In this document: one piece after another, positions 1 through 64,000 of the stretch
How positions within the stretch are numbered: the stretch's first letter is position 1
Layout of the letters: each line of letters opens with the position of its first letter
DNA from: Yersinia mollaretii ATCC 43969
Lineage (GTDB): Bacteria; Pseudomonadota; Gammaproteobacteria; Enterobacterales; Enterobacteriaceae
Assembly (NCBI RefSeq): GCF_013282725.1
Contig: NZ_CP054043.1
Coordinates: 434,001 to 498,000, forward strand
Direction: 5' to 3'
Length of the DNA: 64,000 nucleotides
Position numbers and translations under genes: made by a program
Notes under the pieces: model-generated
Databases searched by the model: none
Seen by the model: the letters and a program-made list of their open reading frames with translations, nothing else
What the model was told of the DNA's origin: nothing

Positions 1-166
1 CATCACCCTTAATCCCCCCTTTGTTGCTTATTGAGCAAGAGTGTTGTGCATTATTGCGCATTTTTCTCTGGTGTCGTAACCGTTAGCATACTCACTATTC
101 CGGGTTGGCTACTCTCTGCGTGATTAGAGAAATGATATTGGCCCCCGCCTCACAAGGATTACATCA

Positions 167-760
167 ATGAGTAACGTATTAATTATTAACGCAATGAAAG
201 AATTTGCGCACTCCAAAGGCGCGCTTAATCTCACTCTCACTAATGTTGCTGTCGAATTTCTACAAGAAAGTGGTCATCAGGTTAAAGTCACCACTGTTGA
301 TCAAGGCTATGATATTGAAAGTGAAATTGAGAATTATCTGTGGGCCGACACCGTGATTTACCAAATGCCCGCTTGGTGGATGGGTGAGCCGTGGATTTTG
401 AAAAAATACATCGATGAGGTCTTTACCTTTGGTCATGGCCGCTTGTACCAAAGTGATGGACGTACCCGCTCCGACACCACCAAAGGCTATGGCTCTGGCG
501 GCTTAATTCAGGGTAAAAATTACATGCTTTCAGTGACCTGGAATGCACCGATTGAAGCCTTTACGGACCCTGCGCAGTTCTTCGAAGGCGTCGGCGTTGA
601 TGGCGTGTATTTGCATTTCCATAAAGCAAATCAATTCCTTGGCATGGAGCCATTGCCAACATTTATGTGTAATGACGTGATGAAACAGCCTGATATCGAA
701 GGGGATATTAGCCGCTACCGTCAACATTTAGCCGTGCATTTTAATGGTCAGACCGCTTAA
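167..760 (+). CDS. mdaB: NAD(P)H:quinone oxidoreductase MdaB
   Basis: A 197-residue flavodoxin-fold quinone reductase of the MdaB family (E. coli MdaB is 193 residues). These FAD enzymes reduce quinones by two electrons in the cytoplasm and so avoid semiquinone radicals. The N-terminal beta strand and flavin-binding loop (VLIINAMKEF) and the later PAWWMGEPWILKKYID segment are characteristic. The ATG at 167 follows an AAGGA ribosome site eight bases upstream. ygiN begins 30 bases after the stop, the same mdaB-ygiN pairing as in E. coli, which suggests a two-gene quinone redox unit. Confidence 0.93.
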   Translation: MSNVLIINAMKEFAHSKGALNLTLTNVAVEFLQESGHQVKVTTVDQGYDIESEIENYLWADTVIYQMPAWWMGEPWILKKYIDEVFTFGHGRLYQSDGRTRSDTTKGYGSGGLIQGKNYMLSVTWNAPIEAFTDPAQFFEGVGVDGVYLHFHKANQFLGMEPLPTFMCNDVMKQPDIEGDISRYRQHLAVHFNGQTA

Positions 761-790
761 TTTGACACCGTAACGCAATTTGGGGCAGCA

Positions 791-1096
791 ATGATTACTG
801 TTTTTGCAGAAATAAAAGTTAAACCGGGACGCCGTGAGGCGGTATTGCAGGCGATCGAGAAGCTTTTGCCTGCGGTGTTAGCTGAAGAGGGGTGTGGTGG
901 CTATCGGCCGATGATTGATGTGCCAACTCAGCTCGACTGGCAGAAAAAATCGCCAGACTCCATTTTCATGCTGGAAAAGTGGCAGAGCGTCCACCATTTG
1001 GAATTGCATTTGCAGATGGAGCATATGCAGCAGCATCGTGAAATAATCAAAGATGATGTGTTAGATGTGAATATTCATATTTTGGATAACGCATAA
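791..1096 (+). CDS. ygiN: Quinol monooxygenase YgiN (ABM domain)
   Basis: A 101-residue single-domain protein of the antibiotic biosynthesis monooxygenase fold, close in length to E. coli YgiN (104). It shares the MITVFAEIKVKPG start, the central EEGCGGY segment and the PDSIFMLEKW strand. YgiN oxidises quinols such as menadiol and is thought to form a redox cycle with MdaB, encoded 30 bases upstream. Identity to the E. coli protein is only moderate, so the family is secure but the exact substrate is inferred from the gene pair. Confidence 0.85.
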   Translation: MITVFAEIKVKPGRREAVLQAIEKLLPAVLAEEGCGGYRPMIDVPTQLDWQKKSPDSIFMLEKWQSVHHLELHLQMEHMQQHREIIKDDVLDVNIHILDNA

Positions 1097-1099
1097 CGT

Positions 1100-1160
1100 A
1101 TCAATCCCCAAAGTCATTGGCGCTGCCGCTAACACCACGGCGGCGTCAAGGACGAAGCCA
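1100..1160. repeat. ERIC-like remnant
   Basis: About 60 bases that resemble both ends of the full ERIC copy at 14312-14437: CCCAAAGTCATTGG on the left and GTCAAGGACGAAG on the right, with most of the middle missing. The right end runs into the 3' end of the lysR gene and includes its stop codon. It is an internally deleted or degenerate ERIC element; its identity rests on eye comparison only. Confidence 0.5.
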
Positions 1161-2057
1161 ATTGCCGCCTCGCAGCTTAATCTGTTCACTCGCATAATCA
1201 AGAAAACAGGTTATCCGCGCAGCAAGCTGCGTATTGCGGTAATACACGGCATTGATGGGTTGCCAGGTTTCCAGAGTCTGGTTGGCCATCACCTCAACTA
1301 AGCGCCCCGCCAGTTGATCCTCGCGGGTCATAAAATCAGATAATTCAACGATCCCTTCGCCCTGTAGGGCCAGTAAACGCAGAGTTTCGCCACTGGATGC
1401 CGCGAGATTGGGGATGATTGACGCCCGCCCAGCAGGCAAATGGGGGAGCGACCACTGATTCAGCGATTCCGGCTGAGTGAAGCCCAACAAACTATGGTTT
1501 GCCAGTTCATCAATGCTCTGTGGGGTGCCGTGGCGCTGGAGATAATCGGGGCTGGCGAGAATACGCACCCGACTGGCACCCAATAAACGGGCATGGATCG
1601 TCGAGTCGCGCAGTGCGCCGATACGGATCGCAATATCGGTGCGCTGTTCAAGTAAATCGATATTAAGATCGTCGGTATTTAGCTCGAGAATGATTTGTGG
1701 GTAGAGCGCCCGAAAACCGGTGATCATCGGTACAATGACGTGCTGCATAAAAGGTGCTGCCGCATTCACCCGCAACCGCCCTGCCGGTTTTAGCCGCCGC
1801 AGGGCAATCTGCTCTTCGGCATCATCCACCGCGCCGAGAATCTGCCGCGCATGACTGAGGAACAACTCGCCCTCTTCCGTCAGCTCCAGCCGCCGAGTGG
1901 TGCGACGCAGCAGGGTAGTCGCCAGTTTTTTCTCCAGCCGACTCAAGGCCCGACTGATACCGGATGTGGTTTGGTTACGCTGCTCTGCGGCTGCCGTAAT
2001 CGAGCCGCAGTCAATCACCGAGGTAAACGCCTGCAACTCTTCTAACGTCACTTTCAT
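1146..2057 (-). CDS. LysR-family transcriptional regulator (YafC-like)
   Basis: A 303-residue LysR-type regulator. It has an N-terminal winged helix-turn-helix (residues about 1-60, with the pattern ITAAAEQRNQTTSGISRALS) and a C-terminal periplasmic-binding-like co-inducer domain (about 90-295). It resembles E. coli YafC along its length (for example the RIGALRDSTIHARLL and SGETLRLLALQGEGI stretches). Its start lies three bases beyond the parE stop on the same strand, so it may be read with parE. The last codons and stop are formed by an ERIC-like remnant. The regulated genes are unknown; the neighbouring mdaB-ygiN pair is one possible target. Confidence 0.85.
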   Translation of the reverse strand: MKVTLEELQAFTSVIDCGSITAAAEQRNQTTSGISRALSRLEKKLATTLLRRTTRRLELTEEGELFLSHARQILGAVDDAEEQIALRRLKPAGRLRVNAAAPFMQHVIVPMITGFRALYPQIILELNTDDLNIDLLEQRTDIAIRIGALRDSTIHARLLGASRVRILASPDYLQRHGTPQSIDELANHSLLGFTQPESLNQWSLPHLPAGRASIIPNLAASSGETLRLLALQGEGIVELSDFMTREDQLAGRLVEVMANQTLETWQPINAVYYRNTQLAARITCFLDYASEQIKLRGGNWLRP

Positions 2058-2060
2058 CGA

Positions 2061-3974
<1,914 letters not shown>

Positions 3975-3991
3975 CTAATGGATGAAAGGCT

Positions 3992-4573
3992 TTAGGCAGT
4001 CGCTAGCCCTAAAAACGTGACAATCGGGGAGAAAAAGTGATCAAAACCAATAAAGGCATGATTCCCACCGGATTCTACTGTTTGCCGACAAGGGGTGTAA
4101 TAGGCCACCGCTTGACGGTAATCGAGGATTTCGTCCCCAGTTTGTTGCAATAACCAGAGTAAATCCGGCGATCCCAACTTTTCAATTTGCATGGCCTTCA
4201 GGTCATAAATATGCCGAGACTCTAACACATATTGTTGCCCGGTGTAGGGGTTCTCATTTTCGCCCAAGTAATCACTGAGCAGCTCAAATGGCCGCACAGC
4301 AGGGTTCACCACCACGGCAGGAATGCTAAAACGTTGGGAGAGCCAAGTCGCAAAATAGCCGCCAAGAGAAGAGCCAACAATCCCCATTGGCTGCCCTGCT
4401 TTATCCATCACAATGCTCTCTAACATCTCTGCGGCTTCCGCAGGATAAGGCGGCAGTTGTGGAGTCAGCATCTCAATATGAGGATGGTATTGTTGCAACC
4501 AGCTTTTAAAGGTCGTTGCTTTCGCCGAACTGGGGGAGCTATTAAAACCATGAATATAGAGAAGTGTGCTCAT
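3992..4573 (-). CDS. yqiA: Esterase YqiA
   Basis: A 193-residue small alpha/beta hydrolase of the YqiA/UPF0227 group, with esterase activity on acyl-CoA and nitrophenyl esters in the E. coli homologue. The oxyanion region [10 protein letters not shown] is at the N-terminus, the nucleophile elbow GSSLGG is at about residue 65-70, and the catalytic histidine is in GGNHAF near the C-terminus. Its ATG overlaps the cpdA stop by one base (TAATG), showing translational coupling. parE follows 35 bases downstream. Confidence 0.93.
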
Positions 4574-5400
4574 TAATAACCGTCCGCGTCCATGTCCGGG
4601 CAGAACTCATCACTGGCTAATCGACGCACTTCAGTTTCAAGTCTTCCGTCGGGCAGTAAATCGAGGTAGCGCCATCCCGGGGCCACAGTATCAAGGGTGA
4701 AATTAGTACAGTGCGGTTTGAACTGCACACAGGTCGAAGGGCTGGCGAGCAGGCGCTTACCGTACCAATCGAGATCTAAATCCTGATGGATATGGCCGCA
4801 CAACAAGGTGGTCACACGCGGATAGTGGGTCAAAACCGCCGCTAACATATGCGCGTTACGCAAGCTGTGCTGATCAAGCCAAGTACAGCCCGAGGGCATA
4901 GGATGATGGTGCAATAAAATCAAAGTGTAGCGTTCTGGATGTGCCACCAGACAGCGCTCCATCCACTCCAACTGATAGTCGCTCAGCTCACCATAAGGAA
5001 CGCCGAAGACCTGACTATCCAGTAATAGGATTTGCCAATTATCCCCCACCAGAACTTGCTTTGAAGGGGCAATATCCGCATCAGCCAGTGCATCGACCAT
5101 CGCCGGTTGGAAATCATGATTACCGGGCAGCCATAAGCAAGGCGCAGGCAAACGGGCGATGCCCTTCGCAAAATTTTGATAGGCAGCAACAGAATGGTCT
5201 TGAGCCAAATCGCCAGTTGCAACAATCAGATCAAATGGGTGCTGTTCAGCAATAATCGCATCCAGCACAGCGCGATAACTGTGGGAAGTATTGACACCCA
5301 GCAAGGTCTCATGTTCACCCGCGAAGAGGTGGGTATCTGTTATTTGTAAAATTCTGACTCTGGCCCCACTCGCCATAGGCAGTTTAAACAGGCTTTCCAA
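4573..5400 (-). CDS. cpdA: 3',5'-cyclic-AMP phosphodiesterase CpdA (TTG start)
   Basis: A calcineurin-like metallophosphodiesterase that hydrolyses cAMP and tempers CRP signalling. The metal-binding blocks ITDTHLF, GDLAQD, GNHD and CGHIHQ are all present. I chose a TTG start at 5400: it has a well spaced AAGGA site and gives LESLFKLP, aligned with the E. coli start MESLLTLP, and 275 residues, the same as E. coli. An upstream GTG at 5442 would add 14 residues but has no better ribosome site. The gene lies between yqiB and yqiA in one operon. Confidence 0.93.
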
Positions 5401-5469
5401 ATGGTGTCCTTGTTTTTGCACCCTTCCCAACTCGATTTTCACCCTCGGCAGGCAAGGCTATAAGTCTGT

Positions 5470-5895
5470 CTAATAAACCGGAACTGCCACCGCTCCATGC
5501 GCCAAACAGTAGCGCAACCAGTCGGCAAGAAACTGGTTAATTTGATGCTTTTCGTCCCGCTGATGCAACTTTTTATTCGGATAATCATAACTTGCTTTGA
5601 AGCGGGAGATCTGCTGACTGGCACACACTTCCGCGACCTGCGCATCATGATAAAGCCTGACCACCATCGACGGCAGACCCCATTGACTAATGGCTGGCTC
5701 AGTTTGCACAATCTCTACCACCGAAGTGTAGCGGGTTGATTCAATAATTGTCAGCCGATAACTCGCACCATTAACCTGATAAGCAACATTTTCGCCCACT
5801 TCATCGACCCGTGGTATTAAACGACGCAATTGTGCGAAGTTAGTTTCGCATAGCCTCATCATTTCAGGGAAATCAGGTGTATAGCGTTTTATCAT
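5470..5895 (-). CDS. yqiB: YqiB family protein (DUF1249)
   Basis: A 141-residue protein of the DUF1249 family, highly similar in remembered sequence to E. coli YqiB, including the start [17 protein letters not shown] and the C-terminal segment [17 protein letters not shown]. No signal peptide or membrane segment is visible, so it is probably cytoplasmic. The molecular function is not established. It sits between nudF (18 bases upstream) and cpdA in the conserved operon leading to parE. Confidence 0.92.
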
Positions 5896-5913
5896 TATTC
5901 TGCTCGCTTTTCT

Positions 5914-6546
5914 TTACGACTGCCATTCTGCTCTCAGCGATAAGTGGTGCAACGCCAGCCATTGTAGTGCAATGATTGAAGCTGCGTTATCAATAGCACC
6001 TTCTTCAACCCAACGACAAGCCTGTTCACGGCTGACAACATGCACCCGGATATCTTCATTTTCGTCGGCCAAACCATGAATACCGCTCGCCGTCGTGGCA
6101 TCAACTTCGCCCACCATAATAGATAAGCGCTCGCTAGTACCGCCAGGGCTGGCTAAATAACTGAGAACCGGCTTGCAGCGACCAATGTGAATTCCCGCCT
6201 CCTCCTCGGCTTCGCGACGCGCCACTTCCTCGACGGTTTCGCCCTCTTCAATCATTCCGGCGACCATCTCTAATAACCAAGGTGATGGGCTGGTGTCAAT
6301 GGCCGCAATCCGCAATTGCTCCACCAGCACCACTTCATCACGCACCGGATCATAAGGTAATAACACGGCGGCATGGCCGCGCTCGAAAATCTCACGTTTA
6401 ACTTCACCGCTCATTTCGCCATTAAACAGACGGTGGCGAAAACGATATAAATTCAGTGAAAAAAAACCACTGTACAGGGTTTCACGTGCAATAATTTCCA
6501 CGTCGCTCTTGTCAAAGGTCACCGGTGAAGGTTGTTCTGATGACAT
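5914..6546 (-). CDS. nudF: ADP-ribose pyrophosphatase NudF
   Basis: A 210-residue Nudix hydrolase that splits ADP-ribose into AMP and ribose 5-phosphate. The Nudix box is seen as GMIEEGETVEEVARREAEEE at about residues 97-116, followed by the family signature SPGGTSER. Length matches E. coli NudF (209). The ATG at 6546 follows an AGGAG site eight bases upstream. It is the first gene of the nudF-yqiB-cpdA-yqiA-parE run and is divergent from tolC. Confidence 0.95.
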   Translation of the reverse strand: MSSEQPSPVTFDKSDVEIIARETLYSGFFSLNLYRFRHRLFNGEMSGEVKREIFERGHAAVLLPYDPVRDEVVLVEQLRIAAIDTSPSPWLLEMVAGMIEEGETVEEVARREAEEEAGIHIGRCKPVLSYLASPGGTSERLSIMVGEVDATTASGIHGLADENEDIRVHVVSREQACRWVEEGAIDNAASIIALQWLALHHLSLRAEWQS

Positions 6547-6682
6547 AGACTATTCTCCTTACTAAAGTTAGCGGTTTAAAAAGACAGTTTGATAAAGATT
6601 ATTTGACAAAGATGGCCTGATACAGATTAGTTGTCTGAACACACATTTAGCTTTGTGATAGATTTAAGTAAATTAAGGCGAG

Positions 6683-6701
6683 ATGGCACAATCAGCCACC
6701 T
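6683..6701 (+). promoter_or_regulatory. Candidate marbox upstream of tolC
   Basis: In the 254-base divergent gap between nudF and tolC the sequence ATGGCACAATCAGCCACCT matches most positions of the degenerate marbox AYnGCACnnWnnRYYAAAY, failing mainly in the AAA part. E. coli tolC is activated by MarA, SoxS and Rob through a marbox at an equivalent place. The degenerate consensus occurs often by chance, so this is only a candidate. No other control element could be fixed in the gap. Confidence 0.3.
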
Positions 6702-6800
6702 TATCCCATTGGCAGACTCTGATAGAATTGGCAAGAATTCGTCTATCGACGGCTACCATAGTAATATTGCCGCACAACTGCTGCACAACAAGGACTGCAA

Positions 6801-8279
6801 ATGAAGAAACTGCTCCCCCTTCTTATCGGGCTGAGTCTGGCTGGTTTCAGTACCATGAGCCAGGCAGAGAACTTGCTGCAAGTTTATAAGCAAGCCAGGG
6901 ATAGTAACCCGGATTTACGCAAATCGGCTGCTGACCGTGATGCTGCATACGAAAAAATTAATCAAGTTCGCAGCCCGCTGTTACCACAGCTTGGTTTGGG
7001 TGCCGGTTACAGCCACACCAATGGTTTCCGCGATGCATCTGACAATCCAGATAGCAACGCCACCTCAGGCTCTCTGCAACTGACTCAAACCATTTTTGAT
7101 ATGTCAAAATGGCGTGCTTTGACCTTGCAGGAAAAAGCTGCGGGTATTCAGGATGTTACGTTCCAAACTAACGAACAAGCACTGATTCTGAACACTGCAA
7201 CCGCCTATTTCAATGTGCTCAGAGCGATCGATAGCTTGTCTTATACCGAAGCGCAGAAGCAATCGGTCTATCGCCAGTTAGACCAAACAACCCAGCGTTT
7301 CAATGTGGGTTTAGTGGCGATCACTGATGTCCAAAACGCCCGAGCCAGCTATGATACCGTATTAGCGGATGAAGTGACGGCGCGTAATAATCTGGATAAT
7401 GCGCTGGAAAATCTGCGTCAGATTACCGGGGTTTATTACCCAGAGTTGGCCTCACTGAATGTTGATCGCTTGAAGACAAAGCGCCCAGAGGCAGTTGCTA
7501 ACCTGTTGAAAGACGCTGAGAAACGTAACCTTTCTTTGCTTTCTGCCCGTTTGAATCAAGATTTGGCCCGTGAGCAAATTAAATCGGCGGAAACCGGCTA
7601 TATGCCAACCATCGATTTGACGGCATCATCGTCTGTGACCAATACCCGTTACAGCGGCGGCACGCCAAGTACTCAGCAAGTGAATAATGATGCAGGCCAG
7701 AACCAAATCGGCGTGCAACTGAGCTTGCCACTATATAGCGGTGGAGCCACCAATTCTGCGGTGAAACAAGCGCAGTACAACTTCGTGGGTGCCAGTGAGC
7801 AGTTAGAGAGCGCTCACCGTAGTGTGGTGCAAACAGTTCGCTCCTCATTTAACAATATCTCAGCCTCTATCAGCAGCATCAAGGCTTATGAGCAAGTGGT
7901 GATTTCTAACCAAAGCTCATTGGATGCCATGGAAGCGGGCTATCAGGTCGGTACACGTACCATTCTGGACGTGTTGACTGCAACCACTAACTTGTATCAG
8001 TCCAAACAACAGCTTGCTGATGCGCGTTATAACTACCTGATTAACCAGTTAAACATCCAGTCAGCACTGGGTACACTGAACATGAATGACTTGATGGAGT
8101 TGAATGGGGTTCTGGACAAGCCAGTTCCAACCTCAGCGACGGCCTTGGCACCCGATAATGCTAACCAGAATGCCTATGCTGATGGAACTAACACTCAAGC
8201 AGCACCACGTGTTACGCCAGTAAGCCAGCCTTCTACCACAGCAGCACCAGCACGTAACGGCAATCCATTCCGTAACTAA
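6801..8279 (+). CDS. tolC: Outer membrane efflux channel TolC
   Basis: A 492-residue outer-membrane factor that forms the trimeric exit duct for RND, ABC and MFS efflux pumps and type I secretion. There is a signal peptide (residues 1-22, cut after MSQA), two duplicated OEP repeats of mainly coiled-coil helices, and a low-complexity Ala/Thr/Asn-rich tail after about residue 440, which is typical of TolC. The ATG follows AAGGA. It is divergent from nudF and followed by ygiB-ygiC as in E. coli. The sequence resembles Yersinia TolC as remembered. Confidence 0.97.
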
Positions 8280-8299
8280 TTTTTATTCGTTCGGATTCT

Positions 8300-8336
8300 C
8301 CGGGCGCGGCATCAGGCTGCGCCCGGCTTATTTTCC
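8300..8336 (+). terminator. Terminator-like hairpin after tolC
   Basis: CCGGGCGC and GCGCCCGG form a strong GC-rich stem about 20 bases after the tolC stop, followed by CTTATTTT. The T tract is interrupted, so termination may be partial. The remaining bases up to ygiB (about 190) show no gene and presumably hold the ygiB promoter. Confidence 0.6.
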
Positions 8337-8524
8337 GCCCTCCCCCCTTTAGTGACCCAGCATTTTTCGTCAATGAAAAAAGCAAAGCCACTCGCACCAT
8401 TTCGTATAGCTTTGTAAAGTCTTCCGCTGACCGCCCCTCGCGCTTTAATTTTATACACGTTTCCCCTATCCTAAGAGCACTTACTGGGAAAGGGCATGAA
8501 CGCCCGGAAATGAGACAAATAATG

Positions 8525-9217
8525 ATGAAACGGACTCAAAACATCAATCAAGAGACCTTCCGTAAATCCTGGCGCAGTTATCGCCTTGCGCCCGTAGCTT
8601 TAGCTGTCAGTGCTGTATTTATGCTGGCTGGCTGCGAAAAAACTGACGAAACCGTCTCTTTGTACCAAAACGCAGATGACTGCTCTCAGGCCAATCCGTC
8701 CAAGAGCGCTGAATGTACCACCGCTTACAACACTGCCTTGCAGGAAGCGGCTAAAACGGCACCTAAGTATGCGACCCGAGAAGACTGTATAGCCGAATTT
8801 GGCGAGTCTCAGTGTACTCAGGCCCCTGCACAAGCGGGCATGGTACCAACATCGTCATCATCGACTGAACAAACTGCCGAAGCCGCACCGCAACAGAGCG
8901 GCGGTATGTGGATGCCATTAATGGCAGGTTATATGATGGGCCGAATGATGGGCGGCGGCGCGAGCCAGCCACTCTTCACCTCTAAAGCAGCCAATAGCCC
9001 TGCTAACGGCAAATTTGTTGATGCCACCGGTAAAAACTTTGGTTCCGCCACCACTGGCCGCACCATGACAGTACCGCGCACGGCAATGGCACCGAAACCC
9101 GCCGTGACCAATACCATCACCCGTGGCGGTTTTGGCGAATCAGTGGCGAAGCAATCCACTATGCAACGTAGCGCCGCAACATCATCCAAAACCAGCACGC
9201 GCAGCATGGGTGGCTAA
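8525..9217 (+). CDS. ygiB: YgiB family lipoprotein-like protein (UPF0441)
   Basis: A 230-residue protein of the UPF0441/YgiB family. The N-terminal signal contains the lipobox-like VFMLAGCEK, so it may be a lipoprotein. The paired-cysteine region [10 protein letters not shown], the glycine/methionine run [13 protein letters not shown] and the C-terminal [17 protein letters not shown] follow the family. I chose the ATG at 8525 (MKRTQN) to match E. coli; ATGs at 8522 and 8510 are also in frame. Function is not established. ygiC starts 10 bases downstream, and the family is usually linked to ygiC and tolC. Confidence 0.88.
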
Positions 9218-9227
9218 GGTCTGATTA

Positions 9228-10388
9228 ATGAAACGTTTAGCGATTAGCGAACGCCCAGATTGGCGCGAAAAAGCCACCGAATTCGGCTTCCGTTTCCACA
9301 CCATGTATGGTGAACCGTACTGGTGTGAAGATGCGTATTACGAATTCACATTGGCGCAAATTGAAGAGCTGGAAGAGACCACCGCCGAGTTACATCAAAT
9401 GTGCCTGCAAGTGGTTGAGAAAGTGGTCAATAGCGATCAACTGATGGCGAAATTCCGCATCCCAAAACATTGCTGGGATTTTGTTCGTAGCTCTTGGCGA
9501 ACCAATCAGCCTTCACTCTATTCTCGTCTTGATCTGGCCTATGATGGCGTCAATCCAGCAAAACTGCTGGAAAACAATGCGGATACCCCAACCTCACTGT
9601 ATGAAGCCGCCTTTTTCCAATGGTTATGGTTGGAAGATCAGATCAACGCAGGCAATTTGAGCCAGGACGCAGACCAATACAACAGCATGCAAGAGAAGTT
9701 GATCGAGCGCTTTGTCGATTTGCATGATAACCATGGCTTTAGCTTGCTGCATCTGGCCTGCTGTCAGGACAGTGAAGAAGATCGTGGCACCGTGCAATAT
9801 CTGCAAGATTGCGCGCTGGAAGCAGGTCTGCCGACTGAATTCATGTTTATGGAAGAGATCGGTTTAGGCGAAAAAGGGCAATTTACTGACCTCGATAACC
9901 AAGTAATCAGTAATTTGTTCAAGCTCTACCCGTGGGAGTTTATGTTCCGCGAAATGTTCTCGACCAAACTGGAAGATGCTGGCGTGCGCTGGCTGGAACC
10001 CGCTTGGAAGAGCATTATCTCCAATAAAGCCTTACTCCCTTTGCTGTGGGAGATGTTCCCGAATCACCCGAATCTGTTGCCCGCTTACTTTGCTGAAGAT
10101 GATCATCCGCCGATGGATCATTATGTCACCAAGCCGCTATTCTCGCGGGAAGGTGCCAATATTCAGATAGTGGAGAATGGTAAAGAAGTGGCACGGGTTG
10201 ATGGGCCATATGGCGAGGAGGGTATGATTGTTCAGCAATTCCATCCGCTGCCTAAGTTCGGGGATAGCTACACGCTGATTGGTAGTTGGCTGGTGAATGA
10301 TCAACCCTGCGGCATTGGTTTGCGTGAAGATCGCGAACTGATCACCCAAGATCTATCGCGTTTTTACCCACATATTATTTTGGGCTAA
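9228..10388 (+). CDS. ygiC: ATP-grasp protein YgiC (glutathionylspermidine synthase-like)
   Basis: A 386-residue protein of the glutathionylspermidine synthase C-terminal-like ATP-grasp family. This is the usual length of E. coli YgiC and YjfC, which lack the amidase half found in Gss. The N-terminal [13 protein letters not shown], the [15 protein letters not shown] segment and the late [12 protein letters not shown] loop are family hallmarks of the ATP-grasp fold. It probably forms an amide bond, but the substrate is unknown and such stand-alone proteins lack proven glutathionylspermidine synthesis. It is co-transcribed with ygiB. Confidence 0.9.
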
Positions 10389-10404
10389 GTGTACGCATTG
10401 ATAA

Positions 10405-10437
10405 TGGGAAGGTGACATGCCTTCCCTTATTTATTTT
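10405..10437 (+). terminator. Rho-independent terminator after ygiC
   Basis: GGGAAGG and CCTTCCC form a stem with a short loop, followed by TTATTTATTTT. It lies 17 bases after the ygiC stop and faces ygiD, which converges from the other strand. Confidence 0.75.
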
Positions 10438-10470
10438 CTGATATTTACTTTCTAATACTGATGCTCTGGG

Positions 10471-11253
10471 TTAACTAACTACTACCGACAGCATACTCAA
10501 CGACCCCATCTCAATCCCATCAGTGGGAATCGAAATCGGCGCTTTGCCGTCCCAGCCCCCCAACACATATAACAGTGGCAAATAGTGCTCAGGTGATGGG
10601 TTAGACAACGCCGCTCCTTCATGCTGCATAAAGTTAACCAATGGGTGATTATTACCCTGATAGCTCAAGTTAGCCCGCACGAACTGATTGAAAGATTCAG
10701 CCCATGGATACGGACTACTATCCCCCTGCCACCTCACCATACGTAAGTTGTGCACCACGTTACCGCTGGCAACAATCATCACGCCCTGCTCACGCAGCAC
10801 CGCCAATTTGCGGCCTAATTCATAGTGATATTCTGCCGGTTGGGTGCCATCAATACTCAGTTGTACCACCGGGATATCAGCCTCAGGATACATTTTAATC
10901 AGGACCCCCCAGCTACCGTGGTCCAGACCCCATTCACTGGTATCTGCCCGCACGGCAATAGGTGCCAGCAATTGTTGAATTTGTGCGGCCAGTTCTGGGG
11001 ACCCCGGAGCTGGATACTCGGTATCAAACAGCGCCTGCGGGAAGCCGCCAAAATCATGGATAGTGCGAGGTTTCTCCATTGCCGTTACCGCAGTCCCACG
11101 GGTATACCAGTGAGCGGAAATCGCCAGAATCGCTTTAGGACGCGGTAACGTCTCACCCAACGTACGCCATGCTTGAGTGTGACTGTTTTCTTCCAGCACA
11201 TTCATCGGGCTACCGTGGCCGAGAAACAGTGCAGGCATACGAGGCGTGTTCAT
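10471..11253 (-). CDS. ygiD: 4,5-DOPA dioxygenase extradiol-like protein YgiD
   Basis: A 260-residue class III extradiol ring-cleavage dioxygenase of the DODA type (E. coli YgiD opens L-DOPA in vitro). Metal-binding histidines are visible in FLGHGSPMN (about residue 13), in ISAHWYTRG and in VVASGNVVHNLR, and the WGLDHGSWG motif is typical. The physiological substrate is unknown. Unlike E. coli, no zupT lies between ygiD and ribB; the 273 bases there show no gene. Confidence 0.9.
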   Translation of the reverse strand: MNTPRMPALFLGHGSPMNVLEENSHTQAWRTLGETLPRPKAILAISAHWYTRGTAVTAMEKPRTIHDFGGFPQALFDTEYPAPGSPELAAQIQQLLAPIAVRADTSEWGLDHGSWGVLIKMYPEADIPVVQLSIDGTQPAEYHYELGRKLAVLREQGVMIVASGNVVHNLRMVRWQGDSSPYPWAESFNQFVRANLSYQGNNHPLVNFMQHEGAALSNPSPEHYLPLLYVLGGWDGKAPISIPTDGIEMGSLSMLSVVVS

Positions 11254-11526
11254 AGAAAATCCTTACTGTTAAGAAATGAGTGGCGCTTAACATCATCTGC
11301 GCTTAAACCATAAGCGACACATTACGCGCTTTTTTTTCATTACACAGCCAGATAACAGTGATGAAGATATTCAATAAATTTGAATGGGAAACGTGGAGGA
11401 GAAATACGATTGAAATTCTATGGCAGGAAGAAATAACTGGGCCGCAGTCTATTCAATAGAATGATAGCAACCCAGTGTGCAACTCTATTATCGCCCGGCA
11501 ATATCAGCGGATATTGCTCTCAGAGA

Positions 11527-12180
11527 TTAGCTGGCTTTCTTTTCTTGAGACTGGCGATATTCAGCCAAGTCATCAATCGTCACGACCGGCATATCGTGTA
11601 ATTTAGCGAACTCAATCACTTCTGGCGCATGGGCCATGCTGCCATCATCATTGGTCAGCTCACACAGCACACCCGCAGGTTTGTAGCCGGCCAGTGTTGC
11701 CAAATCGATTGAGGCTTCGGTGTGACCACGGCGTGATAAGACGCCCCCCGGCTGACCACGCAGCGGGAAGACATGGCCTGGGCGATTAAGATCGCTAGGT
11801 TTCGCGTTATCGGCAATGGCCGCACGGATAGTCGTCAAACGGTCAGCAGCAGAAACCCCTGTGGTCACGCCTTTAGCCGCTTCAATAGTCACGGTAAATG
11901 CAGTTTGGAACTGGCTGGAGTTGTGAGTCACCATCATTGGTAAATCGAGCTGCTGGCGGCGTTCATCTGTGATACACAGGCACACAATGCCACTGCCGTG
12001 GCGAATAGTCAGTGCCATTTGCTCTACCGTCATTGCTTCAGCAGCAAAAACCATATCGCCTTCGTTTTCACGACTTTCGTCATCCAACACCATCACACCA
12101 CGGCCATTACGCAGAGCGTCGATAGCACGTTCTACGCGCTCAACAGGCGTGCCAAAATCTGATAGAAGGGTCTGATTCAT
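11527..12180 (-). CDS. ribB: 3,4-dihydroxy-2-butanone-4-phosphate synthase
   Basis: A 217-residue RibB, the same length as in E. coli. It converts ribulose 5-phosphate to formate and the four-carbon unit used to build lumazine, the riboflavin precursor. The catalytic acidic loop [10 protein letters not shown] is at about residues 33-42, followed by the RHGSG and HTEASIDLA motifs. It is a stand-alone domain with no GTP cyclohydrolase II fusion. It is preceded on its strand by an FMN riboswitch, so expression should fall when FMN is plentiful. Confidence 0.97.
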
Positions 12181-12301
12181 GGTAAAAAAACCTCATTAAA
12201 ATTATGGATTACCAGAATCAGGGCGGTCTTGAGGAGTAACTGGCCACTCTTTATCTATACATTTGACATGAATAGAAATGGCCGAAATAACGCAGAAGAG
12301 C

Positions 12302-12364
12302 TATACCCGATAGTATTCAAGTTGCCCCTGTGTTGGCAACATCTTGAAAGCCATAACGTGTATA
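12302..12364. repeat. Short palindromic ERIC-like element
   Basis: A 63-base imperfect palindrome: TATACCCGATAGTATTCAAG at the left is nearly complementary to the right end (CTTGAAAGCCATAACGTGTATA read inward). The left end matches the ERIC terminus seen at 53591 (TATACCCGTCATACTTCAAG). It appears to be an ERIC derivative with the core deleted. It lies between the FMN riboswitch and ribB, so it would be carried in the ribB leader RNA. Confidence 0.5.
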
Positions 12365-12383
12365 AACTCAGCAGATACCGTTA

Positions 12384-12562
12384 ATCTCTCCCATCCGGAC
12401 TATAACCGTCGGCCCCGGAATTACACCGGATCTGCTGACCTCTACCCTGTTTTCTTTGGAGAAGAAACAAGGTGAGCGCTCGCGGGCTTTTGCACGACGA
12501 CGTTGATACGCCGCAACACAATTTACCGCCGGTGGGGACTTACACCCCGCCCTGAGAATAAG
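12384..12562 (-). promoter_or_regulatory. FMN riboswitch (RFN element) controlling ribB
   Basis: Read on the minus strand, this shows the conserved RFN core: CAGGGCGGGGTGTAAGTCCC, then CACCGGCGGT, and, after a variable arm, AGCAGATCCGGTGTAATTCC, GGGCCGACGGTTATAGTCC and GGATGGGAGAGA. This is the classical FMN-sensing aptamer found upstream of enterobacterial ribB. It lies about 200 bases before the ribB start. The downstream segment that would form the expression platform contains a palindromic repeat. Confidence 0.95.
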
Positions 12563-12686
12563 TTATGACTATAGCGCTATTGATTCTTCTCGGCAATTAC
12601 CAAAATGTAGATATGCGGAGGTTTATACAAACTCCATCTGGCATTACACTAGAGGGAGTCACCACACATCTCATTAGGGAAATATC

Positions 12687-12983
12687 ATGATTGACCCGAA
12701 AAAAATTGAACAAATCGCCCGCCAGGTGCATGAGTCTATGCCGAAAGGAATTCGCGAATTCGGGGACGACGTCGAAAAGAAAATTCGGCTAGTGCTGCAA
12801 TCGCAGTTAACCCGACTGGATTTGGTTAATCGTGAAGAGTTCGACGTACAGACTCAAGTGCTGCTGCGTACCAGAGAGAAACTGGCGTTGCTGGAGCAAC
12901 GCATGGGTGAACTGGAAGCGAAATTCAACAGTACACCAGCCGCGATTGAAGATAAGAAAGGCGATAACCAAACGGGCGAGTAA
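12687..12983 (+). CDS. ubiK: Ubiquinone biosynthesis accessory factor UbiK
   Basis: A 98-residue protein of the YqiC/UbiK (BMFP) family, which helps the aerobic ubiquinone-biosynthesis complex with UbiJ and can associate with membranes. The start [19 protein letters not shown] and the C-terminal heptad-rich coiled coil (residues about 45-80, [17 protein letters not shown]) are typical. It is preceded by an AGGGAAA ribosome site and followed by a hairpin terminator shared with the convergent yjeH. Confidence 0.93.
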
Positions 12984-13025
12984 TGATGGATAAAATCATT
13001 ACAGGCGAAACGTTATCGTTGATCA

Positions 13026-13050
13026 TCAGGGTGCTCATGTAGCACCCTGA
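13026..13050. terminator. Hairpin terminator between ubiK and yjeH
   Basis: TCAGGGTGCT and AGCACCCTGA form a near-perfect stem with a CATGT loop between the convergent genes ubiK and yjeH. Neither flank has a long T tract (ATTTATG on the plus side), so its strength is uncertain. Confidence 0.6.
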
Positions 13051-13052
13051 AT

Positions 13053-14303
13053 TTATGATGATATTGCCGCTTTCGGCGCGCGGGACATAAATATCCATAG
13101 CAGAACAAACATCAGTAGCGCGTATAAACTTTTCCAACCAATCATCACCAGCAAGACACAACATAGAATCGCGCCAATCACCGACATCATCCGCGAACGC
13201 CCGCTCAACAAGCGAATTCCCGCCAACATACACAGTAAATAGATCAGCACAAAAATACCGTTGGCGTACACAATCAGTAAATCCAATGGTAGCGACAGCC
13301 AGTAAATCAGCAACGCAAATACCAGACAACTGCCCACCACCGCAGTCAGCGCATAAACAGGGGTTTGCCCCGCCGAGAGCTGTGCCAGCTTACTTTGCGG
13401 CCGCATTTGAGCTTGCGACCACACCATACGCGCAAAGCTCTGAGTGTAGATATTGACGCTGGCAAAGCAGGCCAAATAGCCAATAATGCAAGCAACCCAC
13501 AGCGCATGTTTGCCGAACAGTTGCACCACGATACCGGGCAGCGAGGCCGCAGCCGCCTGCTGCTCACCATAGGCATGAAAGTGCAGCACCGCAACTGTGC
13601 ATCCCCAGTAAACCGCACCGGCGACCAATAGCCCAACCATGAGAGCACGGGGAAAATCTCGTTCGGGATGGCGAAACTCTGTCGCCAGATGCGCAAAAGC
13701 TTCCAACCCAACAAAGCACCAGAACATCACGGCAAGCGCACTGAACATATTCGGAGGGGAAATATCTTGGGGCGAGGGCCAAGGTATCTGTGATGGACTA
13801 ATATCGCCCTGCCACCAAATTGCGACCACCAGCGCGATAACCAGTAGCGCAATCAAGGTTTGCACATTGGCGCTGGAGCCAGCACTGCGCGTCCCCAGTA
13901 GCCAAATGACCAGCAAGGTCGCCAGTTGCACCATTAACAATTCACTATCATGCCACCCAAAAGTCGCCTGCCAGAAACCAGCGGCAATTTGCAAGGCGGC
14001 GGGAAGACCGACGGGAATGACGGACAAAAATAGCCAGCCAGTGACTTTGCCCAACTTCGGCCCAAAAGCCATGTTCACGAAGTGAGCAGCACCACCGGCA
14101 CTGGGGAAGTGGCGGCCCAAAGCAGCAAAAGCGATAGCGATCGGAAAAACGAGCACAATCAGAATCGGCCAGGCCCATAAGCTGTCATCACCTGCCACCA
14201 CGGCAGCTAATGCTGGCACGGCAAAGACACCGGTACCCAGCAGAGAAGTGGACAACAACCCGACTCCCTGTGCGAGACTTAACTCCTGTTTTAGTCCACT
14301 CAT
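13053..14303 (-). CDS. yjeH: L-methionine/branched-chain amino acid exporter YjeH-like
   Basis: A 416-residue APC-superfamily transporter with about 12 membrane segments, collinear with E. coli YjeH (418 residues), which exports methionine and branched-chain amino acids. The start MSGLKQELSLAQGVGLLSTS, the TM1 break GTGVFAVPAL, the GRHFPSAGGAAHFV loop and the FWCFVGLEAFAHLA segment match. In E. coli yjeH is not beside ubiK, so the position is specific to this lineage. A full ERIC element lies immediately upstream of its start. Confidence 0.9.
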   Translation of the reverse strand: MSGLKQELSLAQGVGLLSTSLLGTGVFAVPALAAVVAGDDSLWAWPILIVLVFPIAIAFAALGRHFPSAGGAAHFVNMAFGPKLGKVTGWLFLSVIPVGLPAALQIAAGFWQATFGWHDSELLMVQLATLLVIWLLGTRSAGSSANVQTLIALLVIALVVAIWWQGDISPSQIPWPSPQDISPPNMFSALAVMFWCFVGLEAFAHLATEFRHPERDFPRALMVGLLVAGAVYWGCTVAVLHFHAYGEQQAAAASLPGIVVQLFGKHALWVACIIGYLACFASVNIYTQSFARMVWSQAQMRPQSKLAQLSAGQTPVYALTAVVGSCLVFALLIYWLSLPLDLLIVYANGIFVLIYLLCMLAGIRLLSGRSRMMSVIGAILCCVLLVMIGWKSLYALLMFVLLWIFMSRAPKAAISS

Positions 14304-14311
14304 TCTGTTTA

Positions 14312-14436
<125 letters not shown>

Positions 14437-14437
<1 letters not shown>

Positions 14438-15867
14438 TAGCCACGGCCATTCTTGATTGACTGAATAATATTGGTGGTAGAAACGCCATCCTCAAAATTC
14501 AGCACTTTAACTTCCCCCCCGGCAGCCCAAACTTCAGCACTGCCCGCAATCTCATCCGGCTTATAATCCCCGCCCTTCACCAGTAGATCCGGCAAAATAT
14601 CAGCAATTAAGCGCTGCGGCGTGTCCTCTTCAAACGGCACCACCCAGTCCACGGCTTCCAGCGCACCTAATACGATCATGCGCTGATCCAGTGGGTTAAC
14701 TGGGCGTTTTTCGCCTTTCAATCGTTTGGTCGAGGCATCACTGTTCACCGCCACAATCAGGCGATCACCCAGTTTGCGGGCATTAGCCAGATAGGAAACA
14801 TGACCCGCATGGAGAATGTCAAAAATGCCGTTGGTCATCACCACTTTTTCGCCGCGCTGGCGAGCCTGCGCAACGGCTTTTTTCAGTTGTTGCTCATCCA
14901 TCACGCCAAAGCCGGTTTCAGCACGGCCACGGATGGCATTTTCCAGTTCAATCGGGGAAACCGTTGAGGTGCCCAACTTGCCGACTACCACGCCAGCAGC
15001 GGCATTCGCGAGGAAGCATGACTCTTCGAGGGTGTTTCCCGCCGCCAGTGCAGCCGCCAACACACCAATCACGGTATCACCGGCACCGGTCACATCGAAC
15101 ACTTCCTGCGCCTGCGTTGGCAAATGTAATGGCGGTTTACCCGGTTGCAGCAAGGTCATCCCCTGCTCGGATCGCGTCACTAACAGAGCGGAAAGTTCAA
15201 AATCGGCCACCAGCTTCATACCACGGCTAACCAACTCTTCTTCGGTTTTACAATGGCCGACTACCGCTTCAAATTCGGATAAATTCGGTGTCAACAGAGT
15301 TGCACCGCGATAACGTTCGAAATCGCTGCCTTTAGGATCGATCAGCACCGGAACTTTCGCTTTACGGGCCAATTGGATCATCTGCTGTACACTGCTCAAT
15401 GCACCTTTGGCGTAGTCGGACAGCACCAGCGCGCCAATCTGTGGCAGCGCCTGTTGAATGCGCTCAAAGATTGGTTGCGGATCAACGCCATCAAAACCCT
15501 CTTCGAAGTCCAGCCGGATCAGTTGCTGGTTACGGGAGAGCACCCGCAATTTGGTGATGGTTGGGTGAGTGGGCACCGAGACAAAATCGCAGCGCACCTG
15601 AACTTCATTCAGCTTGCTGGTCAGCGCGCGCGCGGCATCGTCGATACCGGTCAACCCCACTAAACGGGAGATTGCGCCAAGGGAGGCGATATTCATCGCG
15701 ACGTTGGCAGCACCACCGGGGCGCTCTTCGATGGTGTCCACTTTGACGACGGGAACCGGTGCTTCTGGTGAAATCCGGCTGGTTGGCCCATACCAGTAGC
15801 GGTCTAACATGACATCACCAACGACTAGTACTCCAGCGCGGCGAAAATCAGGCAGCGTGACTTTCAT
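14437..15867 (-). CDS. hldE: Bifunctional heptose 7-phosphate kinase/heptose 1-phosphate adenylyltransferase
   Basis: A 476-residue two-domain enzyme that makes ADP-heptose for the LPS inner core. The N-terminal ribokinase-like half (about 1-318) shows [11 protein letters not shown] and the catalytic DVTGAGDTV motif. The C-terminal nucleotidyltransferase half (about 345-476) shows [17 protein letters not shown] chose the ATG at 15867 ([12 protein letters not shown], as in E. coli), with a G-rich ribosome site; an in-frame start at 15882 would add five residues. It is downstream of glnE on the same strand, as in E. coli. Confidence 0.96.
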
Positions 15868-15997
15868 ACGTTTGCCCCCCAATGTGAGCTGTTATTATCC
15901 CCGAAAACACGCATCCTTCGCTCCAATCTCATATTGTGTTCATTATATAGCGCCGGATAATATCACAGGCGCCTTGCATACCATTAATAACTGGAAT

Positions 15998-18850
15998 CTA
16001 TGCATCCGCTGGCACTGATACCAGCCATTTATACCAACTGGCGGCCACCTGCGCCCTCTCAGCCATAAAGCTGTCGGCAGCGACTTTGCTGGATTGCTCC
16101 TGCAAGGCCAGATGGTGGATCTCATCGCGCATGGTGACGTAAGCACGGGTCAACGCGGCGGCCTCATCCGGCGGCATAATATCGTTATTGGCCATCAGCT
16201 CAAAAATACGCACATTATCTGACCAGCGAGTCAGACGCGGTTCACTGGCGGCATAGCGCAGCACCAGATATTGCGCGATAAACTCAATATCAGTGATCCC
16301 GCCCTCGTCCGCTTTGATATCAAAGATATCGCGCTGTTTGCTGCCCAAGTGATTGCGCATCTTCTCGCGCATTTCGCGTACTTCCTGCTGCAATTGTGGG
16401 CCGTCGCGATGGCGGCACAACACTTGCTGACGAATAGCATCAAACTGCTGATGGATGGCCGGATCGCCATAAACAATACGGGCACGGACCAGCGCCTGAT
16501 GCTCCCACGTCCACGCCTCATTTTTCTGATAATCCGCGAAAGCCTCGACCGTACTGACCAACATGCCCGCTTCACCGGAGGGCCGCAGCCGGACATCGAC
16601 CTCATACAAAATGCCTGAGGAGGTGCGGGTGCTAAATAGATGCATCACTCGCTGGGCCAAGCGCAGATAGAACTGGCGGCCATCAATGCTGCGATCGCCG
16701 TCGGTCATCACGTCCAGAGGGCAGTCGAGCAGGAACACCAAATCCAGATCCGAGCTGTAACCCAGCTCCCATCCGCCTAGTTTGCCATAGCCAATCACGG
16801 CGAAACCACGGCCTTCGCGCTGCTGTAAATGGCTCGGCTGACCATAACGAACCACCATCTGATTCCAGGCCTGCTGGATCACCGCATCAATGATGGCCTC
16901 TGCCAGATAGGTTAAGTGATCACTCACTTTCATCACCGGTAGTGCCTCAGTGATATCACCAGCAGCAATGCGTAATTGCTGCGCCTGCTTAAACTGACGC
17001 AATGCCTCCAACTGCTGCTCTTCGTCATCTTCCGGCACCCGCAGCAAATATTGGCGTAACTCATCGCGGTAAGCACCGGGTTCCAGCGGCTGATAGAAGG
17101 ATTGCGGGTCGAGCAACTCATCCAAGAGCAGTGGGTAGCGGGCGAGCTGGCTGGCGACCATCGGCGAAGCTGAACAGAGGCGGATCACATGCTTGAGCGC
17201 CGCATGGTACTCCACCAGCAACTCCAGATAGGTGGTGCGGGTCACGATGCTCAGCAGCAGTTGAATCAGGCGGCTAAGCGCAATATTAGCATCTGGGCGC
17301 GGGCAAACTTCAGCGAACAGACGCGGCATCAATTGATCCAGCACCTCACGGCCACGGGGGCCAATAGTGCGCTTGTCCATGTCATGACGGAAATCATTAA
17401 TGGTGATCAGCAACTGGCGACGTGCGGCTTCGTCTAAATGCGGCGTTAGTGGGGCTAAATCACACTCCTCCAGCGCATCCTGCCATAAACTTTTGTACAG
17501 CCCATGACAAGGATCTTCGCCAATATCGGGGGTATCGTCGCCAATTAGCTCATCAAACACGGCACGAACGGCTTGCATATGCTGCTCCAGCGCCACACTC
17601 ATGTCCGCCCAATTCGCGTACCCCATCCCCCAAGCCAATCGGGCCTGATTGAGTGGATCTCCGGGTAAGGTCTGGGTTTGCTCATCAGCGATGGCTTGCA
17701 GCAGATTCTCTAAACGGCGCAAAAACAGATAGCTGCCACTGAGATCCGCCACTTGCGGCGCGGGCAATAAACCCAACTCTGACACCGCCTGCAAGGTGGG
17801 CAGCAAAGCTCGCTCTTGCAGTCGCGGTTCGCGGCCACCCCGAATCAGCTGAAACACCTGCGTGATGAACTCAATTTCACGAATCCCGCCCGCGCCCAGC
17901 TTGATATTATCTTTCAAGCCGCGTCGGCGCACTTCTCGGGCGATCATCCCCTTCATGTTACGCAGCGATTGAATTACGCTGAAATCAATATAGCGGCGGA
18001 AGACGAAAGGCCGCAGAGTCTGGCGCAGCTCCTTGCTGTAGGGGTCTTCAGCACCGCCCATCAGACGCGCCTTCACCATCGCATAACGTTCCCAATCACG
18101 GCCCTGCTCTTGGTAGTAATCTTCCAGTGCCGCAAAGCTCAGAACCAGCGGGCCACTGTCGCCAAACGGGCGCAGGCGCATATCCACCCGATAGACAAAG
18201 CCATCGATAGTTTGCTGATCGAGTGCTTTGATCAGCCGCTGGCCCAAGCGGGTAAAGAACTGGGCATTGTCCAACTGCCGCCGACCGCCTTGGGTCTGAC
18301 CATTCTCTGGGTAAGCAAAAATAAGATCGATATCAGAGGAGAAATTCAGCTCACCGCCGCCCAGTTTGCCCATCCCCAGAATCAGCAGCGGCTGCGGAAC
18401 ACCGTCACCATTGCATGGTGTTCCGAACTCACGGCAACAGGCCTGATAGAGCCAGTCGCGGGCCGCAATAATCAGGGTTTCAGCCAGGCAACTGAGTTGC
18501 TGCAAGCTATCAATGGTCGCGCTGGTTTGCTGGGCCTGTGACCAGGCAATGCGCACCATAATCCGCCGACGAAACAGCCGCAAAGCCGCTAGCAGCGCGG
18601 CCTCGTCTTGCACTTCGGCCAGCGCCTGACTCAGCCATTGCGGATAACATTGCCACTCCTGCGGTTGTGGGGGATGCTGATGCAACTCCGCCAACCATTC
18701 AGGGTGAATCAGTAGCATATCACTGACAAAATCACTCAACGCCAATACGGCGATATCTTCATCACCTAAGCTCAGCGGCGTCGGCAACTCATGAAAGCGC
18801 TGCTGTACATTCTGCGCCTGAATCTGTAATTCCGGAGGGAGTGGCAACAT
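15998..18850 (-). CDS. glnE: Glutamine synthetase adenylyltransferase/adenylyl-removing enzyme
   Basis: A 950-residue bifunctional enzyme that adenylylates and deadenylylates glutamine synthetase in response to PII and glutamine. Both nucleotidyltransferase cores are present: [14 protein letters not shown] in the N-terminal deadenylylase half (about residue 165) and [15 protein letters not shown] in the C-terminal adenylylase half (about 700). I chose the ATG at 18850 (MLPLPPELQ), with an AAGGA site six bases upstream; the in-frame ATG at 18865 adds five residues. It lies between ygiF and hldE. Confidence 0.96.
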
Positions 18851-18863
18851 ATCGATTCCTTGC

Positions 18864-18921
18864 ATACCCTTCGCCTTAGCGTCGTCAGATTATTGACTGT
18901 AACGCCAATGGCTTAGGGTAT
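18864..18921. repeat. Short ERIC-derived palindrome
   Basis: A 58-base element bounded by ATACCCT and AGGGTAT. The outer segments (ATACCCTTCGCCTTAGCGTCG and GCCAATGGCTTAGGGTAT, split here) resemble the two ends of the ERIC copy at 14312-14437, so it looks like an ERIC lacking its core. It lies between ygiF and glnE, and its left end overlaps the alternative glnE start codon. Confidence 0.5.
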
Positions 18922-18929
18922 ATGTTCGA

Positions 18930-20234
18930 TTAACGGGCACCATTTAGCCAGAAGGCGGGCTGAGATAGCGCTTCCTTACGGGCGGTATCGCGCCAGTGGC
19001 CCTGACGTTCCATAATCGCCAGTTGCAATCCAAACCAGCCATCAATATAAGGGTGCCATTCACTCTGCGGATAGAAGCCAGAGAGCAGCTGGAGGGTCAT
19101 AATCTGCCGATTCAGACGGGGGAGTTGAGCCAAATAGCCGTCGTCATCCATATTGTGCCCAAAAGCTTCTTTCAGATCGGCGGCACAGCGGCTTAGCATC
19201 ACGTCGCAAAAGCGCTTAAATGAACCATCAAACTTCGCTAGTGCTTTGGCATCCATAAATGGCCGCCAGCCTGCGGTCACTAACCACGATGTAAGCGCTA
19301 ACTTACATTTCAGGTAGTCGGCGCTATAGCAGAGCTGTTCCGCCTTTGCATTTTTCGGTTCTAACTGGGGTTCCAGCGCGATCAATAGCACCCGCAGTTC
19401 AGTACTGGCTTTACGCGGCACTAATCCGCCAAAAATCGCCAAGGTCTGGCGAACCATCGCCACAGCCTCAATGATCATCGCCTTGGCCGCTGCCTCACCA
19501 CGCAACCACAACTCTTCATGGTATTGCCAGTGATCCAACGCCATCTCCAGCCCAGCCACCATCCCTTGCTCGACAGTCGATTTCGGCGCAGGCTGCAAGA
19601 CCAACAGTGGCCGCAATTCACGAGGAGGATTGCCTTGCGCTAAGTGATAGCCACGCGCCGCTTTACTCAGATTGCCCTGACGTAAACCGCCGATTTGCGC
19701 CAATTCAGCGGCCAGTGCCAGTAAGTCAGCCTGATTGCCTTGTTTTAGTTCCAGCTCGATTTCGCTCAATGGCTCCGACAACTCGCCAGCGCTAATCGAA
19801 CCTTGATCAAGAGCAAGCTCTATCTCGCTCTCACCGTAAGTGATTACCCACTTTTCACGAGTGAAATCCGTGCGAAACAGGGGGTGCAACTCAGCTTGTA
19901 GCGTCTCAACCGCCCAGCCTTCTGGCCAGATATCGGCGGGGAAACGCGCCAGATCGAGTTTGTCGTTATCAATATCGACATTGTATTCAGGTCGTTGATG
20001 TAAGCCGCCAACCACTTTGCCGCCGGTCTTCACCGTCATTTCATAGCGGCCATCATAACCCCGAATGCGTAGGCCAATATCATGCTGGCGCAGGCGATTA
20101 TCTGCGGTTTCAAAGTAGATGTTGGTCAATGTTTGCGGCGCTGAATGCTGGCTTTTCCAGGTCGTGAGCCGCTCCGGCAACGCGGCGATGGCCGCAGGCG
20201 TAGCAATAAATTTTAATTCTATTTCAACGGTCAT
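18930..20234 (-). CDS. ygiF: Inorganic triphosphatase YgiF (CYTH-CHAD)
   Basis: A 434-residue protein with an N-terminal CYTH domain (about 1-200) that hydrolyses inorganic triphosphate and a C-terminal CHAD domain (about 215-430) of helices rich in conserved histidine and basic residues. The CYTH signature EIELKF is at residues 4-9, followed by LRIRGYDGRYEMTVK. I chose the ATG at 20234 (MTVEIELKF) to match E. coli (433 residues); an upstream in-frame start would add 13 residues with no family support. glnE follows, as in E. coli. Confidence 0.93.
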   Translation of the reverse strand: MTVEIELKFIATPAAIAALPERLTTWKSQHSAPQTLTNIYFETADNRLRQHDIGLRIRGYDGRYEMTVKTGGKVVGGLHQRPEYNVDIDNDKLDLARFPADIWPEGWAVETLQAELHPLFRTDFTREKWVITYGESEIELALDQGSISAGELSEPLSEIELELKQGNQADLLALAAELAQIGGLRQGNLSKAARGYHLAQGNPPRELRPLLVLQPAPKSTVEQGMVAGLEMALDHWQYHEELWLRGEAAAKAMIIEAVAMVRQTLAIFGGLVPRKASTELRVLLIALEPQLEPKNAKAEQLCYSADYLKCKLALTSWLVTAGWRPFMDAKALAKFDGSFKRFCDVMLSRCAADLKEAFGHNMDDDGYLAQLPRLNRQIMTLQLLSGFYPQSEWHPYIDGWFGLQLAIMERQGHWRDTARKEALSQPAFWLNGAR

Positions 20235-20558
20235 AATTTCATTCACACCGGTATGTTGCGAGATTACGGGCATTATGCCTTTTTCACGGTGATTTGCCTG
20301 TTTTGCACAAACTTCTCTGCTTTAAAACAAAAAACGCGCGCGCGGCAACCCCAAGTCAAAGCCTATTTTAACCTGTTTTCGCCGATCTGCCCTAAGGCTT
20401 CATAAGAGATATTTTCACTGCGGTAAAAATAGCCACTAAAGTGTCCCAAGCCGCGCTGGCTATGAGAGTAAGATAGTTCTCATTCCGGTTTATGCGTTGC
20501 GTCGGCAAACTGAACACACTACTATCGTTCCATAAATTCACTCATAAATGACTCTCTA
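20235..20558. other. Divergent intergenic region ygiF/ygiM
   Basis: A 324-base gap between divergent ygiF and ygiM. It contains a CG alternation (ACGCGCGCGCGGC near 20335) and AT-rich stretches. I see no gene and no promoter that I can place with confidence, although both flanking genes must start from here. Confidence 0.5.
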
Positions 20559-21179
20559 ATGCAGAAAATACGCCTAATTTGCCTCACGGTGCTCAGTCTC
20601 ACTCTCTCTTGGGGCGCACACGCCGAAGAAAAACGTTACATCTCTGATGAGCTGGATACCTACGTTCATAGCGGCCCCGGTAATCAATACCGCATTGTTG
20701 GCACGCTAAAAGGTGGGGATGAAGTCACCCTGATAAGCGTTGATGAAGGCACAAATTATGGCCAAATTCGCGACAGCAAGGGTAAAACCATCTGGATACC
20801 GCTGAATCAGTTGAGTGAAACCCCCAGCCTACGCATTCGGGTGCCAGACCTTGAACAGCAGGTCAAAACACTGACTGATAAACTGGCTAATATTGATAAT
20901 AGCTGGAATCAGCGCACCGCAGAAATGCAGCAGAAAGTGGCTGCCAGCGATAGTGTTATCTCCGAACTGCAAAAAGAGAATGAATCGCTGAAAAACCAGT
21001 TAGTGGTCGCTCAGAAGAAGGTCAGCGCAGTGAATCTGCAATTGGATGATAAGCAGCGCACCATTATCCTACAGTGGTTTATGTACGGCGGCGGTGTTGC
21101 AGGGATTGGCCTACTGTTGGGTTTGGTGCTGCCACATTTGATCCCCAGCCGTAAAAAGAACAATCGCTGGATGAACTAA
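20559..21179 (+). CDS. ygiM: SH3-domain membrane protein YgiM (TIGR04211 family)
   Basis: A 206-residue protein with a signal peptide (residues 1-22, WGAHA-EEK), a bacterial SH3 domain (about 25-90: SDELDTYVHSGPGNQYRIVG), a coiled coil (about 95-165) and one C-terminal membrane helix (about 168-192) ending in a basic tail. This is the YgiM architecture. The bulk is periplasmic and anchored in the inner membrane. The SH3 domain suggests peptidoglycan or protein binding, but no activity is established. cca is downstream as in E. coli. Confidence 0.92.
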   Translation: MQKIRLICLTVLSLTLSWGAHAEEKRYISDELDTYVHSGPGNQYRIVGTLKGGDEVTLISVDEGTNYGQIRDSKGKTIWIPLNQLSETPSLRIRVPDLEQQVKTLTDKLANIDNSWNQRTAEMQQKVAASDSVISELQKENESLKNQLVVAQKKVSAVNLQLDDKQRTIILQWFMYGGGVAGIGLLLGLVLPHLIPSRKKNNRWMN

Positions 21180-21180
21180 T

Positions 21181-21238
21181 AGTCATCAGTTGAGTGAGAG
21201 CAGCTAACAACGCTGCAACGTCAAGAACGAAGGATAAA
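21181..21238. repeat. ERIC-like remnant before cca
   Basis: About 58 bases with AGTCATCAGTTGAGTGAGAGCAG on the left (split from) CTAACAACGCTGCAACGTCAAGAACGAAGGATA on the right. The latter matches the right end of the ERIC copy at 14406-14437 (GCAGCTAAC and CAAGGACGAAGGGTAT). It fills the ygiM-cca gap and even supplies the GAAGGA ribosome site of cca. Confidence 0.5.
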
Positions 21239-21239
21239 A

Positions 21240-22478
21240 ATGAAGGTCTATCTGGTCGGCGGTGCCGTACGCGACAACTTACTAAACCTACCTGTGACCG
21301 AGCAGGATTGGGTGGTCGTAGGCGCGACCCCAGAACAGCTGCTGGCACAGGGCTACCAACAGGTCGGCAAAGATTTTCCGGTTTTTCTTCATCCGGTTAG
21401 CCATGAAGAGTATGCGCTAGCCCGCACCGAACGTAAATCAGGTCAGGGGTATACAGGCTTTACCTGCTACGCCGCCCCTGATGTCACGCTGGAAGAAGAT
21501 TTACTGCGTCGTGATCTCACCATTAATGCTATCGCCCGCAGTGATGACGGTGAGTTAATCGATCCCTACCACGGCAGACAAGATTTAAAAAACAAAGTGT
21601 TACGCCACGTCTCCGAGGCATTTGGCGAAGATCCCCTGCGTGTTCTGCGTGTTGCCCGTTTCGCCGCCCGTTTTGCTCACTTGGGCTTCAGTGTCGCTCC
21701 CGAAACTCAATCTTTGATGGCAGCAATGGCACGTAGTGGCGAGCTATCCGCTCTAACGCCAGAACGGGTCTGGAAAGAGACCGAGAAAGCCCTGAAAACA
21801 CAAAGCCCACAGGTCTATTTTCAGGTACTGCGCGATTGTGATGCATTGGCGGTGCTGTTCCCAGAAATTGACCGCCTTTTTGGTGTTCCCGCACCGGAAA
21901 AATGGCACCCGGAAATTGATACCGGCATTCATACCCTAATGACGCTAACTATCGCCGCTCGACTCAGCCCAGAGGTTGATATTCGCTTCGCGGCTCTTTG
22001 CCATGATTTGGGCAAAGGGCTGACGCCAAAACAGTTTTGGCCTCATCATCACGGCCACGGCCCCGCTGGCGTCAAGTTGGTTGAGCAGTTGTGTCAGCGT
22101 TTACGTGTGCCTAATCCGGTGCGTGATTTGGCGAAACTGGTGGCGGAATACCATGATCTCATCCATACGGTGAATAAGCTCCGACCTGAGACTTTACTCA
22201 AATTATTTGATGCGATTGATGTCTGGCGCAAGCCAGAGCGCCTTGAGCAGATGATTATGACCAGCGAGGCCGATGCCCGTGGTCGTACTGGATTTGAAGA
22301 AAATCCTTATCCACAAGGCGATTATCTGCGAACCGCATTCCAGATTGCTAATGGCGTCTCGGTGCAAGAGGTGGTCGCCAGCGGGTTACAAGGTCTGGCG
22401 ATTCGTGACGAGCTAAAACGCCGTCGTCAACAGGCACTGGCGCAATGGAAGCAAGCTCAAGAAGCCGCGTCAGAATAA
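21240..22478 (+). CDS. cca: Multifunctional CCA-adding enzyme
   Basis: A 412-residue class II tRNA nucleotidyltransferase that builds and repairs tRNA 3' CCA ends, fused to an HD domain with phosphatase and 2',3'-phosphodiesterase activity. The nucleotidyltransferase start [14 protein letters not shown], the [10 protein letters not shown] motif (about residue 90) and the HD motif ALCHDLGKG (about 255) are present. Length equals E. coli Cca (412). Its GAAGGA ribosome site lies in an ERIC-like remnant. Confidence 0.97.
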
Positions 22479-22496
22479 ACTCCTGCCCCTAATCAA

Positions 22497-22528
22497 ACAA
22501 AAAGCCCTGATTAATCAGGGCTTTTTTA
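22497..22528. terminator. Bidirectional terminator between cca and uppP
   Basis: AAAAAGCCCTGATTAATCAG and GGCTTTTTT form a perfect stem with A and T flanks. It works as a rho-independent terminator on both strands, serving convergent cca and uppP. Confidence 0.9.
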
Positions 22529-22549
22529 TGCTTCAATTTCACTGCGCAA

Positions 22550-23368
22550 TTACATAAATACCCAATACACCGCTGCGGCTACCACGAAACGATAGATGGC
22601 AAAAGGCACAAAAGAGATACGTTTAATCAGTGACAAGAAGGTTTTGATGGCAATCAGTGCGACGATAAATGCCGTGGTGAATCCGACGGCAAACATCGGT
22701 AAATCACCCAGTGTCAGGAAGTGCAGACTCTTATACAAATCCAGCCCACTGGCCCCCATCATCATCGGCACCGCCAAAATAAAGGAGAATTCAGAGGCGG
22801 CATAGCGATTAACGCCGACCAGCATCCCGCCAGAAATGGTGGCACCCGAGCGGGAGAACCCCGGCCATAATGCAAGGCACTGGAAGCAACCGATGGCAAA
22901 AGCCTGGCGATAGGTAATGTCATCCAGCCCGACGGCTTTCGGATTTTTAGGTTTGAACCATTCTGCGGCCAGTAGCAGTAAGCCACCCGCCACCAAGGCA
23001 TACATCACACTGTGCGGGTTAAATAGTGATTTGATGGCGTTGTGAAAGACCAATCCCAATCCCACAGCGGGCAGCATCGCCAGTAAAATATGGCCTAATG
23101 TCAGATGGCCGCTGGTTTTCCCCTCATGGGGTGTCGCGCCAAAATGGATACCAATCAGGCCAAACAACCGCCGCCAGAACACCACGACCACGGCCAGAAT
23201 CGACCCTAGCTGAATAATGACTTCAAAGGTCTTGGCTTTGTCACCGGTAAAGCCCAGTAACTCGCCGACAATAATCATATGCCCAGTAGATGAAACCGGC
23301 AGAAACTCGGTTAATCCTTCGACTACACCCAAAACAAAAGCCACAAACAGCGAATACATATCCGTCAT
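22550..23368 (-). CDS. uppP: Undecaprenyl-diphosphatase UppP (BacA)
   Basis: A 272-residue inner-membrane phosphatase that recycles undecaprenyl diphosphate for cell-wall and glycan synthesis; overproduction gives bacitracin resistance. It has about eight membrane helices and the two catalytic motifs [13 protein letters not shown] (about residue 18-30) and [11 protein letters not shown] (about 170-180). I chose the ATG at 23368 (MTDMYSL), which matches the E. coli start; the longer reading from 23425 adds 19 residues. Confidence 0.95.
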
Positions 23369-23573
23369 CAACGATACCCAATGCCATATGATAGAAACCA
23401 AAAAAACGGCAATATTGAAAACCATAGGGTCAACAAAACAATATGGTTTTCAAGATAGTGCCGTTCAAATTCGATAGTTATAAAATTATCACGCCATGCA
23501 ATCAGACCATATTATCGACGCAGGGTTGCACTTTTATGTCATCCCAGCAAAAAATAGTCCATCAAACTTTCGC

Positions 23574-23933
23574 TCAGTCAGGGCGTTGACCGCGTTCGAT
23601 CACCACGCTGACATTTCTGGCTTGGGCCACTGCGCCCGGTTTGCTGACCTTAATCCGCACCCAAGGTGAATTAAAACGCTGTAACAGCAGCTCGGCAATC
23701 TCTTCTGCCACTCGTTCAACCAAGGCAAAACGCTGTGATTCCACATGTTTTATGACGCTATCACTGATGTCCGCATAACTTAGGCAATCATTCACATCAT
23801 CACTGGCGGCAGCTTTGCGATTATCCCAGCCCATTTCGATATCGAACACCAGCTTTTGCTGAATGGTCTGCTCCCAGTCATAAACACCGATGGTGGTTAT
23901 GACACTGAGTTCTTCAATAAATACGATGTCCAT
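23574..23933 (-). CDS. folB: Dihydroneopterin aldolase FolB
   Basis: A 119-residue enzyme of folate synthesis that cleaves (and epimerises) dihydroneopterin to 6-hydroxymethyl-dihydropterin. The start [21 protein letters not shown], the LSYADI segment and the C-terminal [12 protein letters not shown] motif are nearly identical to E. coli FolB as remembered. The ATG at 23933 is preferred over a GTG one codon upstream. It is divergent from plsY, as in E. coli. Confidence 0.95.
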
Positions 23934-24040
23934 CACGTCATTCTCTGTTTTTATGCTCGCCGGATACCACTTCCAGCCGAATATGCGTATTATCCACTGA
24001 TGTGGGGATTAAAACGATCATTATTCAACAGGGCGGTGTT

Positions 24041-24691
24041 ATGAGTGCTATCGCGCTTGGCATGATTATCTTCGCGTATTTGTGTGGCTCTATTTCCAGT
24101 GCGATCTTGGTATGCCGGGTTGCCAAGCTGCCAGATCCGCGTGTGCATGGTTCCGGTAATCCCGGAGCGACCAACGTTCTGCGCATTGGGGGCCGCACTG
24201 CCGCCGCAACTGTTCTGATTTTTGATGTGCTCAAAGGCATGTTGCCGGTTTGGATAGCGTACCTGCTGCATGTTTCGCCACTCTATCTTGGCCTGACCGC
24301 CATTGCCGCCTGTCTCGGCCACATTTATCCGGTATTTTTCCACTTTAAAGGTGGCAAAGGTGTCGCCACTGCATTCGGTGCCATTGCACCCATTGGCTGG
24401 GATCTCACTGGCCTGATGACTGGAACTTGGCTGCTGACGGTATTACTGAGCGGTTATTCATCTTTAGGGGCCATTATCAGCGCCCTGATCGCCCCCTTCT
24501 ACGTCTGGTGGTTTAAGCCGCAATTTACCTTCCCAGTCGCCATGCTCTCCTGCCTGATCCTGATGCGCCACCACGATAACATTCAACGTTTATGGCGTGG
24601 AAAAGAGAGCAAAATCTGGGACAAACTCAGAAAGAAAAAACAGAAAACCACCGCCGAAGAAGCCGCAGAGTTGGAAGAGAAAGAGGATTAG
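24041..24691 (+). CDS. plsY: Glycerol-3-phosphate acyltransferase PlsY
   Basis: A 216-residue inner-membrane enzyme that transfers acyl groups from acyl-phosphate to glycerol 3-phosphate in phospholipid synthesis. The three conserved cytoplasmic loops are seen: [24 protein letters not shown] and [10 protein letters not shown]. There are about five membrane helices. The C-terminal tail is charged ([19 protein letters not shown]) and about ten residues longer than in E. coli (205). I chose the ATG at 24041 (MSAIALG) over an upstream GTG. Confidence 0.95.
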
Positions 24692-24707
24692 TTTTCCTCA
24701 AAAACGA

Positions 24708-24825
24708 GAATGACTGAGCGGGAGCGAGGCAAGGCGCAAGGAATTGAGAGAGCGGAGCATACATCAGTATGTAAGCATCACGAGATGACGCGGCAACACA
24801 GCCGCAGCCCCACTCAGACTTTCTG
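24708..24825. repeat. Imperfect palindromic repeat (MITE-like) between plsY and tsaD
   Basis: About 118 bases whose ends are imperfectly complementary (GACTGAGCGGGAGCGAGGC against GCAGCCCCACTCAGAC) and which contain a central palindrome (CATACATCAGTATG). It fills the gap between the convergent genes plsY and tsaD. The fold and size suit a small non-coding palindromic repeat of the kind known in Yersinia, but I cannot assign it to a named family. It may also act as a terminator. Confidence 0.5.
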
Positions 24826-24826
24826 A

Positions 24827-25840
24827 TCAGACTTTCGGCAACTCAGCCAACGGCCAACGCGGCCTCACCGAAACACTCAACTCACTGTTTACGCCACTTT
24901 TCAGCCGGATCAAACCAGCGTAGGCGATCATCGCACCATTATCGGTACAAAACTCAGGTCTGGCATAAAATACCTCGCCGCCCCGCTTTTGCATCATTTC
25001 AGCCAATTTTAAACGTAAAGTGCGGTTAGCACTGACACCACCAGCAATCACCAAGCGCTTGAAGCCGGTCTGATCCAGCGCGCGTTTGGATTTAATCGCC
25101 AACGTATCGACCACGGCATCTTCAAATGCGCGGGCAATATCAGCACGAGTTTGATCATCAGTGCCGTTGGTGCGAATCGTGTTTGCGGCAAACGTTTTCA
25201 GACCAGAAAAACTGAAATCCAGCCCAGGCCGGTCAGTCATTGGGCGCGGGAAAGTAAATCGCCCCGCAGTGCCCTGTTGTGCCATACGCGACAGCATTGG
25301 CCCGCCGGGATAATCCAGCCCTAATAATTTAGCTGTTTTATCAAAAGCTTCACCCGCCGCATCGTCAACAGATTCGCCCAGCAACAGATATTCACCGATA
25401 CCAGTTACGCTAATCAATTGGGTGTGACCACCGGAAACCAGCAACGCGACAAAAGGAAATTCGGGGGCATTATCTTCCAGCATAGGTGCCAATAGATGGC
25501 CCTCCATATGATGGACCGGCACCGCAGGTACACCCCATGCAAATGCCAATGCGCGGCCAACTGTGGCCCCAACCAACAGTGCGCCAACCAAACCCGGACC
25601 CGCGGTATAGGCCACGCCATCGATATCCTTGGCGCTCAAATTAGCTTCTTTCAATGCCGCCTGAATCAGCGGCACAGTTTTGCGCACATGATCACGGGAA
25701 GCCAGCTCAGGGACGACGCCGCCATAATCAGCATGCAATTTAACCTGACTGTACAGTTGGTTAGCTAACAGACCGGTTTCATCGTCATACACTGCAATTC
25801 CGGTTTCATCGCAGGATGTTTCTATACCCAAAACTCGCAT
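24827..25840 (-). CDS. tsaD: tRNA N6-threonylcarbamoyladenosine transferase TsaD
   Basis: A 337-residue ASKHA-fold protein that transfers threonylcarbamoyl to A37 of ANN-decoding tRNAs with TsaB and TsaE. The iron-binding histidines are in [11 protein letters not shown] (about residues 110-120) and the ATP loops include SGGHTQLI and [11 protein letters not shown] chose the ATG at 25840 ([14 protein letters not shown]) with a GGGAAA site; it gives the same length as in E. coli. It is divergent from the rpsU operon. Confidence 0.96.
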
Positions 25841-25997
25841 TACATTTCCCATCATTCACGTGCGGCCGACAGTTTAGCATAACAGTGACGTCCGTCATGA
25901 TTTCTGATGCCAAATTGCGGGGAAAATGTGCCATTTGGGGCCGTCAGAGGTACGAATGTTGTTGATAGTCGTCACATTTGAAAAGAGTGTTGATAAA

Positions 25998-26027
25998 TTC
26001 GATCAATACCCCTGTTTAGTATATAAT
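25998..26027 (+). promoter_or_regulatory. Probable sigma-70 promoter of the rpsU-dnaG-rpoD operon
   Basis: A perfect -10 hexamer TATAAT is at 26022-26027, with a weak -35 candidate (TTCGAT) 18 bases upstream, in the 374-base gap between tsaD and rpsU. Transcription would start near 26034 and leave a leader of about 180 bases before rpsU. Other promoters and a LexA site known for E. coli could not be placed. Confidence 0.5.
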
Positions 26028-26202
26028 CATTGGCCGTCGTACTCTTAGGCACCAACTTTCTTGTAAAGAATGGGTCGACATCACAGGGGCGTGCCTGTTT
26101 CAATTTGCTGTGGTGCTTTACAAAGCAGCATCCATTGAAGTAAAATTCCGCACCATTTTGAGAAGGCTGGCGATTGGCCAGCAGCAAACCGATTTCTATT
26201 GA

Positions 26203-26430
<228 letters not shown>

Positions 26431-26436
26431 TTCTTC

Positions 26437-26465
26437 GGGGGTAACCCCACCGCGTAGTTTTTTAT
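26437..26465 (+). terminator. Attenuating terminator between rpsU and dnaG (candidate)
   Basis: GGGGTAACCCC forms a short hairpin just after the rpsU stop, and a TTTTTT run follows about ten bases later. In E. coli a partial terminator at this place makes rpsU more abundant than dnaG mRNA. The gap between the stem and the T run makes this a weak candidate. Confidence 0.4.
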
Positions 26466-26501
26466 GTTCTAAGAACGCGCAGATCGAGTAGTTGCATACG
26501 A

Positions 26502-26533
26502 AGGCCGTGCTTTCCGAAAGGAATGCGCGGCTT
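26502..26533 (+). other. RNA hairpin in the rpsU-dnaG spacer
   Basis: AGGCCGTGCTTTCC and GGAATGCGCGGCTT pair around a GAAA tetraloop, with one T-T mismatch and a bulged G. The structure lies 30 bases before the dnaG start. Endonucleolytic processing is known in this spacer in E. coli; this hairpin may be the processing or stability element, which is inference. Confidence 0.45.
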
Positions 26534-26565
26534 GTTCTCGTTTATGGACTGACGACTAGGGGCTT

Positions 26566-28314
26566 ATGGCTGGACGAATTCCACGCGTATTTATCAATGA
26601 CTTGCTCGCTCGCACCGACATCGTCGATCTTATCGATGCTCGGGTAAAGCTGAAGAAGCAAGGCAAAAATTACCATGCGTGCTGTCCGTTCCATCATGAG
26701 AAAACACCCTCATTCACCGTTAACGGCGAAAAACAGTTTTATCACTGTTTCGGCTGTGGTGCACATGGTAATGCTGTTGATTTCTTGATGAATTATGATC
26801 GACTCGAATTTGTCGAAAGTATCGAGGAATTAGCCACCATGCACGGGCTGGAAGTGCCTTACGAGGCAGGAACCGGCACTACCCAGATCGAACGCCACCA
26901 ACGACAAAGTCTATATCAACTGATGGAAAGCCTGAGCGCATTCTATCAACAGTCACTCAAAGGCCAGAATGCCAACCCGGCACGCGAATATCTTAAACGT
27001 CGCGGTTTGAGTGAAGAAATCATCCAACATTTTGCTATCGGTTTTGCTCCCCCCGGTTGGGACAATGCCTTAAAACGTTTTGGCCGCGATGGCGAGAGCC
27101 GTACCGCGCTGAACGATGCCGGAATGCTGGTGACAAACGATACAGGGCGGACTTACGATCGTTTTCGTGAGCGCGTCATGTTCCCTATCCGTGATAAACG
27201 CGGCCGGGTTATCGCTTTTGGTGGGCGAATTCTGGGCGACGGAGTGCCGAAATACCTCAACTCCCCAGAAACAGAAATTTTTCATAAGGGCCGCCAGTTA
27301 TACGGCTTGTATGAAGCGCAAGTGAATCCCCCCAATCCAACACGTTTACTCGTGGTGGAAGGCTATATGGACGTGGTGGCATTAGCGCAATTTGGCATCG
27401 ATTATGCTGTTGCCTCGCTGGGAACAGCGACGACGGCGGAACATATTCAATTATTATTCCGTGCGACCGATAACGTAATTTGTTGTTATGACGGCGATCG
27501 GGCGGGTAGAGATGCTGCTTGGCGAGCATTAGAAACGGCACTGCCCTATCTAAATGACGGACGTCAGCTACGCTTTATGTTTTTGCCCGATGGCGAAGAC
27601 CCAGACACACTGGTACGTAAGGAAGGGAAAGACGCATTTGAACAGCGGATGGAGGAGGCGCAGCCACTCTCAACCTTCTTGTTCGAAACGTTGATGCCAC
27701 AAGTTGATTTGAGCAGCCCCGATGGGCGCGCCAAGTTAAGCACACTGGCACTCCCTTTAATCAGCCAAGTGCCTGGTGAAACCTTACGCCTTTATCTGCG
27801 TCAACAATTAGGCAATAAGTTAGGTCTGCTTGATGACAGCCAGCTTGATAAGCTGATGCCAAAACAGGCTGAAAATACGAATACCTACCAGCCGCCACAG
27901 CTAAAACGCACAACCATGCGTATACTTATAGGGCTACTGGTACAAAATCCGCAACTGGCTACACTTATCCCCTCACTACAGGGAGTTGAACAAGCTAAGT
28001 TAGCCGGTTTACCGTTATTTATTGAGTTGGTTGAGACTTGTCTGGCCCAGCCGGGACTGACAACCGGGCAGTTATTGGAACTGTACCGTGATAATAAATT
28101 CAGCCAACAGCTTGAAACTCTCGCAACATGGAACCACATGATTGTTGAGGATATGGTCGAACCGACTTTTGTCGATACGCTAGCAAGCCTGTATGACTCC
28201 ATTTTGGAGCAACGTCAGGAAACACTGATAGCACGTGACCGAACACATGGATTAAACGCCGAAGAACGTAAAGAGCTTTGGTCTTTGAATCTGGCTTTAG
28301 CCAGAAAAAAATGA
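26566..28314 (+). CDS. dnaG: DNA primase DnaG
   Basis: A 582-residue primase, the length of E. coli DnaG (581). The N-terminal CHC2 zinc finger is seen as [12 protein letters not shown] then [11 protein letters not shown] (about residues 39-66), the TOPRIM catalytic core as [11 protein letters not shown] (about 263) with DGDRAGRDA (about 309), and the C-terminal helical domain binds DnaB helicase. It synthesises RNA primers at the replication fork. It sits between rpsU and rpoD. Confidence 0.97.
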
Positions 28315-28471
28315 ATCACCCAACGGCTTAATTGCCGATAAATGTGGGGGCGACTCCCCACAATATGCCGCCATAGCGGGCAGCGGCGACAAAAAAAGGC
28401 CCCAAATGCTATTGTTGGCGGTTTCGCCGACCGACACCAACCCAAATACTCTGAAGTGTGGATACCGTCTT

Positions 28472-30310
28472 ATGGAGCAAAACCCGCAGTCACAGCTGAA
28501 GCTACTTGTCACCCGTGGTAAGGAGCAAGGCTATCTGACCTATGCTGAGGTCAATGACCATCTGCCGGAAGATATCGTCGATTCCGATCAGATCGAAGAC
28601 ATCATCCAGATGATTAATGACATGGGCATACAGGTACTTGAAGAAGCCCCTGATGCCGATGATTTAATGCTGGCCGAGAACACCACTGATACCGACGATG
28701 ACGCAGCGGAAGCTGCTGCACAGGTGTTGTCCAGTGTTGAATCTGAAATCGGGCGTACAACCGACCCGGTGCGTATGTACATGCGCGAAATGGGTACCGT
28801 TGAGCTATTGACGCGTGAAGGCGAGATTGATATCGCCAAGCGTATCGAAGAGGGTATCAATCAGGTTCAGTGCTCTGTAGCTGAATACCCTGAAGCTATT
28901 ACTTATCTGTTGGAACAATATGATCGCGTCGAAGCGGGTGAAGCTCGTTTATCCGACCTGATCAACGGCTTTGTCGATCCCAATGCCGAAGAAGATATTG
29001 CGCCGACGGCAACTCACGTAGGCTCTGAATTATCCACTGAAGAGATGGATGACGACGACAAAGAAGAAGAAGACGAAGAAGAAGAGGAAGACGACAACAG
29101 CATCGACCCAGAGCTGGCGCGTCAGAAATTCAGCGAATTGCGTGAGCAGTATGAAAATACACGCATGGCCATCAAGAAAAATGGCCGTAGCCACGCTACT
29201 GCTGCTGCCGAGATTCTGAATCTTTCTGAAGTGTTCAAACAGTTCCGTCTGGTTCCGAAGCAGTTCGACTATCTGGTCAATAACATGCGCGCCATGATGG
29301 ATCGCGTTCGTACTCAAGAACGTATCATCATGAAGCTGTGTGTTGAACAGTGCAAAATGCCGAAGAAAAACTTCGTTACCCTGTTTGCCAGCAATGAAAC
29401 CAGTGATACTTGGTTTGCAGCAGCAGTGGCTATGGGTAAACCATGGTCGGAAAAACTGAAAGATGTCTCGGACGATGTTCAACGTAGCTTGCAGAAATTA
29501 CGCCAGATCGAAGAAGAAACGGGTCTGACGATTGAGCAAGTGAAAGACATCAACCGCCGTATGTCTATCGGTGAAGCGAAAGCGCGTCGTGCTAAGAAAG
29601 AGATGGTTGAGGCTAACCTGCGTCTGGTTATCTCTATTGCGAAAAAATACACCAACCGTGGTCTGCAATTCCTGGATTTGATTCAGGAAGGTAACATCGG
29701 TTTGATGAAAGCAGTAGACAAGTTCGAATACCGTCGTGGTTATAAGTTCTCAACTTATGCAACTTGGTGGATTCGTCAGGCAATCACTCGCTCTATCGCG
29801 GATCAGGCACGTACCATCCGTATTCCGGTACATATGATTGAGACGATTAACAAACTCAATCGTATCTCGCGTCAGATGCTGCAAGAGATGGGCCGCGAGC
29901 CAACGCCAGAAGAGTTGGCTGAACGCATGCTGATGCCGGAAGACAAGATCCGCAAAGTGCTGAAGATTGCTAAAGAGCCAATCTCAATGGAAACGCCAAT
30001 CGGTGATGATGAAGATTCACATCTGGGCGATTTCATCGAAGATACCACTCTGGAGCTACCGCTGGACTCTGCAACCTCTGAGAGCCTGCGTTCTGCCACT
30101 CACGACGTGTTGGCTGGCCTGACCGCACGTGAAGCGAAAGTTCTGCGTATGCGTTTCGGTATCGATATGAACACTGACCACACTTTGGAAGAAGTGGGTA
30201 AGCAGTTCGACGTTACCCGTGAACGTATTCGTCAGATCGAAGCGAAGGCATTGCGTAAATTGCGCCACCCAAGCCGTTCTGAAGTACTGCGCAGCTTCCT
30301 CGACGATTAA
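28472..30310 (+). CDS. rpoD: RNA polymerase sigma factor RpoD (sigma-70)
   Basis: A 612-residue primary sigma factor. Region 1.1 ([21 protein letters not shown], shortened here to its first residues), a strongly acidic non-conserved insert (about residues 190-212, runs of D and E), region 2 ([34 protein letters not shown]) and region 4.2 ([20 protein letters not shown]) are all clear. I chose the ATG at 28472 because it matches E. coli; an in-frame ATG at 28406 would add 22 unsupported residues. It closes the rpsU-dnaG-rpoD operon. Confidence 0.97.
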
Positions 30311-30335
30311 TCGTCGGTTGCGTTAACCAGCAGAC

Positions 30336-30366
30336 AAAACCCCCGGCATACCGGGGGTTTTCTTTT
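30336..30366 (+). terminator. Rho-independent terminator of the rpsU-dnaG-rpoD operon
   Basis: AAAACCCCCGG and CCGGGGGTTTT form a perfect stem with a four-base loop, followed by more T. It lies 25 bases after the rpoD stop. Confidence 0.93.
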
Positions 30367-30515
30367 TGGCTTAAACTCTGATTCCGATACCAATATTGGC
30401 TTACTATTTTCCACTATATACTTAAAAACACTTAAATTTGCGCAGAAAACACCCATCTGATTTATCAGCTCTAGACCGCAGGATAAAAACTACCGTATAA
30501 TCAGCGTCCAAGTTT

Positions 30516-30592
30516 GGCCCCTTAGCTCAGTTGGTTAGAGCACGCGACTCATAATCGCTTGGTCACTGGTTCAAGTCCAGTAGGGGCCACCA
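30516..30592 (+). tRNA. ileX: tRNA-Ile2 (CAU anticodon, lysidine type; ileX-like)
   Basis: A 77-base cloverleaf with the encoded CCA end. The acceptor stem GGCCCCT pairs with AGGGGCC, the D arm GCTC/GAGC and the T arm CTGG TTCAAGT CCAG are intact, and the anticodon loop is CTCATAA. The sequence follows E. coli ileX, so the CAU should be modified by TilS to read AUA, rather than being tRNA-Met. The top anticodon-stem pair is C-T. It lies downstream of rpoD as in E. coli. It marks the border between core genome and the flagellar region. Confidence 0.93.
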
Positions 30593-30618
30593 AATTTTAG
30601 CTGTTAAATCAGTACATT

Positions 30619-30648
30619 AAGCCACTTTTAACGAAGTGGCTTTTTTGT
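30619..30648 (+). terminator. Terminator after the tRNA gene
   Basis: AAGCCACTT and AAGTGGCTTTTTT form a stem with a TTAACG loop and a T tract, 27 bases after the tRNA. Confidence 0.85.
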
Positions 30649-30691
30649 ATCTGGCATTTAAGTGACGATGAAATGGCGATGCACCCAGCAC

Positions 30692-30728
30692 AAATAAAAA
30701 ACGCCCAATGAGGTACATCAGGCGTTTT
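30692..30728 (-). terminator. Terminator downstream of the DsbA-like gene
   Basis: AAAACGCC and GGCGTTTT form a perfect stem. On the minus strand the stem is followed by TTTTTATT, so it ends transcription coming from the DsbA-like gene at 30865-31503. The plus-strand side has only a short T run. Confidence 0.75.
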
Positions 30729-30854
30729 GAGGGTTGATAAGTGTCAACATATAGCGGGATAAGTCACTCGATATGGCTAATAGCAAAATCACAGTGAAGA
30801 TTTTGCTATTAAGAAATTAAGCGGCCTACGAGCCTTTGGGGCGTTTCCTCCGCA

Positions 30855-30880
30855 AGATAAACAGTTATGGCTGTTTATCT
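30855..30880. repeat. Perfect 10-bp inverted repeat across the stop codon of the DsbA-like gene
   Basis: AGATAAACAG and CTGTTTATCT are exact inverted copies separated by TTATGG. The loop holds the stop codon (TAA on the minus strand) of the DsbA-like gene. There is no T run, so it is more likely an mRNA 3' stabilising hairpin or a protein-binding palindrome than a terminator. Confidence 0.5.
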
Positions 30881-31503
30881 AATAAGAAACGAATCACAGA
30901 TGCATACTCTTTGGCATATCCTTCAATACTTTTATCCGCTATGCCGGAATTTTCGATCTTGTACTTTCCTGAGACATAAAATGAAGGCGTTCCTCGAATA
31001 TCCATCTCTTTTACAGTCTCATTCTGTTTAGCGACTAAAGCTTTTACCGACGGGCTTTGACGTATATTGTCATAGACGGATTCATTGACTCCAGCCTCAG
31101 CAAACAATTTCTTAATATCATCAATTCCATTAATGGCGTTTTCTCTTTGAAGCCTTTCAAACAATCTTGTCTCTATTTTATCTTCAATGCCGAGAACCAT
31201 AGCGACGGACCATGCCTCTGTTAACTCGTTGCCCAATTTACCCATCAGGCTGACATGGTATTTGACGAGTTTTGTTCCTACAGGCAGCCCTTCACTCACG
31301 CTCTTGCTAACGTTATAGGTACTTGTAAACATATAACAGGGGCCGCAATAAAATGAAAAAAACTCGACAACTGCGGGGGCTGATGCCACAGGTTTCTCAA
31401 GAGAGGTATAACTGACACCTTCTTTATAATCAGCCGCATAGGAGGCAGGGAGTGAGAGCATAAGTAGCAATGCTATAAAACCTAGATGAATTCTCTTTGA
31501 CAT
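30865..31503 (-). CDS. Periplasmic DsbA-like thiol:disulfide oxidoreductase (CGPC)
   Basis: A 212-residue DsbA-family protein. It has a signal peptide (residues 1-23, ending SYA), a thioredoxin-fold active site FFSFYCGPCYMF at about residues 48-59, a helical insertion (about 75-160) and the cis-proline loop RGTPSFYV (about 170). It would introduce or exchange disulfides in exported proteins. The active site is CGPC rather than the CPHC of E. coli DsbA, so its redox potential may differ. It has its own terminator. It lies between the tRNA and the flagellar genes and is probably an accessory paralogue of the core dsbA. Confidence 0.85.
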   Translation of the reverse strand: MSKRIHLGFIALLLMLSLPASYAADYKEGVSYTSLEKPVASAPAVVEFFSFYCGPCYMFTSTYNVSKSVSEGLPVGTKLVKYHVSLMGKLGNELTEAWSVAMVLGIEDKIETRLFERLQRENAINGIDDIKKLFAEAGVNESVYDNIRQSPSVKALVAKQNETVKEMDIRGTPSFYVSGKYKIENSGIADKSIEGYAKEYASVIRFLLDKQP

Positions 31504-31657
31504 AATCTTTTCCGAAATTATATTAAGCTAGTCTCTGCCAGTATGTATTGAGGGAATATTAAATAAATCTAAAATCTCAAAATAGGATATTATGATATTT
31601 ATTCTCATTAATATTACCAAACACAACTGGCAGCCTTTTAGATATTATTTGTAACAA

Positions 31658-32518
31658 TTATAAATATGTTTTGAACCAGTCTGCCTGGATATTAACTGCA
31701 TGGTCAAAATGCTCACCGCTGTACATATCATAATGCTGAGCGCCCTCGACCACATGAAGATGCTTTTTATCTGATTTGACTGCACCATATAACTCCAGCC
31801 CTTGTTCGGGTGGATTGACGGTATCATTCCCTGCCACAACAATCAGGCTCGGACAAGTGACACGCATGGCGTTCTCTTTGGGCTTATATTGCAGGGTCTC
31901 TTTTACCGTCAGGAAAGGAATCTTAATATTCATTGTCGGGTGACGATTTTTATTCTCTTCGAAGAATGCTTTTGACTCCTCATCAGCCAGCACACGGGTT
32001 ATTCCAACAAACATCTCCTTCCCTGTAATGCTCTTTTTTTCTGCCATTTTGTTTAATGTGGCAATGAACCCTGTCTTCTCGTCCTCGGACATTTTTCCCG
32101 TCACGATCTTCTCGCCATCAGCAAAAGCCAACTGACTCACGATACATTTGATATCACTATTTTCTGCCGCAGCCCCAAAGACATGGCAGCCGCCAAAGGA
32201 TGTTCCCCACAAACCGATACGGTTTTCATCAATACCCGATTTATCTTTAATCCATTCAACAACGGAAAGGATATCTTCGATTTGCATTGCAGGGACAAGA
32301 CGACCACGCTCTCCTGTACTTGCTCCAAAACCTCTGTAATCGAATGTAACGGTGCAGAACCCTGAGTGCGTGAAAAATTCAGCGAATGGCGGGAGTAAAA
32401 TTTCCTGTATACCGCAAAAACCGTGGCACAAAATAATGACCGGGAGATTTCCTGCAGATAGGGGTTTTCTTAGTGTAAGAGCGATACCATTAGGTAACTG
32501 ATATGTTGTTGTTTCCAT
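31658..32518 (-). CDS. Alpha/beta hydrolase (putative dienelactone hydrolase/esterase type)
   Basis: A 286-residue single-domain alpha/beta hydrolase. The oxyanion strand IILCHGFCG is at about residue 28, the nucleophile elbow GTSFGG at about 107, the acid in VVAGNDTVNPPEQ (about 230) and the histidine in EGAQHYDMY (about 260). No signal peptide is visible, so it is cytoplasmic. The substrate cannot be named. I chose the ATG at 32518 (METTTYQLP); the ATG at 32530 has its AAGGA directly abutting it. It is 154 bases from the DsbA-like gene on the same strand. Confidence 0.75.
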   Translation of the reverse strand: METTTYQLPNGIALTLRKPLSAGNLPVIILCHGFCGIQEILLPPFAEFFTHSGFCTVTFDYRGFGASTGERGRLVPAMQIEDILSVVEWIKDKSGIDENRIGLWGTSFGGCHVFGAAAENSDIKCIVSQLAFADGEKIVTGKMSEDEKTGFIATLNKMAEKKSITGKEMFVGITRVLADEESKAFFEENKNRHPTMNIKIPFLTVKETLQYKPKENAMRVTCPSLIVVAGNDTVNPPEQGLELYGAVKSDKKHLHVVEGAQHYDMYSGEHFDHAVNIQADWFKTYL

Positions 32519-33001
32519 ATAGTAAATCATTCCTTATTTCAGATAAATAAAAGAGCCTATGCGGATATGTAACAGCAACTTGATGAGGGTCAGAAAATAG
32601 GTATCCGCATAGAGATCCACTGTTAATCACTCAGAATTGCGATCTTATAGGTAGGGCTATCTTTCATTACCAGAAGCCATGCCAAATAAATGTTGGCTCT
32701 GGCTTATCACTTCCACAATCTAATATGTTTCAGAACTCGGGCTATTCGCTATCAGTGTCATTTCCAGCCGACAAAACCCATTTTTCATAATAAAAGAAGA
32801 GAGGCAGAAATAGCAATCACCAACGATCAGATAAAAACATATTGATACATATTTTTCAGATACAGATAGAGTGATAACGCTTACCTTCAACAAACGAAAA
32901 ATTCTAAAAATCCCCCCTTCTGTTTAATAAGGGTTTATTTCACGCAGGGAAACTCAATAGATAGAATGCGATATTTTGGCAAAACTATTTTTAAATAACA
33001 G
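32519..33001. other. Gene-poor AT-rich gap between the hydrolase and fliR
   Basis: About 480 bases without a credible gene on either strand. Base composition is clearly more AT-rich than in the core genes. It contains the promoter side of the hydrolase gene and the 3' flank of the fliF-to-fliR operon. I see no insertion sequence, integrase fragment or tRNA-end repeat here. Confidence 0.5.
32900..32935 (-). terminator. Candidate terminator of the fliF-fliR operon
   Basis: On the minus strand CCCTTATTAAACAGAAGGGG can fold with a five-base stem and is followed by GGATTTTTAGAATTTTT. It lies about 70 bases after the fliR stop. The stem is short, so confidence is limited. Confidence 0.4.
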
Positions 33002-33781
33002 TCAGGCAAGAAGAGTCATTATTCTCGTGACATGATCGAAAATCTCTTCCATCATGTTTTCAAAAAATGGCGATAATGTGTACATCATCATCGATAAGGC
33101 AGCCATCCCAGTACCGAGTGTCAAAGGAAAACCCACCACAAAGATCGAGAGCTGGGGCGTGAGACGGTTGAGAAGCCCCAACGTCAAATTAAGGCATAGC
33201 AGTAAAGTAATAATAGGCAAACCCAACATCAGCCCAAATCTGAAAATTAATCCTGCCGCGTGGGGTAAATAGATAAAGCCTTCTGAATTGAATTCATCAC
33301 TGTTTATAGGCAAGGCGATAAAACTGTCTGCTAGGATGCTGAGCATCCATAAGTGGCCGTTAAGGGTCAAAAAGAGTAGTGTCACCAGAAGATTAAGTAT
33401 TCTGGCAACCACTGGCATATTCCCCCCAGCAGCAGGATCATAAAAGGTTGCAAAGGAGAGCCCCATTTGCAATCCAATAATCTCCCCGGCATTGCGTACA
33501 GCCACAAATATAAGCTGGATAGTTAACCCCATTGCCGCACCAATAATGAATTGCTTGGCCCCTACCCATAATCCGGTAATAGAAAAAATCTCAATATGAT
33601 TATTGGGAAGATGCTGGCCAACCAACAAAGCGATAATAGCGGCCAAACCGACTTTGGTTTTTCTGCCAATACCTTTTTCATTAAAAATAGGGGCAGTACT
33701 GAAGAGTGCTAATATTCTCAGCATTGGCCAGAAGAATTGGTTAATAATGGGATACAGGCTAGCGATTGATAGGGTGAGCAT
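33002..33781 (-). CDS. fliR: Flagellar export gate protein FliR
   Basis: A 259-residue polytopic protein of the FliR/SctT family (E. coli 261). With FliP and FliQ it forms the helical export gate inside the MS ring. Several hydrophobic helices are visible, with the family start FWPMLRILALFSTAPIF, the GLQMGLSFATFYDP loop and the C-terminal LTPQLSIFVVGFPLTLGTG. It is the last gene of the minus-strand fliF-to-fliR run, two bases after fliQ. Confidence 0.95.
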   Translation of the reverse strand: MLTLSIASLYPIINQFFWPMLRILALFSTAPIFNEKGIGRKTKVGLAAIIALLVGQHLPNNHIEIFSITGLWVGAKQFIIGAAMGLTIQLIFVAVRNAGEIIGLQMGLSFATFYDPAAGGNMPVVARILNLLVTLLFLTLNGHLWMLSILADSFIALPINSDEFNSEGFIYLPHAAGLIFRFGLMLGLPIITLLLCLNLTLGLLNRLTPQLSIFVVGFPLTLGTGMAALSMMMYTLSPFFENMMEEIFDHVTRIMTLLA

Positions 33782-33783
33782 AG

Positions 33784-34053
33784 CTATCCAATGACATACG
33801 GTAAATTGCTATAAAGCGTGCGCGTATAGTCAAGGAAAACACTCAGCATCCATGGCCCCAAGGCGACACCTACGGCAATAATCGTCAGTATTTTAGGTAT
33901 AAACGATAGTGTCATTTCATTTATTTGGGTTGATGCCTGCAAAATACTGACAATAAGGCCAGTAAACAAAGCGGCAAATAATAGTGGTGCCGCCATCATC
34001 AGCCCGACTTTAATTGCCTGAAGCCCCATCGCCATTACACTTTCGGGTGTCAT
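33784..34053 (-). CDS. fliQ: Flagellar export gate protein FliQ
   Basis: An 89-residue two-helix membrane protein, the exact length of E. coli FliQ. The start MTPESVMAMGLQAIKVGLMM and the conserved ASTQINEMTLSFIPKI segment identify it. It packs around FliP in the export gate. It lies between fliP (12 bases) and fliR (2 bases). Confidence 0.96.
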   Translation of the reverse strand: MTPESVMAMGLQAIKVGLMMAAPLLFAALFTGLIVSILQASTQINEMTLSFIPKILTIIAVGVALGPWMLSVFLDYTRTLYSNLPYVIG

Positions 34054-34065
34054 CTCTTATCCTAT

Positions 34066-34839
34066 TTAGCTAAAGAAGCTTTGTGCTAACGAGCCCATTA
34101 ACAGTTGCCAGCCGTCAACCAGAACAAACAGCATTAATTTAAAGGGCAATGATATTGTGGCCGGTGGAACCATCATCATACCCAGCGCCATTAATACACT
34201 GGCGACCACTAGATCAATAATCAGAAAAGGAATAAACACGGTGAATCCAATCTGGAATCCGGTTTTCAGTTCACTGGTCACAAAAGCGGGAAGCAGAATT
34301 CGCAACGGCACATCATCCTGACTTTGAAAATTCTCCTCTTTCGCCATTCGCGTATAGAGAGCCAAGTCAGTTTCCCGTGTCTGCTCTAGCATGAAAGTCC
34401 GCAGCGGCTGCACACCTCTTTCCAGTGCTGTCTCCATGGAGATTTTGTCTTCAGAGAGCGGTTGCCAAGCCTCTTTATATATCTGATTAAAAACAGGTGA
34501 CATGACATAGAAGGTCAAAAACAGGGCCAATCCAAGTAACACTTGATTCGGTGGTGTAGAGGGTGTCCCAAGTGCATTACGTAATAAGCCCAACACAATG
34601 ATAATGCGGGTAAAACCCGTCATCATCAGCAGTATGGCGGGTAAAAACGTTAAAGACGTTAGGAGGACCAGCGTTTGCACCGGCAACGACCAATTCTCAC
34701 CATCTGCGGAACGTGCCATCATCACATCACTGTTCGCCGCCCAGACACTATGGACGGGCAGCAAAAATCCAATCATCAGCAGAGTGAGTAGACCCAAGCA
34801 CATCCAGACACTCGTACCTTGTCGTGGGACTGTATTCAT
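34066..34839 (-). CDS. fliP: Flagellar export gate protein FliP
   Basis: A 257-residue export-gate protein with a cleavable-type signal peptide (residues 1-35), a feature of FliP, then four membrane helices. Family segments [40 protein letters not shown] and [20 protein letters not shown] are present in order. FliP forms a pentamer at the core of the flagellar type III export apparatus. Its ATG overlaps the fliO stop (ATGA), showing translational coupling. Confidence 0.96.
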
Positions 34840-35243
34840 GTTCCAGACCCCGCTTTGCCTTTTTTTAACATGCCTATCAAGGTCGATTGAAAATCACCGG
34901 ATGGTGGCGAATCAGCAGTAATATGCTGATCTTCTGACTTTTCAAATGTCGCCAGACAACTGATTTGGGTCGCCGTGATACCGAGTAATAATCTTTTATC
35001 ACCCATATCCATCACAATAACGCGCTCACGCTGCCCCAGTGAATGGCTGCAAACCACAGAGAGAATCTGATTTCCCTTTGGGAAACGCTGGGCAAGCCCG
35101 GTGCGGCGAGCAACCCATGCAATGGCGGCAATAATCAGTAATATCAACGCCAGTGAGCTACCAATATTGACTAATAATGAGCCGGGTGTTGTGGCATCAA
35201 TCATCGAAGATGATGCCTGGATTTGTGTTTGGTTACCCATCAT
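34836..35243 (-). CDS. fliO: Flagellar biosynthesis protein FliO
   Basis: A 135-residue protein with one membrane helix (about residues 22-45) and a cytoplasmic domain ([41 protein letters not shown]). FliO helps assembly and stability of FliP. The gene overlaps fliN at its start (ATGA) and fliP at its end, a tight fliN-fliO-fliP coupling as in E. coli. Identity rests on the conserved C-terminal core and position. Confidence 0.93.
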
Positions 35244-35629
35244 CGACTCAAGCGGTACATTCTTTCTGAAGGCGTAATAATATCTGTAATACGGATACCG
35301 AATTTATCAGAAACGACGACAACTTCACCTTGGGCGATTAAGTAGCCATTGATGAGAATATCCAAAGGTTCACCGGCCAGTCCTTCCAGAGAAACAACAG
35401 ATCCCTGACTCAGGCGCAGCAACTCTTTAATTGTCATTTTAGTGCGGCCTAATTCAACCGTCATCTTGACGGGAATATCCAGAATCAAATCGAGATCTTC
35501 AGAAAAATTAGGGACCAGATTCTCTTTGGCTGGCATATTATCTGCTGTTTGTTGCTCGCTCATCGCTTCACCCCAAAGATTATCAATAGATTGCTTATCA
35601 GCACCAGACGTAGGTGTGGTGTCACTCAT
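35240..35629 (-). CDS. fliN: Flagellar motor switch protein FliN
   Basis: A 129-residue C-ring component (E. coli 137) with a variable acidic N-terminus and a C-terminal SpoA domain (about 50-127): LDIPVKMTVELGRTKMTIKE and PLDILINGYLIAQGEVVVV. FliN forms the base of the C ring, binds CheY-P and docks the FliH-FliI export complex. It is seven bases after fliM and overlaps fliO. Confidence 0.96.
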   Translation of the reverse strand: MSDTTPTSGADKQSIDNLWGEAMSEQQTADNMPAKENLVPNFSEDLDLILDIPVKMTVELGRTKMTIKELLRLSQGSVVSLEGLAGEPLDILINGYLIAQGEVVVVSDKFGIRITDIITPSERMYRLSR

Positions 35630-35636
35630 GGGGGAA

Positions 35637-36635
35637 TTACTCCTTTTTTAAAGATAATAGTGCGGGATTCATCATTTTCTCGACTTTGAGAGCATATTGC
35701 TTATTAACACAACCGTACTTACCAGAAAATACGGGAACCCCATCAACACAAGCTTCAATACTCTCTTGTTTATCAATAGGAATTACATCACCTTCTTTCA
35801 TCTTCATCACTTGTGAAAGGCGAGTCGGTATATCAGCAAAACTTGCCACTAACTCAAGTTCAGTTTCTCTGACCTGTGAGGCGAGTGTGTTGCGCCACTG
35901 TTTTTCTTCTTGGCGCGAATTTTCCATTGGCGGGCTGGTTAATAGCTCACGTAAGGGTTCAATAATGCTGAAGGGAATACAAATATCAAACTCACCTCGG
36001 TGTGGGCCTATTTCTACATAAAATGGCGTAGTCACCACAATATCATTCGGTGATGAGGTGATATTAGTGAACTTGACCTGTATTTCTGCACGCACATATT
36101 CAGTATGCAGTTTAAAGATCGAGCTCCATGCGAAATCATAAGCTTCAAGTGCCATCGTTAACATGCGTTTAATCACGCGCTGTTCCGTTGGCGTAAACTC
36201 TCGCCCATCTGCTTTAGTGGGGAATCGCCCATCGCCACCAAACAAATTATCTACCGCCATGAAAACCAGATTAGGCGAGAAGACAAAAAGTGCCGTGCCG
36301 CGCAGTGGGTTCATATGGACCAAATTAAGATTGGTGGGGACCGGAAGATTACGCGCAAACTCATGATACGGCTGTATTTTAATATTTCCGGCGGTGATAT
36401 CCGGACTACGGCGCAAAAGATTAAACAACCCCATTCGGAACTGACGGGCAAAACGTTCGTTAATAATCTCAAGAGAATGTAAGCGCTCACGGACAACACG
36501 GCGTTGAGTATTAGGATCGTAAGGTTTAATACCTACATCTAATGCCGGGTTATTTGCTAGATCTTCACTTTCAGTATTACTACCGCCATTGAGAAGGCTG
36601 TCTATTTCGGCCTGAGACAATATGCTATCAGACAT
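35637..36635 (-). CDS. fliM: Flagellar motor switch protein FliM
   Basis: A 332-residue C-ring protein (E. coli 334). The N-terminal CheY-P binding peptide DSILSQAEIDSLLNGG is intact, followed by the CheC-like middle domain (about 45-230) and the C-terminal SpoA domain (about 245-320). The intact N-terminal peptide fits the presence of cheY in the same cluster. It is six bases after fliL. Confidence 0.97.
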   Translation of the reverse strand: MSDSILSQAEIDSLLNGGSNTESEDLANNPALDVGIKPYDPNTQRRVVRERLHSLEIINERFARQFRMGLFNLLRRSPDITAGNIKIQPYHEFARNLPVPTNLNLVHMNPLRGTALFVFSPNLVFMAVDNLFGGDGRFPTKADGREFTPTEQRVIKRMLTMALEAYDFAWSSIFKLHTEYVRAEIQVKFTNITSSPNDIVVTTPFYVEIGPHRGEFDICIPFSIIEPLRELLTSPPMENSRQEEKQWRNTLASQVRETELELVASFADIPTRLSQVMKMKEGDVIPIDKQESIEACVDGVPVFSGKYGCVNKQYALKVEKMMNPALLSLKKE

Positions 36636-36641
36636 TAGGAA

Positions 36642-37142
36642 TTACCGTAATATGAATGCATTAAATAATACATCTGTAATCATCACACTCTGATTCGGTG
36701 CAAGTGGTTTACTGACAACGCTTTTAATTTTTTCAATTAATTGGTTTTTCCCATCATCCACCGATAAATCTTCAGCAGTTTGATGCGCTAAAATCATCAG
36801 TAATCGACTGCGAATTTCCGGCAAAAACTTCTCTACCAATAATTTTGAATCTTCATCTTTAACGCGTAAAGTCAATCCAATATACAACACGCGATCAGAT
36901 TCAGTAGACGTCGGTTTAAGGCTAACGGTAAAGGTATCCATGGGGATATATAATGGCGTCTCTGGGATCTTTACCGAAGCTGTTTTCTTACCTTCGTCTG
37001 GTGCATTGGCTTTCATGTTTTTTATTTCATAAAAAGTATAACCAGCCAAGGCACATGCTGCGATTGAAATTAACATCAGTAATAAAACTAACCAGGGGAA
37101 TTTTTTCCCACCCCCATTAGCTTTCTGATTCTTTTTTATCAT
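36642..37142 (-). CDS. fliL: Flagellar basal body-associated protein FliL
   Basis: A 166-residue membrane protein with one N-terminal helix (about residues 16-36) and a periplasmic stomatin-like domain ending in the family hallmark ITDVLFNAFILR. FliL encircles the stators and supports torque. I chose the ATG at 37142 (MIKKNQKANGGG), which gives a basic cytoplasmic N-terminus; an in-frame start at 37193 adds 17 residues. The 146-base gap to fliK may hold a separate promoter, as fliL starts its own operon in E. coli. Confidence 0.93.
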   Translation of the reverse strand: MIKKNQKANGGGKKFPWLVLLLMLISIAACALAGYTFYEIKNMKANAPDEGKKTASVKIPETPLYIPMDTFTVSLKPTSTESDRVLYIGLTLRVKDEDSKLLVEKFLPEIRSRLLMILAHQTAEDLSVDDGKNQLIEKIKSVVSKPLAPNQSVMITDVLFNAFILR

Positions 37143-37200
37143 TTTGTGAAAAACCCTATTATAAATACCCTGATTTCCGGCAATAGCAAACATGCGGATG

Positions 37201-37222
37201 AGCTGTACATTCTATTACAGCT
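37201..37222. repeat. Inverted repeat in the fliK-fliL gap
   Basis: AGCTGTA and TACAGCT are exact inverted copies with an eight-base loop, 58 bases upstream of the fliL start and 67 beyond the fliK stop. No T tract follows, so it may be a weak terminator of the fliF-K unit or an operator. No function is shown by the sequence alone. Confidence 0.35.
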
Positions 37223-37288
37223 AGGCTCTAGGGCAATTCACTGAAGAAATTGAATTATTGTCGCCAATTCATTTGATGATTAAATTTC

Positions 37289-38521
37289 TTAAACAAATGT
37301 ATTTATTCCATTGGAATAACTCACATTTTTAGTTTTAATTTCGTCAATATCATCATGTATTAGCGTCTGGTCATCAGCTTCATCCTTAAAATGAGGCTGC
37401 TTTGATGATTGCTCTGATTGAGAAAATGCGCCCCAAGACGATGATGAATCCGCCCCGACACTACTTTGCCCCAAATTAATACCCGATTCCGCCAGCGAGG
37501 TGCGCAAATGCGGCATCGCCGCCTCAAGTGCAGCACGCACCTGATGATTTTCCGCCACAAAATGCAGTTGCGCCTGATCGCTGTTCAACCGTAGGTTAAT
37601 TTGTAATGCGCCTAACTCTTCAGGATGTAGACGTAATTCCGCATTATGGATGCCATTTCGCGAAAAATAGGAGAGTTGCTGGCTGAGCGCTTGTTGCCAT
37701 GCCGGACTCCCCAGAGGCTGATTCAATACCGCCGGAGAGGGGGTCGCTGCGGGCAGTTGAGAAACTGACGTATCATGGACCGCAGAGAAGTTCGGGCGGA
37801 AGGCCGCGTCCGGCGTCAGCGATAAACGACTCTCTGGCGTTAATGGGAGCGGGGTATTGACCTCCAACTTTATCGGCGCTGCGGTATTTCCCTGCTGATT
37901 CGTTTCCACACTTTTAATCTGGGAAAGAAATGCATCATGCTGATCTGCTGTTGTTTTGTCCGTCACTGGCTGACCTTCCAGTGCCCCACGGAAATTTAGA
38001 GGCGCGTTTTTCGGCATCCCCGGATTCAGCCATGGCGCGGAGCGACTCTGCTGCTCCTTGCCCTGTGGCTCGGCAAGGTCAGCCTGTGTGATGGCGGCAC
38101 CCTCAGCACTCTGCTCACCCGTGGTTTCAATCAGCGGCGAGGCCACTGGTGCTGGCGTCACCGCCAATGCGGGCATCGCCACACTGCCTTGCACGGCGTT
38201 AGCCACTAGCTGCTGTAAGTGCTGAAGCTGCGGATCAATAGAGGGTACAGGTTCAGTTGGCGGCTCTTGTGGCGGCAATACCGGAATAATATCGGTGAGT
38301 GTAATGTCGATCACGTCCCTGTTTTCAGTCTCATCCTCCGCTTTCCCCGGCTCGGGGGATGCCTGTTCAGGCTGAGGAGTATTGCCCTTTGAGGGCAGTT
38401 TCAACTCAGGCGAAGCGAGTTTTTTATCCAGTGTCGCAGAGAAATTCTCTGCATCTGCGGCGGGTTGCGGGTTATTTTTCGCGATGACGCCATTGATAGC
38501 AGGCATGGCCTTGACGATCAT
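37289..38521 (-). CDS. fliK: Flagellar hook-length control protein FliK
   Basis: A 410-residue hook ruler and substrate-specificity switch (E. coli 375). The long N-terminal part (to about 270) is rich in proline, glutamine and alanine, as expected for the secreted ruler. The conserved C-terminal domain (about 275-365) contains ELRLHPEELGALQINLRLN and AENHQVRAALEAAMPHLR. It interacts with FlhB to end hook growth. fliJ precedes with a four-base ATGA-type overlap. Confidence 0.94.
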   Translation of the reverse strand: MIVKAMPAINGVIAKNNPQPAADAENFSATLDKKLASPELKLPSKGNTPQPEQASPEPGKAEDETENRDVIDITLTDIIPVLPPQEPPTEPVPSIDPQLQHLQQLVANAVQGSVAMPALAVTPAPVASPLIETTGEQSAEGAAITQADLAEPQGKEQQSRSAPWLNPGMPKNAPLNFRGALEGQPVTDKTTADQHDAFLSQIKSVETNQQGNTAAPIKLEVNTPLPLTPESRLSLTPDAAFRPNFSAVHDTSVSQLPAATPSPAVLNQPLGSPAWQQALSQQLSYFSRNGIHNAELRLHPEELGALQINLRLNSDQAQLHFVAENHQVRAALEAAMPHLRTSLAESGINLGQSSVGADSSSSWGAFSQSEQSSKQPHFKDEADDQTLIHDDIDEIKTKNVSYSNGINTFV

Positions 38522-38967
38522 AAGGTTTTTCTTCCCATACAGGCACGCTGTGCAAATTCATCCATCATCTTCTGTTCCTGACGATTCTCTTTTAACATTT
38601 TCACGGCATCTGCCCTGCTTTTGAGGGTCTCGAACGCATTGAGACGCCGCTTATCTTGTTTCCATGCCAGCAATGTTTGGTCCACTGAATGCTGGCATTG
38701 AGCCACTTGCCCTGCTTGTTGTTTGACGACACTGCCCAGTGAATCAATAAAAGATTGGCGGTTTAGCAGGTCAGCAATAGGCATACCTTTCTCCACAACA
38801 CTGCTGCGTAATTGCTGCTGATATTCCAATTCGAAACTTTCAAGTTGATCAAGTTGCAGCACGGCTTGGGTGTGTGCTTGCTGCATTTTCCCTAGCTGAA
38901 CAGTGGTATCACTTAATGTTTTTTCTGCCAGATCGCGCAGGACATCCATTGGGCTAGTGATCGCCAT
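38518..38967 (-). CDS. fliJ: Flagellar export chaperone/ATPase stalk FliJ
   Basis: A 149-residue, almost wholly helical protein (E. coli 147). It forms a coiled coil that fits the centre of the FliI hexamer and contacts FlhA. Family residues are spread through the helices, for example DVLRDLAEKTLSDT at the start and FETLKSRADAVKM near residue 115. Between fliI (15 bases) and fliK (overlap). Confidence 0.93.
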   Translation of the reverse strand: MAITSPMDVLRDLAEKTLSDTTVQLGKMQQAHTQAVLQLDQLESFELEYQQQLRSSVVEKGMPIADLLNRQSFIDSLGSVVKQQAGQVAQCQHSVDQTLLAWKQDKRRLNAFETLKSRADAVKMLKENRQEQKMMDEFAQRACMGRKTL

Positions 38968-38982
38968 AATTAATTACTCACC

Positions 38983-40359
38983 TTAGGTTCTAGGGGCATC
39001 AGAAAATATCTCAGCCAGTCTGTCACTGGCCTCTTCATAACCGCTGCTCTCGTGAATCGCCTGCTGTAAATAGGTCTCCATCTCAGGGTATAAACGGATG
39101 GCTTTATCCAACAGCGGATCACTGCCAGCAGCATAGGCTCCGACACTCACGAGGTCACGATTGCGCTGATAAGACGAAAGCAACTGTTTGAAGTTTTGGA
39201 CTTTTCTGTAGTGTGCTTGATCAATCAATTCGGTCATTGCACGGCTAATCGAAGCTTCGATATCGATAGCAGGATAGTGGCCAGATTCAGCAAGGCGTCG
39301 CGACAACACGATATGCCCATCAAGGATGGCACGCGCGGAGTCGGCAATCGGGTCCTGTTGGTCATCACCTTCCGTCAGCACGGTATAAAATGCGGTGATA
39401 GATCCCCCCTCTTTCACGCCGTTCCCCGCCCGCTCTACCAATGCGGGCAATTTCGCAAATACCGACGGTGGATAACCTTTGGTTGCAGGGGGTTCGCCGA
39501 TAGCCAAGGCAATTTCACGTTGCGCCATGGCATACCGCGTCAGGGAGTCCATGATGAGCAGCACATCCATGCCCCGCTCACGGAAGTCTTCTGCGATGCG
39601 GGTCGCATATACCGCCCCCTGCATACGCAATATCGGTGAAACATCCGCAGGTGCGGCAATGACGACCGAGCGGCTAAGCCCCTCTTCACCAAGGATATTC
39701 TCGATAAAATCTTTCACTTCTCGGCCACGCTCGCCAATCAGCCCGACCACAATGACATCGGCTTTGGTGTAACGCGCCATCATGCCAAGCAGCACACTTT
39801 TACCGACACCTGAACCGGCAAACAGGCCCATGCGCTGCCCTCGCCCAACGGTTAACAGGCCGTTAATTGCTCGGACGCCGACATCCAGTACATCCTTAAT
39901 AGGGTCACGTAATAGAGGGTTAACGGGTTGGGTAAACAAGGGGGCTTGCTTAGCACAACCTGGAGGCGGTAATCCATCAAGTGGCCGCGCACTGGCATCT
40001 AGCACACGCCCTAAAAGTTCCGGCCCTAATGGTAACTGTTTGCCGTGGGCGATATCCGCCCCACTCCCTTGGGCATAGACACGCGCACCGGGCAAAATAC
40101 CGTCGACATTTTCAAGCGGCATCAGATACAGAATTTCGCCATTAAAACCCACCACTTCGCTCTCTACCTTCTGCATACCTTGGCCGGTATTTCGTTCGAC
40201 AATACAGAGCGTGCCGATAGGCAATTTCAGCCCCACCGCCTCCATCACCAACCCGGTCACCCGAGTTAATTTGCCGTATTGTTGAAACGGCGGCAGCGAG
40301 GCGATGTTTTTCTCTTTTCGGTCAATGACATCCAGCCAGTTTTTAAGGCGCATCGTCAT
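38983..40359 (-). CDS. fliI: Flagellum-specific ATPase FliI
   Basis: A 458-residue F1-beta-like ATPase (E. coli 457) that energises flagellar protein export. The Walker A loop [11 protein letters not shown] is at about residue 178-188, Walker B as [12 protein letters not shown] (about 258) and the [20 protein letters not shown] block follows. The N-terminus [17 protein letters not shown] is the FliH-binding segment. It overlaps the end of fliH by four bases. Confidence 0.97.
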
Positions 40360-41063
40360 GCGGGATAATCCTCACGAGCCAGTTCGCATAATGCTTGCCA
40401 GCGAGCGGTCATCGTGGCGTCGAATTCGCCCTCCGCAGAGGTGATCCGGCACCCACCCAACAGGATTTGGGCATCTTCGCGCAGTTCCCAGCCCAAGGAT
40501 TCCAGCGAGTGACCGACATTTTGCTCCACGATCTCCCTATCTGCCGGATTGACCCACAACTGTGCCTTACCCTTGAATAGAGTCTCTTGCTGCAACAACT
40601 GTTGGATTTTTTCCAGCAGCACGGCGTTATCACAAACAATGTTCTTGCCCAGAATGGCACGGGCGGCGGTCAGGGATAGTTGCACTAACCGAGAAGGAAT
40701 CACGCTATCCAGATTGTCTAGCGCCACTTTAAACTCTTCAAGTAGCTGGGAAAAACGCTGCCCCGTCTCATGTTGTTGTGCACGGGCTTCAGATAGTCCC
40801 TGCTCGAGACCCTCTTTTTTCCCCTGACTCAACCCAGCGTCATAGCCCTGCTTTTTACCCTCTTCGACACCACGACTCTCCCCTTGGGCGAATCCTTTTT
40901 TTTCCGCTTGTTGGCGGAGGCGAGAGAGTTCAGCCTGTAATAGCTCATCGGGCTGATAATCACCCGGCAAATGGATAATCTCATCTTCTGGCTGAGTCTC
41001 TTCATCCAATAAACTCTGAGGCTGCCAGCTCTGCCAGTTAAGCTTCTGTTCACGATCAGACAT
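40356..41063 (-). CDS. fliH: Flagellar assembly protein FliH
   Basis: A 235-residue regulator of the FliI ATPase. A central glycine-spaced repeat ([20 protein letters not shown], then [13 protein letters not shown], about residues 55-90) is the FliH GxxxG region, followed by the V-ATPase E-like C-terminal domain. I chose the ATG at 41063 (MSDREQK) with a GAGG site six bases upstream; it lies inside the 3' end of fliG (8-base overlap). Confidence 0.94.
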
Positions 41064-42042
41064 AAGCATCCTCACTTCCACCAATGATCACTTCGCCGGA
41101 CTCTGCCAAGCGTTTGACGATCAACAAGATACTCTTCTGTTCAGCTTCAACCTGAGACATACGGACCGGGCCGCGAGAGCCAAGATCTTCCATCATGATA
41201 TCCGCCTGACGTCTGGACATATTGCGGAAGAACTTATCGCGCAGTGGTGCATCAGCCCCTTTAAGCGCGATGATAAGCGACTCGTTTTCAATCTCTTGAA
41301 GAATGCGCTGGATGCTGCGGTCTTCGATTTCAACCAGATTTTCGAACAGGAACATTTCATCAATAATTTTCTGTGCCAGTTCCTGATCAAACTCGCGCAC
41401 AGCCTCGATTGCGGCCTCTTCTTGCTGAGTTTTCATCAAGTTGAGAATCTCTGCCGCTGGGCGGACCCCCCCCATTTTGCTGCGCTTCAGGTTCTGCCCA
41501 TGAAGCAGATTGGTGAGCACTTCGGTCAATTCTTGCAACGCCGCCGGTTGGACGCCGCCAAAGGTCGCGATACGCAGCATAATGTCGTTACGCGCTCGAT
41601 CGTCAAATTTGCTCAATACATCAGCAGCTTGACCACGTTTGAGGTGAACCAGGATCGTGGCGATAATTTGCGGATGCTCATCACGGATCAGATCATACGC
41701 CGCCTGTGGCTCCATAAAGTTCAATGTCTCGATACCATTGGTGCCCTGCTGAGAATCCAGCAGATCCTCGAGCAAGCTTGAAGCCCGCTCTTCGCCCAGC
41801 GCTTTGACCAGAACACTGCGCAGGTAATCATTGGTATTGACGCTAAGCGCAGCATATTCACTGGAGTCGCGCTGGAACTCTTTCAGGACAGTGCTCAGTT
41901 GATCATGGGTATAACCGCCCATATTGACCATCGCACCACTAATCTGTTTGACTTCATGGCTATTGAGGTGCTTGAACACTTCGGCCGCCAGTACATCACC
42001 GAGTGTCAACATGACAATCGCACTTTTCTCAGAAGCATTCAT
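41056..42042 (-). CDS. fliG: Flagellar motor switch protein FliG
   Basis: A 328-residue rotor protein (E. coli 331). It has an N-terminal FliF-binding domain, a middle domain with the [13 protein letters not shown] motif (about 125) and a C-terminal torque domain with the charged helix and [36 protein letters not shown]. It interacts electrostatically with MotA. It overlaps fliF by one base and fliH by eight. Confidence 0.97.
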
Positions 42043-43733
42043 TATGAATCCAGATCCTTATTCATCCACTGGCGGAGCACCAGAGCAATAACGCGAGGCT
42101 CCTGCTCGGCTAATTCCCGCAAACTCTGCGTATTAAGTTCAACTTCAACGCGCTGCTCGGCTTTATTTTTTGCTCCGCTTTCGGCTTTACGTTTATTGGC
42201 ATCCAGTTCTGCCTGACGAGCCTCTTTCTCTAACTCCAGACGCGCCAATATCAACTCTTGGTTTCTCATCCACGCGGGCTGAATCGCCTTGCGCCAGAAG
42301 AACCACGCCACGATGGCGACGAGCAGATAGCGACCTGCGGCCATCAATAGATTGATAAACCCAGCCTGCTTCCAGAATGGCGGGGCAACTTCCTCTTCAA
42401 CATCGCTGAAAAGTGAATTCACAATATTGACTGTATCGCCGCGTTCTACGGAAAAGCCCACCGCCTCTTTCACCAGAGAGTTAATCTGATCCATCTGCGC
42501 TTTACTCAACGCAGCAGGAACACCCTCTTTCGCTGGCAAGTAATTGACCACTACGGCGACGGAGAGACGTTCAATCGAGCCGGCGCTGCGCTTGATATGC
42601 GTCAAGGTGCGATCAAGCTCGTAGTTGGTGGTGTTATCTCTGCGGTTGTTGAAAGGAACGGGGGTCGCAACCGTGGTTGCCGCGCCTTTGGCTCCCGGCG
42701 TTGTCGGTGTCGTCGGCGTGGCCTCTTTAGCACCAACAGGTTGAGTTATCGGTGCTGTCGCCGGAGTCGGTGGCTGATTACTCAGGGCACCCGGCACGCC
42801 GCCGACCCCATTTTTGCTTCCCTGCTCAGAATCACTGGACTGACGACTGCGAATCGACATTTTGTCCGAGGCCGTATTAGGCTGGAACTGCTCAGCGGTT
42901 TGTTCATGAGTCGTGAAATCAAGCTGCGCCGTCACCTGTGCTTTGACGTTATTACGCCCAACAATGGGGGCAAGAATCGATTGAATACGCTGCTGGAAAT
43001 CCGCTTCTACCTCACTGGTGAATTTAAGCTGCGAGGTCTGAACTTCCTGACCACCCCGTTGAGTTAATAAATGCCCACCTTGATCGACAATTGTCACATT
43101 GTCGGCATTTAAGCCGGGAACCGCGCTGGCAATGAGATAACTGATCGCACTTACCTGACCACTCTCTAACGATCGGCCATTACTCAGATTGACGGTGACA
43201 GAGGCAGAAGAGGGCTTCTGTTCGCGGACAAACATGGAGGGCTTAGGTATCGCCAGATGAACGCGAGCGCCATTCACGGGGCCAAGGGTTTCAATGGTGC
43301 GAGACAGCTCGCCTTCTAAAGCACGCTGGAAATTAACCTGCTCACTAAATTGGCTAATACCAAACTTTTCCTGGTCCAGTAATTCAAAGCCCACTGAGCC
43401 GCCTTTCGGTAATCCAAGCTGGGCCAATTTGAGGCGAGCTTCATAGACCTTATCGACCGGAACCATAATGGCACCGCCGCGATCCTCAAAACGGTAGGGC
43501 ACATTCATTTGCGCTAATTGCGCAACGATAGCCCCACCATCCTGATCGGAAATGTTGCTATATAAGACCCGATAGTCCGGTGCTTTCGCCCAGAGTAATA
43601 GCGCGATAAGCAGTGTTACCGCCGCTGAAACGCAGATAAGGAGAACAATTTTAGGACTAGCACGAATACGTTCTAATGCTGCCATCAAATTAACTGTATT
43701 GTTGTTTTTGATACCGTTTGTCGTGGCATTCAT
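42042..43733 (-). CDS. fliF: Flagellar MS-ring protein FliF
   Basis: A 563-residue MS-ring subunit (E. coli 552). Two membrane helices flank the periplasmic part: about 31-50 ([19 protein letters not shown]) and about 450-470. Ring-building motifs are seen near residues 55-230, a low-complexity Pro/Thr/Ala loop lies at about 305-360, and the C-terminal tail is the FliG-binding segment. First gene of the fliF-to-fliR run; it is divergent from fliE, as in E. coli. Confidence 0.97.
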
Positions 43734-44010
43734 GCCGTAGTCCTGTAAAAAATAAATGACGCAATGTAGATGTATTATTGCGAATCAACACTCCAGTGAC
43801 GGGGGGTAAGAAACGAAGCAGTAAATACACAGACAGAATTCCAGCTGCGTATTATCTTCTAATTATGTTTTTTTTAAGTGCCAATAAGCTGAAACTTCTG
43901 TCAGCTTATTGGATTATTTTATTTATAGGGACATATGTTACGCTGTCGTTACTAAATACGATTAGGAATAACGGGAAAGATTCTATTACGCCGTTTAAAA
44001 GGAAATAGTG
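43734..44010. promoter_or_regulatory. Divergent fliF/fliE control region
   Basis: A 277-base AT-rich gap between divergent fliF and fliE. In E. coli the matching gap holds class 2 promoters driven by FlhDC, and the same is expected here because flhDC is in the cluster. I could not place FlhDC boxes by eye. An open frame through the gap looks accidental. Confidence 0.45.
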
Positions 44011-44346
44011 ATGTCTATTCAATCGATGAGTGGAGTTCTGGATCAAATTAACTTCCAGGCTCAGCAAGTATCATCCACTCAAAAATCACCATTAATTTCA
44101 ATCAGCCAAGATGTCGAAAAGCCAATACACTTTTCCGACATGTTATTTAACAGTGTTAATAGTATTAATGCAATGCAAACTCAGGCTAAAAGCCAGTCGC
44201 AAGACTATATGACCGGCACGCCTGGCATTGGCCTGAATGACGTGATGGTCTCTATGCAGAAATCATCTCTGGCATTAAACCTTGGCGTTCAAGTCCGCAA
44301 TAAGCTCGTTAGCGCATATCAGGAAGTCATGAATATGTCTGTGTAA
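44011..44346 (+). CDS. fliE: Flagellar hook-basal body adaptor FliE
   Basis: A 111-residue rod adaptor that joins the MS ring to the proximal rod (E. coli 104). The C-terminal motif NDVMVSMQKSSLALNLGVQ and VRNKLVSAYQEVMNM is characteristic. I chose the ATG at 44011 with an AAAAGGAA site; a GTG one codon upstream is less likely. It leads a plus-strand series, with cheR 157 bases downstream. Confidence 0.95.
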   Translation: MSIQSMSGVLDQINFQAQQVSSTQKSPLISISQDVEKPIHFSDMLFNSVNSINAMQTQAKSQSQDYMTGTPGIGLNDVMVSMQKSSLALNLGVQVRNKLVSAYQEVMNMSV

Positions 44347-44503
44347 CTATTTCACACATTCACACACTCTTTATTAAGTTATATGACCCACTGATAATTT
44401 TAGTCGCTATTCAGCCAGTGTGACTGGCGGCAACAAGGCGAATTTTATCAATGTTACATATCGCATGGATGCTTTCTATTAGTGACATTAGCGAAGTTAA
44501 AAA

Positions 44504-45340
44504 TTGAGTAATAAAAATTTTCGTATTCAGGAAGAACTGTCTGATCAGGTTTTACAGAAAATCAGTACGTTAATATATCACCATGCGGGGATAGTATTAA
44601 CCAGCCAGAAACGCGATATGGTCTATAACCGTCTTTCGCGGCGACTACGTGAGTTAAAACTCGCCAGTTTCACTGATTATGTGAAGCTGCTTGAGTCAGA
44701 TCAGCAGGGTGATGAAAAGCAATCCTTTATTAATGCCTTGACGACCAACCTAACATCATTTTTCCGGGAATCGTATCACTTCCCTATTTTGGCTGAGCAC
44801 GCTCGTGCCAGAACAGCAAATTATAGCGTGTGGTGTACAGCGGCATCGACTGGGGAAGAACCCTGCTCTATCGCGATGACGCTAGATGAGGCATTGGGTC
44901 GCACTATTTCTGGTCCGCGAGTGTGGGCCACTGATATCGATACCGAGGTATTAACCAAAGCAAATAATGCCGTCTACCGATTATCCGATATTGAAAGTCT
45001 GACCCCGGAGCAAAAAAAACACTATTTTCTGCGGGGAACCGGAGCACAAGAAAATCTGGTGAAAGTAAGAAAAGAGTTGCTCTCAGGTATTCAGTATCAA
45101 CAACTTAATTTACTCGATGCAAATTGGGATGTTCCTGCGCCTTTTGACGCTATTTTTTGTCGAAACGTGATGATCTATTTTGATCAGAAGACACAGGAAA
45201 GGTTGATGCTTCGCTTTTCCAAGATGCTGAAACCGGGAGGGATTTTATTTGCTGGCCATTCTGAACATTTTAACAATATGAATGGACCTTTCCGCCTGCG
45301 TGGCCAGTCAGTCTATTACCTTGCTCAAGAGAAATCATGA
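44504..45340 (+). CDS. cheR: Chemotaxis protein methyltransferase CheR (TTG start)
   Basis: A 278-residue SAM-dependent enzyme that methylates glutamates of chemoreceptors. It has an N-terminal helical domain ([16 protein letters not shown]), a beta sub-domain and a Rossmann domain ([20 protein letters not shown], then [11 protein letters not shown], then AGHSEHF). The best start is TTG at 44504 since the next methionine would remove the N-terminal domain; the ribosome site is poor. It overlaps cheB by four bases (ATGA). Confidence 0.94.
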
Positions 45341-46383
45341 AAAAGATAAGAGTCCTTTGTGTTGACGATTCGGCACTGATACGCAGCATTATGACCGATA
45401 TTGTGAATCATCAGCCTGATATGGAGATGGTGGCGGCCGCCCCCGATCCCATTATTGCCCGAGATTTGATCAAGCAATATGACCCTGACGTTTTGACGCT
45501 GGATGTGGAAATGCCGCGTATGGATGGTCTGGATTTTCTAGAGCGTTTAATGCGTCTTCGTCCTATGCCCGTCATTATGGTCTCTTCGCTCACAGGCAAA
45601 GGATCGGAGATAACACTCAGTGCTCTGGAGCTGGGGGCGATCGATTTTGTCACCAAGCCGCAGATGGGCCTCAAGGATGGGATGATGCAATATGCTGAAA
45701 TTATTGCAGAAAAAATCCGCATGGCGTCAAAGGTGCAGGTGAAGCGCGGTGGCCGATTGAATCCAGCGCTAAAAACCCTCTCCATCCCCTTGGTCGGCAG
45801 TGAAAAAATCATTGCCATTGGTTCATCCACTGGGGGCACTGAGGCGTTAAGGCAAGTCTTAATTCCCATGCCGCTGACCTGCCCCGGCATCGTGATTGCC
45901 CAACATATGCCGCCCGGATTTACCCGTTCTTTCGCCGAGCGTTTGAACAATCTCTGCCAAATCTCAGTGAAAGAGGCCGAAGATGGCGACCGAGTGCTGC
46001 CGGGACATGCTTATATCGCACCGGGAGATAACCATATGGAACTGGTGCGTAGTGGCGCGAATTATCATCTCAAACTGAACCAGTCCCCTCCGGTCAATCG
46101 CCATCGCCCTGCCGTCGATGTCCTGTTCAAATCCGTGGCTAAATCTGCGGGGAAAAATGCGGTGGGCGTTATTTTAACCGGCATGGGCAGCGATGGCGCT
46201 ATTGGCTTATTAGAGATGCGCAAATCAGGTGCTCATACATTGGCGCAAAGCGAAAAAAGCTGCGTGGTATTTGGTATGCCGCGTGAAGCGATTGCTTTAG
46301 GTGCCGCCTGCGAAGTGGTCGATCTTGGCGATGCCAGCCAACGCATACTGAACAGTGTTGTGGGCCAGGCTCGCCGAATTTAA
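45337..46383 (+). CDS. cheB: Chemotaxis response regulator/methylesterase CheB
   Basis: A 348-residue two-domain protein (E. coli 349). The receiver domain has its phospho-acceptor at D56 ([12 protein letters not shown]). The C-terminal esterase carries the catalytic serine in [10 protein letters not shown] (about 164), histidine in AQHMPPGFT (about 190) and aspartate in TGMGSDGA (about 286). It demethylates and deamidates receptors for adaptation, opposing CheR. It overlaps cheR and is 64 bases before cheY. Confidence 0.96.
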
Positions 46384-46447
46384 TTTATTCCCCTTACCAC
46401 CATGAGCATCCTTCATTGGGTGCATTTTACTTTTATAGGATCAAAAT

Positions 46448-46837
46448 ATGGCAGATAAAAATATGCGCTTCTTGGTTATCGATGATTTCGCCACCATGCG
46501 CCGAATTGTCCGTAATCTTCTTCAGGATCTCGGTTTTAAGAATGTTGATGAAGCCGAAGATGGTCAAGATGCGTTAGCTAAATTACGTGCATCAGAATTT
46601 GATTTCGTTATCAGCGACTGGAATATGCCTAATTTAGATGGTCTGCAATTGCTCACCGAAATACGTAAAGATGAGAAGCTGAATAAGATCCCGGTGCTGA
46701 TGGTGACAGCCGAAGCGAAAAAGGAAAATATCATTGCTGCCGCGCAGGCCGGTGCCAATGGCTATGTTGTGAAACCCTTCACCGCCGCCACGTTAGAAGA
46801 GAAGCTCAACAAAATATTCGAAAAGTTGGGTTGGTAA
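46448..46837 (+). CDS. cheY: Chemotaxis response regulator CheY
   Basis: A 129-residue single-domain response regulator, the length of E. coli CheY. The acidic pocket (D12, D13), phospho-acceptor D57 ([12 protein letters not shown]), T87 in [11 protein letters not shown] and K109 in [14 protein letters not shown] are all present. Phosphorylated by CheA, it binds FliM to change motor rotation. AUAGGA ribosome site. cheZ follows after three bases. Confidence 0.97.
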
Positions 46838-46840
46838 ATT

Positions 46841-47482
46841 ATGAATCTAACCCCAAACAAGCAAGCTGAAGCTAACGTCAAAGATATTTTCTCCCGCATA
46901 GGCCACCTCACTCGTCTATTACGAGACAGCATGGCGAGCTTCGGTTTAGATCGCGCCATTATGGATGTGGCTGAAGCCATTCCTGATGCCCGTGATCGGT
47001 TGAGCTATGTGGTTGGGAAAACATCACAAGCGGCGGATCGTGCATTGACTTGCGTAGAGGTTGCCCGCCCGCTTCAGGATGAGCTGAGTGAGAAAGCCAC
47101 CGCGCTAACTGAGCGCTGGGATGCCTGGTTTGCCGACCCCATTGAGCTGCCGATGGCGCGAGAACTGGTGACGGATACACGTGATTTTTTGCATAACACA
47201 CCAAAAATTGCCAGCCAGACCAATGCGCAGTTGATGGAGATCATGATGGCTCAGGATTTTCAGGATCTCACCGGGCAGGTCATTCAAAACATGATGAATC
47301 TTATCCAAAGTGTCGAGAATGAGCTGATTCACGTCTTAGTCGACAACATGCCGGATGCCACGTCACCGCCAGATGAAATCAAAGACAACTTAAAGAATGG
47401 GCCTCAGATCAATCAGTCCGGCTCTGGCGTGGTTGCCACTCAGGATCAGGTTGATGATTTGCTCGAAACATTAGGTTTTTAA
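46841..47482 (+). CDS. cheZ: Chemotaxis phosphatase CheZ
   Basis: A 213-residue CheY-P phosphatase (E. coli 214). The long four-helix dimer region contains the catalytic-helix signature [18 protein letters not shown] (about 137-154, with the active glutamine in QDLTGQ), and the C-terminus [18 protein letters not shown] is the CheY-binding peptide. CheZ is typical of beta- and gamma-proteobacterial systems. It lies between cheY and flhB. Confidence 0.96.
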
Positions 47483-47533
47483 TGCCTCTTATTATGTCAG
47501 CCCGCCCGCGCGGCAATTTGTTTAGCAGAGCCC

Positions 47534-48679
47534 ATGTCCGAAGAAAGTGATGTAGAAAAAACAGAAGAACCCACCCCCCATAAGCTGTCGAAAGCCCGTG
47601 AGGATGGGCAAATTCCGCGATCAAAAGAGTTGACCTCATTACTGATGCTGCTGGTGGGATGGTTTCTTATTTTACTCGGCGGCAATCATGTTGCAGGGAA
47701 ATTAGCCCTGCTGCTGCATAACGGGCTGACGTTTGATCGGCTACTGGTACTTGATACCGATATTATGCTGATCCGGGTTTATGAGTTGTTCAAGATGGCG
47801 ATTATCTCCGTGCTGCCCGTCTTGCTCGGCTTATTTATTACCGGTATTTCATCGCCAATGCTGTTAGGTGGCCTGAATTTAAGTGGCAAGTCGTTGAAAG
47901 TGGATCTCAAGCGTTTAAATCCTCTGTCGGGATTCAAACGGATGTTTTCAACTCAAGTCGTGTCTGAATTATTAAAGAGTGTGCTGAAAGTCACCTTAGT
48001 GGGTTCAGCATGTTCCCTTTTTATCTGGATGAATAAGGCGCATATGATCCAGCTCATTTATGAGCCGGTAAAGATCGCCTTAAAAGACATGGCCGCCCTT
48101 ATTTCTGGCTGCCTATTGATCGTTATTCTCGCACTGATTCCCCTGGTCGGTTATGACGTTCTCTACCAGATCATGAGCAATCTTAAAAAGTTACGGATGA
48201 GTCGCCAGGAAATACGTGACGAATTTAAGCAACAAGAGGGTGACCCGCACGTCAAAGGGCGGATTAAACAACTGCAACGCTCGGCCGCACGCCAGCGGAT
48301 GATGAGTGATATTCCTCAAGCAGATGTGATCGTCAATAACCCAACACATTATTCCATCGCCCTTTGTTACAAAGAAGGCGGAATGGTCGCCCCCACAATG
48401 CTGGCCAAAGGCGCGGGAGATATCGCTTTGCGCATCAGAGAAGAGGGCCTTAAGCACGGTATTCCGATGCTTGAAGCCCCCCCATTGGCACGCGCCCTGT
48501 ATCGCCATTGCGAAATTGGCGAACAGATCCCGACCGAGTTATATGGCGCGGTAGCCGAAGTTTTGGCATGGGTCTATAGCGTAAAACGCTGGCGAAAAGG
48601 CAGTGGAATACTTCCGAAAAAACCTGAGAATCTTCCGGTGCCTGTGGCACTGGACTTTGCACAAGAGAGTCAAGAGTGA
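47534..48679 (+). CDS. flhB: Flagellar export switch protein FlhB
   Basis: A 381-residue export protein (E. coli 382). Four membrane helices occupy about residues 30-210. The autocleavage motif N269-P270-T271-H272 (VIVNNPTHYSIAL) is intact, so substrate switching from rod-hook to filament should work with FliK. The N-terminus EKTEEPTPHKLSKAREDGQI is the family signature. flhA overlaps its stop. Confidence 0.97.
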   Translation: MSEESDVEKTEEPTPHKLSKAREDGQIPRSKELTSLLMLLVGWFLILLGGNHVAGKLALLLHNGLTFDRLLVLDTDIMLIRVYELFKMAIISVLPVLLGLFITGISSPMLLGGLNLSGKSLKVDLKRLNPLSGFKRMFSTQVVSELLKSVLKVTLVGSACSLFIWMNKAHMIQLIYEPVKIALKDMAALISGCLLIVILALIPLVGYDVLYQIMSNLKKLRMSRQEIRDEFKQQEGDPHVKGRIKQLQRSAARQRMMSDIPQADVIVNNPTHYSIALCYKEGGMVAPTMLAKGAGDIALRIREEGLKHGIPMLEAPPLARALYRHCEIGEQIPTELYGAVAEVLAWVYSVKRWRKGSGILPKKPENLPVPVALDFAQESQE

Positions 48680-50790
48680 TGGCCAATTTAGCCACCAAAT
48701 TACGTCTACCCGACTTTAAACAGACCCAGTGGCAAATACTGGCCGGCCCGGTATTAATCATGACCATTCTGGCAATGATGATATTACCGCTGCCGCCATT
48801 TATTCTGGATCTGTTGTTCACCTTTAATATCGTGCTCTCCCTGATGATATTGCTGGTCGCCATGTTTACGCAGAGCACCTTGGAATTCTCCGCATTCCCC
48901 ACCGTGTTACTGTTTTCCACCCTATTACGGCTGGCGTTAAACATTGCCTCAACCCGAATCATTCTGATGAATGGTCATACCGGGGAAGGTGCAGCGGGTC
49001 AGGTGATTGATGCCTTTGGGCACTTCCTGGTCGGCGGTAACTTTGCCATTGGTATTATCGTGTTTACCATTTTGATTATTATCAACTTTATGGTCATCAC
49101 CAAAGGGGCCGGGCGTATTGCTGAAGTGGGCGCTCGCTTTGTTCTGGATGGGATGCCGGGTAAACAGATGGCAATCGATGCCGATCTGAATGCCGGGATT
49201 ATTGGCGAAGAGGAAGCCAAGCGCCGTCGTAGCGACGTCACCCAAGAAGCTGATTTCTATGGCTCGATGGATGGTGCCAGTAAGTTTGTTCGCGGTGACG
49301 CCATCGCGGGCCTGCTGATTATGGCGATTAACGTCATTGGCGGTCTGTTCATTGGTATTCTGCAACATGATATGTCGTTTGCGGAAGCGGGAGAGACCTA
49401 CACGCTGCTGACCATTGGTGATGGTCTGGTCGCCCAAATCCCCGGACTGATCATCTCGACGGCAGCCGGGGTAATCGTGACCCGTGTGGCGACCGATCAG
49501 GATGTCGGCGAACAGATGGTCAGCCAACTGTTTAACAACCCGCAAGTCATGGTACTGGCGGCGGGGGTGACCGGCCTGTTTGGCATCATTCCCGGCATGC
49601 CGAACTTGGTGTTCCTCATCTTTACCGTCGGGCTGCTGGCTCTGGCATGGTGGATGCGCGGTCAGCAATTATCCGACGCGTCGGGCGCAAAACGTGGCGC
49701 AATGAGTAAAGATGATAAAAGTGCGGCGAAAGCCGAGGCGCAAGCGGCACAGGCAGCCGAAGCCTCTTGGTCCGATGTCCAGCACGAAGATGCTCTGGGG
49801 CTGGAAGTGGGTTACCGCTTAATACCGATGGTCGATAGCGAGCAAAAGGGTCAACTGCTGACACGAATTCGCGGCATTCGTAAAAAATTCGCTCAGGAGA
49901 TGGGGTTCCTTCCCCCTCCCGTCCATATTCGTGACAACTTGGATCTGGCCCCGACCGATTATCGTATCCTACTGAAAGGGGTAGAAATTGGCCGTGGGTC
50001 CATCCAACCCGAACGGTGGATGGCGATTGACCCCGGTTGTGCCGAAGGCGAACTGGCGGGCGAGCCTTGCCAAGATCCCGCCTTTGGTTTGCCTGCGGTC
50101 TGGATTGATGAAGTCATGCGCGAACAGGCTCAGACACTGGGCTATACCGTGGTCGATCCCAGTTCGGTGATCGCGACTCACTTGAATCATCTGATCTCAA
50201 CCCATACTGATGAGCTATTTGGCCGTCAGGAGACACAGCAATTACTGGATCGTTTGACGAAAGATATGCCGAAATTGGTTGAAGACCTGATTCCCGGCAC
50301 GATTTCGCTGACCACCTTCCATAAAGTGCTGCAAAACTTACTGGCGGAACGCATTTCAATCCGCGATATCAGAACCATCATCGATACCCTTGCTGAATAT
50401 TCAGCCGTGCAAACCGACCCGGATGAGCTGACGGCACAAGTGCGTATCAGATTGGGCCGCGCTATCACCCAGCAATGGTTCCCCGGCAATGATGAAATTC
50501 AAGTGATCGGATTGGATCTTAATCTGGAAAGGCTGCTGATTCAGGCCACCCAGAGTGGCAGCGCGATTGAACCCGGCATTGCCGAGAACATTATGCAGCA
50601 AACCGAGAAGGCGATTTTGCAACAAGAAGCCAGCGGCGCACCGCTGGTGCTGCTGGTCAATCAACCGTTACGTTTCATGTTGTCACGTTTCCTACGCCGT
50701 GTGTTCCCGCAACTCGCGGTGATCTCCAATCAGGAAATTAGTAACAATCGCACTGTGCGCATGTCCTACGTGATTGGCGGTAAGGAATGA
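48679..50790 (+). CDS. flhA: Flagellar export gate protein FlhA
   Basis: A 703-residue export protein (E. coli 692). It has eight membrane helices in the N-terminal half (to about 330), the FHIPEP-family loop (GGAGRIAEVGARFVLDGMPG as KGAGRIAEVGARF then VLDGMPGKQMAIDADL), and a large cytoplasmic domain that forms the nonameric ring and binds chaperone-substrate complexes. The ATG at 48679 overlaps the flhB stop (TGATG). A GTG one codon upstream is possible. Confidence 0.97.
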   Translation: MANLATKLRLPDFKQTQWQILAGPVLIMTILAMMILPLPPFILDLLFTFNIVLSLMILLVAMFTQSTLEFSAFPTVLLFSTLLRLALNIASTRIILMNGHTGEGAAGQVIDAFGHFLVGGNFAIGIIVFTILIIINFMVITKGAGRIAEVGARFVLDGMPGKQMAIDADLNAGIIGEEEAKRRRSDVTQEADFYGSMDGASKFVRGDAIAGLLIMAINVIGGLFIGILQHDMSFAEAGETYTLLTIGDGLVAQIPGLIISTAAGVIVTRVATDQDVGEQMVSQLFNNPQVMVLAAGVTGLFGIIPGMPNLVFLIFTVGLLALAWWMRGQQLSDASGAKRGAMSKDDKSAAKAEAQAAQAAEASWSDVQHEDALGLEVGYRLIPMVDSEQKGQLLTRIRGIRKKFAQEMGFLPPPVHIRDNLDLAPTDYRILLKGVEIGRGSIQPERWMAIDPGCAEGELAGEPCQDPAFGLPAVWIDEVMREQAQTLGYTVVDPSSVIATHLNHLISTHTDELFGRQETQQLLDRLTKDMPKLVEDLIPGTISLTTFHKVLQNLLAERISIRDIRTIIDTLAEYSAVQTDPDELTAQVRIRLGRAITQQWFPGNDEIQVIGLDLNLERLLIQATQSGSAIEPGIAENIMQQTEKAILQQEASGAPLVLLVNQPLRFMLSRFLRRVFPQLAVISNQEISNNRTVRMSYVIGGKE

Positions 50791-51188
50791 AACCGTCAGC
50801 CCTAATGCTGCTCTCGCTGACCCTCTTGCCACTGATGGCATCTGCCGTCAGTGGCTCATGGAGTAGTAGCGGGGTCGGAGGTGTCGTCAGTGTCGGCGGG
50901 CAAACATTGGCAAGTCGCCCCTTGATGCCCGTGATCCCGCCGGGAGCAACCTTGCTGCGCATAACATGGCGAATTAAGCTGCTCTCCGCACCCCCACCGG
51001 GCTTGCGCATCAAGTTGTGCAGTCAGGATAAGTGCATTCTATTGGACTCACTCTCCGGGCAGAAAAATGTCGAGGGGGCACTCACCGCAAACGGCCCCTT
51101 TTACTTTATCTATTCCGTCGAGAGTCAGGGCCAGCTGTTACCGCCCCTCAATGTGGTCAGCAACCAATTGACGATAAGCTATCGCTAA
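50787..51188 (+). CDS. flhE: Flagellar protein FlhE
   Basis: A 133-residue periplasmic protein with a signal peptide (residues 1-19, ending ASA). It matches the FlhE family (E. coli 130), with SGSWSSSGVGGVVSVGGQTL, a pair of cysteines (LCSQDKC) and the SQGQLLPPLNVVSNQLTI tail. FlhE limits proton leakage through the export gate and affects filament integrity. Its ATG overlaps the flhA stop (ATGA). Last gene of the plus-strand cheRBYZ-flhBAE series. Confidence 0.92.
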   Translation: MKPSALMLLSLTLLPLMASAVSGSWSSSGVGGVVSVGGQTLASRPLMPVIPPGATLLRITWRIKLLSAPPPGLRIKLCSQDKCILLDSLSGQKNVEGALTANGPFYFIYSVESQGQLLPPLNVVSNQLTISYR

Positions 51189-51266
51189 CCCGCCGTCGCT
51201 TTAGCAAGACCGGCAAAAGGGAGGGTTAATTAGGGGGAATAGCGGCGGAGATCAGAGAAGAGTGAA

Positions 51267-51291
51267 GGCTATTTCATCATCAAAATAGCCT
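51267..51291. terminator. Hairpin between convergent flhE and fliT
   Basis: AGGCTATTT and AAATAGCCT form a perfect nine-base stem with a short loop, between the convergent ends of flhE and fliT. No clear T run follows on either strand, so it may be a weak bidirectional terminator or mRNA end protector. Confidence 0.5.
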
Positions 51292-51300
51292 CTCCTGGCA

Positions 51301-51639
51301 TTAATGGAAGGCTGAGGTATATTGCGAGGAATAAGCCTTACTGCATTTCTTGCCATGCTGCAAAGAGGACATATCTTTCCTTAACACATCAAGGCGACTT
51401 TTGAGTGTCTTGGTTATTTCATCTTCATTCTCAAGCAAACTGGTTAACATCACGCTCAAGTTTTTTTTCTCATCTTGCATCATTTCAGCAGGTTGATTTT
51501 CGATAATATCGTGCAGAGTGATAATATAGACCTCTGCCAATTCGATAAATTCGTCCCATTTGCCTTCCTTGGCCATCTCTAATAAGCTCAAATTTAATTT
51601 ATAAACATCTTCGTAATCTTCTGACTGTACATTACCCAT
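51301..51639 (-). CDS. fliT: Flagellar chaperone FliT
   Basis: A 112-residue helical protein assigned as FliT, the FliD chaperone and, in other enterics, an anti-FlhDC factor. Similarity to E. coli FliT is low; the call rests on size, helical content (VYKLNLSLLEMAKEGKWDEF, then FIELAEVYI) and its place after fliD-fliS. I chose the ATG at 51639, giving an eight-base overlap with the fliS end. The C-terminus is basic and ends SKAYSSQYTSAFH. Confidence 0.8.
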   Translation of the reverse strand: MGNVQSEDYEDVYKLNLSLLEMAKEGKWDEFIELAEVYIITLHDIIENQPAEMMQDEKKNLSVMLTSLLENEDEITKTLKSRLDVLRKDMSSLQHGKKCSKAYSSQYTSAFH

Positions 51640-52039
51640 TATTTGCCTGCTTTTCCTTAGGTTCGATTTCCTTCCACGTCGTGGCAAGATTTGTCAATAT
51701 TTCACAAACACTTGCCAGGTCTGAAGGTGAGTTGCGTAAATTGGCTTGAAGGAGGGTACGAGACATATAGTCATATAAACTCTCCAGATCTTGAGCGATA
51801 TCTTTCCCTTTATCGTGATCCAGTGAGGTGCGTAACCCATTATCAATAATATTGATCGCTTTAGAGATCATCTCGCCGCGCTTGGGAATATTCCCGTTTT
51901 CAAAATAGATCTTCGCCCGTAAAACCGCGTTGAGTGCACTATCAAACAGCATTGAAATTAACTGATGAGGAGATGCACCCGCCAGTTGACTCTCCAGATC
52001 AATTCGGGCGTAGGCTTTACTTCCCGGATTTGAATACAT
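51632..52039 (-). CDS. fliS: Flagellin export chaperone FliS
   Basis: A 135-residue four-helix chaperone (E. coli 136) that binds the flagellin C-terminus before export. The family start YSNPGSKAYARIDLESQLAG and the segments ASPHQLISMLFDSAL and RGEMISKAINIIDNGL are present. fliD ends 62 bases upstream; fliT overlaps downstream. Confidence 0.95.
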   Translation of the reverse strand: MYSNPGSKAYARIDLESQLAGASPHQLISMLFDSALNAVLRAKIYFENGNIPKRGEMISKAINIIDNGLRTSLDHDKGKDIAQDLESLYDYMSRTLLQANLRNSPSDLASVCEILTNLATTWKEIEPKEKQANNG

Positions 52040-52101
52040 ATCTGCTCCGTAATAAAAAGGCTGAAGACTCGCACCTCCAGCCGGTTAATAAATGCGAAAA
52101 C

Positions 52102-53574
52102 TTACAGCGTCGCCAAAATAGACGACAGCTGATTACTCATGCTATTCAGTTTTGACATGGTGGTGTCGAGGTTTTGGAACTGTACCCGATAACGTTCAAC
52201 CTGATTATCAATCAGCTTTTGCGTCTTCTCAATCTGGGTATCCATCAGTTTGATCTGCGCATCCAAGCCCTCGGTGGAGTCCTTAATGATGCCATTCATT
52301 TTGGTATCCGGATCGCCAAGATACTCGGTAATGGTTGCACTCAGCGACGTTGCCAGCCCTTCTTTTTCACCACGGCCGATAAACATATCCGCGATACCAT
52401 CAGGATTGTCGGCAATTGCCTCATCCAGCTTGCTCTCGTTCAGCGTCATCTGCCCGGTCGCCGGATCAATTTTGACCCCGATATCGGCAAGGGAGCCATA
52501 ATCCGCCGATGGATCACCATAAACGCCATTCACTGCGGAGCGGAAATCCCCCACCATGCCGCGCAAGGTGGAGTCCCCCATTAGCGCGCCATTTTGGGCA
52601 TTCTGCGTGGCAACATCAGAGTCTGACAGCCCGGCCGTCTTATTGGGGACATACTTGCTGGCCTCGGAAGTCAGCTTGAGCAGGGCGTTGTACTTATCTA
52701 CAAAGTCTTTAACACTGGATTTGATGGCGGAGGTATCTCGGGTCAGCGTCATCTGCTCAGGGATCTTCTCTCCCGTGGTTGTATCACTTTCCGATACCTG
52801 TTTCAGCACCAGTGTGACGCCGGGGATGATATCGGAGATGTTATTCGACGAACGGGTATACTTGCTGCCATCAACAATAAGTGTGGCATCCAGGGCTTTG
52901 GTCACCTGCTGCATACCCTTATCCGGATCACCCTCTTTATTCCCCGCATCATCCTCTTTATAGTTCAGCTTCCCACCGAGAGTGTCGTCGCCCTCAACAC
53001 TGACGCTCATTTCGCCATCACTGCCGGTATTTTTCGAGGTGAAGACCAGTTGATAGCCATCATCGGTGCGCTGTACTGACGCCGAAACATTGCTGTCCTG
53101 CTTATTCACCGCTTTAGCAATTTGGTTCAGTGAGGTTTCATCATCTTTCAGCTCAACCTCAGTGGTTTTGCCATCACCGGTGGTGATAGTAATGGTGCGC
53201 GTACCGCCATTACTCTCGCCTAGCATCTCATCTGCACTGTCCACCCCATCGGTCTTAATTTTATGGGCGGTGGCAAGCTGTGAAATGGTAACCGAATGGG
53301 TATCGGCATTGGCTTCACTGGTGGCGGTGGCGGTGAAGGCTTTGTTAGAGCTCACGGTTAAGGTATTAAATGCGTCAGAAGTCAGTTTCTTCACACTGCC
53401 CTGTAGGGCAGACAGTGAACTGGATATGCCCCCCCATGCTGAAACTTTTAACTTGTAGCTGTTTTGCATAATCGTATAGGGCTTCAGACGGGTCTGTTCC
53501 CCAGCTTTGATCTGCTCAAGCATGGTGGCCGTATCTATTCCCGAACCGATACCTAATGATGATAAGGAAGCCAT
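52102..53574 (-). CDS. fliD: Flagellar filament cap protein FliD
   Basis: A 490-residue cap protein (E. coli 468) that folds exported flagellin at the filament tip. The N-terminal D0 segment ASLSSLGIGSGIDTATMLEQ and the C-terminal coiled coil ending MSKLNSMSNQLSSILATL are conserved. The middle (about 85-330) is variable and exposed. It is preceded by an AGGAGA site. A full ERIC element begins 16 bases upstream of the start, and a predicted sigma-28 promoter lies beyond it. Confidence 0.95.
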   Translation of the reverse strand: MASLSSLGIGSGIDTATMLEQIKAGEQTRLKPYTIMQNSYKLKVSAWGGISSSLSALQGSVKKLTSDAFNTLTVSSNKAFTATATSEANADTHSVTISQLATAHKIKTDGVDSADEMLGESNGGTRTITITTGDGKTTEVELKDDETSLNQIAKAVNKQDSNVSASVQRTDDGYQLVFTSKNTGSDGEMSVSVEGDDTLGGKLNYKEDDAGNKEGDPDKGMQQVTKALDATLIVDGSKYTRSSNNISDIIPGVTLVLKQVSESDTTTGEKIPEQMTLTRDTSAIKSSVKDFVDKYNALLKLTSEASKYVPNKTAGLSDSDVATQNAQNGALMGDSTLRGMVGDFRSAVNGVYGDPSADYGSLADIGVKIDPATGQMTLNESKLDEAIADNPDGIADMFIGRGEKEGLATSLSATITEYLGDPDTKMNGIIKDSTEGLDAQIKLMDTQIEKTQKLIDNQVERYRVQFQNLDTTMSKLNSMSNQLSSILATL

Positions 53575-53590
53575 TCAATTCTCCTGTATA

Positions 53591-53718
53591 TATACCCGTC
53601 ATACTTCAAGCCGCATGTGCGTTGGCTGCCTTCGTTCACCCCAGTCACTGACTCATGTAAGCTCTTGGGGGACTCGCTCAGTTGCCGCCTTCCTGCAACT
53701 CGAATTATTTAGGGTATA
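53591..53718. repeat. ERIC element in the fliD leader region
   Basis: A 128-base full-length ERIC with ends TATACCCGTCATACTTCAAG and AGGGTAT. Read on the minus strand its core is AAGAGCTTACATGAGTCAGT then GACTGGGGTGAACGAAGGCA, close to the classical ERIC consensus. It lies between fliD and its predicted promoter, so it should be transcribed as part of the fliD mRNA leader and fold into a long hairpin. Confidence 0.9.
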
Positions 53719-53753
53719 AAATTTGCTTAAATTTATTAGTACTTCACTATTAA

Positions 53754-53780
53754 ACATCGGTTCTAATATTATTAAGTTTA
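53754..53780 (-). promoter_or_regulatory. Predicted sigma-28 (FliA) promoter of fliD
   Basis: On the minus strand TAAACTTA, an 11-base spacer and ACCGATGT match the FliA consensus TAAAGTTT-N11-GCCGATAA at 6 of 8 and 5 of 8 positions with exact spacing. Transcription would start near 53747, giving a fliD leader of about 170 bases that includes the whole ERIC element. The -10 box shares CCGATGT with the fliC promoter. Confidence 0.6.
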
Positions 53781-54021
53781 ATTTTTTGTCACTGGCTCAT
53801 CAACTGAATACCCACAAAAAAACAATCCCTATCTCTTTTCAGCCCATAGGTGAACTTATATATGACGTTATTTACCCTGCAATTTACCCTAACCGTCAAA
53901 TTGGCGACATTTGTGATTCTATTTCAATCAACGGAAAGCGTGGTGAGTTAATTTATTAATCAGAGCAATACAGTAAATAGAAATTCATCTTAAAAAATTC
54001 GAAAAAAATCACAAAAAGGTA

Positions 54022-54048
54022 TTTAGGGATTTTTTCTCGTGCCGATGT
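54022..54048 (+). promoter_or_regulatory. Predicted sigma-28 (FliA) promoter of fliC
   Basis: GCCGATGT at 54041-54048 with TTTAGGGA 11 bases upstream fits the FliA promoter layout (consensus TAAAGTTT-N11-GCCGATAA), the -10 better than the -35. It lies about 75 bases before the fliC start, the expected distance for an enteric flagellin gene. Between this and the fliD promoter are about 240 bases with no supported gene. Confidence 0.6.
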
Positions 54049-54129
54049 ATTTAATATGCGAACGAAACACGCATTACATATTGCAAAGACATTGCAGTAT
54101 TATTCATTAATATATTAGGAAGAGATCTC

Positions 54130-55251
54130 ATGGCACAAGTCATCAACACCAACTCACTGAGTCTGGTTGCACAAAATAACTTGAATAAATCTCAGTCTTC
54201 ACTGGGTACAGCAATTCAGCGTTTATCTTCTGGTGTTCGCATCAACAGCGCTAAAGATGACGCCGCAGGTCAGGCCATCAGTAACCGCTTCACCGCTAAC
54301 ATCACCGGTCTGACTCAGGCATCACGCAATGCCAACGACGGTATCTCTATTGCGCAGACCACTGAAGGCGCACTGAACGAAGTTAACGACAACTTACAGA
54401 ATATCCGTCGTCTGACTGCGCAGGCACAGAACGGCACCAACTCTGAGTCTGACCGCAAGTCAATTCAGGATGAGATCAATGCGCGTATGGCTGAAATCAA
54501 CCGTATCTCAGAACAAACTGAGTTCAACGGCGTGAAAGTGCTGAGCAAAGACCAGACCCTGAGCATTCAGGTTGGCGCTAACGATGGTCAGACCATTGAT
54601 ATCGCATTAAGCCAGATGAATGCTGAGACACTGGGCATGGATGGCTTTGATATCACAGCGGCCACTGCTGGCGCTAAAGCTATCACGGCGGGTACAGAGG
54701 TTACTGATGGCACCTCAACCGTCACTTTAGATGCAGCTGCAATTAAGGATATGAAAGAAGCGGCATTTGGGGTTGATGGTACCGGTGAGATTTCTCTTGT
54801 CACAGATGAGACAGGGGCTACCTTCTATGCTGCCGTCGGTAAAGAGAAAGATGGCACAGAGGTTTCCACCTCACTAACAGCAACATTTGTAGCAGAAGTA
54901 CCTGGACCACCGGTTGTGCCTGCTTCTGTAACATTTGCTAAGGATGCAGATTTAACGACTGACCAATTGGATGCGATGAAAGGCCCACTGAAAACTATCG
55001 ATGAAGCTATGGCTAAAGTTGACGAACTGCGCTCCGGGCTGGGTGCCGCCCAGAACCGTTTTGACTCTGTTATCAGCAACCTGAACAGCACCGTGAATAA
55101 CCTGACCGAATCTCGTTCACGTATTCTGGATGCCGACTTTGCTTCTGAAGTCTCTAACATGAGCCGTGCAAACATCCTGCAATCCGCGGGTATCACTGTG
55201 TTGGCTCAGGCTAACCAGGTTCCACAGAACGTATTGTCTCTGTTGCGTTAA
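54130..55251 (+). CDS. fliC: Flagellin FliC
   Basis: A 373-residue flagellin. The N-terminal D0/D1 (1-170: AQVINTNSLSLVAQNNLNKS and so on) and C-terminal D1/D0 (about 290-373, ending NILQSAGITVLAQANQ, VPQNVLSLLR) are strongly conserved; the variable middle (about 175-285) is short, giving a compact filament. In the D1 TLR5 patch the sequence is LQNIRRLTAQ, where Salmonella has LQRVRELAVQ. It has an AGGAAGAG ribosome site and its own terminator. There is one flagellin gene in the window. Confidence 0.97.
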   Translation: MAQVINTNSLSLVAQNNLNKSQSSLGTAIQRLSSGVRINSAKDDAAGQAISNRFTANITGLTQASRNANDGISIAQTTEGALNEVNDNLQNIRRLTAQAQNGTNSESDRKSIQDEINARMAEINRISEQTEFNGVKVLSKDQTLSIQVGANDGQTIDIALSQMNAETLGMDGFDITAATAGAKAITAGTEVTDGTSTVTLDAAAIKDMKEAAFGVDGTGEISLVTDETGATFYAAVGKEKDGTEVSTSLTATFVAEVPGPPVVPASVTFAKDADLTTDQLDAMKGPLKTIDEAMAKVDELRSGLGAAQNRFDSVISNLNSTVNNLTESRSRILDADFASEVSNMSRANILQSAGITVLAQANQVPQNVLSLLR

Positions 55252-55294
55252 TATTTCTTAGTACCCTTTTAGCCCGCAGCCTATTCCGGGCCTT

Positions 55295-55331
55295 ATCCCC
55301 CCGCTCTTTGATGAGCGGGGGGATTTTTTTC
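55295..55331 (+). terminator. Terminator of fliC
   Basis: ATCCCCCCGCTC and GAGCGGGGGGAT form a perfect stem with a TTTGAT-type loop, followed by TTTTTTT. It lies about 45 bases after the fliC stop. Confidence 0.93.
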
Positions 55332-55637
55332 AGCTCAATATCCCGCTGGCCTTAATACCCTACTATGCCGCTTCCGGTATTCCCCCTCGTCATGATTAAA
55401 TTCCTCTATCATCATTAATAAACTCGCCATACACATCATGAAAACAATAATATTAAGATGCTAATATATAAACAAAGAGAAGCCTGTTAATATTGTTGGC
55501 GTAATAGCCGTACTCAACTGCACACCACAACCGTAATATGCCATAGCCAAGTGAATCAACCTGCTAAATATGAATGTCATAAAGGGATCGTTTTATTCCA
55601 TAACGAAACGACATGCTGACATAAAAGAGGAGAGATA
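55332..55637. other. AT-rich spacer between the fliC terminator and the small ORF
   Basis: About 300 AT-rich bases with no gene seen on either strand. A TAAAGGGA sequence near 55580 resembles a FliA -35 box, but no matching -10 box follows at the right spacing. The small ORF at 55638 presumably has its promoter here. Confidence 0.4.
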
Positions 55638-55862
55638 ATGAAGAGCATGAATAATGAAGGTAAGGTATTGCTTGATGATGTCATGGATGACATAAGAAAA
55701 GAGATTAAAAGTATTGTTAATCACTATACCGGAGCATCGCCCAGCATTGAATTAACCGTAAATCAGGATTGCGCCGCATTTCACTTTCTGCTTGATGATA
55801 ATATTGAAGTCAAGGTCACACTCTCCCCCACCCTCAATCTCATCCCCCCGACCACGAATTAA
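55638..55862 (+). CDS. Small protein of unknown function in the flagellar cluster
   Basis: A 74-residue ORF with a strong ribosome site (AGGAGAG, five bases before the ATG). The N-terminal half is charged and likely helical (KVLLDDVMDDIRKEIKSIVN); the second half looks like alternating strands (FHFLLDDNIEVKVTLSP) ending in a Pro-rich tail. No signal peptide or membrane helix. I do not recognise the family; it is not FlgM by sequence. It lies alone between fliC and the convergent receptor gene. The ribosome site and amphipathic pattern argue that it is a real gene. Confidence 0.55.
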   Translation: MKSMNNEGKVLLDDVMDDIRKEIKSIVNHYTGASPSIELTVNQDCAAFHFLLDDNIEVKVTLSPTLNLIPPTTN

Positions 55863-56005
55863 GCCAACAGATATCCTTACCCTCATTGATAACATATCAA
55901 TGACAGCGCTAATCTCCAGCAGTGAATAGATAAGAAATAATAGATAAGAAACAAAAAAGCGGCAGAGAGTTCTGCCGCTAATATCACGATAATAACAAAT
56001 CAGAT

Positions 56006-57553
56006 TTATGCGTGATGACGGTCTACTTCAATTTGAAATACTGACACCATCTCTTCCATTATGGTGGTCTGCTCATTCATTAATACGGTAATTGCGGCCG
56101 ACTCTTCCACCAAAGTTGAATTCCGCTGTGTCACGATATCCATCTCATTAATCGCGACAGCCACTTGCCGGATACCCATGCTCTGCTCTTCAGAAGCTTG
56201 CGTAATATCCTGCATAATGTCGCTGACTTTATTCACCATCGCCACGATCTCAGACATGGTATTTTTAGCACTGTCTACGCGTTTACTTCCCGCCTGAGTA
56301 TCATGTACTGAATGCTCGATTAACCCCCGAATCTCTTTTGCCGCATCGGCACTTCTTTGTGCCAAATTACGCACTTCAGTAGCGACGACCGCAAAACCAC
56401 GCCCCTGCTCACCAGCGCGCGCCGCTTCAACGGCGGCATTAAGTGCCAGAATATTAGTCTGGCTGGCAATACCGTCAATCACTTTAATAATATTGGAGAT
56501 CTGGTTGGCATGACTGCCGATGGTATCCATCGAGCGCACCACATCCACCATAATAAGAGAGCCACTGTCCGCCAACTCTTTGGTGTCCGTTGCCAATTTA
56601 TTGGCTTCGTGGGCATGGGCGGTATTATTCTCAACGGTGGTTTTAATCTGTTCCATACTGGCTGCGGTTTGTTGCAGCGCACTGGCCTGCTCTTCAGTGC
56701 GTGAAGAGAGATCGTCATTGCCTTCGGCGATCTCCATGGCGTTATGTTTGATATTACTGGCGGCCTCTTTGACACCGGCAATGATTTCAACCAGCCCACT
56801 ACGCATCTCTTCAATATTGGCAAAGAGTTTACCGACTTCATTGGTGCCATATTGCGGCACTCTCTTTGAAAGCAATCCCATGCTGATTTCAGAGAAGATC
56901 TGCGAAGCTTCTGCCAACCGATTCAGTATAAACCGGGTGATATATTTCAGCAGTGAAAAATAGAGCAAAATAAAGAGCGCGATAATAATAGAGATAGTCA
57001 CTACCAGAGCACTGTGTAAATAATCATTTTTGACATCAAATGATTCCATTGAGTCCGCTGAAAACTTCAAATACTCTGCAACTAATACCTCAAGTTGCGG
57101 AACAAGCTCATCAGTATCATTAATGGCTTCGCCTCCCTGCTGTCTGGCATCAAGATTATTCATGTAGCTGTCGAGAATCTTGATAAACATCGCCCCCGTT
57201 CGCTCAGATAACTCTTGGATCTGTTCTGTCGATTTCGGTTCCTTCACCCATTTAGTAATAGTCTCTCGTATCACTTTATTTTTAATATTTATACTACTAA
57301 CCAGTTCTGGATCAGTCGGTTGATTTTCCAGCGCGGCTATTTTAATCAATAGAATGTTACCCCGGACGACCATCAGCTTATACATCGCCTGATCCACGAG
57401 TTCCACTCGGCCATGTAGGTGAATCGTATCTTCAAAATTCTGTTGGGAGGTGCTCGATGTTTTTAAGCTCAAGCCCGCAAGGACAATAAAAAGAGCGACG
57501 ATGATATAAAGATGAAACTTCACCATTTTGTTAATACTGATGGCAGATAACAA
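56006..57553 (-). CDS. Methyl-accepting chemotaxis protein
   Basis: A 515-residue receptor with TM1 (about 14-33), a periplasmic helical domain (about 34-185), TM2 (about 186-208), a HAMP domain and the MCP signalling hairpin. The tip is [20 protein letters not shown] followed by [20 protein letters not shown]. It lacks the C-terminal NWETF-type pentapeptide that tethers CheR and CheB in Tar and Tsr, ending instead [10 protein letters not shown]. The ligand is unknown. It is the only receptor gene in the window and lies 125 bases after cheW on the same strand. Confidence 0.93.
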
Positions 57554-57678
57554 AATAACTATCCTTCTAAAATTTATGATATTGTTTCAATAAGCAATAG
57601 GATACCTTAGCTTACCTATTCGTCAGGAAGCTAAACCATCAAAAATAAGACCTTGGTTTCATAGCGTCATAATATGAT

Positions 57679-58185
57679 TTATTCGTAACTGACCTCAGCC
57701 ACGTGATCGACGATCTCCATCTCTTCACTGTTCAGCAGTTTTTCGATATCGACCAGAATAAGCATACGGTCATTAAGCGTACCCAAGCCCAATAAATATT
57801 TAGTCGAGAGTGTCGCAGAGAAATCGGGGGCCGGTTTAACTTGTTCCGCATTTAATGCCAGAACATCTGAAACCCCATCCACCACAATGCCGACAATGCG
57901 ATTAGCCAGATTTAATACAATAATCACGGTATTTTCATTGATATCCGCAGAGGGCAGTTGGAACTTCACCCTGAGATCAATAATAGGTACAATGACACCG
58001 CGAAGATTCATCACCCCGGTAATAAAATCAGGCGTATTCGCAATTCGGGTCACACGATCGTAACCGCGAATTTCCTGAACTTTCAGGATTTCAATACCGT
58101 ACTCTTCTTTGCCTAAGGTAAATATCAGATATTCCTGACCGGTATTTTGATCGCCAAATTGATTTTCTGTTCCAGATAAATGCAT
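57679..58185 (-). CDS. cheW: Chemotaxis coupling protein CheW
   Basis: A 168-residue SH3-like coupling protein (E. coli 167) that links receptors to CheA. Family segments [38 protein letters not shown], and [16 protein letters not shown] are present. It follows cheA after 52 bases and precedes the receptor gene, as in the enteric cheAW-receptor order. Confidence 0.97.
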
Positions 58186-58237
58186 TGAATTACCTCATTC
58201 AATCGATATACGTTAATTTTGTTGTTCAGCGACTGTC

Positions 58238-60235
58238 TTATTTTTTACTCAGCGTGGACAAAGCGGCAACATCCAAAATCAGTGCCACACTGCCGTCACC
58301 CAGAATTGTCGCTGCTGATATTCCTGGAACTTTACGGTAATTAAGTTCAAGATTTTTGACCACGACTTGGTGCTGGCCGATTAATTGATCGACGAGTAAG
58401 GCATAGCGGCAGCCCGCACTTTGTAAGATGACGGCAATCCCATCATTTGCCAGTGCCGAATCACTCTTAATATCGAAAATCCGATGCAGCTCAATCAGTG
58501 GGAGATACTCCCCTCGCACCTGTAACATCAACTCATCGCCTGCCATCCGATACAGGGCATTTTCAGAGGGTTTTAGCGACTCCATCACGGTTCCAAGGGG
58601 CAGCACATAAATCTCATCACCGACGCGCACTGACATGCCATCCAATATCGCCAGCGTCAGCGGCAAAATGATCCGAATGGTGGTGCCTTTATCTTGCACT
58701 GAGTGAATTTCAACATGCCCGCCCATGGCCAGAATGTTTCTGCGCACCACGTCCATCCCGACACCGCGCCCAGAGACATCCGTGACTTTTTCCGCCGTTG
58801 AGAAACCCGCGGCAAAAATCAGCATCCAGATATCTTCATCACTCCAGCTATCACTGATCGCCATTCCCTGTGACTTGGCCCGTGCGAGTATCTTCTCGCG
58901 ATTAAGCCCCGCGCCGTCATCGATCACTTCAATAACAATACTGCCACCATGATGCTCTGCGGAAAGCGTCAAATTCCCTTTACCCGTTTTTCCCTTCGCC
59001 TGCCGCACTTCAGCCGACTCAAGACCATGATCCAGACTGTTACGGACTAAGTGAGTCAGGGGATCAATAATTCGTTCAATCAAGCTCTTATCCAGCTCTG
59101 CCGATCCCCCTATTAAGGTTAGCTCCACCTCTTTATCCAGCTTGCCGCCTAAGTCATGCACCAGTCGCGGGAAGCGGCTGAAGACATACTCCATTGGCAT
59201 CATCCGGATCGACATCACTGACTCCTGCAAGTCACGCGCATTACGTTCCATCTGCCCGATGCTGCTAATTAGAGTGTCATGTTGAGCCGGGTCCAGAGAG
59301 CTGGAGAGCTGTGATAGCATCGCCTGAGTAATAATCAGCTCACCCACCTGATTGATGATCTGATCCACCTTCTCCACCGCGACCCGTAGGCTACTTGACT
59401 CTGTGGCTGGGGCTTTAGCGGTGGCTTTCGGCTTTGAGGTTGGTGAGGTTGCGGGGACTTCGGGTGGTGTTTCATTGGAGCACGGTTGAACCGCGGGTGC
59501 TGTCTGCGTAGCCTGTTCAGCAGACGTGATATCCCGTGCCGGTTCGCTCGCGGTCGATTCACTTGCAGCTGATTCACTTGCAGTAATGGTGATCTGCTCA
59601 GGTTCAAGGATAAAACAGAGTACCGCGAGAATATCGTCAGCCGATGCCGTGGTCTGCAACTCTATCTGCAACACATCCGCTTGTTGTTGCTGACTGAGCA
59701 CCTCACCCAGGTTGGCTAACTCCTCGAGCAAGACCCCTTTATCGGCTTCAGGAATGGCCGTGAGTGAGACGATCAGCGGATTGCTAGCCGTTGCTGATGG
59801 CACGGCAATCTGTTGCTTCGGTTCTGATGCTGCTATCGCGCTACCGTTTTTATCTTCGAGTGCGATTTGGCGTAATGCCTCGCAAATATAGTGGAAACTC
59901 TCTTGGTCAGGCTCCCGCGAGGATTTATACGCATCAAGCTGATCTTGCATAATATCTTTGCTCTCCAGAAACAGGTTAACAATGTCGCTGTTTAACCGCA
60001 GTTCACCACGCCGGGCATCATCCAGTAGGTTTTCCAGTATGTGCGTCGTCTCCTGCAATACCGTAAAACCGAAAGTCCCCGCTCCCCCTTTTATCGAGTG
60101 AGCGGCACGAAATATGGCGTTAAGCATCTCTTTATCAGGTGAGATGTAATCCAGCTCCAGAAGATGCATTTCCATATCAGCCAGTAACTCATCAGCTTCA
60201 TCAAAAAAGGTTTGGTAAAAATCACTTATGTCCAT
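58238..60235 (-). CDS. cheA: Chemotaxis histidine kinase CheA
   Basis: A 665-residue kinase (E. coli 654). P1 carries the phosphorylated histidine in FRAAHSIKGGAGTFGF (about residue 46); P2 binds CheY; a Pro/Thr/Ala/Ser-rich linker spans about 225-270; P3 dimerises; P4 has LTHLVRNSLDHGLE, DDGAGL and GRGVGMDVV; P5 is CheW-like. I chose the ATG at 60235 (MDISDFYQTFFDEAD) with an AAAGG site; a TTG at 60244 is in frame. The start lies inside the 3' end of motB. Confidence 0.96.
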   Translation of the reverse strand: MDISDFYQTFFDEADELLADMEMHLLELDYISPDKEMLNAIFRAAHSIKGGAGTFGFTVLQETTHILENLLDDARRGELRLNSDIVNLFLESKDIMQDQLDAYKSSREPDQESFHYICEALRQIALEDKNGSAIAASEPKQQIAVPSATASNPLIVSLTAIPEADKGVLLEELANLGEVLSQQQQADVLQIELQTTASADDILAVLCFILEPEQITITASESAASESTASEPARDITSAEQATQTAPAVQPCSNETPPEVPATSPTSKPKATAKAPATESSSLRVAVEKVDQIINQVGELIITQAMLSQLSSSLDPAQHDTLISSIGQMERNARDLQESVMSIRMMPMEYVFSRFPRLVHDLGGKLDKEVELTLIGGSAELDKSLIERIIDPLTHLVRNSLDHGLESAEVRQAKGKTGKGNLTLSAEHHGGSIVIEVIDDGAGLNREKILARAKSQGMAISDSWSDEDIWMLIFAAGFSTAEKVTDVSGRGVGMDVVRRNILAMGGHVEIHSVQDKGTTIRIILPLTLAILDGMSVRVGDEIYVLPLGTVMESLKPSENALYRMAGDELMLQVRGEYLPLIELHRIFDIKSDSALANDGIAVILQSAGCRYALLVDQLIGQHQVVVKNLELNYRKVPGISAATILGDGSVALILDVAALSTLSKK

Positions 60236-61283
60236 CTTGCTCAACCTTTACCTGAGTAGAAATAGTCGGAACTGCCGAAATAGTCGGAACTGTAGAAATA
60301 ACCGGAACTAAAGAGGTCACCGGAACTGCAGGAATAACCGGAACAGTGGCTGCCGGTGCTGCTTTTATTGGCACAGTCTCATCGGCCGCCATTTTTTTCA
60401 GTTCAGCTTCAATTCTTGCACTGCTTTGATTATCAGAAACACTCTGCAAGACCACGTCCTCTTCCAGAATCGACTTCTCTTTGTTTTTGCTCAGTACCAA
60501 AATACTGATCCGGCGGTTGATAGGCGCATCTGACTTCACATTTGCCAGATTCATCATGTCGGCAGAACCAATCACCCGCAGAAATTTATTGTCCGCCAAT
60601 CCGCCAGAGACCAAGGTACGCCGTGAAGCATTCGCCCTATCTGACGACAGCTCCCAGTTGCTGTACCCTGCTTCGCCATTGACGTAAGGCAGGGAATCGG
60701 TATGACCCGTCAGGTTGATTTTGTTGGGCAGGTCATTGAGCACCGGAACCAGTGCCTGAAGAATAATCCGCATATACGGCTCCAGCTCCCGGCTCCCCAC
60801 TTTGAACATGGGGCGTTCCTGACTGTCGATAATCTGGATAAGCAGTCCATCATCGGTCAAAGAGAGGCGGAGATTTGACTGAAAATCACTCAAGCGCGGA
60901 TCTTTTTTGATCAGGTTTTCGAGTTTCTCGTGCGCACGCCGTAAATTCTGCGCATTTTTCTGTTTATCCATTTTCGCCAGTGTTTGCTTGAGCACTTCCC
61001 CATCTTGCTTCATAAGGTCATCCCCTCCACCAGGAATAGGGCTATCGCTGACACTGGATTTGTCTCCGTGCGACATCGCCAGCTTCAGGGGCATTTTAAA
61101 GTAATCAGCAATTTGCTCGCGCTGCAAAGGGGTGGAGGAGGAGAGCAGCCACATAACCAAAAAGAAGGCCATCATGGCGGTCATAAAATCCGCGTAGGCA
61201 ATTTTCCAAGAGCCGCCGTGGTGAGCATGTTTAGCGCGTTTTCGTTTACGAACAATGATTACAGGTTTGGCACTAGTACTCAT
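60222..61283 (-). CDS. motB: Flagellar stator protein MotB
   Basis: A 353-residue stator subunit (E. coli 308). The proton-channel aspartate D32 is present in SWKIAYADFMTAMMAFFLVM, followed by a plug region and an OmpA-like peptidoglycan-binding domain (about 150-270, NLTGHTDSLPY). The C-terminus is extended by about 40 residues made mainly of VPxIS/VPxT repeats, encoded by degenerate 18-base tandem units. It overlaps motA by four bases and cheA at its end. Confidence 0.96.
   Translation of the reverse strand: MSTSAKPVIIVRKRKRAKHAHHGGSWKIAYADFMTAMMAFFLVMWLLSSSTPLQREQIADYFKMPLKLAMSHGDKSSVSDSPIPGGGDDLMKQDGEVLKQTLAKMDKQKNAQNLRRAHEKLENLIKKDPRLSDFQSNLRLSLTDDGLLIQIIDSQERPMFKVGSRELEPYMRIILQALVPVLNDLPNKINLTGHTDSLPYVNGEAGYSNWELSSDRANASRRTLVSGGLADNKFLRVIGSADMMNLANVKSDAPINRRISILVLSKNKEKSILEEDVVLQSVSDNQSSARIEAELKKMAADETVPIKAAPAATVPVIPAVPVTSLVPVISTVPTISAVPTISTQVKVEQDGHK
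60253..60345. repeat. Degenerate 18-base tandem repeats in the motB 3' end
   Basis: About five tandem units of the type GAAATAGTCGGAACTGCC, GAAATAGTCGGAACTGTA, GAAATAACCGGAACTAAA, GAGGTCACCGGAACTGCA, GGAATAACCGGAACAGTG. On the minus strand they encode a six-residue unit (VPVISA-like) near the MotB C-terminus. The unit is a multiple of three, so copy-number change would keep the frame. Confidence 0.85.
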
Positions 61284-62179
61284 GATGGGCTGTCCGGCGC
61301 ATTGCTGCTATTTGCCGAGGATTTCACCTCACGCACATGTTCTTCCAGCTCAATAAAGGTAGGACGCTCGGTAGAGAATAGAATCTTGCGACCAAATTCA
61401 ACGGCGATCTGTGGCGCATAACCATTCATGCTGGAGAGTAAAGTGACCCGGATACATTGCAGTATTTTAATTTGCTCACTGCTTTTTTGGCGCAGCAAGG
61501 AAGCGAGCGGTAAAACAAAACCATAGGCCAGTAAAATACCCAAGAATGTCCCCACCATGGCATGAGCAATCAGTTCACCCAATTCGGCTGCCGGACGGTC
61601 TGCGGCCGCCAGCGCATTCACCACCCCCATTACGGCGGCAACAATACCGAAAGCGGGTAAGCCATCGCCAATCTCATTCAGACTCTGTGCAGGGACTTCA
61701 TGCTCATGCTCACAGGTTTCAATCTCTTCATCCATCAATGCTTCTATTTCAAAAGCATTCATACTTCCGCTCACCATCAGGCGTAAATAGTCGATGACAA
61801 AATTCATCAATGCGGAATCGGCAAGTAGACGTGGGTAAGCTGAAAAAATAGCGCTGTTCTTCGGATCTTCAATATCCTGCTCCAGCGCCATAAGACCATT
61901 CTGTCGGCCTTTATTCAGCAGCAAATACATCATGGCCATGAGGTCCATATAGAGCACTTTGGTATAGTGCGAACCTCTAAATAAATGCGGTAACGCTTTC
62001 AGTGTGGCATTTATCGATTTGCCGTTATTACCGACAATAAAAGCCCCTATACCCGCCCCACCAATAATCAAAAGTTCCGTGGGTTGATAAAGCGCACCCA
62101 GCACTCCCCCCGAGAGACTAAACCCACCAAAAACAGTCAAAATGACAATCAGATAACCAATAATGACTAACACATGCAC
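61280..62179 (-). CDS. motA: Flagellar stator protein MotA
   Basis: A 299-residue stator subunit (E. coli 295) with four membrane helices. The cytoplasmic loop has the FliG-contact charges R90 and E98 in NKGRQNGLMALEQDIEDP, and the functional prolines are in GDGLPAFGIVAAVMGV and YGFVLPLASLL. With MotB D32 this indicates a proton-driven stator. The gene is 129 bases after flhC on the same strand and overlaps motB. Confidence 0.97.
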   Translation of the reverse strand: MHVLVIIGYLIVILTVFGGFSLSGGVLGALYQPTELLIIGGAGIGAFIVGNNGKSINATLKALPHLFRGSHYTKVLYMDLMAMMYLLLNKGRQNGLMALEQDIEDPKNSAIFSAYPRLLADSALMNFVIDYLRLMVSGSMNAFEIEALMDEEIETCEHEHEVPAQSLNEIGDGLPAFGIVAAVMGVVNALAAADRPAAELGELIAHAMVGTFLGILLAYGFVLPLASLLRQKSSEQIKILQCIRVTLLSSMNGYAPQIAVEFGRKILFSTERPTFIELEEHVREVKSSANSSNAPDSPS

Positions 62180-62308
62180 TCCTTAATAATTAAATGCATT
62201 GATCTCACCGCATTGTTTAATTTCTATAAATTTTACGCACAGGGTGGCCGTACCAGACTAATCTGATACTTATACTTATGATTAGTAATGCCTTATCGGC
62301 TAAATCAT

Positions 62309-62863
62309 TTAGATGCTGGCAATATTCTCCAGCGGCAAGTCAGGAGTCTTACATTTTTTAATTGCACGAGAGGGTGGGCTACATAAACTACAGGTAAATG
62401 GATTCTTAGAATATTCACTCGTAACAACAAAACCGCCACCACAAATACAACACTCTGTATGTTCTATAATTCCACAATTGATGAATCTTAATAATGTCCA
62501 TGCCCGCGTTAACCCCAAGACTTGTTTTTCACCGGGTGGGGTTGGACATTGTTCCAGATAGAGGCGATACGCTTTAACCGTTGCTTCAATCGGTCGACAG
62601 TTTTCAGTCTTTTGCAGATAAAGATGGATATTATAAAACATAGATGCGTGAATATTTTGTTCCCACGCCATAAACCAATCTTCAGAAAATGGCAGCATTC
62701 CCTTTGGGGGCGGGCATCCTCTGAGTTCTTTGTAAAGGCGCAATAACCTTCTGCGGCTTAGGCTCGTTTCGCACTCTAACATCTGCATACGAGCACCAAA
62801 AGAGATCAGCTCCATGGCTATTTGTACTTCTTTAATTTCCTGCAATATACTTTTCTCGGTCAT
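62309..62863 (-). CDS. flhC: Flagellar master regulator subunit FlhC
   Basis: A 184-residue subunit (E. coli 192) of the FlhD4C2 activator that switches on class 2 flagellar promoters with sigma-70. The core is well conserved ([36 protein letters not shown]). The zinc-binding cysteines are in CCICGG and TCSLC near residues 139-160. I chose the ATG at 62863 (MTEKSIL); a GTG two codons upstream is possible. It follows flhD after 14 bases. Confidence 0.96.
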
Positions 62864-62877
62864 GATCACAAATTCCT

Positions 62878-63225
62878 TTAGGTTGGTGTCAGACTTTGCT
62901 CAGAAAGCGAGTTCAGCAGGTTAGTTGATAAAATAATGCCAGTATGAATTTGCTGCAAAGCCTCAATGCGGGAGTCTTTAGTCAAATTATCAATTACAAT
63001 TTCGTTATCAACGCGAAGACGGCAAATAAGTTGGTTAGTCGATGCCAGCTTTATCAACTGAGGGAGGGAGAGTTCCTTCAATGTATCGATGGTTGCTTCA
63101 GTTAACCCAAGGCGGAAGGCTGCTGCAAACTTATCTTCCCTAATTAATTGTTGAGCCAATAGTAGATAGGACAAGTTGATGTCATGAATTCTTTGTAACT
63201 GTTCGTCAATATTTCTTACAATCAT
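62878..63225 (-). CDS. flhD: Flagellar master regulator subunit FlhD
   Basis: A 115-residue subunit (E. coli 116) of the FlhD4C2 activator. Family segments [29 protein letters not shown] (with the inter-subunit cysteine) and [16 protein letters not shown] are present. The start at 63225 has an AGGG ribosome site. First gene of the minus-strand flhDC-motAB-cheAW-receptor series. Presence of its own flhDC suggests the cluster can run its own hierarchy. Confidence 0.96.
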
Positions 63226-63709
63226 TTTGTTACCCTAATTCATCTCACGGAGAACATGAGTGAATAAATTTTAATTAATGTGTTGACATTCGATAATGAC
63301 AATTAGAACTACAGTGTTGAAGCTGCAAATATATGTGCTTTCGCCTTAGGAATATTTTTACTGCCAAATAGTTCATAACATCATGAAAAATATCTAATTG
63401 TATGAATTTCATTCATTCATTCTAATTCGGATATTTCTTTACTTAAACCTCATCAGACTCAATGCAATAAAAGTATTAATAAACGGAGACGCCCAATCAT
63501 ACCTAATATTTCAAAGTAGTTGGCGGTGTGAGGAACTATTTCCCCGTATAGTAACTGCTTTAATCGACAAGCTCAACTTTTAATCCACACACTATTAAGA
63601 ATTAATACTTTTCTTAGTTTGTATAACTGGTAACGCCAATAAGAATTACTGGTAACGACAAAGTTACAAAATATATATTTACATAAAAAATTCATTATCT
63701 ACGACAAAG
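63226..63709. promoter_or_regulatory. AT-rich upstream region of flhDC
   Basis: A 484-base, strongly AT-rich gap between flhD and the fliA end. A candidate sigma-70 promoter for flhD is on the minus strand: TTGTCA (63297-63302), a 17-base spacer and ATTAAT (63274-63279), which would give a leader of about 42 bases. Long AT-rich leaders are normal upstream of flhDC, where H-NS and other regulators act. There is no fliZ here, and no clear fliA terminator is visible. No gene is supported. Confidence 0.45.
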
Positions 63710-64000
63710 TTATTTACGCAGCGCATCTAATCTGGCACGTAACCGCTTAATTGCCTGACTGTGTAACTGACTGACTCTTGTCTCCGTTATTTCCAACAAG
63801 ATGCCAACCTCTTTCATGTTTAGATCTTGTTGATAATAGAGATTCAATAACAACTGGTCCCTTTCTGGCAGCGCTTTTATTTCTTGACTGATATGCTTTG
63901 TTAAATTTTCCTTCATTAATTCATGTAGCGGGTTCAACATTTCATGCTGAATATCGGGCTGTTCAATACTGTCTGATAACTCTTCTTGTAACTCATCTAA
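63710..64000 (-). CDS. fliA: Flagellar sigma factor FliA (sigma-28), 3' part, truncated by the window edge
   Basis: The last 96 codons of fliA; the reading frame stays open to base 64000, so the start lies outside the window. Region 4 is clear: KALPERDQLLLNLYYQQDLN then MKEVGILLEITETRVSQLHS and QAIKRLRARL, the helix-turn-helix that reads the -35 box. FliA transcribes class 3 genes such as fliC, motA and the che genes. In most enterics fliZ follows fliA; here the next gene is flhD. Confidence 0.95.
   Translation of the reverse strand, partial: LDELQEELSDSIEQPDIQHEMLNPLHELMKENLTKHISQEIKALPERDQLLLNLYYQQDLNMKEVGILLEITETRVSQLHSQAIKRLRARLDALRK

Follow-up and report, generated by a model that had tools for sequence, protein, structure and literature searches.

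A second flagellar cluster of flag-3b type in Yersinia mollaretii and its TTTAG sigma-28-like promoters

Yersinia mollaretii ATCC 43969 carries, close to rpoD and the ileX tRNA, a cluster that is very probably (we estimate about 0.93) a complete flag-3b system. Such a system would give the cell a further peritrichous-type flagellum, served by a master regulator, a sigma-28/anti-sigma pair, a motor and a chemotaxis pathway of its own and by two receptors. The TTTAG form of the predicted -35 box before its fliC, flgM and flgK genes, together with an associated signature in FliA, appears to be a new observation, no earlier report of the flag-3 TTTAG sigma-28-like promoter class having been found in the literature searched. 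The promoter and FliA signature offers a concrete and cheap handle on how two cascades stay apart, and a possible marker separating both regulons in Enterobacterales genomes. How a cell separates two nearly identical flagellar cascades is a question left by the survey of De Maayer, Pillay and Coutinho 2020 (PMC7526173), which finds the presence of two peritrichous systems per cell puzzling and regards class 2 regulation in flag-3b as unclear.

The flag-3 cluster is intact and 45,323 bp (45.3 kb) long. It contains 46 flagellar and chemotaxis genes, all with open frames (46/46), plus two receptors, in the order flgNMA-flgBCDEFGHIJKL-[mcpB]-fliA-flhDC-motAB-cheAW-[mcpA]-fliCDST-flhEAB-cheZYBR-fliEF...R. 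The sole absentee is fliZ, which was not found within the cluster and is carried by the primary block. The window, that is, the whole stretch of 64,000 nucleotides analysed, to which all positions refer unless given as genome positions, covers the left two thirds of the cluster (33002-64000). The genes listed in the preliminary description (fliE-R, fliC/D/S/T, flhA/B/E, flhDC, part of fliA, motAB, cheA/W/R/B/Y/Z and one receptor) are all in the window and open, but the length of about 31 kb given there reflects the cut made by the window: the remaining 14.3 kb, with the rest of fliA (to genome position 498435), mcpB, flgLKJIHGFEDCB, flgA, flgM and flgN, extend to genome position 512324. The GC content, 47.5% in the cluster, 47.2% in the right flank, 50.8% in the left flank and 51.1% in the primary block, is uninformative.

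The left boundary is marked by the tRNA(CAU) in the ileX position (30516..30592, plus strand; tRNA-Met(CAT) according to ARAGORN), directly preceded by the core gene rpoD (28406-30310). This tRNA does follow rpoD, but the flagellar genes do not start immediately after it, as had been described: they begin at 33002, and the interval 30593-33001 holds two accessory genes on the minus strand, a dsbA-like thiol:disulfide oxidoreductase gene (30865..31503; scoring 234 bits and so short of the DsbA equivalog cut-off, 279) and a UilS-family N-acyl-homoserine lactonase gene (31658..32530; 499 bits, cut-off 400), neither of which has a match at the counterpart site of genome G005. Then follow fliR-Q-P-O-N-M-L-K-J-I-H-G-F (33002..43733, minus), encoding the export gate, switch, ATPase and MS ring; fliE (44008..44346, plus); cheR-cheB-cheY-cheZ (44504..47482, plus); flhB-flhA-flhE (47534..51188, plus); fliT-fliS-fliD of block 2 (51301..53574, minus); fliC, encoding a 373-aa flagellin (54130..55251, plus); mcpA, in the cargo position beside fliC, encoding a Tar-type receptor with TarH, HAMP and MCP signalling domains (56006..57553, minus); cheW and cheA (57679..60244, minus); motB and motA (60222..62179, minus); the master regulator genes flhC and flhD, both above the NCBIfam cut-off (62309..63225, minus); and the 3' part of fliA (63710..64000, minus). 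The small genes fliT, flhE and flgN score below their NCBIfam cut-offs, and their assignment rests partly on position.

The cluster had been proposed to be a supernumerary, self-regulated system. Indeed, a separate complete primary set, including a second flhDC, fliC and flhA, is situated at 3.073-3.127 Mb of the same genome, and flag-3 has its own flhDC, fliA, flgM and che set. On the other hand, the expectation that flagellar genes normally lie in several blocks does not hold for this primary set, which forms one block. All 46 flag-3 proteins have matches (E at most 1e-3) in the 100-kb stretch holding the primary block, hence chance resemblance is not an issue; the mean identity is 55.8%. 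Recent copying from the primary Yersinia set is rejected by this identity and by the trees. In the FlhA tree (a quick search with no bootstrap) the cluster belongs to the flag-3 clade with Rahnella, Pluralibacter, Citrobacter amalonaticus and Buttiauxella warmboldiae (SH-aLRT 99-100), and grouping with the Yersinia primary FlhA is rejected (AU p 4.7e-99). The FliI tree agrees, placing the cluster outside the primary clade and within the flag-3 group; in the family, the flag-3 clade is sister to the primary one. The predicted distinctness from the lateral type is also confirmed, as FlhA lies outside the flag-2 clade, flag-2 FlhA being only 41–45% identical. A lateral (flag-2) second system is rejected, since the third FlhA-like gene of the genome is SctV, the type III secretion gate (1023.9 bits, cut-off 800), and flag-2 FlhA is absent from this genome. 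Of the three findings named beforehand as refuting the proposal, none occurred.

The preliminary guess that the locus type already has a name was right. Gene content and order match the flag-3b locus of Enterobacterales catalogued earlier (PMC7526173), hence the kind is already known and the locus adds one more, fully intact, member to it. Shared features are 46 of 47 primary-type genes, the absence of fliZ, the block order 3-2-1, a receptor (mcpA) beside fliC, a length of about 44 kb and coexistence with flag-1. According to the same survey (PMC7526173), flag-3b occurs in 39 of 394 Yersinia strains, a cargo island is present in 78 of 95 loci, not always with a receptor, and the peritrichous placement of the flagella is a prediction; its flag-3b tree was built from 25 concatenated proteins, compared to the two single genes, FlhA and FliI, on which the clade placement is based here. 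The Y. mollaretii cluster differs in having an additional receptor, located between flgL and fliA, and in the dsbA/uilS pair at the left edge. The main text of the survey (PMC7526173) mentions neither tRNA nor rpoD, the rpoD-ileX site being undiscussed there, nor promoters.

The flag-1 primary system of the same genome and of E. coli K-12 has the same functions and the same FlhDC and FliA cascade, but falls in a clade of its own, carries fliZ and TAAA-type sigma-28 promoters, and shows GES in the FliA recognition helix. The lateral flag-2 system, likewise a supernumerary flagellum of Yersinia, has a distinct FlhA clade. In Vibrio and Aeromonas, a single cell has a polar and a lateral flagellar system, and each of the two uses a sigma-28 of its own. 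However, these pairs differ in architecture and master regulators, whereas here both systems are FlhDC-type and of predicted peritrichous type.

A scan with the textbook sigma-28 consensus yielded no good site before flag-3 fliC, mcpA and mcpB, and therefore a footprint alignment was made. The putative flag-3-type sigma-28-like promoter of fliC, TTTAG-N15-CCGATG, is situated at 54022..54047 (plus strand). The pattern TTTAG-N15-CCGATR occurs five times in the 4.6-Mb genome, three times before flag-3 fliC, flgK and flgM and never in the primary block. The pattern TAAANTTT-N11-GCCGATA (at most one mismatch) has 11 occurrences, six in the primary block and none in flag-3. Since the reversed-pattern controls gave eight and five matches, respectively, the number of motifs is not special, only their placement; moreover, the motif was derived from the same genome, so the whole-genome count is circular and the proper test lies in the held-out loci.

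In six Yersinia flag-3 loci the flag-3 promoter form precedes fliC, flgM and flgK (6/6 in each case). In the primary set of the same genome TAAA/TCAA sites are seen in all six genes tested, and the flag-3 form in none. Outside the genus, eight held-out loci with flag-3b order feature the flag-3 form (TTTAG/TTCAG) in 13 of 18 upstream regions and the TAAA pattern in 0 of 18, the latter count being less telling than the former, as the TAAA pattern is strict and also misses E. coli fliC and flgK and the primary flgK of this genome. The strict motif is absent from 5/18 held-out upstreams; with a spacing of 14–16 and a 350-bp window, 14/18 have it. The held-out loci contain 15 flag-3-motif matches in 234 kb, compared to 1 when the pattern is reversed and 0.95 in Markov simulations (maximum 4 of 20 runs).

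The exception is fliD. A TAAA-type box precedes the flag-3 fliD gene in five of the eight held-out loci and in three of the six Yersinia loci; in this genome a near form, TAAACTTA-N11-ACCGATGT, is seen, and two genomes (G014, G015) have the TTTAG form. Apart from fliD, which may be read by either FliA, the flag-3 genes fliC, flgM and flgK have a predicted promoter class that the primary set lacks. Upstream of Yersinia flag-3 motA, mcpA and mcpB, neither the consensus scan nor the footprint alignment rows listed revealed a conserved sigma-28 site; one receptor gene, from Citrobacter, is preceded by the flag-3 form.

The recognition helix of FliA differs between the systems, with T217/T219 in flag-3 and G217/S219 in the primary protein. 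TET is found in 13/13 aligned FliA rows of flag-3b type and in the flag-3a-type FliA of G398, and GES in all of the best 20 primary rows. The sister clade has GEP in three of three FliA rows, two of them from one genus, and TAAAG in three of three fliC promoters. Across genera the TTTAG form goes with T217/T219 FliA; this association may reflect one evolutionary event, since a single origin is possible for TET as well as for TTTAG.

We suggest that flag-3 FlhDC would activate the flag-3 basal-body genes, while flag-3 FlgM would hold flag-3 FliA until hook completion; the freed FliA would then transcribe fliC, flgM and flgK from the TTTAG promoters. Primary FliA, matched to TAAA boxes, would read these promoters poorly, so that the late genes of both flagella could be switched separately. 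Flag-3 FliA would thus be an orthogonal sigma-28, the replacement of G217/S219 by T217/T219 plus that of TAAA by TTTAG/TTCAG at fliC, flgM and flgK separating the late genes; we consider the chances of this even. Partial insulation of the flag-3 late genes from the primary system, predicted from sequence, is given the same weight; it would not be complete, as many loci retain a TAAA-type box at flag-3 fliD. If true, the orthogonal sigma-28 would explain both the coexistence of two same-logic peritrichous systems in one cell and the transferability of the whole unit, working on arrival. A somewhat less probable, though serious, alternative is neutral drift of the promoters, with both FliA proteins reading both classes and the cascades cross-wired, as would be consistent with the -10 core CCGAT common to both classes and with the retained fliD boxes. 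However, drift fits poorly with the 13/18 and 0/18 counts in the held-out upstreams and with the change of the box together with residues at the start of the recognition helix, the sister clade combining TAAAG and GEP.

The flag-3 cluster is present in 7 of 25 genomes of the genus, this one included, at different sites and in two lineages. A grouping of both lineages in one clade is rejected (AU p 0.023, the group having been named after the tree was seen), and Buttiauxella warmboldiae is placed among the Rahnella and Yersinia rows in the FlhA tree. Horizontal arrival of the cluster thus seems probable. An old duplication of the primary system, followed by vertical inheritance, loss in most lineages and later moves within the chromosome, would agree with the sister position of the flag-3 and primary clades and the conserved gene blocks, and block duplication is favoured, for flag-1/3/4, by De Maayer et al. 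(PMC7526173). Nevertheless, the patchy distribution at differing sites, the two separate Yersinia lineages and the position of B. warmboldiae make it unlikely.

The flag-3 system is probably expressed and functional. A silent or decaying spare set is rather improbable, even though a spare-parts role has been raised (PMC7526173), since promoter footprints are conserved across genera, all 46 frames are open and key residues are intact, namely CheA His, CheY Asp, MotB Asp, the FlhC cysteines and the C-terminal EWETF of mcpB.

In E. coli the ileX tRNA-Ile(CAU) is likewise downstream of rpoD, and here the cluster now occupies a variable region bounded by ileX and hdeD-fadH. The preliminary description had the cluster acquired at this tRNA; the location stands, but capture by the tRNA is not supported, since, although the cluster begins 2.4 kb past ileX, an integrase-mediated island is very improbable given no second copy (at least 14 bp) of the tRNA 3' end in genome positions 434001-530000, no integrase among the genes between ileX and hdeD, all accounted for, and flag-3 located elsewhere in most carriers. 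Integration driven by the tRNA was rejected for want of a direct repeat at the far end and a linked integrase. In a comparison of the rpoD-ileX locus across the genus, as proposed earlier, flag-3 was found there only in this genome and G005, of the seven carriers. The sequence just past the tRNA is common to 7 of 20 site regions for 61–88 bp and looks native; in the remaining 13, similarity ends within 5 bp of the tRNA end, as capture would have it. Relatives have phage genes at the site and 50–109-bp copies of the tRNA 3' end, in nine genomes 5–48 kb downstream on the same contig. In G006 and G012, where similarity stops at the tRNA, a second copy of its end is situated 39–47 kb downstream and continues for 56–61 bp into that same native-looking sequence otherwise seen just past the tRNA.

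The second flagellar and chemotaxis set of the Y. mollaretii genome (G000; 4.60 Mb, single contig, window at G000:C1:434001-498000) is denoted flag-3. From its left end at window 33002, fliR to fliF lie on the minus strand, followed within the window by fliE, cheRBYZ and flhBAE (plus), fliTSD (minus), fliC (plus) and, up to the window edge, mcpA, cheWA, motBA, flhCD and fliA (minus). Beyond the edge are mcpB and flgLKJIHGFEDCB (minus), then flgA, flgM and flgN (plus), the right end being at genome position 512324, and further right hdeD. The reading frames are open in 46/46 flagellar and chemotaxis genes, some of whose starts were assigned automatically and may be off. The second system is intact and has its own regulators.

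The cluster carries 46 of 47 genes, fliZ being missing, and has the block order 3-2-1. In content, order and the presence of a receptor gene beside fliC it is like flag-3b as described by De Maayer et al. (2020, PMC7526173), its size being 45.3 kb versus an average of 44.3 kb. Their survey reports flag-3b in 39/394 Yersinia strains; the guess of the preliminary description that the system might already have a name was thus correct. Flag-3 is also mentioned in a Rahnella paper and an Enterobacter hormaechei paper. In a tree of 65 FlhA rows, made by quick search under LG+G4 with SH-aLRT as the only support, the window gene groups with the flag-3 genes of Yersinia, Rahnella, Buttiauxella warmboldiae, Pluralibacter and Citrobacter amalonaticus, and 13 Yersinia primary rows stand apart from it. 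The AU test rejects its placement inside the primary clade (p 4.7e-99), and the FliI tree, whose 25 rows include just two primary ones, agrees, placing the system outside the primary Yersinia clade, as had been supposed. We assign the cluster to flag-3b, as a complete system, with a probability of about 0.93.

Three genes of the genome match the FHIPEP profile (PF00771), namely the flag-3 flhA, the primary flhA (3.088 Mb) and a gene at 1.650 Mb. The latter was ruled out as flagellar, as it encodes the type III secretion protein SctV; the FlhA of the lateral system, flag-2, is absent among these matches. The primary block (3.073–3.127 Mb) is complete and continuous, and includes fliAZ and two receptors between cheW and cheR; its fliR was found through a separate match. 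Since the third gene is sctV and the primary block is complete, the genome has a primary (flag-1) and a flag-3 system without a flag-2 FlhA, and the earlier view of flag-3 as supernumerary holds. The chromosomal sctV gene (1650226-1652196, locus L003) lies beside a FliI-like ATPase gene, apart from the flagella.

All six primary late genes considered (fliC, flgM, flgK, fliD, motA, tar) have good sigma-28 sites of the TAAA/TCAA type, and a scan of the flag-3 genes of the same genome for good sites of this kind yielded none. The aligned upstream regions of flag-3 fliC, flgM and flgK from six Yersinia loci contain a conserved T(T/C)TAG, 15 bases, CCGAT(A/G). Two promoter classes are present within one genome. 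The pattern, fixed on these six loci, was then run on eight held-out loci of flag-3b order outside the genus. With spacing 14–16 and 350 bp it was found in 14 of the 18 available upstream regions, and with spacing 15 and 230 bp, a narrower setting picked after that result, in 13/18 (fliC 6/8, flgM 3/4, flgK 4/6); the TAAA-type pattern was found in 0/18. Upstream of ten genes from the primary blocks of Y. mollaretii and E. coli, the flag-3 form occurs in 0/10 cases and the strict TAAA pattern in 7/10. The 234 kb of held-out sequence contain 15 flag-3-form matches, 13 of them at fliC, flgM or flgK; the reversed pattern gave one match, and Markov sequences 0.95 on average (maximum 4, 20 runs). 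In a flag-3a-type locus (genome G398) flgM and flgK are preceded by the flag-3 form, and fliC by a near form. The exception is fliD, with a TAAA box in 5/8 held-out and 3/6 Yersinia flag-3 loci.

Region 4.2 of FliA has a known role at the -35 element. Its recognition helix reads V/I-T-E-T-R-V-S-Q in flag-3 (13/13 rows of one alignment and 7/7 of another, the sets overlapping), V-G-E-S-R-V-S-Q in the primary system (20/20, the best-scoring rows of the sample) and V-G-E-P-R-V-S-Q in a clade sister to flag-3 (3/3 rows). In the latter, the fliC promoters have TAAAG (3/3, two of the three genomes being from one genus), yet region 2.4 is of the flag-3 form; hence the -35 change tracks region 4.2 and not region 2.4. 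Aligned with E. coli FliA, the variable helix positions correspond to residues 217 and 219, and from the role of region 4.2 we infer that these residues touch the -35 element. A single event at the base of the flag-3 clade may account for the association of helix and box. The sister loci (L232, L233 and L234, from G165, G156 and G298) have fliC beside fliA and a gene order unlike flag-1, flag-3a and flag-3b; they may represent flag-4 or an unnamed type.

In the proposed scheme flag-3 FlhDC would act on class 2 genes; once the hook is complete and FlgM is exported, flag-3 FliA would act on fliC, flgM and flgK, and the -35 box would keep these targets apart from primary FliA. Judged from sequence, such insulation of the two sigma-28 regulons has about even odds, and it would be partial rather than total, because of the fliD exception and the common -10 core. 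Flag-3 might serve for swimming under other conditions, as a different antigen, or for export. A search of the open-licence literature yielded no paper on the promoters of flag-3 or on the specificity of FliA.

Flag-3 FlhA is present in 7/25 Yersinia genomes, own included. The preliminary description placed the cluster at the rpoD-ileX locus; this applies to Y. mollaretii and G005, where flag-3 lies between ileX (window 30516-30592) and hdeD, but not to the other carriers, with flag-3 at other places in G018, G024, G014 and G015 and on a different, short contig in G004. In G018, the nearest 6 kb of the left flank map mainly to 4.43 Mb of the Y. mollaretii genome, the farther part to 2.54 Mb, and the right flank to several places; with both flanks mapped, no clean empty counterpart was found there. 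The two Yersinia flag-3 lineages, own and that of G014/G015 (FlhA 79% identical), are not a single clade by the AU test (p 0.023, the group having been named after the tree had been seen). Horizontal arrival of the cluster is probable.

Among 19 other ileX site regions (three shorter than 20 kb), hdeD was found in nine. G018 carries phage tail genes at the site, and G009 and G015 carry related ones; G007 has a NamZ/PTS cluster there (relatives in G010, G011, G013, G024 and partly G019), and G002 one transporter-like ORF, identified by eye. As the fillings differ between genomes, the ileX-hdeD stretch is an insertion hot spot. In nine genomes the contig with the tRNA carries copies of its 3'-end 5–48 kb downstream, and similarity breaks at the tRNA end in 13/20 site regions; hence ileX is a plausible prophage attachment site in relatives. 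The Y. mollaretii locus bears no mark of the initially suggested acquisition of flag-3 at this tRNA: a search of the flag-3 site for a repeat of the tRNA end was negative, and what follows the tRNA is the same sequence that continues from the distant copies in G006 and G012. The interval between ileX and fliR holds two genes (window 30865-32530, GC 41% versus 47.5% for flag-3), one dsbA-like and the other for a quorum-quenching lactonase of the UilS type. The pair has no match at the corresponding place in G005, which is occupied by a receptor gene and a LuxR-type regulator gene.

Directly beyond flgN, G005 has SrfA-family, SrfB and Virul_Fac genes (L082:12415-18899), and about 5 kb past flgN are common to G005, G018 and G024. 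In Y. mollaretii the trio is absent beyond flgN, hdeD following after 0.2 kb; part of the shared 5 kb has a diverged match (67%) at 3.535 Mb. The ancestral flag-3 unit may have been larger. To the right of hdeD are genes that we take, by eye and from the E. coli gene order, to be fadH, rlmG and ygjP. An autotransporter-like gene to the right of fadH (L011:9424-12440) encodes a long proline-valine-alanine repeat, and its frame, by eye, seems to stop early and resume in an overlapping ORF (11916-12440).
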